Part shown: positions 1-38,498 of the stretch, piece after piece
Layout: every line of letters starts with the position of its first letter
How positions within the stretch are numbered: position 1 is the first letter of the stretch
Assembly: GCA_026413325.1 (NCBI GenBank)
Contig: JANZYW010000013.1
Span: forward strand, 1 to 38,498
Source of the DNA: Bacteroidia bacterium
GTDB lineage: Bacteria; Bacteroidota; Bacteroidia; SpSt-205
DNA length: 38,498 nucleotides
Direction: 5' to 3'
Position numbers and translations under genes: made by a program
Notes under the pieces: generated by a model
Databases searched by the model: none
Seen by the model: only the letters and a program-made list of their open reading frames with translations
Told to the model about the DNA's origin: nothing

Positions 1-1087
1 CATCTATAGTGTCCACCCGAAAAGGACCAGACGGTGGATCAAAAACTACAGGTATGGGAGTACTGGAGCCTAAAAGAGTAGGAATACCTCCTCCTGGAGT
101 GTAGGCCCAGGTAGAACTACTGGGGGTCTGTGGTAAACTATAGTAGTAGTTTCCCCCCGCATATACTGTATCAGGACCTATAATAGGAAGTACAGGGGGA
201 AGTGCTTGTATGCTAAGGGGAGGCGTTCTTAGAAGAAGCACTGAACAGCCACACTTCCGGTCGACTCCATATAAACTTACCGTATACGTCCCCGAAGGAG
301 AAAATGTAAGCTGAAAGGTATAGTTGGGAGGATTAGGAATGACCAGATTCGGAAAAACCTGCAGCGGACCAGAAGGACTGACAGGCTCAACATGAACGAC
401 AAAACTGTCGGGAAGGGTCGAGTTTCCCTGCTGCGAGAGAGAAATGGTAAAAGTGAGAGGTCTCCCCTCACAATGAGGATTGGGAGGGTTCGGAGGAGAA
501 ATAGAAAGAGTGGTAGAAGCACCTACCGCTGGGCAAAGAGCAAGGGTATCCGAGTTCCGCCAGAGGATCCGCCCTTTTATGCTTTGAAGCTGCGAGTTAA
601 GAACTGCCGCAGGTGTGGTATCCCACAAGAGCATGCTTTCCCTCTGCGGTCCGCACGCGAGGAGAGGAACCCGAAGCCCGATAAGGGTATCCAGTGTATC
701 TATCGCATCTCCTTGATACTGAGCATAGTTGATACTACGCCGAACCGTAACGTTGACCCGGGCACCCTCTACCGTCCATATGATAGGGTCGTAGTACGGC
801 GAAGAGTTGAACTTGTCTCTGTATATTTCTCTTACGACTCCCGGAGTAGTCTCGATACGAAGGAGAAGCGGATTGAAAAGAAAAGGAAAGTTAGAGGAAG
901 CCAAGGTATCGGTCGTACCTACAGTTGCCGTACGCGCCAAGAAGAGATAGATGTCGATTGAATCGGGGGCATTGCTGGAGCCACGCACATAGGATTGGGA
1001 GAAAAAAGCTCGATAATCCTGTTGGGCCAAAAGCAGTTGACCCGATACCCAGAGCCACAAGCCAAGCCAAAAGACCTTATTGCCCAT
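1..1087 (-). CDS. Secreted protein with possible cohesin-like module, 3' end cut by the window edge
   Basis: The minus strand is open from an ATG at 1087 to base 1 (362 codons), so the C-terminus lies outside the window. Residues 1-21 form a signal peptide (MGNKVFWLGLWLWVSGQLLLA, cut before QQDY). Residues of about 22-150 show the pattern of the beta-sandwich module common in Bacteroidota secreted proteins, with the phrase SSNFPFLFNP followed by a WTVEGARVNVTV strand. Proline-rich, Ig-like stretches follow. A T9SS tail would be expected beyond the edge but cannot be seen. The start overlaps the stop of the upstream gene by 11 bases, so it is the third gene of an operon that begins at 2602. 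The cohesin-like reading is inference; function is unknown. Confidence 0.8.
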   Translation of the reverse strand, partial: MGNKVFWLGLWLWVSGQLLLAQQDYRAFFSQSYVRGSSNAPDSIDIYLFLARTATVGTTDTLASSNFPFLFNPLLLRIETTPGVVREIYRDKFNSSPYYDPIIWTVEGARVNVTVRRSINYAQYQGDAIDTLDTLIGLRVPLLACGPQRESMLLWDTTPAAVLNSQLQSIKGRILWRNSDTLALCPAVGASTTLSISPPNPPNPHCEGRPLTFTISLSQQGNSTLPDSFVVHVEPVSPSGPLQVFPNLVIPNPPNYTFQLTFSPSGTYTVSLYGVDRKCGCSVLLLRTPPLSIQALPPVLPIIGPDTVYAGGNYYYSLPQTPSSSTWAYTPGGGIPTLLGSSTPIPVVFDPPSGPFRVDTID

Positions 1088-2069
1088 ATACGAGCGGGAA
1101 AATCACTGTTGTATTTTCGTGAGTGAGAGAGAGCTGGTAAATCCCCGCCGCCAGGGTAGCCGGGAGACGCAAATGCTCTGCAGTATTCGCTTGCGCCACA
1201 TAGGTTTTTTCATGCACCACCCGTCCCAAAATGTCTCTGAGAACTACTTGAACTGCTCCCTCCACTGGAGCTTGAATCCACACATCTCCCTGAGTAGGTT
1301 GAGGATATACCTTCCATCCACCGTAGAAAGAAAAAGTCTGAGAAGAAGCCCGCCACTCCACCGAGTCGGTGCTACCTTCAGAACCGCACACATGACGAAT
1401 GACGGCCCAGTATCGACCAGGTAAAAGAGGCTCCACGGAAAAACCGTTCCCAATAACCACCCCATCTCTATACCAGGTGATGGAGAGATTCTCAAGACGA
1501 AAGAACTCCAATCCTTCTGCGATAAGAAAACCAGATTGATACCGCACTGGCACCCTCCCGATAGAAGGACATAGATAAATAGGAGGTATGGCAGAGAAAA
1601 CGAATCGATGTTTGGCTGGCTGCAGGGGGGCTAAGACAATCTCCCCAGTCTCCATACCCCACCGAAGCCGAAGGGTGTCTCCGAAAGAACGGATAGGCAC
1701 TCTCCATCTCCCAACGCTCTCTCTGCCAGAACCTTGGAAAGCTTCTCCTGCCGGAGGAAGCTGCGAGAGAAGATTGAGGCTCACCCGGTGATTCCCCCCC
1801 TCTTCTCCCCGCTGAGTTAGGTACAAAGGCAAATATGTCGAAGAAAACGCTCCATCCCACCTTCCTCGCTCTGCTATAGATATCGAATCCCATTGCAGAA
1901 GTGCCGCTTCCCCTACCAATACGAAGTTTGCTCCGAGTGGAATCTCCGAAGCGGCACCTCTCCAGAAAAAGGCTACCTCTACGTAATCACCCCGTAGCTG
2001 TACTTCTGCCCACACCGTGTCCTGACTCCATAATAAGCAAGCACTAAGAAACACCCATAAGACTTTCAT
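1077..2069 (-). CDS. Secreted protein with cohesin-like module and T9SS type A sorting tail
   Basis: A 330-residue protein. Residues 1-21 are a signal peptide (MKVLWVFLSACLLWSQDTVWA). Residues of about 22-150 contain LGANFVLVGEAALLQW and later NHRVSLNLLSQLPP. This resembles the N-terminal beta-sandwich module of many Bacteroidota T9SS cargos, which is structurally cohesin-like; I assign it by pattern only. From about residue 250 the tail reads GGWKVYPQPTQGDVWI, then a strand with DILGRVV, then LAAGIYQLSL, which is the classic type A T9SS sorting domain. The protein is therefore expected to be exported and anchored at, or released from, the cell surface. It overlaps the upstream gene by 4 bases (ATGA) and the downstream gene by 11, so the three are surely co-translated. 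Substrate or partner is unknown. Confidence 0.85.
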   Translation of the reverse strand: MKVLWVFLSACLLWSQDTVWAEVQLRGDYVEVAFFWRGAASEIPLGANFVLVGEAALLQWDSISIAERGRWDGAFSSTYLPLYLTQRGEEGGNHRVSLNLLSQLPPAGEAFQGSGRESVGRWRVPIRSFGDTLRLRWGMETGEIVLAPLQPAKHRFVFSAIPPIYLCPSIGRVPVRYQSGFLIAEGLEFFRLENLSITWYRDGVVIGNGFSVEPLLPGRYWAVIRHVCGSEGSTDSVEWRASSQTFSFYGGWKVYPQPTQGDVWIQAPVEGAVQVVLRDILGRVVHEKTYVAQANTAEHLRLPATLAAGIYQLSLTHENTTVIFPLVYGQ

Positions 2070-2602
2070 AGATTTGTATGCAAAAGTAAGGACTGGTTCT
2101 TGAGAATAATTTTTTGATCCTCAACATCTACCCGAGCATCTCCATTAAAGTCGGCGAGGGAATCTTGAGTAGCCAGCGCACGGAGAAATAGCTCATAATC
2201 ATACGCATTGATGACGGGGTAAGGCTCTCCAGGTAAGCTCCCAAGCTCCCCTGCGGCCATATAGGCTCTCCCCTCTTTTTCTACGTACCCACATTCTCGA
2301 TGGAGCAGCTGAGGTTGAGCGAAGTCTAAAATCACTCCTTCCTCAACCTGAACGGGTTCAGCTAATCGAAGGGGTAAATACCCTGGAACAAATAGCAAAG
2401 CTTCTGCAGGAGAAGTCAAGGATGAAGGCACAGAAAGCTCTGCCGTAGCCTTACCTGATAGAAGGTGCCCTTTCAAATCCAGCATCCGCTCTCCTGTACG
2501 CAACACAAGCTGAAACGGAGCTTCCTGTCGAGCTTCCAAAAGAAATCTCACCTGGAAAGATTGTGCACATGCCCACGCAAGCCCTGCCCATATCCATCGC
2601 AT
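2066..2602 (-). CDS. Secreted protein with C-terminal dockerin-like calcium-binding segment
   Basis: A 178-residue protein that opens the three-gene operon. The N-terminus MRWIWAGLAWACAQ is a short signal peptide. Residues 15-110 look like a beta-rich domain. Near the C-terminus, INAYDYELFLRAL (a helix) is followed by ADFNGDARVDVEDQKII. Asp151, Asn153, Asp155, Val158, Asp159 and Asp162 fit the dockerin type I F-hand pattern DxNxDxxVxxxD. Only one complete loop is visible, where classical dockerins have two. No T9SS tail is seen. Because the next two genes appear to carry cohesin-like modules, a calcium-dependent surface complex is possible; that is inference. The ATG at 2602 lies 8 bases after a perfect -7 box. 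Confidence 0.8.
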   Translation of the reverse strand: MRWIWAGLAWACAQSFQVRFLLEARQEAPFQLVLRTGERMLDLKGHLLSGKATAELSVPSSLTSPAEALLFVPGYLPLRLAEPVQVEEGVILDFAQPQLLHRECGYVEKEGRAYMAAGELGSLPGEPYPVINAYDYELFLRALATQDSLADFNGDARVDVEDQKIILKNQSLLLHTNL

Positions 2603-2610
2603 AGCTTAGG

Positions 2611-2618
2611 CAAATATA
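2611..2618 (-). promoter_or_regulatory. -7 promoter element of the secreted-protein operon
   Basis: Read on the minus strand this is TATATTTG, a perfect match to the Bacteroidota TAnnTTTG element, 8 bases before the ATG at 2602. No clear -33 TTG was found. Confidence 0.65.
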
Positions 2619-2691
2619 CATCAGAAATCAGGAATCTCTTGGATTAGATACGAAAGGTTGGGACGACCCCTCAGGATAAAGAAGCTTTACT

Positions 2692-2699
2692 TATATTTG
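2692..2699 (+). promoter_or_regulatory. -7 promoter element of the esterase-like gene
   Basis: TATATTTG is a perfect TAnnTTTG match that ends 4 bases before the ATG at 2704. It faces away from the minus-strand box at 2611-2618, so this 101-base gap is a divergent promoter region. Confidence 0.65.
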
Positions 2700-2703
2700 G
2701 TGC

Positions 2704-4131
2704 ATGCGAATTCAACTCCTTTATCTCAGTGCCCTCCTCATGGGATGGGCTTTTGCGCAACCGACCGCCCGCCGCTTCATCGACCCCGTATTCTCACAAG
2801 TACAAGTCACGGAGAATATCCGCTATGGTGGTAATGTAGACTTTACGCAGGCCCCCACCGATCTCTATATGGATGTATACGAGCCAGCGGGAGATACCAT
2901 GGCTCGTAGACCCGTGATTATTCTCATTCATGCAGGCAGTTTCCTACCCCCTTCGATTGCGGGAGCGGCTTTTGGACGCATCCCGATCGGGACCCGAAAA
3001 GATTCCGGCATCGTAGCTTTATGTTATGAGTTTGCCAAAAGGGGCTATGTAGCTATTTCGGCCACGCACCGATTAGGATGGAATGCGCAGGCTACTACTC
3101 AAGAAGCACGCGCTCAAAGCATCATCCAAGCAGTGTGGCGAGCCACGCAAGATGGGAGAGCGCTCGTCCGCTTCTTACGGAAAGATGCCGCTACTACCAA
3201 TCAGTTTCGCATCGATCCCAATCGTATCGTGATGGGAGGATCTTCTTCTGGAGCTTATGTCGGCCTACACGTGGCTTACCTCAACTTACCTTCCGAGTTA
3301 GATCTTCCCAAGTTCAAACTACAGAATGGAACCCCCTTTGTGGATACTACCGCGCCTGGCATGGACAGAGGCACAGGGCCTGAGGCGGGTCCTAATGCAT
3401 TCGAAGGAGGGAGTGGGAATCCCGGCTATCCCTCTACCATCCAAGCCGTTCTCAACCTGGGAGGGGCTCTGGGCGATACCTCCTTCATTCAAAATGAAAA
3501 CGTGACTGTCATTTCTCTCCACGGCGTACAGGACCCTACTACGCCTTACTACAGCGGTGTAGTGGTCACTGCTGTGGGGAACTATCCCATCATCGAAGTC
3601 TTCGGAAGCCATGACCTTACCCAAAAACTTATTCAAAAGGGTAATCAAACCGCCTTGCTCCCTGACTTTGCGACAGATAATCCTTTCCCAGGCCTATATC
3701 CCTTCCAAGGAGCAGGATTTGAACCTTTCGGCTGGTACAGCAATAGTTCTAATACCGAAAAAGCCCGAGCCCGTAGATACATAGACACGATACTGACCTT
3801 CGCCTGTCCAAGGCTTTTCAAGACTCTCAATCTGCCTACCATCCTCATGCAGCCCACCTCCCTGTCCCAGTCTTTCTCAGCAGGCACGCTCTCTGTATTT
3901 CCTTCCCCCGCGGCTCAGCCCATCGTGACTATAAAACATCCTTCTCTCTCGATCCAACGCCTGGAGCTCTACAGCCCCATCGGTCAAAAGGTGGCCGAAG
4001 TCCTGCTTCCCTTCCCTACCTCCTCTTTTACATGGGAGCTTCCTCGCAGCTTACCCCGAGGTATCTACCTCATCCGAGTCTTCACGGAAATCGGAGCTCT
4101 CTCAAGCCGGTGGAGTTATGAAGGGCTGTGA
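2704..4131 (+). CDS. Secreted alpha/beta hydrolase (esterase-like) with T9SS type A tail
   Basis: A 475-residue protein. MRIQLLYLSALLMGWAFA is a signal peptide. The alpha/beta hydrolase domain covers about residues 35-375. It has an oxyanion segment VIILIHAGSF (the HGG-type motif, here HAG), the nucleophile elbow GGSSSGAY with Ser181 at the centre of GxSxG, a likely acid at Asp277 (HGVQDPTTPY) and a likely catalytic His303 (GSHDLTQ). This fits carboxylesterase/feruloyl-esterase-like hydrolases; the substrate is not evident. The last 80 residues (LSVFPSPAAQPIVTI, then YSPIGQKV and LPRGIYLIRV) are a T9SS type A sorting domain, so the enzyme acts outside the cell or on its surface. It appears to be a single-gene unit. 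Confidence 0.87.
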   Translation: MRIQLLYLSALLMGWAFAQPTARRFIDPVFSQVQVTENIRYGGNVDFTQAPTDLYMDVYEPAGDTMARRPVIILIHAGSFLPPSIAGAAFGRIPIGTRKDSGIVALCYEFAKRGYVAISATHRLGWNAQATTQEARAQSIIQAVWRATQDGRALVRFLRKDAATTNQFRIDPNRIVMGGSSSGAYVGLHVAYLNLPSELDLPKFKLQNGTPFVDTTAPGMDRGTGPEAGPNAFEGGSGNPGYPSTIQAVLNLGGALGDTSFIQNENVTVISLHGVQDPTTPYYSGVVVTAVGNYPIIEVFGSHDLTQKLIQKGNQTALLPDFATDNPFPGLYPFQGAGFEPFGWYSNSSNTEKARARRYIDTILTFACPRLFKTLNLPTILMQPTSLSQSFSAGTLSVFPSPAAQPIVTIKHPSLSIQRLELYSPIGQKVAEVLLPFPTSSFTWELPRSLPRGIYLIRVFTEIGALSSRWSYEGL

Positions 4132-4405
4132 GTGAGTGTTTTTTGAGGTCTACCTACCTTCTCATCTCGCTCTAAAGAAAAGAGCGCGCGGCTCCGCTCT
4201 GATATAATAAGCGTCATATACTCCTGAATAAAAGTGAGGCAATTTTTCCCTCAGCTGTGGTTCCTTTCTGTGTGCATAGCTCTGAGAGGGATCATGCATT
4301 TTCTTGAGGGGGATGCGACTCTCACATCAAACCGACATCAAGTACCCGACTTCTTTCCAAACGGAGGGTGGTACTTTTCCCCTAAATTCGTCCCTGGAGT
4401 AGAGG
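4132..4405. other. Intergenic region with a small hairpin
   Basis: A 274-base gap between the hydrolase and the kinase pair. It holds a hairpin (4181-4186 AGAGCG pairs with 4195-4200 CGCTCT, 8-base loop) that may end the hydrolase transcript, although no T-run follows. A weaker inverted repeat is at 4235-4239/4249-4253. TAAATTCG at 4383-4390 is a two-step-degraded -7-like box 15 bases before the kinase ATG, a poorer fit than elsewhere. I see no convincing gene here. Confidence 0.4.
4181..4200 (+). terminator. Possible hairpin terminator after the esterase-like gene
   Basis: A perfect 6-base-pair stem with an 8-base loop lies 50 bases after the stop codon at 4131. The lack of a downstream T-tract makes intrinsic termination uncertain. 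Confidence 0.3.
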
Positions 4406-5908
4406 ATGGAAGTAGGTAACTATCAGATCATAAGGCCTCTGGCTGAGGGAGGCATGGGTACGGTATGGTTGGCTCAACACACTCTTCTCGGGTACCCTGT
4501 CGTCATAAAGTCCCTCCATCCTCAATATGTCCAGCGGGAGGATCTCCGGCAGCGCTTTTTTACTGAAGCTCGCCTGCTCGCTCAGCTCCAGCACCCTTCT
4601 ATCGTACGACTCTATGATTTTACTATCCAGGACGGAGTTCCTTATATCATAATGGAGTATGTGGAGGGAAAGAGTTTAGATACACTTTTAGCTCGCAAAA
4701 GGGGGCTCCCCCTGAAGGCTACTCAACGTCTCCTTCTCCCTGTTTTAGCAGCGCTATCTTACCTACACGAGCGAAATATAGTACATCGAGACATCAAGCC
4801 CTCCAATATCATGGTCCTCCCCTCTGGAGAAGGGAAGCTAATAGATTTTGGTATCGCTAAATCGTTGCAGGAGGATTTACGCCTTACTCAAACGGGATTC
4901 CAGATAGGGACCGCTCTCTACATGGCTCCTGAGCAAATCCAGGGCCTCTCTGTTTCTCCTCGCACAGATCTCTATGCGATAGGCCTTATCGCCTATGAGT
5001 GCCTTTTCGGAAAATATCCCTGGGAATGGGAAGGATTGACCGCATTCCAGCTCTATCAGCGGCTACTTTCAGACCCTCCTTCTTTTCCTGAGTGGGCACC
5101 TCCTTCGTGGAAATCCTTTTTCCAACAAGCACTGGCAAAAAAGCCAGAAGAACGTTTCCCCTCTTCGGAAGAAATGCAAAAAGCCCTCTCAACCTTAGAA
5201 GAGTCGACCGAACAAGTCGCCTTTATCCATCCTACGCTCACTCCTCCCACGCTCACAGCCCTTCCCCTTCCTTCTCCTCCCCCTTCCCCTCCTCGAAAGA
5301 AGAAAAAATGGCTTTTTTTCCTCGTGGCAGCTCTATTACTCCTTCCCATCATAGGGATTACATTTCGATATGGATTTTTCTCTACGAAAGAGGAACCTGC
5401 TGTCTCCCCTCCCCCCGGAGCCTCTACCCCTCCCATGCAAAAAAACCACCACTCGAGAAGACTAAGAAAGGACTACAGCCCACAGATCCAAAAAGCCCTA
5501 TATGCCAAGCTCCTTGCCTATGCAGAGGAGCAAAACGCTATAGACTCCAATACTTCCCTTGTATGGGACACCTTGCCACAGAAAAACTACCCCATACGAG
5601 GAGAACTCGAGGTAGCCTTTCGCCGAAACTTCAGAAAGGAGGTCCAAGAAATGGAAGAGGCTATCTATCCTTGTTATGTCTCCAATATCCCCCTGGGACC
5701 TCCTCGAGGAGTCCAGACTGTAAAAAACTACTATGCCGTAATCTATCTGTGCGAACAAAGAGGAAAAGTCTCCATCCAATACACCTATGACCCCCTGAAA
5801 GGCGATATCGAGCTGTTCTTGTCCTCTTTCCCTCCCCCTGACGAAGATACTGTTTGTACCCAGACCTCTCGGGAACTGCTGCGTCAAGAAGAAGGCACAT
5901 GTGAATAG
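4406..5908 (+). CDS. Membrane Ser/Thr protein kinase (PknB/Hanks type), first of a tandem pair
   Basis: A 500-residue protein. The cytoplasmic kinase domain covers residues 6-262 and all key residues are present: glycine loop LAEGGMGTVWLA, Lys35, Glu54, HRDIKPSN with catalytic Asp129, DFG at 147-149 and APE at 174-176. It should be catalytically active. A proline-rich linker (about 270-296) and a KKKK stop-transfer signal lead into one membrane helix at about 301-320. The remaining 180 residues should be extracytoplasmic. They include a beta-rich segment GKVSIQYTYDP and three or more cysteines. No PASTA repeats are seen. This C-terminal domain resembles that of the next gene, so the two probably arose by duplication and sense related signals. 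Targets are unknown. Confidence 0.9.
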   Translation: MEVGNYQIIRPLAEGGMGTVWLAQHTLLGYPVVIKSLHPQYVQREDLRQRFFTEARLLAQLQHPSIVRLYDFTIQDGVPYIIMEYVEGKSLDTLLARKRGLPLKATQRLLLPVLAALSYLHERNIVHRDIKPSNIMVLPSGEGKLIDFGIAKSLQEDLRLTQTGFQIGTALYMAPEQIQGLSVSPRTDLYAIGLIAYECLFGKYPWEWEGLTAFQLYQRLLSDPPSFPEWAPPSWKSFFQQALAKKPEERFPSSEEMQKALSTLEESTEQVAFIHPTLTPPTLTALPLPSPPPSPPRKKKKWLFFLVAALLLLPIIGITFRYGFFSTKEEPAVSPPPGASTPPMQKNHHSRRLRKDYSPQIQKALYAKLLAYAEEQNAIDSNTSLVWDTLPQKNYPIRGELEVAFRRNFRKEVQEMEEAIYPCYVSNIPLGPPRGVQTVKNYYAVIYLCEQRGKVSIQYTYDPLKGDIELFLSSFPPPDEDTVCTQTSRELLRQEEGTCE

Positions 5909-5915
5909 GGCTCCT

Positions 5916-7586
5916 ATGTCGAACAGAATCGGTTCTTATGAGCTTATTCGGCTGATTGGAGAGGGGGGGATGGGAAAAGTGTACCTGGCACATCACCTTC
6001 ATACAGGTGGATTTGCCGTGGTTAAGGCTCTTCTCCCTCAATATGCACAAAATGAGCAGATCGTCCAGCGATTCCACGCTGAAGCCCGCCTCCTCGCGCA
6101 ACTAAGGCACCCAGCGATTGTAACTTTATATGACTTCTACATACAGGATGGAGTACCCTATCTGATTATGGAATACGTGGAAGGCGAATCGTTGGATAGC
6201 CTTCTGCAACGCACCCCAGAAGCCTTAGGATGGGAATGGGCAGTGAACCACCTAAAGCCTATTCTGGAAGCTTTAGAATACGTCCACAGCCGAGGCATTA
6301 TTCACCGAGACATCAAGCCCTCCAATATTATCCTCTCTACGGAAGGGAAAGCCAAACTCTTAGATTTTGGAATAGCCAAAGTACTCGATCAGGACCTTCA
6401 CCTTACGCAAACGGGGCACCAAGTAGGCACCGCCTTGTACATGGCCCCAGAACAAATCCGAGGACTTCCTGTTTCCCCCCAGACCGATCTCTACGCAATG
6501 GGGATCATCCTCTATCAGTGCCTTTTGGGAAAGTATCCCTGGGAGTGGCGAGACAAAAACCAGTTTCAAATCTACGAAATGCTGCTGAAAGAACCAGCTC
6601 CCCTTCCTCGCTTTCTACCTCCTTCCTGGAGGCTATTTTTCGAACGGGCGCTGGCAAAGGACCCCTCAGAACGATTTAACTCAGCTAAAGAGATGCAAGA
6701 AAGCCTCGTCCAGCTCCAGAGAGCTGACTCCTCTTTTGACAAGTCTCCCTCCCTTTCTGATACAAAGGCTACTTCTTCTCTTGAACAGACCTCCTCTCCC
6801 CCGCCAGCTGTCCGAAAAATCTCACCGTTCTGGAGAGAAACCCTGCTAATGGCAGGCGCATTCCTCACTGCCGCACTGCTCTACCCGCCCTTGGGCATAT
6901 TAGGTTTCGTCACTTGGGGCGGAGCTACCTATACCGCTCTAAAAGCTTTTTTCCTCTCAGGAAAGAAGAAACGAATAGCCCTCCTTTCCTCTGGCTTTAT
7001 TTTATGCCTTCTCGGCTACTTCTACTTGTACGCTTGGCCTACGGCAAAAAAAGCCTACGAAAAAGAACAAATGATCTTCAGTGCTCTGGAAGCAGAGCTC
7101 TACCGGTATCAGACCACCTACAAGGAGTCTTCTACACAGCAAAATGCCACTCTAACCATAGAATCCCTACCTGTGCCCGAAGGCATCATGAGCCGAAACC
7201 TTTCCCCTCAGGAAGTTCTAATGGTACTTTTCCTTCGTGCCCCTGTGCTTTATCAGGAAGAAGGAAGCCTTACTCAACGGGCAGAAGTTCATCGAGTTAG
7301 GCTACGTCGAGGAGCGCCATTCCGAAAAGAGGTAGAATGTACGGTTCGATGTGGATTTTTAGGGCTGAGAACCTGCTATGGATATCAAGAGGTCTGGTAT
7401 GTCCCAACCTGGGAAGAAGACTGCCTATCTAAAGGAGTAGTTCATATCCAATACGAGTACAATCCCGAAGAGGAGAAGTTCACCTTCTTCCACGTGGAGC
7501 TGCCAGAAAGCTGGGAAACCCACTGTACCAAAAAAGAGGGTACCGAACGCCACCTTATCGAATATGTTTCCCCCTGTTCCTATTGA
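5916..7586 (+). CDS. Membrane Ser/Thr protein kinase, second of a tandem pair
   Basis: A 556-residue protein from the ATG at 5916. A GTG at 5901 would add five residues and overlap the previous gene, but MSNRIGSYELI aligns better with the start of the first kinase. The kinase domain has IGEGGMGKVYLA, Lys37, HRD with Asp132, DFG with Asp150 and an APEQI segment, so it should be active. Two or three hydrophobic segments follow (about residues 305-345 and 352-375), where the first kinase has one. The C-terminal domain ends with GVVHIQYEYNP and paired cysteines, parallel to the first kinase's GKVSIQYTYDP. The gene lies 7 bases after the first, so they share an operon. Its last 7 bases overlap the convergent MATE gene. 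Confidence 0.9.
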   Translation: MSNRIGSYELIRLIGEGGMGKVYLAHHLHTGGFAVVKALLPQYAQNEQIVQRFHAEARLLAQLRHPAIVTLYDFYIQDGVPYLIMEYVEGESLDSLLQRTPEALGWEWAVNHLKPILEALEYVHSRGIIHRDIKPSNIILSTEGKAKLLDFGIAKVLDQDLHLTQTGHQVGTALYMAPEQIRGLPVSPQTDLYAMGIILYQCLLGKYPWEWRDKNQFQIYEMLLKEPAPLPRFLPPSWRLFFERALAKDPSERFNSAKEMQESLVQLQRADSSFDKSPSLSDTKATSSLEQTSSPPPAVRKISPFWRETLLMAGAFLTAALLYPPLGILGFVTWGGATYTALKAFFLSGKKKRIALLSSGFILCLLGYFYLYAWPTAKKAYEKEQMIFSALEAELYRYQTTYKESSTQQNATLTIESLPVPEGIMSRNLSPQEVLMVLFLRAPVLYQEEGSLTQRAEVHRVRLRRGAPFRKEVECTVRCGFLGLRTCYGYQEVWYVPTWEEDCLSKGVVHIQYEYNPEEEKFTFFHVELPESWETHCTKKEGTERHLIEYVSPCSY

Positions 7587-8893
7587 GGGGTCACGGGAGT
7601 GATAGGCTGTAACGTACGGAGTCTATATGCCAAGAGAAATCCCAAAACGACTGCAGAAGGAACCCAATATACCCACTCCGCAGACCACAACCAGGTAAGG
7701 CTGCATCCCATCCTGTCAAGGGTAAAAGCGTATCCTACATACAAAAGAATGATAGCTACCTCAACGAAAAAAGCGATTAGCACCTGCCCTACTCCTACAA
7801 CCGCTGAAATCAAAAGAGCTGAAGCCGGCATGAGCACCAGAGAAACCGCTATCATGGACAAATCACGCTGCGCTTGAAGTAAAATAAGGGGATCTTGACT
7901 GAAGAGATGTACCCAAATCGGAGCGAACAACACCAGCAAAAAGGCTAACACACCGTTAATCGACTGACTCAGATACCACGACTTCCATAAAGACTGCAGC
8001 AATGCCGAACGTTGACGAGCCCCCCAAAAATACCCTGTTAGGGTACCCACAGCCGTAGATAAAGCCCACGTTGGCAGCATGCAAAAACTATAGAGGCTGC
8101 GAACTACATTTGCAGAGGCCAGAGCCAGAGAGCCTCTCCTTTCTATGAGGAGAAAGAAAACAAACCATCCCACCATCCCCACCAGATTCTGCAAGATGGA
8201 GGGGCCTGCATATCGAAAGAGAGGATACAACCATTTTCGTTCAAACCTGCCTCCTCTCAGAGGATAAGTCTGAACTCTTAGGGTAAGGAAAAGATACGTC
8301 GTAGCAAGATATTGAGCCGCTACGGAACCCACTATGACTCCTCGCAGTCCCCACCCCAACCCCAGAACAAAAAAAGCATTCAATAAAACATTTGAAAAGG
8401 CTAAAAGCAGATTCGCCCTGAGGATATACACAGTTTGAGCTGTACCGCTGTAATAACCTCTGAGTACACCGAATAAAATAAGAGGGAAGAGCTCGAAACT
8501 CCTTCCTTTGAGAAAAAAGATAGTAGTTTGTTGGGTTTCTGGCTCGTGTAAGAGGTGAAGGATGAGCGGCTCAGCTCCTTTCCATAGGGTTACTGTCAGC
8601 AAGAGGCCTATACCCGTACCGATCCAGATCGCCTCCATGAAGAGAGATGCCAGGGCTGAGATTTCTCCTCTCCCAAGCGCCTGGGCAGAAAGTACCTGCA
8701 CACCTGTCCCGAGACCTAATCCAATGAAGCCGATAGTGAGAAACAAAACGACGCCGATCCCGCCCGCCGCAAGCTCCGTACGACCTAACAAACCCAAAAA
8801 AACGGTGTCAATAAGAGAGACGGCATTTTGAGCTAAACTGGCTACCATGACGGGCCAGGCAATACGCCATATCTGCCTATAGCTACTCTCCAT
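7580..8893 (-). CDS. MATE family multidrug/toxin efflux transporter
   Basis: A 437-residue integral membrane protein with about 12 hydrophobic segments and the two-fold symmetry of MATE transporters. The N-terminal half begins IWRIAWPVMVASLAQNAVSLIDTVFLG, and the equivalent of this segment appears near residue 225 (YAGPSILQNLVGMVGWFVFF). MATE proteins export cationic drugs or metabolites in exchange for sodium ions or protons; the substrate cannot be read from the sequence. The start codon overlaps the stop of the upstream ABC ATPase gene by one base (TAATG), so the two are co-transcribed, although MATE proteins do not need an ATPase. The 3' end overlaps the second kinase gene by 7 bases in convergent orientation. 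Confidence 0.9.
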   Translation of the reverse strand: MESSYRQIWRIAWPVMVASLAQNAVSLIDTVFLGLLGRTELAAGGIGVVLFLTIGFIGLGLGTGVQVLSAQALGRGEISALASLFMEAIWIGTGIGLLLTVTLWKGAEPLILHLLHEPETQQTTIFFLKGRSFELFPLILFGVLRGYYSGTAQTVYILRANLLLAFSNVLLNAFFVLGLGWGLRGVIVGSVAAQYLATTYLFLTLRVQTYPLRGGRFERKWLYPLFRYAGPSILQNLVGMVGWFVFFLLIERRGSLALASANVVRSLYSFCMLPTWALSTAVGTLTGYFWGARQRSALLQSLWKSWYLSQSINGVLAFLLVLFAPIWVHLFSQDPLILLQAQRDLSMIAVSLVLMPASALLISAVVGVGQVLIAFFVEVAIILLYVGYAFTLDRMGCSLTWLWSAEWVYWVPSAVVLGFLLAYRLRTLQPITPVTPQ

Positions 8894-9600
8894 TAGGAGG
8901 ATACGACGGTGACTTGGCGTTTATCCTCTCCTATGAGCCCGTCTCGAAGCGTGATAATCCTTTCTGCATAGGCAGCGATGTCTGGCTCATGTGTCACGAT
9001 CACCACTGTGTGTCCTTTCTGATGGAGAGAGAGGAAAAGCCTCATGATTTCTTCGCTTGTGGCAGAGTCTAAGTTTCCCGTAGGCTCATCTGCTAACAGG
9101 AGAGAAGGGCTATTCACGAGAGCTCGGGCGATGGCGACCCGTTGACGCTGTCCTCCAGAGAGCTCATTCGGACGGTGATGAAGCCTGTCGCCTAAGCCCA
9201 CTGCTTCGAGCATGGCTTGGGAGCGACGCATTCGCTCGCGACGGGGTACTCCCGCATACACCAGCGGCAGGGCTACATTCTCCAGAGCGGTATAACGGGG
9301 TAAGAGATGAAAGGTTTGAAAAACGAAGCCGATTTCTCGGTTCCGCAAGCGGGCTAACTCTCCGTCCGATAGCCTAGTAGTCTCCTGGCCAGCAAGACGA
9401 TAGCTCCCCTCTGTAGGCATATCCAAGCAGCCCAAAATATGCATGAGCGTGCTCTTGCCTGAACCAGAAGGGCCGATGATCGCAACGAGCTCTCCTTTTT
9501 GTATCTCAAAAGAAACACCCCGCAGGGCCCAGACCCCTTCCTTTCCTAGTGGATAGAACTTCTTTATCCCCTCTAAGAGGATAACGGAATTCATATTCAC
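8893..9600 (-). CDS. ABC transporter ATP-binding protein (LolD/MacB type)
   Basis: A 235-residue ATPase with Walker [11 protein letters not shown]-loop [10 protein letters not shown], signature LSGGQRQR, Walker [13 protein letters not shown] and the switch histidine in VIVTHEPD. The pattern [11 protein letters not shown] and the length are typical of the LolD/MacB/FtsE subfamily, which pairs with a separate permease for lipoprotein release or efflux. No such permease is in the window, so the partner must be encoded elsewhere. The GTG start at 9600 overlaps the ferredoxin stop (GTGA); an ATG at 9594 is a good alternative. It sits between the ferredoxin and MATE genes in one operon. Confidence 0.88.
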
Positions 9601-9998
9601 GCTCTTTCCAGATCTTCCAGATAGACCTGGATATCTGGAGGAGCGGCTTGTCCATCGTGCAGAAAGGACTTTTTAGCCAGGAGCTGCTCAGGACTCTCTA
9701 CATGATCTGGATCGGGAAGGCAGCAGTCAACCGGACAGACAGCAGCACACTGCGGTTCTTCGTGGAATCCCATACATTCCGTGCATTTGCTGGGGACAAT
9801 GTAGTAATACTCAGTCGATATAGGAGCGTGGGGAGCCTCTGCGTCCAAAATAAGACCATTTCCCAAATCTACTTGCCCTACTAAGGCAGTTCCTTCCTTG
9901 TATCTCCATTGGACCCCCCCCTCGTATATGGCATTGTTCGGGCACTCTGGCTCGCAAGCTCCGCAGTTTATGCAGTCATCGGTGATACGGATAGCCAT
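9597..9998 (-). CDS. Dicluster 4Fe-4S ferredoxin, Alvin-like
   Basis: A 133-residue ferredoxin from the ATG at 9998. A longer reading frame upstream is unlikely because it would pass through the promoter. The first cluster motif is [12 protein letters not shown] (CX2CX2CX3CP). The second is [18 protein letters not shown], a CX2CX8CX3CP arrangement like that of Allochromatium vinosum ferredoxin. About 40 residues separate the motifs and a 40-residue tail follows. It should carry low-potential electrons in the cytoplasm. The gene lies 43 bases after the serine dehydratase gene and has its own -7 box, so it may be transcribed both with it and alone. Confidence 0.9.
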
Positions 9999-10005
9999 AG
10001 CACAG

Positions 10006-10013
10006 CGAAAGTA
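10006..10013 (-). promoter_or_regulatory. -7 promoter element of the ferredoxin gene
   Basis: On the minus strand this reads TACTTTCG, one mismatch from TAnnTTTG, ending 7 bases before the ATG at 9998. It lies in the 43-base gap after the serine dehydratase gene. Confidence 0.5.
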
Positions 10014-10041
10014 ACGAAATAGTATAACATAAATTTCGAAG

Positions 10042-10941
10042 TTATTCGGGTGGGTCTTCTCGACGAACAAGCTCTGCGTCAGGCCAAATGCGACGGGCGA
10101 TGGCTTGGGCTGTGGGGGTAGCTGCTGTACCCCCCAAAGCAGTTTCCTTGAAACGTGTATCCATAGCAGCCCCTACTTCTCCCATCGCTACTACCATTTC
10201 ATCGACCGGTATAACAGCCGTGTCTCCTGAAAGAGCCATTTGAGCAGCGGCAGCAGCGATTACCACAGCTGAACCATTTCTTTTCACGCAAGGAAGCTCT
10301 ACCAGTCCTGCGACGGGGTCGCAAATCAGACCCAGCATATTCATAATCGTTAGCGCCACTGATTCAAATATCTGAGAGATATCTCCTCCCAGGGCATACA
10401 CGATACCAGCAGCCCCCATCGCTGCTGCCGTTCCTGTCTCTGCCTGACACCCCCCGACAGCCCCAGCGATAGAAGCTTTCTGCTCAATGATAAGAGCAAC
10501 CCCCGCTCCGATCAACATAGCCTCATACAGAGTTTGATCAGATACCTGATGGTGTTTGGACAGAAAAGTATAGATACCCGGTAAAATACCCGAAGCACCA
10601 GCTGTGGGAGCAGCTACTACACGTCCCATGCAAGCATTAGTCTCTTTGGCCGCCGTAGCGTAGGCCAACAGAAGGGTAAACTCTGGACTTAGAACATGAA
10701 GCGTCGCTCCCAAAAGTTTTTTTCCCGTATCTCGGACCAGACCACTCTGGGTCTGACGGGGCTCCCGAAGCCCCGTCTCGACTGCATCCCGCATGACGGC
10801 ATACACTTGGGCTAATCGAGCCCATATTTCCCCCTCGGTCCGCCCTTTCTGGTGCATCTCATACTCTAAAACCACCCGCCAGAGGGGCATCCCTCGCTCC
10901 TCTGCCATTCTCCGCCACCCTGCAAAGCTTTCTAACCTCAT
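10042..10941 (-). CDS. sdaAA: Iron-sulfur L-serine dehydratase, alpha subunit
   Basis: A 299-residue protein that converts L-serine to pyruvate and ammonia in the cytoplasm using a 4Fe-4S cluster instead of PLP. Three conserved cysteines are present: Cys165 in GGCQAETG, Cys207 in GLICDPVAG and Cys218 in VELPCVKRNG. Their spacing (42 and 11 residues) equals that of the known cluster ligands of the Legionella enzyme. Family landmarks TNACMGRVVAAPTAGASG and GTAATPTAQAIA are intact. Length fits the separate alpha subunit of two-subunit enzymes; the beta subunit is not in this window. The downstream ferredoxin may reflect shared iron-sulfur biology, but that is inference. Confidence 0.9.
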   Translation of the reverse strand: MRLESFAGWRRMAEERGMPLWRVVLEYEMHQKGRTEGEIWARLAQVYAVMRDAVETGLREPRQTQSGLVRDTGKKLLGATLHVLSPEFTLLLAYATAAKETNACMGRVVAAPTAGASGILPGIYTFLSKHHQVSDQTLYEAMLIGAGVALIIEQKASIAGAVGGCQAETGTAAAMGAAGIVYALGGDISQIFESVALTIMNMLGLICDPVAGLVELPCVKRNGSAVVIAAAAAQMALSGDTAVIPVDEMVVAMGEVGAAMDTRFKETALGGTAATPTAQAIARRIWPDAELVRREDPPE

Positions 10942-10947
10942 GATTCT

Positions 10948-10977
10948 CGAAGATAGAGATAAAAAACTTCATAACAA
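10948..10977 (-). promoter_or_regulatory. Promoter of the L-serine dehydratase gene (-33 and -7)
   Basis: The minus strand has TTG (10977-10975), 19 bases of spacer, then TATCTTCG (10955-10948), ending 6 bases before the ATG at 10941. TTG-N19-TAnnTTTG is the described Bacteroidota promoter layout, here with one mismatch in the -7 box. Confidence 0.6.
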
Positions 10978-11014
10978 CCCCTGCGACCTCATGCAGCTCT
11001 GTCCATGAAAATCT

Positions 11015-11698
11015 TCATATATCTCCCAGCATGGGTCGTAGCAGGAGCTCTTCTACCACAGCCTGGGGAGGAAGATGAGCGAGAGTCCATACCAGCTCTG
11101 CTACGGTTTCAGGTGAGATGAAACGATCGGGAGGATACGGCGCCCCCTCCCATGAATCCGTGAGCGTCGCCCCAAGGAGGAATGTTGTGACCCGAACTTG
11201 ATGCACTTTGAGCTGCTCCCGCAGATTGCGGGAAAAAGAAAGCAAAGCAGCCTTCGCGATGGAATAAGAGCTACCGTTGGGATAAGCCCCCAGGCTCGCC
11301 ACGGAAGCCATATTCACGATCAGCCCCGATCGCTGAGCTATGAAACGGGGCAGGAATGCCTTCGTCACGTAATAGGCGCTATGGAGATTAGAGGCTAACA
11401 TCTCCTCATACACTTCGTCAGACTCTTCCAATAGGCTACCGGGTTGAAAGCGGCCAGCGTTATTAACCAGTACGTCGACCTCAGCATATCGCTCTAAGAC
11501 ATGTGCAGCAAATGCGACAGCTTGTGCTTTCTGACCCAAGTCATACTGTCCTACATCCCAGTCGGGATGCCGTCTCCGGATACGATCGATATTCGCTGAA
11601 GTTCGACTGCACCCCACGATGGTGTACACGCCAGCAAAACGCCTGGCGATTGCATATCCTATCCCTCGAGACACACCAGTAACCACGAGGACGGGCAT
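11015..11698 (-). CDS. Short-chain dehydrogenase/reductase
   Basis: A 227-residue classical SDR enzyme. The cofactor motif is TGVSRGIG near the N-terminus, followed by the structural NNAG motif, a catalytic serine in MASVAS and the active-site pair in SSYSIAKAAL (YxxxK). It should be a cytoplasmic NAD(P)-dependent oxidoreductase acting on an alcohol, sugar or ketone; the substrate cannot be told. The ATG directly abuts the stop codon of cdaA with no gap, so it is the last gene of the NUDIX-folP-cdaA operon. Reduction of a pterin is a conceivable role given folP, but nothing in the sequence proves it. Confidence 0.85.
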   Translation of the reverse strand: MPVLVVTGVSRGIGYAIARRFAGVYTIVGCSRTSANIDRIRRRHPDWDVGQYDLGQKAQAVAFAAHVLERYAEVDVLVNNAGRFQPGSLLEESDEVYEEMLASNLHSAYYVTKAFLPRFIAQRSGLIVNMASVASLGAYPNGSSYSIAKAALLSFSRNLREQLKVHQVRVTTFLLGATLTDSWEGAPYPPDRFISPETVAELVWTLAHLPPQAVVEELLLRPMLGDI

Positions 11699-12472
11699 CT
11701 AACGAAGATAAAAACGAATCAGGAGCTTCTTCAGCTCCACGAAGGGTATCCGCCGAATCTCTCCCCGCTGCGCAATCGAAATGATGCCCGTCTCCTCCGA
11801 TACGATAAGAGTGAGTGCATCGGTCTGTTCCGTAATACCCATGGCTGCCCGATGGCGTTGACCATAATTCTGGGGTAGATCGAGCCGTTCACTCAAAGGC
11901 AAGGTGCAACGAGCAGCGATGATTTTATCCCCTCTTACAATGACCGCTCCATCATGCAAAGGGCTTTTTTTCTCGAAAAGCATCATAAACATCCGAGCAG
12001 CTACAGGCATCTGGAGACTGTCACCTGTCTGTGCAAATACCGACAGATCATCCGTTCCCTCCAGTACAATAAGGGCTCCTAAACCATTCTTGGAGAGAAG
12101 TTGAAGAGCTTCGATAATCTCCTCTGCGAGATGCTCCGCTTGCTGCTCCGTGAGAACATCCCTCCGAAGGAATCGAAGACCCGAAAAAAATCGGACTCCG
12201 TATAAGAGTCTCCTCAGATCCGGAGCCAACGCCACTGCCAAGATTACCCCTATCCATATCAAAAGCTGGCGAACCAAAAATGAAACGGCTACCAGCCCCA
12301 TCAGACTCAGTCCCTTCAAGAGAACCAACAACCCCAAGAGCGCTAAACTGACTCCCAAAAGATTGACTCGATAGAACCAGCGAAGCACCACATACAACAG
12401 CAGCGTTAGGAAAAGAACATCCAACCCATCTCGCCAGGTCAGAGGAATAAGTCCTATGCGGAAGGTTTCCAT
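11699..12472 (-). CDS. cdaA: Diadenylate cyclase CdaA (c-di-AMP synthase)
   Basis: A 257-residue membrane enzyme that makes the second messenger cyclic di-AMP from two ATP. Three hydrophobic segments lie in about residues 17-83. The DAC domain follows, with DGA at 174-176 and RHR at 206-208, the two motifs needed for catalysis, so it should be active. Length and layout match the CdaA class. The gene overlaps the end of folP by 19 bases; a folP-cdaA neighbourhood is widespread in Bacteroidota. In other bacteria c-di-AMP controls potassium balance and cell-wall stress. No c-di-AMP phosphodiesterase is seen in the window. Confidence 0.93.
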   Translation of the reverse strand: METFRIGLIPLTWRDGLDVLFLTLLLYVVLRWFYRVNLLGVSLALLGLLVLLKGLSLMGLVAVSFLVRQLLIWIGVILAVALAPDLRRLLYGVRFFSGLRFLRRDVLTEQQAEHLAEEIIEALQLLSKNGLGALIVLEGTDDLSVFAQTGDSLQMPVAARMFMMLFEKKSPLHDGAVIVRGDKIIAARCTLPLSERLDLPQNYGQRHRAAMGITEQTDALTLIVSEETGIISIAQRGEIRRIPFVELKKLLIRFYLR

Positions 12473-13287
12473 TGCGAGAGCAGTTGAACCAGTTGGCGGA
12501 CGGGTTCTACATCATGCACCCGCAAGATCTGCACCCCTCGTCTCAAGGCCTCCCAGTGTAGAGCCGTAGCGGCCCATATTACCTCTCGAGGCGTTTTTTC
12601 CAATACACGCCACAGCATGGATTTACGGGATATCCCGATAAGAAGCGGATAGCCCAAACGAGTAAAACGGTGCAAAGCTCGAAATAGATCGTAGTTATGT
12701 CCCACTTTCTTCCCAAATCCAAAGCCTGGATCGATAATGATCTGATAAACTCCGATGTGATGCAGACGCTGTATTTTTTCTACAAAATAGGCCCAAACTT
12801 CTCTCCCCACATTGGAGTACTCTGGATTGTGCTGCATCGTCTGTGGAGTGCCTCGGATATGCATCAGCACATAGGGGACTCCATAGTGGGCTACGACTGG
12901 CCACAAACTCGGGTCAAAAGCTCCTCCAGAGATATCGTTTATCATCTCTGCGCCTTCTTCTATGGAGATGCGAGCGACTTCACCTCGATACGTGTCTACA
13001 CTAATGGGCACCTCTGGGAAGGTCTTTCGGATCAGCCGAAGGGCGGGTACGAGGCGATGGAGTTCCTCTGCCAGAGATACCTCAGGCGCTCCGGGCCGGG
13101 TGGAAACCGCCCCTATATCCAATATATCTGCACCCGCTCGTAGAAGAGCCTCTGCTTTTCGCAAAGCAAGCTCTGGCGTCAAAGCCTCACCTCCATCCGA
13201 GAAAGAATCAGGGGTAACATTGATAATGCCCATAATACGAGGGGGCTCTAACGAATAAAGCCTATCCCGAAGCCGAAGGGAGTACAT
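12454..13287 (-). CDS. folP: Dihydropteroate synthase
   Basis: A 277-residue cytoplasmic TIM-barrel enzyme that joins p-aminobenzoate to a dihydropterin pyrophosphate in folate synthesis. Signature motifs are all present: GIINVTPDSFSDGG (residues about 20-33), DIGAVSTRPGA, MINDISGGAF, IDPGFGFGK and GISRKSM. The start MYSLRLRDRLYSLEPPRIMGI fits the family; it overlaps the NUDIX gene by 26 bases. It lies in an operon with a NUDIX hydrolase upstream and cdaA downstream. The NUDIX protein could take part in pterin triphosphate processing, though its domain layout argues for a general role. Confidence 0.95.
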   Translation of the reverse strand: MYSLRLRDRLYSLEPPRIMGIINVTPDSFSDGGEALTPELALRKAEALLRAGADILDIGAVSTRPGAPEVSLAEELHRLVPALRLIRKTFPEVPISVDTYRGEVARISIEEGAEMINDISGGAFDPSLWPVVAHYGVPYVLMHIRGTPQTMQHNPEYSNVGREVWAYFVEKIQRLHHIGVYQIIIDPGFGFGKKVGHNYDLFRALHRFTRLGYPLLIGISRKSMLWRVLEKTPREVIWAATALHWEALRRGVQILRVHDVEPVRQLVQLLSQWKPSA

Positions 13288-13939
13288 CTTTCAAGACATA
13301 TTCTATCACATCCCGCACCGTCCCGTAAGATTGCGGATACAGAAAGGGAATTTCAGAAGGGCTCACCCACTTATAACTTTGGATCCCCTCTTCTTTTTGA
13401 ACCTCCACCACAGGACGAACTGTAGAGCACCGAAAGAGGTACCAACGCACTTCCTTCAAAAAAGCCCGTTCATTCTCCATATAAATATGATAAGTACAAG
13501 TGAGAAAGCGCTCAGCGGAGCCGCAAATGAGACCTGTTTCCTCCTCCAGCTCCCTACGAGCCGCCTCCTCTGGAGCCTCCTGGAGCTCTACCTTGCCCTT
13601 GGGCAGGTCCCAATGTCCCCTACGCCAAATAAAAAGAATATCTCCCCGGCCCTCTACTACGACCGCCCCTGCCGCTAAAACATTTTCGAAGGTTTGCTTG
13701 TATTGCTGCCAAAAAGCAGCAATAGCCTCGGAGGAAGGGAAGTATAGCGTACAGGTAGTAGGCTTAGGAAGCTCTCCCTGAGCGATATGCAAAGCTCGAA
13801 CCTGAGCGAGAGTATTGGGAAGGTATAACATCCGAGTGGGACGTTCATGGGGCAACACTCGGGTCGTAGGCAATCCTCGAAGACCGGCAGGTAAAACAGC
13901 CAGTTCCACACAAAACTCATAGTGATATATCCGCAACAT
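13262..13939 (-). CDS. NUDIX hydrolase with extra N-terminal domain
   Basis: A 225-residue protein from the ATG at 13939, five bases after the methyltransferase stop. A longer frame to 14047 would run inside the methyltransferase and is less likely. The NUDIX box spans residues 115-137 (G-x5-E-x7-REL-EE-xGL) and is complete, preceded by RRGHWDLPKG as in MutT-like proteins. The first 85 residues form an extra domain with no motif I recognise. It should hydrolyse a nucleoside diphosphate derivative. A weak TATCTTAG box ends 4 bases before the start, so an internal promoter is possible. Confidence 0.85.
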   Translation of the reverse strand: MLRIYHYEFCVELAVLPAGLRGLPTTRVLPHERPTRMLYLPNTLAQVRALHIAQGELPKPTTCTLYFPSSEAIAAFWQQYKQTFENVLAAGAVVVEGRGDILFIWRRGHWDLPKGKVELQEAPEEAARRELEEETGLICGSAERFLTCTYHIYMENERAFLKEVRWYLFRCSTVRPVVEVQKEEGIQSYKWVSPSEIPFLYPQSYGTVRDVIEYVLKDVLPSASG

Positions 13940-13943
13940 TATC

Positions 13944-14652
13944 CTAAGATACGGGCTTTCTTGCCAGCATGATAAGGCGAGGGCTCCGTTCGACAACGAA
14001 AGGGTTAGCCTCATAATCTCCCCAGAAATGCTCCACTGCGAAACCACAACGTTCAGCTATATAGGCCAAGTCCCCCTGAGTAAGCTTAAGCACACTTTCC
14101 TGATAGCTCTTTTCTTCTCCATCGGGCGAAATAACAGTTATACGCTTATGGAGAGAAAAATTATCTTGCCATCTCTCTATGAGAAATCGCACTCCATTTA
14201 TTTCTCTTTCCTCTTTTGCGATAGGATTCCTTTTATAGATATTCAAATAATCTACAACTAACCATCCTTCTGGTACTAACCAGCGAAAAAATCGCCTCAT
14301 TTGCCGAACCACTTCATCCCAACGCCTGTGCACCCAAGCCAAAGCTAGTAAAAAAACTTCCGATGAGATGGTACTCTCTGTCAGGCTCCCATACCTGTAA
14401 GTCCTGCATATAAAAGCGAACCCCTGGGGGGAGGTGAGGAGCAGAAACTGCCACATCTACCGCATCCACGATGAGCCCTGCCTCAGCTAAGGCGCGAGCA
14501 TAACGTCCTTCCCCACAGCCGGCGTCTAAAGCATACGCAGGAGAGGGAAGCCGAAGAAATCGCAAGAGCACTTGGATAAACCGACGAGCCTCTTCATCGT
14601 TGCGATGGGCATATAACAGGGAGTAATAAGGACTTGCAAACCATTCTTGCAC
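13944..14652 (-). pseudogene. Class I SAM-dependent methyltransferase, frameshifted
   Basis: Two minus-strand frames together make one methyltransferase of about 235 residues. The first frame starts at the GTG at 14652 and carries motif I, ALDAGCGEGRYARAL (Asp43), then continues to FFTSFG before stopping at 14314. The second frame resumes with WVHRRWDEVVRQM and LVPEGWLVVDYLN, as homologs have directly after FTSFG. Removing one base near 14333-14340 (GGCTTGGG) or from the seven-base T run at 14350-14356 restores one frame. It is therefore a recent pseudogene, a sequencing error, or much less likely a programmed +1 shift. It precedes the NUDIX gene in the operon. Confidence 0.75.
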
Positions 14653-14656
14653 CCCA

Positions 14657-14664
14657 CAAAAGTA
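14657..14664 (-). promoter_or_regulatory. -7 promoter element of the methyltransferase-NUDIX-folP-cdaA operon
   Basis: On the minus strand TACTTTTG is a perfect TAnnTTTG match ending 4 bases before the GTG start at 14652. It supports the GTG as the true start. Confidence 0.62.
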
Positions 14665-14761
14665 CTTTGCCTTCCTCCCTCAGTAAAAAAAGCGGAGAGT
14701 GGCCCATCTATCACTCCCACCGATCCAAACGAGATGTACATCACTTCCCCCTGTCGAATAG

Positions 14762-14769
14762 TACATTTA
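14762..14769 (+). promoter_or_regulatory. Possible -7 element of the DUF5686-like gene
   Basis: TACATTTA differs from TAnnTTTG only in the last base and ends 10 bases before the ATG at 14780. It forms a divergent pair with the box at 14657-14664. Confidence 0.4.
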
Positions 14770-14779
14770 CGCACCCTTT

Positions 14780-17077
14780 ATGCCTCGAAGCTGGATAGTT
14801 GTGTTTCCTCTGATCGCTTTCTCCCAAATCCAAGTTGTAGGTACGGTAAAGGATACGGATGGGGAACCTATCCCTTTTGCTGTAATACAAAACCTTGCAA
14901 CTGCTCAGGGTACCCTTTCCGACCTCCAAGGACGATTTCTCCTCCGAGCGGAGCCAGAAGATACCCTTGAAGTTCGATGTGTGGGGTACGAAAGTGTGCG
15001 CATTCCTGTCCGGAACCTTCCTCCCGTACTTATCCTGAAATCGAAACCTGTAGAGCTTTCTCCCATAGTTATTCTCCCCGGCGCTCACCCAGCCCATACA
15101 CTCATCCGACGCCTTCTCGAGGCTAAAAACAGATGGGACCCCCTCAAACATCCCCATCGCTACATCAGCTATAACAAACTCACTATAAGCTTACCAGATA
15201 GCCTACAGCAGAAAAACGACTCCATACCTCCTTATCTCTTTATATGGGAGACCGAAACGGAAAAAATATATCAGAAAAACGGAGTAGAGCAAGAAAAAGT
15301 ACTATCTCAAAGGGTTATAGGCAATCTACCTGTGCAGAGTTTCCTATCTCCTACAGCCTTCCAACCCCTAAGTCTATACAAAGCCTGGCTCTCCCTCTTA
15401 GACAAAAGGATCGCCAGTCCAGTCGGTTCTGCCGCCCTCGATTATTACGAATACGAGGTCACAGATACTACCTATGCTGGTTCAGATACATTGTACAGAC
15501 TAACTTTCTCCCCGAAAAAGGGTACAGAAAAGTGGGGAATGCGGGGCTACCTGATGATGGTGATGCCAGATGCAGCCTTACACAGTTTCCAAGGTATCCT
15601 CAACTGGGAGCCTCAAGGAGGGGGGATTTCCAGGGTAATTTCTTTCCAAATCCAACAGCAATACGAGAAAGTGGGGGACACGCTCTGGTTCCCGACTCAA
15701 CTCCACTCCATAGTAGGATTACAGACTCGAGCCGGTGACACCTATCTCCCGTTTCTCGTACGCACTCGTTCCTTTCTGTGGGATATCCACATTCCTCCGC
15801 CCCTTCCGAAAGAAGCCAAACGGTCTGAGCTCCTTCTGTCGCAGAATCTCCCTTCTCTCCAGCCTGAGCGAAGAAAAGAACCATTGCATCCGGAAGAAGT
15901 TTTTTCTTATCAGTACTTAGATAGCTTACTGGATAAAGCCCCCGTACGTCGTCTTTCCTGGTTACTGGACCTACCTTCTCTTCTCAGCGGACGCCTTCCT
16001 ATGGGTCGCTTTAACCTCCTTCTGAGACCTTTGCTCCTGTATCAGGAAGCAGAGGGGATTCGACCTCAGCTGGGCATCGAAACTAATGACAGAATAGCCC
16101 AAAATGTACGACTACGAGTCTGGGGAGGATACGGCACCTACCTATGGGCGGGCGCTCAAGGAACCCCCTGGAGATATGGAGCTGAAGTAGAGGTAGGGAA
16201 ACTCACGCTACTCCGAGCTTTCTTATACGACGATGTACGAGAGAAAACCTTGCCGAGGCTTCTGGATGAGACTCCTGCTGTTCTCCTCGGAGAACAGTCC
16301 GTGTATGAAAGAGCCGCCCGAGCCTACTCCCTACGCTGGGAAGATCTCACCCGAGAAAAAGCTTGGGGGATAAGTTTCCGTGCCCCCTTTCTGAGCCAGT
16401 TCTACAGCTACGTGACCATGGCCCAAACGCAAAGGATAGCCCTCCCCACCCGCTGGGAGGGATTCTCTGTCTCTATGGGGATAGAATATCTCCGCCAGTC
16501 TTTCCTATTGAGACGAGGAAGCACCGTATGGAGAACCGATTATCAGGGCCCTCGCATACGTATACAGGGAGGAGCTCTCCTGGACAGAGGAACGCTCACC
16601 CACCCCCCTTTCTGGCTCCAAATAGACTTATGGCATCGATGGTACTGGGGACGCTGGGCTCGAATGGAGCTGCGATTCAGCGCTGGCGCCCAGTCAGACA
16701 GCACTCCTCTCCTCTGGCAATACCGTCTGAGAACCCTTCCCACGGGGTACCTCGGCCTTCCTTATGCTCTGGCTGCACATCCAGGCCGAAGTTCTCAAAC
16801 CCAGTTTGCCTATCTTTTCTATGAGTGGAACATTCCCAACACCCGCTTTCCCACTTCTCGATGGAGCCCCACCCTTTCTTTTCATCTTCAAGGAGCTTGG
16901 ACCTCTACGGCTATCTATCCAGAAGCAGGTATTTCCTTACAAAACTGGCTACCCCCCAATCTCACACGTTTCCTATCAGGCCTCAGCATGACGAGGATCG
17001 CCTTTTATATCCCTATCAGCGATTGTCTTCTCTCTACAAAAGTTGTATTTATCCGATTAGTAACCAGCGTTTTTTGA
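14780..17077 (+). CDS. Outer-membrane protein with CarboxypepD_reg-like and DUF5686-like domains
   Basis: A 765-residue protein. MPRSWIVVFPLIAFSQ is a short signal peptide. Residues of about 18-95 form a carboxypeptidase regulatory-like domain (VVGTVKDTDGEPIPFAVIQN, then LSDLQGRFLL), the module found at the start of many Bacteroidota outer-membrane proteins. The rest follows the DUF5686 pattern, with PVELSPIVILPG, then AHTLIRRLLEAKNRWDP, and a C-terminal half of alternating strands rich in aromatic residues that should form a beta barrel. The chain ends in phenylalanine, as outer-membrane barrels often do. There is no TonB plug, so it is not a typical TonB receptor. Function of the family is unsettled. 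It stands alone on this strand. Confidence 0.8.
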   Translation: MPRSWIVVFPLIAFSQIQVVGTVKDTDGEPIPFAVIQNLATAQGTLSDLQGRFLLRAEPEDTLEVRCVGYESVRIPVRNLPPVLILKSKPVELSPIVILPGAHPAHTLIRRLLEAKNRWDPLKHPHRYISYNKLTISLPDSLQQKNDSIPPYLFIWETETEKIYQKNGVEQEKVLSQRVIGNLPVQSFLSPTAFQPLSLYKAWLSLLDKRIASPVGSAALDYYEYEVTDTTYAGSDTLYRLTFSPKKGTEKWGMRGYLMMVMPDAALHSFQGILNWEPQGGGISRVISFQIQQQYEKVGDTLWFPTQLHSIVGLQTRAGDTYLPFLVRTRSFLWDIHIPPPLPKEAKRSELLLSQNLPSLQPERRKEPLHPEEVFSYQYLDSLLDKAPVRRLSWLLDLPSLLSGRLPMGRFNLLLRPLLLYQEAEGIRPQLGIETNDRIAQNVRLRVWGGYGTYLWAGAQGTPWRYGAEVEVGKLTLLRAFLYDDVREKTLPRLLDETPAVLLGEQSVYERAARAYSLRWEDLTREKAWGISFRAPFLSQFYSYVTMAQTQRIALPTRWEGFSVSMGIEYLRQSFLLRRGSTVWRTDYQGPRIRIQGGALLDRGTLTHPPFWLQIDLWHRWYWGRWARMELRFSAGAQSDSTPLLWQYRLRTLPTGYLGLPYALAAHPGRSSQTQFAYLFYEWNIPNTRFPTSRWSPTLSFHLQGAWTSTAIYPEAGISLQNWLPPNLTRFLSGLSMTRIAFYIPISDCLLSTKVVFIRLVTSVF

Positions 17078-17091
17078 TAGCCTCCTGGACA

Positions 17092-17115
17092 CTGAGAGCA
17101 TCCAGAGCATCTCAG
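17092..17115. terminator. Possible bidirectional hairpin between convergent genes
   Basis: CTGAGA (17092-17097) and TCTCAG (17110-17115) form a 6-base-pair stem in the 41-base convergent gap between the DUF5686-like gene and rplI. No T-run follows on either strand, so its role as a terminator is uncertain. Confidence 0.3.
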
Positions 17116-17118
17116 ATA

Positions 17119-17592
17119 CTATGCGTTTTCTTCCTCTGCGGGATACACTTCTAAGGTGAGAGTGGAGACAACCTCTCGATGGAGGCGTATCTGCACTTCA
17201 TATGTCCCAAGAGTTCGAATCGGGATAGGAAAGTGCACCTGGCGCCGCTCAATCGTGTAGCCTGCTTCTCCGAGGAGAGTAACAATCTGCTGGGGAGTGA
17301 CCGCACCAAAAAGCTTCCCTTCCTTCCCAGCGAGCATAGGAAGTCTCAGTCGAAGCTGAGAGAGCTTCTCCGCGAGCTGTTGGGCAGCAGACTTTTCCTG
17401 GGCCAGCTTATGTGCTATCTGGCTGAGATGCGCTTGCAAGTGTCGCTTCGCCCCTTCAGTAGCGAGCTCGGCCAACCCTTTAGGAAAGAGATAGTTCCAT
17501 GCATATCCAGGGCGCACTCGGACCACATCGTATTTATGTCCCAAACCTTCTATATCTGTCCGAAGGATGACTTCTACATTTCTACCAGCCAT
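17119..17592 (-). CDS. rplI: 50S ribosomal protein L9
   Basis: A 157-residue protein. The N-terminal RNA-binding domain has EVILRTDIEGLGHKYDVVRVRPGYAWNYL-type sequence, with the family signature YAWNYLFPKGLAELAT. A long helix rich in Gln, Ala and Lys follows (residues about 45-80), then a C-terminal domain with GKLFGAVTPQQIVTLL. It binds 23S rRNA at the base of the L1 stalk. The gene is last in rpsF-rpsR-rplI, 7 bases after rpsR, and no ssb or priB gene lies between them. The C-terminus is slightly extended (YPAEEENA). Confidence 0.96.
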   Translation of the reverse strand: MAGRNVEVILRTDIEGLGHKYDVVRVRPGYAWNYLFPKGLAELATEGAKRHLQAHLSQIAHKLAQEKSAAQQLAEKLSQLRLRLPMLAGKEGKLFGAVTPQQIVTLLGEAGYTIERRQVHFPIPIRTLGTYEVQIRLHREVVSTLTLEVYPAEEENA

Positions 17593-17599
17593 AGGTTCT

Positions 17600-17881
17600 C
17601 TATTTTAGATTATCGGCTACGAAAGGAAGGAGAGCCAGATGTCGAGCTCGTTTGATAGCACGAGCAAGTTGTTTCTGATACTTCCAGCTGGTTCCTGTGA
17701 TACGACGGGGCAGGATTTTCCCTTGTTCATTGATAAAATTGAACAGAAAGTCGGGATCTTTGTAGTCGATGTAGCGTATCCCACTCTTCTTAAAAAAGCA
17801 GAATTTCTTACGTTGACGAACCCCAGATAGTACCGCAAGTGCAGGATTAGAGGGAGCGGGGCCTAAACCTTTTTCTATCAT
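17600..17881 (-). CDS. rpsR: 30S ribosomal protein S18
   Basis: A 93-residue protein with the S18 core: [18 protein letters not shown], then [18 protein letters not shown] and [20 protein letters not shown]. It binds S6 in the platform of the small subunit. The start overlaps the end of rpsF by 4 bases (ATGA), which couples translation of the two partners. A second frame in the same stretch carries only part of this sequence and is a shadow. Confidence 0.96.
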
Positions 17882-18246
17882 ACGCTTGAGGGGGCTTGGG
17901 TGCGTTGTTTCTCTTGTCGCCTACGATTGAATTCGATTGCATGTTTATCCAACTTCACTATCAGATCTCGAAGTACATGGGGACGGAGCTGAAGGTACCG
18001 CCGAAGGCGACTGATAAAAGAAGCAGGTGCCCGAAACTCCGTATATAGGTAGTACCCCGATTCGCGTTTTCGAATAGGATAGGCCAATCTTCGCAGCCCC
18101 CATACCTCTTGGTTGACGATTTCTGCTCCATTCTCTGTGAGGAAGCGGTTAAACTCTTCCCGGTACTGGGAATACTCCCCGGCACCGAGATCGGGAGGCC
18201 ATATCTGTGTGACCTCATACTGGCCTATAGGGTCTAACCTCGGCAT
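17878..18246 (-). CDS. rpsF: 30S ribosomal protein S6
   Basis: A 122-residue protein from the ATG at 18246. A TTG further out at 18258 lies inside the promoter box and is rejected. The sequence has the S6 fold pattern: [37 protein letters not shown], then [11 protein letters not shown] and [14 protein letters not shown], with a basic C-terminal tail. It pairs with S18 on 16S rRNA. It is the first gene of rpsF-rpsR-rplI and has its own perfect -7 box, although the iscA-like gene upstream ends only 24 bases away on the same strand. Confidence 0.95.
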
Positions 18247-18255
18247 AAGCGGCTG

Positions 18256-18263
18256 CAAAGGTA
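18256..18263 (-). promoter_or_regulatory. -7 promoter element of the rpsF-rpsR-rplI operon
   Basis: On the minus strand TACCTTTG is a perfect TAnnTTTG match ending 9 bases before the ATG at 18246. The same TACCTTTGC occurs before rplS. Confidence 0.65.
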
Positions 18264-18270
18264 CAAAAAA

Positions 18271-18594
18271 TCAGATAGCGAAGGAGGTACCACACCCGCA
18301 CGTGGTGCGAGCTTGCGGATTGGAAAAAACGAATCCCCGAGCCGCTAATCCAGTAGGATAATCAATCTCTACCCCATCTAAAAACATCTTATGGCTCTCC
18401 TGAAGAAAGAAAGGAATGCCTTCAACCTCTATCCGTTGCTCCCCTGGAGAAGGAGTTTCCACAAGCTCGAAACGATATGTAAGACCTGCACACCCTCCAG
18501 CCTCTACTGCAAGGCGTACACCGATACATTCAGGTTTCTGCGAAAGGAGCCTTCTCAGCTCCTGTGCAGCAGAAAAGGTCAGGCGTAGTTGCAT
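18271..18594 (-). CDS. HesB/IscA-type iron-sulfur cluster carrier
   Basis: A 107-residue A-type carrier from the ATG at 18594; a GTG at 18609 would add five residues. The three conserved cysteines are Cys35 in EAGGCAGLTY and Cys99 and Cys101 in the C-terminal TTCGCGTSF. Such proteins receive iron-sulfur clusters from a scaffold and pass them to apo-enzymes. The family (IscA, ErpA, SufA) cannot be split further from sequence alone. It follows the TPR-CHAT gene by about 24 bases on the same strand and is probably co-transcribed with it. Possible clients in this window are the ferredoxin and L-serine dehydratase. Confidence 0.9.
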   Translation of the reverse strand: MQLRLTFSAAQELRRLLSQKPECIGVRLAVEAGGCAGLTYRFELVETPSPGEQRIEVEGIPFFLQESHKMFLDGVEIDYPTGLAARGFVFSNPQARTTCGCGTSFAI

Positions 18595-18618
18595 AGCTTG
18601 TATAAACACTTAACACAT

Positions 18619-21600
18619 CTAAGGACGAACCAGAATGAACGCTCCCCAGAAATAGGGGGCTCCCCGTGCACTGCGCATCGCACGTTGGGTATTCCAGAAG
18701 GCGTCTTCTATGGGTAGCTTTTTGCGAAGCCACTCCGAGTAGAAATGTATCATAAAATCTCGCGTGGCTTCATCATCTACTTTCCAAAGACTCAACAAAA
18801 GATTCCGTGCGCCTGCGAGCAAAAAGGCTCGCTGCAACCCATACACGCCTTCGCCATTTTGTACATCTCCCACACCCGTCTCACAGGCAGAAAGCGTCAC
18901 CAGCTGCGTGTTGGTGAGGCGGAGAGAGAGAAGTTCATAGGCATTCACAATCCCATCTCGAGACACATCAGAAGCCCCGTATAACATCGAACGACCAGCC
19001 TGTGCAAGCAAAAGGGCGGAACGGAAAAGAGGATTCGCCAAGGCACTGGCACTTTGCACCCCTATCAGGGTACCCAAGCCCTCATCATACGGTAAAAAAA
19101 GTCCATGAGTGGCGATGTGTAGAATATAAGGGGAGATAACTTCTTGTAGCAGAAGTTCATTAGCTTCTTCTTGAGTACGGATATAGGGAAGGATACCTTC
19201 GCTCTGGAGAATATCCCGGATCACTTTCGCCTCCTCCGCCGTACCTGGCAAAGGAGGAACATACAGACTATCCGGAGAGACCCCCGGTGCATATTCTGGA
19301 TCCGCCAGGATTAGGGCTTTTCGACCTTCGTAGTACTTCAAGGGTTTCTGTGGCACAGTAAGACTAGCCAGACGAGAATAGTGAACAACCTGGTATTTAT
19401 CCACAAGATAGCCTCCTTGGGGGAGAAACAGCACGGAAGGATTTATCTGATAATACACCCCATCCCCAGAAACGTAGAGCTTCGAAACAGTTTTAGGCAA
19501 AGCCTCGATGACCGGCTGCCAATAAGCAGTGTAGGAGAGGGTATCCTTTTCAAAGTTCAGGATGCTTTGGCTATAGCGGAATAGGTTATAGGTTTCCATC
19601 CGCTTTCCATTAGGAAAGGAGAAGATAAGGGGTTTTTTCAAAGAAGGGGTGGTGACAACTGCATAATACACAATGGAATCCTTCCCGAATGGAAGCCGAA
19701 GGCGAAGCCAGTCCACGGCAGCCGCTTCGGGAGGAAGGGCGCTTCTGAGCTGCTTCCAGGTAGGCCGTTTTAGGCGAATGTCTCCAATATAAGTGGTCAG
19801 CTGTTTCTCAAGCTCGTTAAGCCGTGCTTCTTCTTGCGAGAGCTCCACCCCCAGTTCACGCAGCTCAGATGGGCTATACGAGTAGAGCCGAACCACATAT
19901 TCCTTCTGATCTTGCCACTCTTGAAAGATACGCTGTACTGTCGTGTCGGGACTTCGAGCGAGCCGAGCCCGCAGCTGAGCAGTTTCACTCAGCAGAAAGG
20001 CTTTCGTGGCCAGATGCACTTCGTAGGCTTTGAGTTGGGTACCTTCTGTACCTTGAGAGAAAGCAAATGCAAAATACGGCTCTAACACCCGGCGAACTCG
20101 AGTCCAGTAGCGGGTCTTTTCACTCTCCGTGAGACCGTTGAAAAGTCGATCGACTTGCATAAGCAGGAGATCGATCGATTTCTCATAAGACTTTTTGGCA
20201 GAGCTCAGGTCGCGAGCCATCCAGTAGAGATCAGCCATTTCTGCCAGATAAAAAGGATATTCGGGGTGCGTAGTGCCATATAAGTTGGTCCAGAGGGTAA
20301 TCCATTTTTTATAGTCGTAGAGGGCCGCTCGATACTCCCCTTGAGCCCGTTTGAGCCGAGCCTGATACAAAATAGCTCTCATACGGTCGGGGTGCTTGAG
20401 AGGCACTTCTGCATCTAAGACGCTTTTGGCCGTAGCTATACGGGATTCTGCCAGAGAGAGGCTGTCCAGTGCAGACCAGAGTCCTCCTATATCCAGTGAT
20501 AAAGAAGCACATTCCAGGGGAGCTGAAGCCTGCGCTCGCTCCACCTCGTCCGAACTTCGCAGAAGAAGAACCGGTACCGTATCTTTTTTCCCTTGCAACA
20601 GGGCATTTTCTGCTAATAAGTACAGGGTACGAGCGAGAGGAAGCGCAGGCTTACTTCCATAAAATTTTTCTTGGGCCTGAAGGGCGGCCGATAGAAAGGC
20701 CTTTTGCTTGTCATAGCGTCCTAATGCCTGCTCGACCCGGGCAGAGGCCAAAAGAGCCTCAACATAGGCGGGAGAGATAGGTCCTTGCAGTCGCTGGTTC
20801 AAGTCGCGAGCTTTCTTAGCCGCCTCCTCTGCCTTTAGATAGTCTCCAACGAGAAGATAAAAGTCGGTTAGCCCAATATAGTAGTTAGCAACTTCGGGGT
20901 CTTCCCGACCACTGCTTTGGTAAAGGGTGGTTATCCGTTGATAGACCTCTCGAGCCCGCGTCAGACGCCCCGTACGTTGATACAAAAGGGCCAATCGAAG
21001 AAGACTCCCACTTTCTTCTCCCTCGGAAGTTTTCCCCTCTTTTCGTTGGCGTACTCTCAACCGGACTGCCTCCATATAGTGTTTCTCTGCCTCCCGGAAC
21101 TGGCCTTTTGCTTGAGCTAAGTCTCCTTTCAGCTCATGGAAAAAGATCCGCTCCGAGAGATAAACAGGCGGGAGGTCTTCTATCGGCTTCTCCATGATAC
21201 GAAGAATCGTATCGGAAATAGCAGCTTGGGCCAACCGCAAATAGAGGTCTGCCAGAAAGAGCATATTTCTCAAATAGAGCACATTTCGGGTTGGGATGGG
21301 CAAAAGCCGTTCATAAGCACTTCGTTGGTGCCGGAGGACTTCCTCTGCTTGATTATAACGTCCTGCTTGGAGACTGCGACGACCTAAAGCCTCTCGGATG
21401 GGAAAAACCAGAGGTCCCTCTGGTTCTCCCAGTTGATGGAGAATTCTCAGCACTCGTGCAAAAGCGGTATCTGCTTCTGCATACTTGTAACTCATCAAGG
21501 CTGCTTCTGCAAGCTCAGTCAGAGCCTGTGCCTGCTCCAGAGAAACGGCGGGAGCAGCCTCAGCAGTACGTTGAGCCGCTTGGGTGGCGTATGCAAAGGC

Positions 21601-22668
21601 TATGGAGGACCGATACTCAGAGCGGGCTACTCGAGAAACAACCCGTTGAAGCCGAGATGCCAAGATGCCCTCACCTCGCATCACATATAAGCCGATGACA
21701 TTTTCCGCCAGGGCATTCCGATGGGTAATACGAGCCACCTCTCGGAGGTGCTCCAAACCCTCTACTGTGGCATAGGTGAGGGGAGTGTGAGGATCTCTAA
21801 ATTTCCTGAGAATAGGATTGAGTCCCCGAATACGCCGTTCATAAAAGGCAGGCTTGACTTGAGAGAGCTCGTGGAGAAATAACAAAGTCGAACTTCGCAG
21901 CTGAAGATCTATGCCCCTATAGGCGGTTTTTCGAGCCCATCGCTGACTTTGTTTCAGAGCTTTTTTAGCTTGTGTCTCCTCTCCTCGGAAAAGGGCTCTC
22001 AACCCTAAGAGATAGGTATAGTCGGCCTGGTAGCGTGCCCCATGCTCAGAAGAGAACGAAAGCGAGGGGGGTAGGGAATCCCACTGCCCTTGCTGCCAGA
22101 ATGTCCAAGCGCGCAAAAAACTATGCCGCTGCTGCAGATAAGATCCGTACGGTTCTGGAAAAGGAGGGAAAGATGTAAACAATCGAAGGGTATCCACTAC
22201 TTGGGGGGAGTTTCCTACCAATAGGAGGTTTTCGGCAAGCTCGAGCAGGAGCAGGGCCCGCTGCCAGGGGGCCTGTACTTGTTGATTGGCGCTTAAGAAA
22301 GTCCGTTGCGATTCAGATACCCGACCTAATCCTCTTTTGATCCTACCTTGAATCCAGAGGTAACGAAAACGAATATCCGGACTGATGGAGGTTCCCCCTT
22401 CCAAAACAGGAAGAAACTGCCTAAGGAGGGAGTCTGCCTCTCGATAGCGCTGCTCTTCGGAAAGAGCCAACGCATAGGCCAGTCCAGCAGAGGCAAACTC
22501 CCTTTCCTGGGAGCTTCTCCGCCTGGTGTATTTCTGATAGGCATTTTGAGCCTGTTTAATGAAACTCTGGACCTTACCCCTGAAGTACAGGGCCTCTCCA
22601 GGTAGGTCTTGCGCCCAAGCAAGACACAGAAGGGAAAGCAGCGAAGCAGACCTAATCCTTAGAAGCAT
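18619..22668 (-). CDS. Exported TPR-repeat protein with C-terminal CHAT (caspase-like) protease domain
   Basis: A 1349-residue protein. MLLRIRSASLLSLLCLAWA is a signal peptide. Residues of about 25-900 are almost all helical with many tetratricopeptide-like repeats (for example ALGRYDKQKAFLSAALQAQE and RDLSSAKKSYEKSIDLLL). A linking helical region follows to about 1000. The CHAT domain covers about 1030-1349, with catalytic His1188 in HIATHGLF and Cys1262 in TLSACETGVGD, so the peptidase dyad is intact. The domain ends GAFILVRP, as CHAT domains do. CHAT belongs to the caspase/separase clan. The signal peptide places it outside the cytoplasm; no T9SS tail is seen. It lies 23 bases after rplS and has no -7 box of its own. 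Substrate unknown. Confidence 0.9.
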   Translation of the reverse strand: MLLRIRSASLLSLLCLAWAQDLPGEALYFRGKVQSFIKQAQNAYQKYTRRRSSQEREFASAGLAYALALSEEQRYREADSLLRQFLPVLEGGTSISPDIRFRYLWIQGRIKRGLGRVSESQRTFLSANQQVQAPWQRALLLLELAENLLLVGNSPQVVDTLRLFTSFPPFPEPYGSYLQQRHSFLRAWTFWQQGQWDSLPPSLSFSSEHGARYQADYTYLLGLRALFRGEETQAKKALKQSQRWARKTAYRGIDLQLRSSTLLFLHELSQVKPAFYERRIRGLNPILRKFRDPHTPLTYATVEGLEHLREVARITHRNALAENVIGLYVMRGEGILASRLQRVVSRVARSEYRSSIAFAYATQAAQRTAEAAPAVSLEQAQALTELAEAALMSYKYAEADTAFARVLRILHQLGEPEGPLVFPIREALGRRSLQAGRYNQAEEVLRHQRSAYERLLPIPTRNVLYLRNMLFLADLYLRLAQAAISDTILRIMEKPIEDLPPVYLSERIFFHELKGDLAQAKGQFREAEKHYMEAVRLRVRQRKEGKTSEGEESGSLLRLALLYQRTGRLTRAREVYQRITTLYQSSGREDPEVANYYIGLTDFYLLVGDYLKAEEAAKKARDLNQRLQGPISPAYVEALLASARVEQALGRYDKQKAFLSAALQAQEKFYGSKPALPLARTLYLLAENALLQGKKDTVPVLLLRSSDEVERAQASAPLECASLSLDIGGLWSALDSLSLAESRIATAKSVLDAEVPLKHPDRMRAILYQARLKRAQGEYRAALYDYKKWITLWTNLYGTTHPEYPFYLAEMADLYWMARDLSSAKKSYEKSIDLLLMQVDRLFNGLTESEKTRYWTRVRRVLEPYFAFAFSQGTEGTQLKAYEVHLATKAFLLSETAQLRARLARSPDTTVQRIFQEWQDQKEYVVRLYSYSPSELRELGVELSQEEARLNELEKQLTTYIGDIRLKRPTWKQLRSALPPEAAAVDWLRLRLPFGKDSIVYYAVVTTPSLKKPLIFSFPNGKRMETYNLFRYSQSILNFEKDTLSYTAYWQPVIEALPKTVSKLYVSGDGVYYQINPSVLFLPQGGYLVDKYQVVHYSRLASLTVPQKPLKYYEGRKALILADPEYAPGVSPDSLYVPPLPGTAEEAKVIRDILQSEGILPYIRTQEEANELLLQEVISPYILHIATHGLFLPYDEGLGTLIGVQSASALANPLFRSALLLAQAGRSMLYGASDVSRDGIVNAYELLSLRLTNTQLVTLSACETGVGDVQNGEGVYGLQRAFLLAGARNLLLSLWKVDDEATRDFMIHFYSEWLRKKLPIEDAFWNTQRAMRSARGAPYFWGAFILVRP

Positions 22669-22691
22669 AGAGGCTGTAAATGCCCTCAGTT

Positions 22692-23051
22692 TTATCCTTC
22701 TCGACGCTTTAGACGCAGAGCTTTGCCTAAACGACCCCGCATATAGAAAAGACGAGCGCGGCGTACCCTATTGCGACGAATAACTTCTACCTTAAGCAAG
22801 AAGGGAGAATGCAGAGGAACAATCCTTTCTACTCCGACTCCACCAGATACCTTTCTCACAGTCACCGTCTCTCTCAATCCACTCCCTCGCCGTTGTATCA
22901 CCATTCCTTCGAAAACCTGTATCCTTTCTTTACCTCCTTCTACGATCTTGAGGTGCAGACGAACAATATCTCCCGCACGGAATGAGGGTAGGTCGGATTT
23001 CACATACGGAGCGTTGATAAGATGTTCTATTTCGCGCAGTAGATGGCTCAT
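22692..23051 (-). CDS. rplS: 50S ribosomal protein L19
   Basis: A 119-residue protein with the L19 signature: [62 protein letters not shown] (in parts) and the basic C-terminal [15 protein letters not shown]. It lies at the interface of the two ribosomal subunits. It has a perfect -7 box 4 bases upstream, and it is the probable promoter gene of the TPR-CHAT and HesB genes that follow on the same strand. Usual companions such as trmD or rimM are absent here. Confidence 0.96.
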
Positions 23052-23055
23052 GGCG

Positions 23056-23063
23056 CAAAGGTA
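23056..23063 (-). promoter_or_regulatory. -7 promoter element of rplS
   Basis: On the minus strand TACCTTTG is a perfect TAnnTTTG match ending 4 bases before the ATG at 23051. It forms a divergent pair with the exbB box. Confidence 0.65.
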
Positions 23064-23120
23064 CAGTGTTTATCCACATAGTGGGTTTGCATATTTCGGT
23101 TTGGTTTTGCCCACTAACCC

Positions 23121-23128
23121 TATATTTG
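23121..23128 (+). promoter_or_regulatory. -7 promoter element of the exbB-tonB-ferritin operon
   Basis: TATATTTG is a perfect match ending 7 bases before the ATG at 23136. A TTTG lies 17 bases upstream of it, two bases short of the usual 19-base spacing. Confidence 0.65.
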
Positions 23129-23135
23129 CGGCGAT

Positions 23136-23984
23136 ATGAGTCAGGTAAGTACCACCTCTACTACGGGCACAACGGTGCCTCAGATTCGCTCTGGAGGAGC
23201 TGCCTTACGAGAATTCTTCGCCACCATCGTCATCATTGCCTGTATTGCTGTGGGGATTTTCATTTATGTGTTTGTACTCGGCAATCCCAACAACTTTGAA
23301 GGGGGAGATCCTAAAAATAATCCTCTTCAAGGCAACTATTTAGGCATAGCGTACAAAGGAGGAGTCTTGGTGCCTATTGCGATAGGTTTACTTCTGATTA
23401 CTATTACGATGTCGATCGAACGAGCTATTACATTAGGAAGGGCCTCTGGGAAAATGAGTATGGAATCCTTCGTTCAGCAGATAGAATATCTTTTAGAGCA
23501 GGACAAAATCGACGAAGCAATCGCTCTTTGTGATAAACAGCGTGGCACAGTCGGCAATGTAGTGAGGGAAACGTTGACCCGGCTCAAGCAAGTTAAGGAT
23601 GATACGAATCTGGATAAAGACCAGAAGGTAGCTGCCATGCAGAAAGCCCTTGAGGAATCTTTAGCCCTGGAGCTCCCCATGTTAGAAAAGCACATGACGA
23701 TTATTGCCACTATTGTTTCTATTGCTACGCTTGTCGGTTTGATTGGGACGGTCTTAGGGATGATTCGAGCTTTTGCGGCGCTGGCTACCTCCGGCGCTCC
23801 CGATGCCGTAGCTTTAGCGACGGGGATTTCAGAAGCTCTCGTCAATACTGCTTTAGGGATTACGACTTCTACTATCGCTACCATTCTGTACAACTACTTC
23901 ACCAGTAAGATAGACGACATCACTTACCGCATTGATGAAGCGGGGTATATCATTATCCAAACCTTCCAAGCTAAGTCTTCCTAA
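23136..23984 (+). CDS. exbB: ExbB/MotA/TolQ family proton channel
   Basis: A 282-residue inner-membrane protein. A first membrane helix is at about residues 26-48, a second at about 70-92 (GGVLVPIAIGLLLITITMSIERA), and the conserved pair of helices covers about 185-260, with GLIGTVLGMIRAF and ISEALVNTALGITTSTIA. The N-terminal helix before the core is common in Bacteroidota ExbB. With the ExbD proteins it uses the proton gradient to energise TonB. It heads a run of seven genes separated by 6 bases or less. Confidence 0.93.
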   Translation: MSQVSTTSTTGTTVPQIRSGGAALREFFATIVIIACIAVGIFIYVFVLGNPNNFEGGDPKNNPLQGNYLGIAYKGGVLVPIAIGLLLITITMSIERAITLGRASGKMSMESFVQQIEYLLEQDKIDEAIALCDKQRGTVGNVVRETLTRLKQVKDDTNLDKDQKVAAMQKALEESLALELPMLEKHMTIIATIVSIATLVGLIGTVLGMIRAFAALATSGAPDAVALATGISEALVNTALGITTSTIATILYNYFTSKIDDITYRIDEAGYIIIQTFQAKSS

Positions 23985-23989
23985 CCCAT

Positions 23990-24595
23990 ATGGCTAAGTT
24001 CAAAGCTAAAAAGCAAAATATCGCCATAGACATGACCCCTATGGTGGATTTAGCTTTTTTGCTTATCACATTCTTCATGTTGACGGTGAAGTTTAGAGCT
24101 CCCCAGGCGGTAGAAGTCCAGCTTCCTTCTTCCATCGCTGATACCCCCCTGCCTGCACAGGATATCTTGATGATTTCTATATCCCAAGATGGTAGGATCT
24201 TCTTCGGTGTAGACAGCAAGCATGTACGCTTAGCCATATTGGAAAAAATCAAAGAAAGGTATGGTTACGAGTTTACTGAGGCAGAAGCCAAAACCTTTTC
24301 TGTACTGGCAGAGATAGGAGTACCTTTTGAGCAGCTCAAGAGTTACTTATCTTATGGAGAGCTGGAGCGAAAAGCCATTGACAAAAAAGCATCTATCCCC
24401 ACAGATAGCACGAATAATCAGCTCAAGCAATGGATACTTTTTGCTCGTTACAGCAATCCTAAAATACGCATAGCGATTCGAGCAGATGAAAAAGCCCCCT
24501 ACCCCGTTATCGCACGAGTTATAGAGACCCTCAAAGACCAGAAGGTACATCGTTTCAATCTTATTACTACCTTAGAGGCTCAAACCAAATCTTAA
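23990..24595 (+). CDS. exbD: ExbD/TolR family protein (first copy)
   Basis: A 201-residue protein with one membrane helix at about residues 20-40. The motif IDMTPMVDLAFLLITFF carries the aspartate (second D) that is needed for proton-driven motion in ExbD/TolR. The periplasmic domain follows and has the usual late segment YPVIARVIETLKDQ. It is longer than typical ExbD because of an insertion near residues 95-150. The gene lies 5 bases after exbB. Two ExbD copies in tandem are common in Bacteroidota and may form hetero-dimers in the pore. Confidence 0.92.
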   Translation: MAKFKAKKQNIAIDMTPMVDLAFLLITFFMLTVKFRAPQAVEVQLPSSIADTPLPAQDILMISISQDGRIFFGVDSKHVRLAILEKIKERYGYEFTEAEAKTFSVLAEIGVPFEQLKSYLSYGELERKAIDKKASIPTDSTNNQLKQWILFARYSNPKIRIAIRADEKAPYPVIARVIETLKDQKVHRFNLITTLEAQTKS

Positions 24596-24600
24596 GAACT

Positions 24601-25164
24601 ATGGCTGCAGAAGTTGGTGGAGATAGCGGTGCCCCGAAAAAAGGCAAAAAACAGGGTAAAGCAAGAAAACCCAAAAAGCGTCCCCGTATTGACATGACCC
24701 CTATGGTGGATTTAGGTTTTCTCCTCCTCACATTCTTCGTTCTGACTACCACCATGTCTACTCCTAATACGATGCCCGTCGTAGTCCCTCCTAAAATTGA
24801 AAAGAAAGAAGACGTAGAGATCCCTAAGATCGCAGAAGGGAAGGTGATTACTCTACTGGTGGGCAGGGGCAAAGTCTACTACTACACTGGGGTAGAAAAT
24901 CCAGAGCTGCGAGTGACAGATTTCTCTCCCAAAACAGGGGTTAGAAAAGTACTCATAGACAGACGAGCAGAGGTAGAAGGCCGATACGGGAAGGATGAGA
25001 TGATTGTTATCATCAAAATGATGGAGGAGGCACAATACAAGGATTTCGTGGATATATTAGATGAAATGAGTATTATTCAGCAGAAAAAGTATGCTTTAGT
25101 GGATATCACCCCCGAAGAAAAAGAGCTGGTGGAGGAGTACAAAAAATCTACCAACCTTTCCTAA
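24601..25164 (+). CDS. exbD: ExbD/TolR family protein (second copy)
   Basis: A 187-residue paralog of the preceding gene. A lysine-rich N-terminus (residues 10-32) comes before IDMTPMVDLGFLLLTFFVL, where the functional aspartate is again present. The periplasmic part includes DEMIVIIKMMEEAQYKDFVDILDEM, the expected helix. The first halves of the two genes share the same coding for DMTPMVDL, but the rest differs strongly, so this is an old duplication and not a copying error. It lies 5 bases after the first copy. Confidence 0.92.
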   Translation: MAAEVGGDSGAPKKGKKQGKARKPKKRPRIDMTPMVDLGFLLLTFFVLTTTMSTPNTMPVVVPPKIEKKEDVEIPKIAEGKVITLLVGRGKVYYYTGVENPELRVTDFSPKTGVRKVLIDRRAEVEGRYGKDEMIVIIKMMEEAQYKDFVDILDEMSIIQQKKYALVDITPEEKELVEEYKKSTNLS

Positions 25165-25167
25165 ACT

Positions 25168-25977
25168 ATGGCCACGGCTACTTTCAACTGGGATGATCGC
25201 CTATTTGCGAGGCGAAACCGGGCATATGGAGCCTATTTTCTCCGCACTCGATATGTCAAACATACGACCCGAGCCCTCATCATAGCTGTTTCTGCGGTAG
25301 GGCTCGCGATAGCAGTTCCTTTTATAAAGGCTTACATAGAGGCCAAGTTAGAGGGCCTTAACCGCTCGAAGAAGAAAACTGTAATCACAGAACTCATGGA
25401 ACCCCCTCCCATTGACAAAAAGAATGAGCCTCCCCCGCCTCCTCCTGAGCAGCCCCCACCGCCTCCGCAAAGAGCCCAAATAAAGTTTGTTCCTCCACAA
25501 GTAGTAAAAGAAGAAGAAGCAAAAAAGGAAGAAACTATCGCCAATATCGACACCCTTATGAAGGTGGATCCCGGTACCAAAGATGTTGAGGGGGATCCCA
25601 ATGCGATACCTGATATTGGAGAAGGAGACGGCGCGGGCAACCAACCTGTGGAGGTAGCAGAGGAAAAAGATCCAGACCCTACTGCGTTTGTAGCTGTAGA
25701 AAAGGAACCACAACCTACCAACATAGATGATATCAAACGAAGGATAGGCTACCCTCCTCTTGCAAAAGAAGCTGGTATACAAGGGAAAGTTATAGTACGG
25801 GTTTTGGTTGGGAAAAATGGCAAGTATGAGAAGCATCTCGTTCTTAAATCTCCTCACAAAATCCTCACCGAAGCTGTGGAAAAAGAACTGCCTAACTTAG
25901 AATTTACTCCTGGTATCCAGGCTGGAAAGCCTATAAAGGTATGGGTAACTATTCCTTTTGACTTCCAGCTCAGATGA
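25168..25977 (+). CDS. tonB: TonB energy transducer
   Basis: A 269-residue protein. It starts in the cytoplasm (residues 1-32), crosses the membrane at about 34-53 and has a proline-rich periplasmic spacer (PPPPPPEQPPPPPQ, about residues 85-108) and an acidic linker. The C-terminal domain at about 180-269 shows the TonB fold: YPPLAKEAGIQGKVIVRVLV, then a GKYEKHLVLKSPHKILTEAV helix and the final VWVTIPFDFQL. It carries energy from ExbB/ExbD to outer-membrane receptors. The two terminal PPP clusters are encoded by C-rich runs. It lies 3 bases after the second exbD. Confidence 0.93.
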   Translation: MATATFNWDDRLFARRNRAYGAYFLRTRYVKHTTRALIIAVSAVGLAIAVPFIKAYIEAKLEGLNRSKKKTVITELMEPPPIDKKNEPPPPPPEQPPPPPQRAQIKFVPPQVVKEEEAKKEETIANIDTLMKVDPGTKDVEGDPNAIPDIGEGDGAGNQPVEVAEEKDPDPTAFVAVEKEPQPTNIDDIKRRIGYPPLAKEAGIQGKVIVRVLVGKNGKYEKHLVLKSPHKILTEAVEKELPNLEFTPGIQAGKPIKVWVTIPFDFQLR

Positions 25978-26558
25978 GAACATGCATGCCTCTTTTCTCC
26001 AAGGCAAACTGGAAAGTTTTCATCGTCTGCCCATCCATCCTCCTGTACAACTGCTCTTCTCCCGATGCGGAGAAAAAAGGCGTTGGAGAAGATCGCTCTT
26101 CCTCATCCAGCGTGGTAGAACAGGTCTCCGATAGCTTGGCTTCGGAGGATAGTGCATCCCTTTCTATCTCTTCAAAAGGCACCGCTTCTCCATCCCCCCC
26201 TCCCCCCCCAAAGAAGGAAGCTTGGATGGATACCCTCCTCGATCTCACAGGAATACCTGCCCCTAATAGCGCAATCCTGATAGAAGAGGATCCGGTGCCA
26301 CGTAACCTTTCGAGTGTGGAGATACTGATTAGCCAACGGTTTCGTCCTTCTGCACCTGTCAGTCTCACCCTGCGGCTCTATGTCACAGAAATGGGCACAG
26401 TTCGACGAGTCCAGCTTCTTAAAAGCTCTGATCCTCGTCTCACTCCAGCCTATTTCATACCCCCTTTATTAGAGCTTCGCTTCAGTCCCGCCCTATATAA
26501 TGGGAAAGCCATCTCAGCTTGGACTACACAAACTTTCCATATCAAACCATACTTATGA
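25974..26558 (+). CDS. Putative lipoprotein with TonB-like C-terminal domain
   Basis: A 194-residue protein overlapping tonB by 4 bases (ATGA). A hydrophobic N-terminus ends at SILLYNCSSPD, which could be a relaxed Bacteroidota lipobox with Cys27 as the lipid site; this is tentative. A Ser-rich, then proline-rich spacer (SPSPPPPPPKK) follows. Residues of about 105-194 resemble a TonB C-terminal domain (SLTLRLYVTEMGTVRRVQLLKSSDPRL, then a closing TTQTFHIKPYL strand). It lacks the N-terminal membrane anchor of TonB, so it cannot pair with ExbB in the usual way. It might tether the TonB box or serve another role. Two cytosine runs lie in the spacer. Confidence 0.7.
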   Translation: MRTCMPLFSKANWKVFIVCPSILLYNCSSPDAEKKGVGEDRSSSSSVVEQVSDSLASEDSASLSISSKGTASPSPPPPPKKEAWMDTLLDLTGIPAPNSAILIEEDPVPRNLSSVEILISQRFRPSAPVSLTLRLYVTEMGTVRRVQLLKSSDPRLTPAYFIPPLLELRFSPALYNGKAISAWTTQTFHIKPYL

Positions 26559-27064
26559 AACTACCGACAGACCTTGTCCAAAATCTGAATGAGCAGCTCA
26601 ATCGCGAGCTGTACGCCCAGTACTTTTATCTCGTCATGGCCAGCTACTTCCTTGAGAAGGAGTTAAAGGGCTTTGGACGATTTTTTCTGAAGCAATCAAA
26701 AGAAGAGGGAGAGCATGCCTTGCGTCTGTTTTCTTACCTAATGGAAAAAGGCGTCCCTTTTCACCCACTTCCTTTGGAGATTCCTCCGAAAAACTACGAG
26801 ACCCCTTTAGCTTGTTTCCAAGCTGCCTACGAATACGAACAGAAGGTTACCCTAAGTTACTACAATCTCCTCAAGAAGGTTCGAGACATGGGAGAGTATG
26901 ACACGGAGGAGTTTCTCTGGTGGTACATCCGAGAGCAACGAGAAGAAGAAAATCTTATGCAAGGCTGGGTACACAAGTTGACATTGATCGGAGAAGATGC
27001 GGTAGGGCTGCTGGTGTTAGACAAAGAAGCGGGTGAGGCAGCGGAAAAGGAAGAGAGCGACTAA
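26555..27064 (+). CDS. ftnA: Non-heme ferritin
   Basis: A 169-residue ferritin from the ATG at 26555, overlapping the previous gene by 4 bases. All ferroxidase-centre residues known from bacterial FtnA are present with a one-residue offset: Glu18, Glu51, His54, Glu95, Gln128 and Glu131. The protein should form a 24-subunit shell that oxidises and stores iron. Its place directly behind the TonB genes suggests that iron uptake and iron storage are made together. The C-terminal tail is acidic (EKEESD). It is ferritin, not bacterioferritin, because no haem-binding methionine position is seen. Confidence 0.95.
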   Translation: MKLPTDLVQNLNEQLNRELYAQYFYLVMASYFLEKELKGFGRFFLKQSKEEGEHALRLFSYLMEKGVPFHPLPLEIPPKNYETPLACFQAAYEYEQKVTLSYYNLLKKVRDMGEYDTEEFLWWYIREQREEENLMQGWVHKLTLIGEDAVGLLVLDKEAGEAAEKEESD

Positions 27065-27070
27065 TCACTC

Positions 27071-27934
27071 ATGCGGCATGCCCGACTCTTGCATGTTCCC
27101 GAAAGAGTAGAAGTTCTCTCCATAGATAGGCAGAACCAGCGGGCCCGAATACGGAGACAAGGTTTCATACAGGAGCTTCCATTAGCTGAGCTTGTCTTTG
27201 AAGAAGAGCTATCGAATGCTCCGCCAGCTCCACAGGCTCTCTCAGGCGAAACCGAGCTATATCTATCTCCCGATTTATCGCAACAACGGGCAGAAATCCG
27301 TCTTATCCACGGCCTCCCCCATTCTTGTTTTTACACGCTCTTCATCCAGGGAAAAAACCATACCTGGCACCCCTTATTGGCTCGGAACTTGCAGCCAAGT
27401 GAGAGTTTCTTTCTAAGCCTCTCCCTCGTAGATTTTATGCCTCCTTGGCTACTCCGTCTCCAACGGATTGTAGCTTCATCACTCCCCCTTCCCGTACTCC
27501 CTCCCCCTGTTGACCAGACGTATATCGTTCGGATGGTTGATTTCACAAAGGCAGGGATTCAGAAACTGCTCCCAGCTCCTTCTTCAGAGACGGCCAAACT
27601 CTTTTCCCAAACCCATCCAGAGAGTAAAGAAAAACCGACTCCTTTTCTACCTGACCTTCGTGAGGAGATAGATTTACACATCGAGAAGCTTGCTCCCCAT
27701 CTCACACAGGCTGGTGCAGAAGCGATTTTTGATTATCAGGTGAACGCGATGAAGCGATATCTCGTCAGCTGTGAGGCAGCTCGCTTCTCAGCTGTGATAG
27801 TCATCCACGGCATAGGCAAGAAAAAGTTACAGGCAGCCCTTATAGAGTTTTGTAAAGCCAGCGGGTGGCGGACCGAAAAGCTTCTCTCTCCGCCTCATTT
27901 AGGGGGAGCCACTCGGGTCTACTTTTCTTCTTGA
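27071..27934 (+). CDS. DUF2027-Smr domain protein
   Basis: A 287-residue protein, 6 bases after ferritin. The N-terminal part resembles DUF2027 (VEVLSIDRQNQRARIRRQGF, then a beta-rich domain with LLARNLQPSESFFLSL). The C-terminal residues of about 205-287 form an Smr domain: EIDLHIEKL and the conserved VIVIHGIGKKKLQAAL. Smr domains are nucleases linked to ribosome rescue or DNA repair, but a role for this fused form is not established. The DUF2027-Smr architecture is known from Bacteroidota. The reason for its place behind ferritin is unclear. Confidence 0.85.
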   Translation: MRHARLLHVPERVEVLSIDRQNQRARIRRQGFIQELPLAELVFEEELSNAPPAPQALSGETELYLSPDLSQQRAEIRLIHGLPHSCFYTLFIQGKNHTWHPLLARNLQPSESFFLSLSLVDFMPPWLLRLQRIVASSLPLPVLPPPVDQTYIVRMVDFTKAGIQKLLPAPSSETAKLFSQTHPESKEKPTPFLPDLREEIDLHIEKLAPHLTQAGAEAIFDYQVNAMKRYLVSCEAARFSAVIVIHGIGKKKLQAALIEFCKASGWRTEKLLSPPHLGGATRVYFSS

Positions 27935-27992
27935 TCAAAACCAGTAGCTAAAGAAAAGAGAATTCTGTGCATGGAGATATGTTTCTTTCAAT

Positions 27993-28202
27993 GTGAGCCG
28001 AAATCGTCGGAGGAAACGCCCCTTTCAGCTACCAGAAGAGCTACAGGGGCTTCATCCTCGGATCTTAGAAAATGGACAAGTCGACCTCGGTATTTGTCGA
28101 GAAGAGCTTCTACGCTTCTTGAAAAGATTCCGAGAGAGCCAAGAAAGGCTCCAGTTCGGCGATGGAGCCCAGACCTACCCGCAAGACCCGGAGGCGGGCT
28201 AA
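27993..28202 (+). CDS. Possible small hypothetical protein (low confidence)
   Basis: A 69-residue frame with a GTG start. It reads MSRNRRRKRPFQLPEELQGL, then a charged helix-like stretch with ELLRFLKRFRESQERL. TATGTTTC, one mismatch from a -7 box, ends 7 bases upstream. The first 39 codons lie in otherwise empty sequence between the Smr gene and tsaC; the last 31 codons overlap tsaC in antisense. Composition looks protein-like, but there is no domain. It may equally be chance. A frame at 27971-28222 competes with it and looks less protein-like. Confidence 0.3.
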   Translation: MSRNRRRKRPFQLPEELQGLHPRILENGQVDLGICREELLRFLKRFRESQERLQFGDGAQTYPQDPEAG

Positions 28203-28736
28203 TCCATTGCTTAGGTCAATAACCGTCGTACGCCCACCAGAAAGGGGCCCCGCATCTAACACCTCCTCCACTTGAGACGCATACCGCTCAAACTGGCCCT
28301 CTGGTACTCCAGCGGTCACAATGGGCTCTCCTAACTCCGCGAGGAGATTTCTGAGCAGAGGATATTCCGATACCCGAAAGCCCACTGTGCGTCGGTGCCA
28401 CAGATGACGAGGGATAGCGGGACCAGGCCTCAATATGATCGTATAAGGCCCTGGCCATAGCCGGCGTACTAATCGATAAGTAGGTGTATCCACTCCTAAT
28501 GCATATTGACCAATAGCTCCTACTTCTGGTAGAAATATAGAAAAGAGGCTTTTCTCCGGACGAACCCCTCGCATCTGACAAACACGCTCAAAGGGCTCCC
28601 GACTTGCAACCGTACATCCGATCGCATAAGAAGTATCTGTTGGATACAATACTACTTTCCCCTCTCTCAATGCCTGTACCACTCGTTGAATAGCCCGTTT
28701 ATGCGGAATGCCATTCGAAACATCCCATCTCCCCAT
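28110..28736 (-). CDS. tsaC: L-threonylcarbamoyladenylate synthase (TsaC/Sua5/YciO family)
   Basis: A 208-residue cytoplasmic enzyme that makes threonylcarbamoyl-AMP for the t6A37 modification of tRNAs reading ANN codons. The family motif GKVVLYPTDTSYAIGC lies at residues about 26-42 and is followed by KSLFSIFLP, WPGPYTIILRP and VGFRVSEYPLL. Length fits the short TsaC/YciO form without the Sua5 C-terminal domain. Family assignment is firm; whether it is the t6A enzyme itself or the related YciO is less certain. A perfect -7 box lies 8 bases upstream. It diverges from the outer-membrane gene with only 42 bases between the starts. Confidence 0.88.
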   Translation of the reverse strand: MGRWDVSNGIPHKRAIQRVVQALREGKVVLYPTDTSYAIGCTVASREPFERVCQMRGVRPEKSLFSIFLPEVGAIGQYALGVDTPTYRLVRRLWPGPYTIILRPGPAIPRHLWHRRTVGFRVSEYPLLRNLLAELGEPIVTAGVPEGQFERYASQVEEVLDAGPLSGGRTTVIDLSNGLARLRVLRVGLGSIAELEPFLALSESFQEA

Positions 28737-28744
28737 GAACTTTA

Positions 28745-28752
28745 CAAAAATA
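28745..28752 (-). promoter_or_regulatory. -7 promoter element of tsaC
   Basis: On the minus strand TATTTTTG is a perfect TAnnTTTG match ending 8 bases before the ATG at 28736. Confidence 0.65.
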
Positions 28753-28766
28753 CAGCTCGGTTCTCT

Positions 28767-28774
28767 TACCTTTG
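28767..28774 (+). promoter_or_regulatory. -7 promoter element of the outer-membrane protein gene
   Basis: TACCTTTG is a perfect match ending 4 bases before the ATG at 28779. Only 14 bases separate it from the divergent tsaC box. Confidence 0.65.
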
Positions 28775-28778
28775 CTTC

Positions 28779-29522
28779 ATGCGCTTTGTGCTATTTTTTA
28801 CATACATATGGGCCCAAAACTTCTTGAGTATGGGGGCGAGGCTACAAGCGACACAATCTACCCTGATATGTCCCACTGATCGAGCGGCTTCTGATGTATC
28901 GCTTGACCGCACCCAAAAGGCCGGACTCATAGGCTTCTTTAGCTGGGGATGGACACCTCACTTCGCCACGGGTATAGAAATCGCTTATCAGGGAACCGGG
29001 CAGAGATTTTACGGCATCGGCGTAAATGGAGATAACTATACCGCCCAGCTCAACCTCCACTACCTACGAGGGGGTTTATCCCTTCAACCTCAGTATGCTA
29101 AAGGAAGGTGGGGTGTCTGGTCGAGCCTCAGCCCAGGTCTCAGTTTCCTCACCCAAGCAGAAATGCTGTACCAGGGAGATAGCCTCCCTCGAGGAAAACT
29201 CACAACACCTCAAGTAATCCAAACTACTCTCAGCTACTTAGACCAGAGTACGGACCCTAACGATCGCCTCATTCTCACTCGAATGCACCAGCGCATCATC
29301 CCTGTCATCCATTTCGCAGGGGGGATGCGTATCCTTCTTGCTCCACAGGTCTGGTTGCTGGGACTCATCTCTTACGAACGGAGCTTAGGCGATATCGAGC
29401 GAAAAAACTTTCGCCCTCGCCCCGGTGAGGCTCCTATTTATGATAATCGCAGAAGGGCCGTCCAATACCAGCTTGTCGGCCTCCAGATAGGCTTGCAATA
29501 CGAGGTATCTACTCGCCGCTGA
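28779..29522 (+). CDS. Outer-membrane beta-barrel protein
   Basis: A 247-residue protein from the ATG at 28779, which lies 4 bases after a perfect -7 box; a longer frame from 28686 would run across the promoter and tsaC. MRFVLFFTYIWAQ is a short signal peptide. The rest is built of alternating aromatic strands with Gly and Tyr, for example AGLIGFFSWGWTPHFATGIEI and YQLVGLQIGLQYEV at the end. This fits a small beta barrel of the porin/PorT-like type seen in Bacteroidota. No specific family can be named. Its stop codon abuts the stop of the convergent surface-protein gene. Confidence 0.75.
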   Translation: MRFVLFFTYIWAQNFLSMGARLQATQSTLICPTDRAASDVSLDRTQKAGLIGFFSWGWTPHFATGIEIAYQGTGQRFYGIGVNGDNYTAQLNLHYLRGGLSLQPQYAKGRWGVWSSLSPGLSFLTQAEMLYQGDSLPRGKLTTPQVIQTTLSYLDQSTDPNDRLILTRMHQRIIPVIHFAGGMRILLAPQVWLLGLISYERSLGDIERKNFRPRPGEAPIYDNRRRAVQYQLVGLQIGLQYEVSTRR

Positions 29523-32500
29523 TCACCTCAGCAGAGATACCGTACCCGCCCGACTAAAGGTGCGAAAACGTATCAAATACACATAGGCCCCTTCGGGCAA
29601 ACGCTCCCCCGCTCTGGTTCTCCCATCCCACTGAAAAGGAGCAACTCGAGTAGAGTATAGCTCCGTGCCCCACCTATCGTATATAATCAGCTCCTGGATG
29701 CATTCCGGAGAGCCTAAAATCCGAAAAACATCATTTATGCCATCCCCATTAGGTGAAAATACATTGGGAATGAAAAGTGCTCTGGAAATAGCCAAATCAG
29801 AATCTAACGCATACCGAAAAGTATCCACACAACCTTCCTGGTCAATATATACGACCTCGACTCTATAAACTTGCGGATGAGAAAGGGGTACACGAACACG
29901 TATCGTGCCTGGCGGATATACAACACCTCCAACCTCTACCCTCAAGACACGCTCCGAGGGTATATCCACATAAAAATCTATCCACAAAGCACAGAGATCC
30001 GCTTCCCACCGAAGGGAGTCTAACCCCCGACGCCGAGGTACGTCCACCACCCCAACTAAAGTATCTCTACAGAATGAGAGACCTCCCGGGTTTGTAACCA
30101 ACTGCCAGGTATATGTGCCAGGAGCGGGAGCAATCCACACTATCGTGTCCCCGCGCTGACTTTGCCCCTCGATTTGCCATTCCACTTCATTGGCAAATCG
30201 ACTGCGAGACACAAATATAACCCGTTGTCCACAGGTATCTACTCGAACCTCAGCTCTCGCCTCAGAAGAAAAGTCCACTTCTATCTGCCGAAAAATCGTA
30301 TCTGAACACAAGCTATCCGGAGAAAAGACTATCAAACGGACTTCATACGTACCCGGTTGACTATACACATGCAAAGGAGAAGGTTGAGAACTGGTAGCCC
30401 CATCCCCAAACTCCCAAAAGGTAAACCCTGCTCCAACCGAGCTATCCCAAAACTGAACTGTCAACGCACAATAATCTATCTCTATGCGAAAATCTGCCCG
30501 CACCGAACGTGAGACCTGTATAGACTGCCTCAAGGTATCCGAACAGCCTAAACTATCGAACACCACCAATGTCACCTGATATGTCCCCGAAGCAGGAAAC
30601 TGATAACTGGGCGAAAAATCGAATACGGTGTCTCCCGTGCTGAAAACCCATACATGGGAAATCGCACCTACAGACTGATTGGTAAAAGTATAACGCCCCT
30701 GACAGCTGTCGCCCGTCCAGGAGAAATCCGCTCTCGTCAGAGAAGTATTGGCCACCACAAACTGGGCAAAAGTGTCTCGACAGCCTCGAGGGCTGGTAAC
30801 AACGAGCTGAACATAATACGAACCCGCTGCAGCATAGGTATGGACTGGAGAAGGAAGCGCACTACTCTGTCCATCTCCGAAGTTCCAGCTGTATTGCATA
30901 CCCGGAGTGGTATCTCGTGGAAAGAACGTCACGCGCCTATTGCAGTCCGTCTCCCAGGTAAAATCCGCAGAGGGAGGAGGATCTACCGTAATCGTACGAC
31001 GAAGGGTATCTCGCTGATTGCAGGTAAAGAGATTCTCTGCTACTAAAAGCAACGTATACGTACCCGGCTGGGTATAAGTCACAGGGCCCGGATTCGCTGC
31101 CGTTGAGGTTTGGCCATTCCCAAAATCCCAGTAGTAGGTGGTACCATTTTGGCTCAGATTTTGAACTGTCATGGTAAAAGGGACACATCCCCGAGAAGGG
31201 ATAAGAGCAGCAGCGGCTACCACTGGATCTCCCAGCTGAAAGTCTATCTTGAAAAGTGCATTATTACAGTTCGGGCTATTGTTTGTATTAGAAATGGCGC
31301 CAGGGGTAGTAGGGAAATCAGAGTTTCCTCCGCAACCTCCACAGACAGATTGATATATCACCCCCCGGTTGTCAAATCGACTTGTCCCTCCATCTACATG
31401 CTCCTCCGAAAAGGGCCCTCCCCAAAAGGAAGCATATGCCAGGCCCGAAAGGGCCGGCTCAAAAGCAATTACATAAAAATCAGCCCCATCTGTTGTAGTT
31501 TGATTCGCATTCGGCGTCGTAGGGAGACCCAAGGTAGAACCATATACACCCGTTCCTACATCGAGCCCCCCCCAACCTGAAACATACACATATCCGCAGC
31601 GGTCAGCCGCAAAAGCACTAATGGTGATATTGGGAGTAGGACGTCCAGCTGAACCCCATACGGAGAGGCGGGTCACTTGGGAAAGGGAGTCATTCATCGA
31701 GAAAACAAACTGTTTCCGACCAGCAAAGCCGTAAGCACCTGGGGTAGGAGTCAATACCCCTTCGGTATGGCCTACACCCCATAAAAGCCCCTGTCGGTCC
31801 AAGTCTATCATAAACACCTGATCATACGCAGCAGTACCCCAGTAAGTAGAAATAAGGAGCTGAGAAAGGGTAGGACTCAAAATAGCCAACCAGCCATCCG
31901 CCCGCCCTCCTTGATAAGAAGGTTGATAGCTGCCTGGTGTCGTGGGGAAGTTAGAGCTATTAGTGCCCCCTGCTACATAAACCCCCCCCCCAAAACCTAT
32001 CCGAATGGAATAGCCCGCATCAGCTCCACTGCCCCCTAAATAGGTACTGGCATATAAGCGCCTTAAGTCCAGCGACAGCATACACACTACCGCATCCATA
32101 CCTCCCCTTAGGGTGGTCTGATAAGCCCCTGCCGTGGTCGGGAAGTTAGAGGAGCGGGTGGAAGAAATAAGATAACAAGCGGTGTCCCCCACGACAATCT
32201 CCCCTCTCCCATCATCCGCATAGAAGTAATACAGGGGGTATACGCGGCTGTTCAGTCCATCTTCACCACTTCCGCCCAGATAAGTACTTCCTAAAAGCTG
32301 ATTTCCTGCACTATTGATCCAGCTCACCACTATGTCTATATTCCCACCAGAAACAGGCTGGAAAGCACCCAGCGTGACCGGATAATCCTGAGAACGGGTT
32401 GCTCCCAATACATAGAGATTTCCTTGGGGGTCGGTAACCAGACTATGGGGCTGCTCATTGTCACTACCCCCGAGATAGGTAGCCCACAAACGTACTGTCC

Positions 32501-33428
32501 CAGTCGGGTTAGTTTTCCATAGAGCAATATCCGTGGCCCAGAAAATCGGTTGATTGCTTCCATAAGAAACCCCTCCACCGAAAGTACCTTGCAAAGCTCC
32601 CGGAGTCACCGGAAAATAGACACCCCCCGGATTCCATTCCCACTGATTGTCGTTTACATTTCCCCCACTGATGGCGTTCCCTTGCAAATCGTACGTAGCA
32701 GTGAAACCCCAGTTGTCTGAGAATGAACCAGAATAAGAAGAAAACACCACCACAGGGTCGATGACTAATGGACCGCTGACCGAAGCAAGCAGTTCATAGC
32801 GGACGGTAGTTCCTTCTAAGAAATAACGAGCAGGTAATGCAGTAGAATCCCCTTCCAGGTATACGAAGGGGAGACGCTCGGTAAAAGTCCCTATACTGGT
32901 CTCCATCTGCAAAGAGTCTCCTTTCACAGAAAGAGAGACACCTTCATATTGTAGCCGAATGCGTCGAAGCGCTTCAGGAGAACGCACATGCCAGTCCCAT
33001 TTCAGGCCTGTGGAGGTCATACGAAAGCACACATCCACCCCCGGATACACTCCCCTATACCATACCCTATGAAAACCTTTCACATCTACCGCTCGCCAGG
33101 GGCCCTGGAAAAAGTTATAGAGCGTAGGTTCGGCTTCCTCCCCGTGTGGCTCCGTATTTTGCCCTCCGACCCATCGGATACGAACAAAATGGGCCCTTAC
33201 CACCTGGGGCGGCCCCCACCGCTCAAAATGCGCCTTACGAAAAGGGGTATCATCCACCAAAAGGAGAGCTACCCCTTCAGGAGTAAGATAAACTCGATGC
33301 GGCCCCCACGCCGACTCGAAACGGGCCTCAGGATATATCTGTCCCTTATTTTCTACAAAAGTGCCTCCATGTCGAGCCCAGACTATCCCCTGCACAAACC
33401 CCACAAGTCCTATTATGCCGAACCGCAT
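29523..33428 (-). CDS. Large surface protein: SBBP repeats, PKD domains and T9SS type B tail
   Basis: A 1301-residue protein from the ATG at 33428 (3 bases after a -7-like box); an upstream GTG-type frame is not needed. MRFGIIGLVGFVQGIVWA is a signal peptide. Next comes the ENKGQIYPEARF N-terminal domain seen at the start of many Bacteroidota cargos. The middle (about 220-680) has repeated beta-propeller SBBP units of the form YLGGSxxEQ...DPQGNLYVLGAT. Then come about five PKD domains (for example YYWDFGNGQTS, YSWNFGDGQSS, FWEFGDGATS). The last 85 residues (FIPNVFSPNGDGINDVF, then YDRWGTELY and LPEGAYVYLI) are the T9SS type B (CHU_C) sorting domain. It is probably a gliding or adhesion surface protein. 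Confidence 0.92.
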   Translation of the reverse strand: MRFGIIGLVGFVQGIVWARHGGTFVENKGQIYPEARFESAWGPHRVYLTPEGVALLLVDDTPFRKAHFERWGPPQVVRAHFVRIRWVGGQNTEPHGEEAEPTLYNFFQGPWRAVDVKGFHRVWYRGVYPGVDVCFRMTSTGLKWDWHVRSPEALRRIRLQYEGVSLSVKGDSLQMETSIGTFTERLPFVYLEGDSTALPARYFLEGTTVRYELLASVSGPLVIDPVVVFSSYSGSFSDNWGFTATYDLQGNAISGGNVNDNQWEWNPGGVYFPVTPGALQGTFGGGVSYGSNQPIFWATDIALWKTNPTGTVRLWATYLGGSDNEQPHSLVTDPQGNLYVLGATRSQDYPVTLGAFQPVSGGNIDIVVSWINSAGNQLLGSTYLGGSGEDGLNSRVYPLYYFYADDGRGEIVVGDTACYLISSTRSSNFPTTAGAYQTTLRGGMDAVVCMLSLDLRRLYASTYLGGSGADAGYSIRIGFGGGVYVAGGTNSSNFPTTPGSYQPSYQGGRADGWLAILSPTLSQLLISTYWGTAAYDQVFMIDLDRQGLLWGVGHTEGVLTPTPGAYGFAGRKQFVFSMNDSLSQVTRLSVWGSAGRPTPNITISAFAADRCGYVYVSGWGGLDVGTGVYGSTLGLPTTPNANQTTTDGADFYVIAFEPALSGLAYASFWGGPFSEEHVDGGTSRFDNRGVIYQSVCGGCGGNSDFPTTPGAISNTNNSPNCNNALFKIDFQLGDPVVAAAALIPSRGCVPFTMTVQNLSQNGTTYYWDFGNGQTSTAANPGPVTYTQPGTYTLLLVAENLFTCNQRDTLRRTITVDPPPSADFTWETDCNRRVTFFPRDTTPGMQYSWNFGDGQSSALPSPVHTYAAAGSYYVQLVVTSPRGCRDTFAQFVVANTSLTRADFSWTGDSCQGRYTFTNQSVGAISHVWVFSTGDTVFDFSPSYQFPASGTYQVTLVVFDSLGCSDTLRQSIQVSRSVRADFRIEIDYCALTVQFWDSSVGAGFTFWEFGDGATSSQPSPLHVYSQPGTYEVRLIVFSPDSLCSDTIFRQIEVDFSSEARAEVRVDTCGQRVIFVSRSRFANEVEWQIEGQSQRGDTIVWIAPAPGTYTWQLVTNPGGLSFCRDTLVGVVDVPRRRGLDSLRWEADLCALWIDFYVDIPSERVLRVEVGGVVYPPGTIRVRVPLSHPQVYRVEVVYIDQEGCVDTFRYALDSDLAISRALFIPNVFSPNGDGINDVFRILGSPECIQELIIYDRWGTELYSTRVAPFQWDGRTRAGERLPEGAYVYLIRFRTFSRAGTVSLLR
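31982..31991 (-). repeat. Ten-base homopolymer within the surface-protein gene
   Basis: Ten cytosines on the plus strand, read as G10 on the coding strand, encode part of GFGGGVYVAG. Such a run is prone to slippage by one base, which would break the reading frame. Confidence 0.7.
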
Positions 33429-33431
33429 AAT

Positions 33432-33439
33432 CGAAAATA
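33432..33439 (-). promoter_or_regulatory. -7 promoter element of the large surface protein
   Basis: On the minus strand TATTTTCG (one mismatch from TAnnTTTG) ends 3 bases before the ATG at 33428. This is the shortest gap in the window and supports that start. Confidence 0.5.
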
Positions 33440-33543
33440 CGACTTTTTCTTTAGTCTCCCCTTGCACAAGATGAGAAGACCTTTTCTTATTCCGGGCATT
33501 TCACCATCCACCGACTAAGATTGGGCGCTTGAAGGAAAGCCGA

Positions 33544-33551
33544 TATCTTTG
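33544..33551 (+). promoter_or_regulatory. Promoter of acs (-7 with a TTG upstream)
   Basis: TATCTTTG is a perfect match ending 4 bases before the ATG at 33556. A TTG lies 20 bases upstream of it, close to the known 19-base spacing. Confidence 0.65.
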
Positions 33552-33555
33552 AAGT

Positions 33556-35403
33556 ATGCAAAGCTACTGGATGGAAAAAGCCCGACTCATCGATTGGGAA
33601 CAGTTCCCCACTCAGGAGGGTGTTTATAGTTTCCATCCCCCTGAGGTACACATCCGCTGGTACGAAGACGGTTTACTGAACGCAGCCTACAACTGTGTGG
33701 ACAGACATGCGCTTCGCACACCGGACAAAATCGCTCTATACTGGGAACCGGATGACCCTACCGAGCCAGGCCGTATTCTCACCTATGCAGCACTCCAGGA
33801 GGAGGTACAGGCTTGTGCGGGTATGCTGCTAGATGTAGGCATCCAGAAAGGAGACAGGGTAGCTCTCTATCTCCCCATGATACCCGAGGCGGTGATAGCC
33901 ATGCTTGCCTGCGCTCGCATCGGGGCGATACACACGGTCGTATTTGGTGGATTTTCTGCGGAAGCCCTCCGAGGAAGGATAAAAGACGCAGGGGCTCGCT
34001 TAGTCATAACAGCGGATGAGGGACGAAGAGGAGGGAAGACAGTTCCCCTCAAGAAACAAGTAGATATGGCCCTTTCCGAGCCGACAACGGTGGAAAAAGT
34101 GGTGGTAATCCGCCGCACGGGTACCTCCATCCCTTGGCAAGAGGGAAGGGACCTCTGGTACCACGAACTCAGAGAAAAGACCGTTCCTTTTACCCCTGCC
34201 CCTCCCCATAGAGCCGAAGACCCCTTGTTTATCCTCTACACCTCTGGATCGACCGGCAAGCCTAAAGGTCTCTTGCATACGACAGGCGGATATCTTGTTT
34301 ATGCAACACATACCTTTCAGCTGGTATTTGATTATAGCCCATCAGACATATACTTCTGCACTGCAGATGTGGGTTGGATAACGGGTCACACCTACATCGT
34401 GTATGGCCCCCTGGCCTCTGGAGCTACTGTGGTTCTTTTTGAAGGGACACCTGCATATCCTTCTCCAGCCCGCTACTGGGAGATTGTAGATAAGTACCAA
34501 GTTACCCTCTTTTATACTGCTCCCACGGCTATCCGTGCGCTCATGCGAGAAGGAGAAAGCTGGGTTCGGCAGACGAGTCGACGTTCTCTCCGACTACTGG
34601 GCAGCGTCGGAGAGCCTCTCAATCCAGAGGCATGGCACTGGTACCACAGTGTAGTGGGAGAAAACCGCTGCCCGATTGTAGATACCTGGTGGCAGACAGA
34701 AACAGGGGGGATCCTCATTAGTCCTTTACCCACTCACTCCCACTTCAAAGCAGGTTCCGTGGCTTTCCCCCTCCCCCATATCGAAGCGGCTCTCTTGGAT
34801 CCAGAAGGAAGGGAGATACAGGGGGCGGGAGAAGGCATACTCGTATTCCGACGAAGCTGGCCCGGGCAAGCGCGCACACTCTGGCAAGATCCCAACCGAT
34901 TCATAGAAACCTATTTCCGACCCTATCCTGGATACTACTTTTCTGGAGATGGGGCGCGCCGGGATGAAGAAGGATACTATTGGATAACCGGTCGGGTAGA
35001 CGATGTGTTGAATGTATCAGGTCATCGCCTGGGCACTGCAGAGATAGAAAGTGCCCTGGTTTCCCACCCTCTCGTAGCAGAAGCAGCAGTAGTCGGATTC
35101 CCTCACCCTATAAAAGGTGAGGGCATCTATGCTTTCGTCGTCCTCAAAACGGGTGCTACTGAGAGTCCTGCCCTCTTACAAGAACTCTTCGAGACGGTCC
35201 GACAGGTAATAGGGCCAATCGCCAAGCCTGATTATATCCATATTGCGCCCGATCTACCCAAAACCCGTTCTGGAAAAATTATGAGACGTATCCTTCGACA
35301 AATTATACAAGGAAAACGAGACTTCGGAGATATATCCACGCTCGCCGATCCCAGCGTCGTCGAGAAGCTATTACAGAGCTCTCCACTCGTCTCCTCTACC
35401 TAA
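33556..35403 (+). CDS. acs: Acetyl-CoA synthetase (AMP-forming)
   Basis: A 615-residue cytoplasmic enzyme that makes acetyl-CoA from acetate, ATP and CoA by way of acetyl-AMP. The N-terminal segment [18 protein letters not shown] is typical of Acs. The AMP-binding signature is [11 protein letters not shown], followed by WWQTETGG and the hinge and loop [20 protein letters not shown]. The catalytic lysine is Lys574 in [13 protein letters not shown], which in other species is controlled by acetylation. At 615 residues it is slightly shorter than the usual 630-650. Propionate cannot be excluded as the substrate. A SiaC-like gene follows with its own promoter. Confidence 0.92.
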
Positions 35404-35425
35404 TACATAAACGCAAGCCTCTACC

Positions 35426-35433
35426 TATATTTG
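35426..35433 (+). promoter_or_regulatory. -7 promoter element of the SiaC-like gene
   Basis: TATATTTG is a perfect match ending 7 bases before the ATG at 35441, in the 37-base gap after acs. Confidence 0.62.
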
Positions 35434-35440
35434 CCAGCCG

Positions 35441-35812
35441 ATGCGTCTTTTCATCGGGAGCTCTTCTTACCAACCGCTGGTACTATTTGATCTAAACCAG
35501 CATTTCCTCAGAATCGATGGAATGAGCAACATGACAAACGCAGCTGAGTTCTATAAAACCCTATCGGACTGGATCTCAGCGCATAAAAGCTCCATAGAAA
35601 TCGGCACAGAACTGGTGTTACGTCTCCTGTACTTGAATAGCTCTTCTAATAAAGCCATCTATCATTTCTTCCTGCGAATAACGCATGAGAACATTCCTGT
35701 TTCCATCGTGATAGTCAAAAGTACTTCCTCTGACAATGAAGATGTCGTCGAACTTTTGGAGCAGATATGCCGTATCTTGGGGCTTCCCTATATAATACGA
35801 GAAGAGCCCTGA
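35441..35812 (+). CDS. SiaC-like regulatory phosphoprotein (DUF1987)
   Basis: A 123-residue protein with the DUF1987/SiaC pattern: a strand near the start, then NAAEFYKTLSDWISAHK, and the motif YLNSSSNKAI at residues 64-73, which matches the FNTSSSK segment that carries the phosphorylated residue of SiaC. In Pseudomonas, SiaC is dephosphorylated by SiaA and phosphorylated by the kinase SiaB, and the bare form activates the diguanylate cyclase SiaD. None of those partners is seen here, so a similar switch is only inferred. The two membrane kinases at 4406-7586 are not obvious SiaB types. Start is supported by the -7 box. Confidence 0.7.
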   Translation: MRLFIGSSSYQPLVLFDLNQHFLRIDGMSNMTNAAEFYKTLSDWISAHKSSIEIGTELVLRLLYLNSSSNKAIYHFFLRITHENIPVSIVIVKSTSSDNEDVVELLEQICRILGLPYIIREEP

Positions 35813-35851
35813 AAGAAGGAAGCTATTCAGCCTAACTTCGTAGAAAGTAAA

Positions 35852-37087
35852 CTACACTTGTCGAAGAGCTTCTAACAGACGATCCAGCTCCTGCTCGGTG
35901 GTGTAGAGATGGGGAGTCACCCGGATACCCTTAATCCCCATCCAATCTATCGCTGCTACGAAAATACGGTACTTTTCAAGCAGGTGATCCGCCAGCTTTT
36001 GAGGCTCCCACCCCTCCACTTGGATAGTGGCCAACCCAGCTGCAAGCTTTTCTGGAGTAAGGGAACGTATTTTTGGTAACTGTATAGCCTGAGAGAGCCA
36101 ATAAGAGCGAAGCTTTTGCAACCGAGCCGTTTTACGCGCTAAACCTATCCGATGATGAAAGTCTATGGCAGGAGCTATGGCTTGCTCCGTAGGAATCGAA
36201 CGAGTCCCTAAATGCTCAAACTTGCGGATATCTTCTTTTTTCCTCTCAGATGGAGCTGCAAAAAGAGGCCATATTTCCGCTATCCGCTCTTTTTTTATGT
36301 ACAATAGTCCAGTTCCAAACGGGGCACATAACCATTTGTGCAAACTCACTCCCGCAGCATCACAACCCATCTCATGAAAATCTACTGGGATATGTGCATA
36401 GCTATGAGCTGCATCTACCAGAGTAAAGATACCCCGCTTTCGGGCCTCAGCGATGATAGGCTTCACGGGAACGATCTGACCTGTCCAGTTGACAAGGTGT
36501 GTAAGATGAATGACGCGAGTACGAGGTGTAATAGCTTGAAGATAGGGTAGCACAAGCTTCTCTTCCTCATCAGAAGGCAGCGGAAGGCGCACCCATCGCA
36601 AGCGAACCCCATCCCGTGCTTCTCGTTGCTTCCAGGCGGCGATCATGCTGGGATAATCACTTTCCGCCAAGATTACTTCATCTCCTGTCCGAAGGGATAA
36701 ACCGAAAATAACTGTCTCTAATGCTTCGGTCGAATTTCGTACGATAGCGACCTCCTCTGGATCCACCCCTGCTATGGCAGCTAAACGTTGCCGAATCGGC
36801 TCCTTTTGATCTTGAATACGCCACATAGTATAGGCAGGTGCTTCATTGGCAGAAAGCTCCAAGCGAAAGAGCGCTTCCCATACCGACCGAGGATGAGGAG
36901 ATACTCCTCCATTATTGAGATTGATCAAGGAGGGATGCAAGGGAAACTCGCCTCGCACCCATCCCCAGAAATCTTCTTCATCGGCATCGTCAGCAGGGGG
37001 AGAAAGGGGCTGCTCCCAATGTGCGATCCGCTCAAAAGGTATCCCCCACAACGCAGCCATCGTCTGTAAAAAAACCCGTCTTTCCAT
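35852..37087 (-). CDS. Tat-exported class V aminotransferase-fold PLP enzyme
   Basis: A 411-residue protein. MERRVFLQTMAALWG fits a twin-arginine export signal (RRxFL followed by a hydrophobic stretch). The PLP fold is of aminotransferase class V, with the pocket segment NSTEALETVIFGL, the Asp/His turn LVDAAHSYAHIPVDF and the PLP lysine Lys251 in GVSLHKWLCAPFGTG. Members of this class include cysteine desulfurases and isopenicillin N epimerase-like proteins; the desulfurase cysteine region is not evident, so an epimerase or lyase role is more likely. A perfect -7 box lies 5 bases upstream. It converges with the SiaC-like gene. Confidence 0.88.
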   Translation of the reverse strand: MERRVFLQTMAALWGIPFERIAHWEQPLSPPADDADEEDFWGWVRGEFPLHPSLINLNNGGVSPHPRSVWEALFRLELSANEAPAYTMWRIQDQKEPIRQRLAAIAGVDPEEVAIVRNSTEALETVIFGLSLRTGDEVILAESDYPSMIAAWKQREARDGVRLRWVRLPLPSDEEEKLVLPYLQAITPRTRVIHLTHLVNWTGQIVPVKPIIAEARKRGIFTLVDAAHSYAHIPVDFHEMGCDAAGVSLHKWLCAPFGTGLLYIKKERIAEIWPLFAAPSERKKEDIRKFEHLGTRSIPTEQAIAPAIDFHHRIGLARKTARLQKLRSYWLSQAIQLPKIRSLTPEKLAAGLATIQVEGWEPQKLADHLLEKYRIFVAAIDWMGIKGIRVTPHLYTTEQELDRLLEALRQV

Positions 37088-37092
37088 CCCCT

Positions 37093-37100
37093 CAAAACTA
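37093..37100 (-). promoter_or_regulatory. -7 promoter element of the class V aminotransferase-fold gene
   Basis: On the minus strand TAGTTTTG is a perfect TAnnTTTG match ending 5 bases before the ATG at 37087. Confidence 0.62.
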
Positions 37101-37173
37101 TACCACTCATTTCATACAATATCCTCCCCTCTATAATCCCGAAGAAGATCCATGCAGATAACACACACCCTCT

Positions 37174-37210
37174 TAAAAAAAGCAGGGGGGAAAGTGCCGT
37201 CCCCCCTACC
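37174..37210 (-). terminator. Intrinsic terminator of the T9SS-exported protein gene
   Basis: On the minus strand GGGGGG (37206-37201) and CCCCCC (37190-37185) form a strong stem with a 10-base loop, followed after CTG C by seven Ts (37181-37175). It lies 25 bases after the stop codon at 37236. Confidence 0.85.
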
Positions 37211-37235
37211 TTGAAATAGCATATGTAACGTGTCT

Positions 37236-38498
37236 CTACGGTGAGATATGGAGGAGCTTTCGACTGATAACCTCCTTACTACTTTGCCAAACCAGGGTAT
37301 AGAGCCCGGGCGATAGCAAATCTCGAGGTATCCCTACTCGAAGAGCTGCGCCACCCCGCCATACCAGTCGCCCTTGGCTATCATAGAGGAGGAGCTGTCC
37401 TTCCGCTTGGGGTAAGCTTACTGCCCACAGGTTCCCTTCTGAGCGAACTTCCATAGAAAGAGTTGTGCTCATACCTACCTCGACCAGCAGCGTATCGCTG
37501 GCTCGCCAGCCAGATGTAGGAGCAGCCCCACATCCACAAGTGGGGAATGGAAGCCCTTCGACCACTACTTTATACTGGCCCGGTGTAAGAGGCCATGTCC
37601 CCGTAAACTGCATGGTGGGAGCCCCCCCGCTGCCTGCCTGGACAGAAGCAGTGTGGCTGCTCACCGATGCTCCCCCTGCAGTCAAGATGTGAAGCGTGGC
37701 AGTAGTAAAGCTACAGGAAGAAAAGTTAGGCGAACCGAACTGCCCCCAGGTAGCGGGAGTCAAACTATCTACCAGCTCGGCACTCAAAATAAAAGAAGTA
37801 CCAGGAGAAACGAGATTGGAAGGCACACTTATTAGACGAACCTTATCGGGGACTCGTCTCGGACTGAGATTGACGGTAACTGACTGAAAGAAATCGGGAA
37901 TCGGATTGACCTCCCCCTGGTAAGTAAAGTTATTGACCACATATCCCCCTTCTCCACGGAAACACCGCCAGTAGAAAGTACCCTCCACTGGATTATACCA
38001 GTTGCAGGGCTCACACGGAGCAGGAGAAAAGGCTGTGCTGGAAGGCGGCCAAAGAAATCCATCCAGAGAATCCAACTGGCTCCCCCAATCGTCAGGGCTA
38101 CACAGGGCGTACACATACGGCATGTTGGGGGCGACGCTATCCGCCTGAACGAGATTCGGTGGCAAGTTAAAAGGCAAAAGGCCACTTTCACACTCAGGGC
38201 CCCCCGGCAAACGGGTGGTCACTCCGTAAAGGAAACCCTCTGTGGACTGGATCGTGTATCCCACATAAATACTGCCCGTGCTGGTATTGATGGAAGCAGA
38301 GGTTACTGTAAGACAAGAGTTGCCCGGGTCGGGAAGGAGAGGGTATCGCGGACTATTGAGGAGACCTAAAGCCGCGGGCCCATTCGAAGGAGTGACAGTG
38401 CTAACTCCAGAGGGCCACACCCCGTCGAGGTCAAAGAGAGCCTCTGAGCAGTACAGCTCTGGGCGGTCAGGATCGACATAATGGATCGCCCTCACACC
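37236..38498 (-). CDS. T9SS type A exported protein, N-terminus cut by the window edge
   Basis: The minus-strand frame stays open to the last base of the window, so at least 420 codons are seen and the true start lies outside; a GTG at 38495 is not a likely start. The visible part is rich in Pro, Ser, Gly and Asn, with paired cysteines and no enzyme motif. Strand-like stretches such as PGTSFILSAELVDSL and PGQYKVVVEGLPFPTCGCG suggest Ig-like modules. The last 75 residues (LSMEVRSEGNLWAVSLP, then LLLYDSQGRLVW and LLSPGLYTLVW) are a type A T9SS sorting tail. The protein should be exported to the cell surface. Function is unknown. Confidence 0.85.
   Translation of the reverse strand, partial: GVRAIHYVDPDRPELYCSEALFDLDGVWPSGVSTVTPSNGPAALGLLNSPRYPLLPDPGNSCLTVTSASINTSTGSIYVGYTIQSTEGFLYGVTTRLPGGPECESGLLPFNLPPNLVQADSVAPNMPYVYALCSPDDWGSQLDSLDGFLWPPSSTAFSPAPCEPCNWYNPVEGTFYWRCFRGEGGYVVNNFTYQGEVNPIPDFFQSVTVNLSPRRVPDKVRLISVPSNLVSPGTSFILSAELVDSLTPATWGQFGSPNFSSCSFTTATLHILTAGGASVSSHTASVQAGSGGAPTMQFTGTWPLTPGQYKVVVEGLPFPTCGCGAAPTSGWRASDTLLVEVGMSTTLSMEVRSEGNLWAVSLPQAEGQLLLYDSQGRLVWRGGAALRVGIPRDLLSPGLYTLVWQSSKEVISRKLLHISP

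Follow-up and report, generated by a model that had tools for sequence, protein, structure and literature searches.

At the left end of the window, that is, the whole stretch of DNA analysed (38,498 nucleotides, the entire contig G000:C40 of a 2.19-Mb genome), lie three minus-strand open reading frames (ORFs), here named A, B and C. Gene A (2602..2066, minus strand) encodes 178 aa with a signal-peptide-like start, a small beta-sandwich and a C-terminal dockerin-type module; gene B (2069..1077, minus strand) encodes 330 aa with a head of predicted cohesin fold, a middle with weak Ig-like matches and a type A T9SS signal; gene C (1087..2, minus strand) is open at the window edge, where the contig end cuts the ORF after the first 362 aa. 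The stop of A and the start of B share an ATGA overlap of 4 bases (2066..2069, minus strand), and the end of B overlaps the start of C by 11 bases (1077..1087, minus strand). A preliminary description had placed three overlapping genes for signal-peptide proteins here, and both parts of it hold: the ORFs and their overlaps are as given, and all three N-termini read as hydrophobic and signal-peptide-like.

The gene order A-B-C is kept in relatives. Where both genes are visible, A and B overlap by 4 bases in six of seven relatives and by 8 in the seventh; B and C overlap by 11 bases in all eight. A scan for promoters and terminators ahead of A found nothing. Divergent from the operon, a gene for an esterase of the BD-FAE family occupies positions 2704-4131 (plus strand; 41.9 bits against a cut-off of 26.8), and judging by position and N-terminal sequence a BD-FAE-like gene is at the same place in 8 of the 11 family genomes with the upstream side visible; its presence beside the operon hints at a carbohydrate link. 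Further on (4406-7586, plus strand) are two tandem genes resembling eukaryotic-type Ser/Thr kinases, in which an HRDIKPSN motif was read by eye; together with a PAS-SpoIIE phosphatase gene at the far end, seen in relatives, they flank the surface operon.

The dockerin-type module of A

The dockerin-type module comprises residues 116-178 of A (2069..2257, minus strand) and has a non-canonical first loop and a canonical second one. The second calcium loop, Asp151 to Asp162 (2117..2152, minus strand), had been singled out as dockerin-like, and it is as described, with both aspartates invariant across the nine aligned A orthologues. The first loop is lengthened and non-canonical in the window's genus and canonical in one genome of another family (G046). 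Conservation in the A alignment is concentrated at this end, with 25 of 36 invariant columns falling within the last 68 residues. The dockerin-type loops would presumably bind calcium.

Searches with Dockerin_1 (PF00404) gave a divided result. For window A itself, Pfam gives nothing at E<=1, whereas seven of the nine aligned family members match Dockerin_1 at that level and one of the nine (L013) exceeds the curated cut-off (24.6 versus 22.9 bits). Against solved structures, a profile of A from the genus alone yielded five weak matches (E 0.16-2.3), all of them dockerins or dockerin-bearing chains; a tail profile of 19 sequences, with other families added, matched cellulosomal dockerins (4fl4_A, 3e-8; 1daq_A, 5.4e-8; the next at 5e-7). 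That A ends in a dockerin-type module is thus supported by profile comparison.

The structure model of A is moderate (mean pLDDT 70.2) and bears out only part of this: helices are modelled at residues 133-145 and 160-168, yet pLDDT is <50 at 119-133 and 170-178, within the dockerin-type module. A Foldseek search with A placed X-module-dockerin chains at ranks 1-3, 5 and 6, with every E above 1e-3. The preceding sandwich (residues 14-115; 2258..2563, minus strand) is transthyretin/carboxypeptidase-regulatory-like and resembles the X-module that precedes some dockerins, on structural matches that are weak to middling: in a finer alignment, the front half of A matched a DUF4876 protein best (Z 7.0, a middling value), followed by several transthyretin/carboxypeptidase-regulatory-like domains, and X-dockerin reached only Z 4.7.

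Cohesin-type heads in B and C

For B, the structure model (from 11 sequences) is good, with a mean pLDDT of 90.5, and residues 15-170 (1560..2027, minus strand) are predicted to have a cohesin fold. Foldseek ranks the C. perfringens GH84C cohesin-FN3 construct 2w1n first for B (E 2.1e-6). In a second structural comparison, of residues ~15-170, ranks 1-35 were all cohesins, the best being 4uyq_A (Z 13.4, rmsd 2.7, 138 of 143 residues, 9% identity); that of Archaeoglobus (2xdh) is among the matches listed. Carbohydrate-binding modules are absent among the best 50 structural matches of B that were listed, and may occur lower down. The suggestion that the second protein is cohesin-like, made from pattern alone, is thereby strengthened at the level of modelled structure.

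Sequence searches did not follow suit. The cohesin model PF00963 has no match in the window's own genome and, run against 19 heads, matched one (E 0.013), below its curated cut-off; an NCBIfam search did not recognise the head as a cohesin, and a PDB sequence search with the heads reached cohesins only at a non-significant E of 1.3-1.5. Because the PF00963 cut-off was not reached, the heads are called cohesin-type here and are not filed under that family. When the B heads were compared by hhalign with PF00963 loci of Bacteroidia (25 of 30 fetched loci), there was no signal, 33 of 100 shuffles scoring as well, and with more sequences P was 0.36. The C heads, by contrast with the B heads, gave P 8.7e-5 (Prob 60) and all heads together P 2.6e-4 (Prob 42), which is only suggestive of a relationship to PF00963 cohesins.

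The head of C (residues 19-176; 560..1033, minus strand) is homologous to that of B by profile comparison. With relatives included, 12 B heads and 9 C heads aligned at Prob 99.66 (E 2.4e-25), in keeping with the beta-sandwich pattern that had been noted in both the second and the third protein. Within the genus alone the relationship is marginal (1 of 100 shuffles reached the score), becoming clear once relatives are added. A B-only HMM matches the window's C head (3.7e-7), a C-only HMM matches the window's B head (3.4e-6), and one place in an outside genome (G059:C41) was found independently by the B-head (E 2.3e-7) and C-head (0.00225) profiles, each run on 295 genomes. By this homology, C too would have a cohesin fold.

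These results leave room for a different account, in which the heads are beta-sandwiches of the cohesin/CBM fold with a structural or glycan-binding role and the tails are calcium-stabilised ends, the two being encoded together as parts of the cell surface and not binding each other. The cohesin fold is common to carbohydrate-binding modules, the heads fail the Pfam cohesin model and the PDB sequence search, and a BD-FAE family esterase adjoins the operon in the window; yet the top 35 structural matches are cohesins throughout and the tail profile matches true dockerins. We regard this account as unlikely, also in view of the joint recurrence of heads and tails described below.

Protein C and the barrel gene downstream

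Full-length C orthologues are ~906-1098 aa long, a range that excludes an 810-aa reading frame in L014/L028, and carry Ig/PKD repeats followed by a type B T9SS signal (CHU_C). The excluded frame belongs to a C orthologue (G008; L028 10962-13767) present as two overlapping reading frames of 810 and 143 aa, and the split is probably an assembly frameshift. CHU_C is present in 8 of 10 aligned C copies; the copies that lack the signal are expected to be the truncated one of the window and the 810-aa frame of L014, both of which stop short of that end. In a test of C as a type B substrate, TIGR04131 scored 34.8 against a cut-off of 35. A search of the window's own genome for the rest of C returned merely weaker, paralogue-like matches. 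Elsewhere in the window, a 1314-aa ORF (29523-33467, minus strand) is similar at its end to the part of C that carries CHU_C (E 2.8e-13) and may encode another type B-like T9SS protein.

Past C, the gene order in relatives continues with a PorP/SprF-like barrel gene (D), the PAS-SpoIIE phosphatase gene and a formiminotransferase-like gene, beyond which LpxD/LpxC-like genes were recognised by reading of the sequence. PorP_SprF was matched by the gene after C in all three cases scanned (50.6, 113.6 and 112.1 bits). The C-terminal Cys-X-Cys of SprF is lacking in all 11 D barrels, so a static anchor is the likelier role for D. A gliding adhesin on an SprF track, considered as a candidate, was set aside on the same 11 tails.

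Distribution within the family

The relatives include Bacteroidia bacterium MAGs (isolates KatS3mg025, KatS3mg026, SKYB, SKYG and SKW77) and one labelled Sphingobacterium sp. RSWP8; from their names, several of the MAGs presumably come from hot springs. Among 60 genomes, a search with A (E<=1e-3) gave matches in 9, every one a member of the window's family: the window's own genome, 7 of the 10 others of the genus and the single genome of a sister genus. B occurs in all 12 family genomes, the G001 copy being a fragment at a contig end, and C in the window's genome plus 9 of the 10 others of the genus. Contigs end inside B in G001 and G011, and one starts inside B in G009.

Two genomes, G007 and G010, lack A and retain B and C, and no remnant of A was detected in the DNA ahead of B in either. 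A dockerin-type tail match was nevertheless found at least once in each of the 12 family genomes. Nine of them, all of the genus (G000, G002-G007, G009 and G010), encode a larger dockerin-tailed protein, E, which is ~1540 aa where complete and is cut in the window's genome (L021, G000:C15, 3-3218, 1071 aa). As read from this copy, E is a large secreted protein whose C-terminus repeats the sandwich and dockerin of A; paralogues of ~1600 aa exist in G002:C34 and G003:C81 (L101, L102). Since E is present in G007 and G010, the B and C heads there may partner E. The notion of a dockerin-cohesin pair in the preliminary description therefore stands as to the identity of the modules and is too narrow as to number, given E within the genus and proteins with both modules elsewhere.

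Other families of Bacteroidia

A mixed head profile was searched against 396 Bacteroidia genomes, each at least 80% complete, and matched 18 (E<=1e-3); 10 of these belong to the genus and the other 8 do not. The eight outside genomes hold 12 head loci, and the neighbourhood of each was read. At seven loci in seven genomes (G046, G059, G153, G157, G240, G287 and G340) a dockerin-type tail gene is beside or within the head gene; at one (G306) the adjoining gene has a weak tail match (0.2); at the other four (G059:C38, G240:C7, G340:C37 and G340:C7) no tail gene lies in the stretch examined. The tail HMM was built with four of the outside tails (G059, G240 and two of G157), which match it by construction. 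An HMM of A from the genus alone finds the outside tails of G340 (5.7e-14), G240 (6e-8) and G059 (1.6e-5); those of G157, G287, G046 and G153 were not significant with it. Compared as profiles, genus and outside tails align at Prob 95.5 (E 1.5e-8), with a score of 59.7, where the best of 50 shuffles reached 19.75.

The gene set itself recurs in these families. The order is A-B-X-C-PorP/SprF-SpoIIE in G157 and C-PorP/SprF-SpoIIE-like in G340. X denotes proteins of 838-1485 aa that combine a cohesin-type head with a dockerin-type tail at the end (L146 3244-5760; L155 7385-11842; L157 5887-8559; all minus strand); the head at the start is clear in G340 and weaker in G287 (0.00052) and G157 (0.052). 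In control sets (36 regions in total, with a domain threshold of E<=0.1 for heads and tails), 75 ORFs of six other regions gave no head or tail match, and the 64 ORFs from 30 PF00963 loci had neither a head match nor a tail domain at that threshold, although two of these loci came near with dockerin HMMs (best domain 0.16). That tails and heads recur together across families, in some cases joined in one protein, argues against mere co-residence of non-binding sandwiches.

T9SS signals on heads and tails

The end of B (residues 249-328; 1086..1325, minus strand) is a type A T9SS C-terminal signal by TIGR04183 (31.6 bits, cut-off 23), and in structure comparison this end is similar to DUF3244 (Z 11.6); with the Pfam T9SS tail the window's copy scored 26.0 against a cut-off of 27. 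Por_Secre_tail is found in 10 of 11 B orthologues, and all four outside B proteins scanned match a T9SS CTD at E<0.01, one of them over the cut-off. On the dockerin-tailed side, Pfam detected a T9SS CTD in none of 22 proteins (nine A, P0001, three E-type and nine from other families) and NCBIfam in none of 10. The T9SS signal is thus usual on cohesin-headed proteins and undetected on the 22 dockerin-tailed ones scanned. The tie to T9SS that had been proposed for the locus is upheld by the B signal, by CHU_C in 8 of 10 C copies and by the same gene set elsewhere.

Alternatively, A could be a periplasmic, chaperone-like helper of export or folding, whose dockerin-type end holds the B and C heads ahead of T9SS passage and which takes no part in a surface structure. 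A is translated first, from overlapping genes, and has a signal-peptide-like start and no CTD, all of which would suit such a helper; two genomes keep B and C without A, however, and the same tail ends the large E (~1540 aa) and X (838-1485 aa) proteins, which are unlikely chaperones. We therefore hold this role for A to be improbable.

Discussion

A, B and C are probably the opening genes of a conserved operon that encodes a T9SS-anchored, non-cellulosomal cohesin-dockerin assembly at the cell surface. The basis is a conserved gene order, the identities of the modules, CTDs on the headed proteins and no detected CTDs on the tailed ones; from it we infer plug-socket binding and a surface position of A, E and X. 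B and C would cross the outer membrane via T9SS, to judge from their CTDs. The type A CTD of B would lead to anchoring on LPS or to release; C has a type B CTD, and the PorP/SprF-like barrel D, whose gene comes directly after that of C, would export C and hold it. The N-terminal cohesin-type heads of B and C would be the putative sockets, and the dockerin-tailed proteins without a CTD of their own (A, E in the same genome and X elsewhere) the putative plugs; having a socket and a plug at opposite ends, X could lengthen the chain as an adaptor scaffoldin does. A might stay in the periplasm, as its only export signal is a Sec-type start. Counting against this reading are the PF00963 and PDB sequence misses, pLDDT <50 in parts of the dockerin of A, the absence of A from G007 and G010 and the four of 12 outside loci without a tail gene in the stretch examined.

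If the surface assembly is real, the operon would give a clue to the way in which Bacteroidia assemble several proteins into surface structures, to what is displayed by type B CTD proteins and their PorP-like barrels, and to possible routes to the surface for proteins that lack a T9SS signal. A bolder version, which we put forward tentatively and think rather unlikely, makes the dockerin a borrowed secretion ticket: A, E and X would dock on the B and C heads in the periplasm, be carried folded through T9SS and remain on the surface, forming a chain that is fixed to the PorP-like barrel and in which X is a link. Such a mechanism, if true, would mean that CTD-less cargo has a general way out by non-covalent attachment and that T9SS builds a scaffold similar to that of a cellulosome.

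Cohesin and dockerin modules are best known from cellulose-degrading machines, the cellulosomes, and few non-covalent contacts known between proteins are as strong as theirs. The surface assembly proposed here resembles the cohesin-dockerin and X-module-dockerin arrangements of Clostridia cellulosomes in the predicted cohesin fold of B, the dockerin-type tails and the sandwich plus dockerin of A, and X proteins combine head and tail as cellulosomal adaptor scaffoldins do. It differs in having one head per B or C, without tandem cohesins, in its Gram-negative T9SS anchoring and in a first dockerin loop that is non-canonical in most tails. Pfam accepted no catalytic domain on the tail proteins scanned; with no enzymes on these and no tandem heads, a cellulosome was rejected as a candidate.

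Non-cellulosomal cohesins and dockerins are reportedly known from Peer et al. 2009. The non-cellulosomal modules of C. perfringens glycoside hydrolases and of Archaeoglobus sit on enzymes or loose proteins; the present operon shares with these pairs the single heads and tails and differs in tying the modules to T9SS and a PorP/SprF-like barrel. In the Bacteroidia, PF00963 cohesins were found in 33 of 198 genomes, 23 of them over the cut-off.

A cellulosome-like system is described for Candidatus Stygibacter (Cloacimonadota), with dockerin proteins and a cohesin scaffoldin that has a conserved C-terminal surface-attachment domain (PMC8542988). Both systems would have dockerin proteins with a surface-attached cohesin partner; Ca. 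Stygibacter has tandem cohesins, CBMs and dockerin enzymes, whereas here the heads are single, no enzymes were found and the genes form an operon (PMC8542988). A paper on T9SS cellulases states that it identified neither cohesins nor dockerins, in line with other Bacteroidetes genomes (PMC5831590), and by word search neither term appears in a review of T9SS effectors (PMC10202324). A search of the open literature, with subscription papers outside its scope, found no paper on the operon or the head family.

As regards anchoring, proteins with a type B CTD are held at the surface by binding to PorP-like barrels, and those with a type A CTD are tied to LPS (PMC9143113). A CHU_C-bearing C orthologue with a PorP_SprF gene directly after it parallels SprB-SprF and PG1035-PorP (PMC9143113, PMC12618676); unlike these, C begins with a cohesin-type head and shares its operon with dockerin proteins. 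SprF itself is tied to the gliding track by its C-terminal Cys-X-Cys (PMC12635249), and in the D barrels, which lack this motif, a tie to the track is not indicated.

Cohesin-dockerin pairing has mostly been discussed for cellulosomes; here, the putative sockets sit on T9SS substrates and the putative plugs on their CTD-less partners.

Follow-up and report, generated by a model that had tools for sequence, protein, structure and literature searches.

Housekeeping promoter boxes at a fixed short distance from start codons suggest leaderless first genes in a family of Bacteroidia

Bacteroidota are regarded as initiating translation without Shine–Dalgarno (SD) sequences but on leadered mRNAs, and their ribosomes keep the anti-SD. 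In the species studied (B. fragilis, B. thetaiotaomicron, F. johnsoniae and F. psychrophilum), the −7 box of sigma-A promoters lies tens of nucleotides upstream of the start codon. Among published rates, a 5′ UTR <10 nt was reported for 3.7% in B. thetaiotaomicron (PMC7366714), a leaderless state for 5.5% in F. psychrophilum (PMC9723704) and leaders of ≤10 nt for 13% in F. johnsoniae (PMC6847099). Outside the phylum, leaderless mRNAs of mycobacteria follow an experimentally found RTG-only rule (Shell et al. 2015), with ~22% of start sites in M. tuberculosis being RTG (PMC4633059). By prediction, leaderless genes average 39% in Deinococcus-Thermus and also occur in Actinobacteria, and they were found in one of 37 Bacteroidetes/Chlorobi genomes (2.4%; Zheng et al. 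2011, PMC3160421). That survey sought Pribnow-like TA signals, and by its own caveat other signals, for example those of Bacteroidetes, may be underestimated (PMC3160421). In the literature that we searched, with subscription papers outside its scope, no predominantly leaderless Bacteroidota lineage was reported.

The DNA analysed here is a stretch of 38,498 nt (the window) from a member of a Bacteroidia family designated f1. Its promoter boxes resemble the sigma-A promoters of the Bacteroidota named above in the octamer itself, in the short sigma factor, in the lack of SD sequences and in the anti-SD kept in 16S rRNA; unlike those promoters, boxes near the start codon outnumber boxes at 10–59 nt by 3–4:1 in the first genes of family f1. 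As in leaderless genes of mycobacteria, the start codon stands at the predicted +1, is ATG or GTG only, and is accompanied by stop–start overlaps in operons; however, phylum and promoter box differ, SD initiation is not the alternative, and the leaderless state is predicted from sequence. Leaderless genes of Deinococcus-Thermus and Actinobacteria likewise have a promoter box that keeps a set, short spacing to the start codon. What would be new is a leaderless gene organization that uses the −7 promoter of the Bacteroidota; leaderless arrangements have so far been described as rare in the phylum.

Boxes and gene starts in the window

The first-pass annotation had placed 14 boxes (11 TAnnTTTG and three TAnnTTCG) ahead of start codons, with gaps between the last G and the codon of 8, 4, 4, 9, 4, 7, 8, 4, 4, 7, 5, 7, 6 and 3 nt. 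All 14 boxes were located in the window sequence, and every gap agrees. A fifteenth box, TATCTTCG, had been overlooked; it lies at gap 4 from the start at 11698 (minus strand). The boxes are the following.

2611..2618, minus strand: −7 box TATATTTG, gap 8 to ATG 2602 (−)
2692..2699, plus strand: −7 box TATATTTG, gap 4 to ATG 2704 (+); predicted leaderless
10006..10013, minus strand: variant box TACTTTCG, gap 7 to ATG 9998 (−), ferredoxin-like gene
10948..10955, minus strand: variant box TATCTTCG, gap 6 to ATG 10941 (−), serine dehydratase alpha chain
11703..11710, minus strand: variant box TATCTTCG, gap 4 to ATG 11698 (−)
14657..14664, minus strand: −7 box TACTTTTG, gap 4 to GTG 14652 (−), methyltransferase-like gene; predicted leaderless GTG start
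18256..18263, minus strand: −7 box TACCTTTG, gap 9 to ATG 18246 (−), ribosomal protein S6 gene
23056..23063, minus strand: −7 box TACCTTTG, gap 4 to ATG 23051 (−), ribosomal protein L19 gene (rplS)
23121..23128, plus strand: −7 box TATATTTG, gap 7 to ATG 23136 (+), MotA/TolQ/ExbB-family gene
28745..28752, minus strand: −7 box TATTTTTG, gap 8 to ATG 28736 (−), Sua5/YrdC gene; interleaved with the divergent promoter
28767..28774, plus strand: −7 box TACCTTTG, gap 4 to ATG 28779 (+)
33432..33439, minus strand: variant box TATTTTCG, gap 3 to ATG 33428 (−), large PKD/CHU_C secreted protein
33544..33551, plus strand: −7 box TATCTTTG, gap 4 to ATG 33556 (+), acyl/acetyl-CoA synthetase
35426..35433, plus strand: −7 box TATATTTG, gap 7 to ATG 35441 (+), SiaC-family gene
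37093..37100, minus strand: −7 box TAGTTTTG, gap 5 to ATG 37087 (−), class V aminotransferase

The divergent starts at 28736 (−) and 28779 (+) are 42 bp apart, with both boxes back to back inside this interval. Over both strands, the window holds 26 perfect TAnnTTTG against 17.5 expected, a count reached by three of 100 shuffles; the raw number is a mild excess, and the signal lies in position. With motif-blind starts, picked by a home-made hexamer coding score that ignores the motif, nine window genes carry a perfect box at gap 3–9, whereas 720 controls, with every start slid by 40–400 nt, average 0.12 and never exceed 1.

Other contents of the window include a pair of adjoining eukaryotic-type Ser/Thr protein kinase genes (PF00069; 4406–7586), a TPR-CHAT protein gene (1349 amino acids; 18619–22668) between the L19 and S6 genes (17878–23051), and a large secreted protein of the T9SS type (29523–33428), which carries PKD repeats, DUF7948 and a CHU_C tail.

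A one-nucleotide peak and its start codons

Genome-wide, the position of the box relative to the start codon shows a peak that is sharp to one nucleotide. In the source genome (G000; 2.19 Mb in 135 contigs), TAnnTTTG-N4-ATG occurs 178 times, which is 9.3 times the mean of gaps 10–29 (384/20 = 19.2 per gap); the reversed pattern occurs 23 times. The looser pattern TANNTTTGN{3,6}ATG gives 344 occurrences versus 69 reversed. Because background is high in AT-rich genomes, raw ratios to the reversed pattern were dropped in favour of gap 4 relative to gaps 10–29. Gene-level numbers for the source genome refer to a 742-kb sample (~1/3 of the genome, 51% GC, 618 genes called with a home-made caller). 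In this sample, the motif-blind histogram for gaps 0–9 reads 0, 0, 1, 6, 65, 21, 11, 14, 8 and 3, on a background of 0.41 per position at gaps 30–99. A relative assembled as a single contig (G006) has a histogram of the same shape, and gap-4 counts are 223 in this genome and 190 in a further relative (G008), where each of the gaps 10–29 averages 22.5 and 14.4 occurrences, respectively.

The codons found at gap 4 are restricted. When trinucleotides were counted after every box without gene calls, with expected values from gaps 12–39, only ATG (114 versus 12.2) and GTG (42 versus 10.7) were strongly enriched, whereas TTG (5 versus 13.6), CTG (10 versus 16.1) and ATA (6 versus 13.5) lay under background. 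Of the 78 gap-4 ATG genes, 62 have a pyrimidine directly before the codon. AAT and GAT are slightly raised at gap 4, which would fit leaders of a single purine in genes at gap 5.

The F. johnsoniae box spans −12 to −5, with transcription starting 4–5 nt beyond it (PMC6847099); the box of F. psychrophilum has the same coordinates (PMC9723704). If this Flavobacterium value of the promoter-to-start spacing, applied here to family f1, holds, gap 4 would make the first base of the start codon the +1 position. The RTG-only pattern would be expected if that first base is the purine start site, and the most fitting reading of the gap-4 genes is that they lack a leader altogether. Part of the gap-3 and gap-5 genes are predicted to be strictly leaderless as well, and gaps 6–9 probably leave leaders of 1–5 nt. 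The first-pass proposal that mRNAs start at or within a few bases of the codon is supported by the gap-4 peak, by promoter logic and by conservation, and is refined for gaps 6–9, where short leaders are more likely.

Our overall reading, to which we assign a probability of roughly 0.86, is that boxes of the housekeeping sigma factor are placed at a fixed distance before the start codon and that gap-4 mRNAs are leaderless. The boxes would be −7 elements of sigma-ABfr type promoters that family f1 has shifted to a fixed start-codon distance, and RNA polymerase would initiate on a purine 4–5 nt past the last G. With a gap of 4, the initiating purine would be the A or G of ATG or GTG, so that the mRNA would open with RUG and without a leader; gaps 5–9 would give leaders of ~1–5 nt. 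Ribosomes would then start on the 5′-terminal codon without SD or leader contacts, and operon-internal genes, mostly boxless and often ATGA-packed, are probably translated by coupling. The start site itself, leaderless translation and coupling are the steps that we infer.

The alternative that survives best, although we consider it unlikely, is that the polymerase starts 1–3 nt past the box, giving leaders of 1–8 nt that are too short for a ribosome site. The gaps of 5–9 are indeed a real shoulder, with orthologue pairs at 7/7, 8/8 and 9/9 and a conserved gap in the ExbB-family gene (below), and any fixed spacing must leave short leaders at these gaps. However, a peak one nucleotide wide at gap 4, occupied by RTG only and with TTG and CTG under background, fits initiation on the start codon, as does the 4–5-nt spacing of F. 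johnsoniae.

Gene context of the boxes

The boxes distinguish first genes (divergent, or at least 60 nt downstream of a co-directional gene) from operon-internal genes. A perfect box at 3–9 nt precedes 39% of first genes in the G000 sample and 43% in G006, versus 9–10% of internal genes in these genomes, where chance would give <1 gene. Allowing TTYG, boxes precede 59/134 divergent and 37/86 spaced co-directional genes of G000 (controls, ~1). About half of first genes have no recognizable box at 3–9 nt, and 11–15% have a box only at 10–59 nt. The claim of widespread leaderless transcripts applies to ~40–50% of first genes and not to all; ~10–15% keep a box at 10–59 nt. Head-to-head genes have a median distance of 52–74 bp in the family versus 149–210 bp in comparators, and ATGA stop–start overlaps join 82/433 co-directional pairs in G000 and 48/237 in G006 (~19–20%). 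SD-like words are not enriched before starts (19 genes, versus 36 in a control interval). The presence of the box on first rather than internal genes points to a promoter and not to a ribosome site.

These data also bear on the possibility that the boxes are secondary promoters, with leadered main transcripts arising further upstream, which seems quite improbable. It would suit the half of first genes without a near box and the boxed minority of internal genes, where leadered read-through must coexist; but the short head-to-head intervals leave little space for further promoters, and perfect boxes in first genes are 3–4 times rarer at 10–59 nt than at 3–9 nt. We give very little credence to TAnnTTTG being a translational signal, such as a U-rich S1 site, instead of a promoter: the box does lie near the start codon, and S1 is among the ribosomal proteins present, yet internal genes need ribosomes too and are far less often boxed (9–10% versus 39–43%), the octamer is the phylum's known sigma-A consensus, and other families carry the element mostly 10–40 nt from the start. 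Chance or an artefact of start choice, which a raw window count of merely 1.5 times expectation might suggest, is already refuted by motif-blind starts, gene-call-free counts, the offset null and cross-species conservation, all of which agree.

Conservation, distribution and the translation machinery

Among 109 reciprocal best hits between the G000 and G006 samples (mean identity 66%), 31 orthologue pairs share a TTYG box near the start, mostly with the same aligned start codon and the same gap. For rplS (23051), TACCTTTG with a 4-nt spacer of varying letters is present in 11/11 family genomes that yielded the region, and for the ExbB-family gene (23136), TATATTTG is invariant at gap 7–8 in 11/11; at 28779 the gap is 3–4 in 10/11 and 7 in the other, again with a variable spacer sequence, counts over related genomes not being independent. 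No box was seen before the counterpart of 23136 in a genome of the sister family (G012). In rpsU, the box stands 4–7 nt before the ATG in 11/11 family genomes (L195–L205); in most other families it lies ~17–40 nt upstream, with an SD-like stretch between in two of them. An extended SD in the rpsU leader of Flavobacterium lets bS21-free ribosomes control rpsU, and such extended SDs are reported to be characteristic across the phylum (PMC9976891). As the rpsU box of family f1 abuts the start codon, an extended SD has no room.

Across Bacteroidia, enrichment at gap 4 relative to gaps 10–29 is ~9–13-fold or slightly less in family f1 (G000, G001, G002, G003, G006 and G008; lowest, at 7–8-fold, in G002 and G003) and ~1–4-fold in the other Bacteroidia for which both counts were obtained, most having 1–2-fold and a few families 2.5–4-fold. 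The Flavobacteriaceae-like family f32 has 1.05–1.4-fold, with higher values in f92 (2.6–3.0), f84 (2.4–3.0), f21 (2.5–3.0), f10 (3–4), f18 (3.3–3.4) and f110 (3.5–4.2). The sister-family genome G012 (~1.5-fold for gaps 3–5) and most other families lack a comparable peak. By gene starts, 24% of first genes in f92 (G437) have a near box and 33% have one only at 10–59 nt; the corresponding values are 6% and 32% in one comparator (G033) and 5% and 28% in another (G596). These low comparator values match the published rates of 3.7%, 5.5% and 13%, and this agreement speaks for the method. The strong signature is particular to family f1, with f92 intermediate; f92 has a similar absolute excess per Mb, so the trait comes in degrees and f1 is not alone in having it. 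In f92 (G437, G470 and G497), a strong gap-4 signal occurs beside many leadered promoters. Position, sharpness, RTG restriction, gene context, conservation and family specificity of the boxes are what the sequences show directly.

Several candidate changes in the ribosome were considered and rejected. The 16S gene was not found in G000, and that of G006, used instead, ends CCTCCTTTCT; the anti-SD is kept and its loss in G006 is rejected. Loss of bS21 in the family is likewise rejected: the protein is present in 11/11 relatives, and its AAY motif, aligned with Y54 of F. johnsoniae, is kept in the rows that reach that far. Only in the G000 assembly was no bS21 gene found, probably owing to an assembly gap. 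Ribosomal protein S1 was found in the family members searched, and its loss is rejected too. The sigma-70 protein (292 amino acids; L021:1336-2214) is of the short primary type without region 1.1. Gap-4 genes have no signal for the TTTG element near −33, which is barely visible in F. johnsoniae too. The examined parts (16S 3′ end, bS21 and S1) resemble those of leadered Bacteroidota, and no dedicated adaptation was found among them. These points weigh against our reading, as do the missing −33 signal, the first genes without a near box and the use of a spacing taken from Flavobacterium. Arg CGN makes up 22% of second codons in box genes and 6% of all codons; as a preference of box genes it was rejected, the proportion in first genes without a box being 17% (p = 0.22, not significant).

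For family f1 as a whole, we lean, with less assurance than for the reading of the boxes themselves, towards leaderless expression as the default for first genes of operons: the −7 element would have slid onto the start codon, alongside the very short head-to-head spacing, internal genes would be left to stop–start coupling, and no room would remain for an rpsU leader or its extended SD; f92 would be part-way, possibly independently. Leaderless mRNA had been dismissed as an explanation for SD-free translation because the species studied are leadered. Family f1, apparently mainly leaderless, would provide a natural contrast among close relatives with apparently similar ribosomes; a switch between leadered and leaderless initiation thereby becomes testable, and the spacing offers a start-codon rule for annotating genomes of the family.
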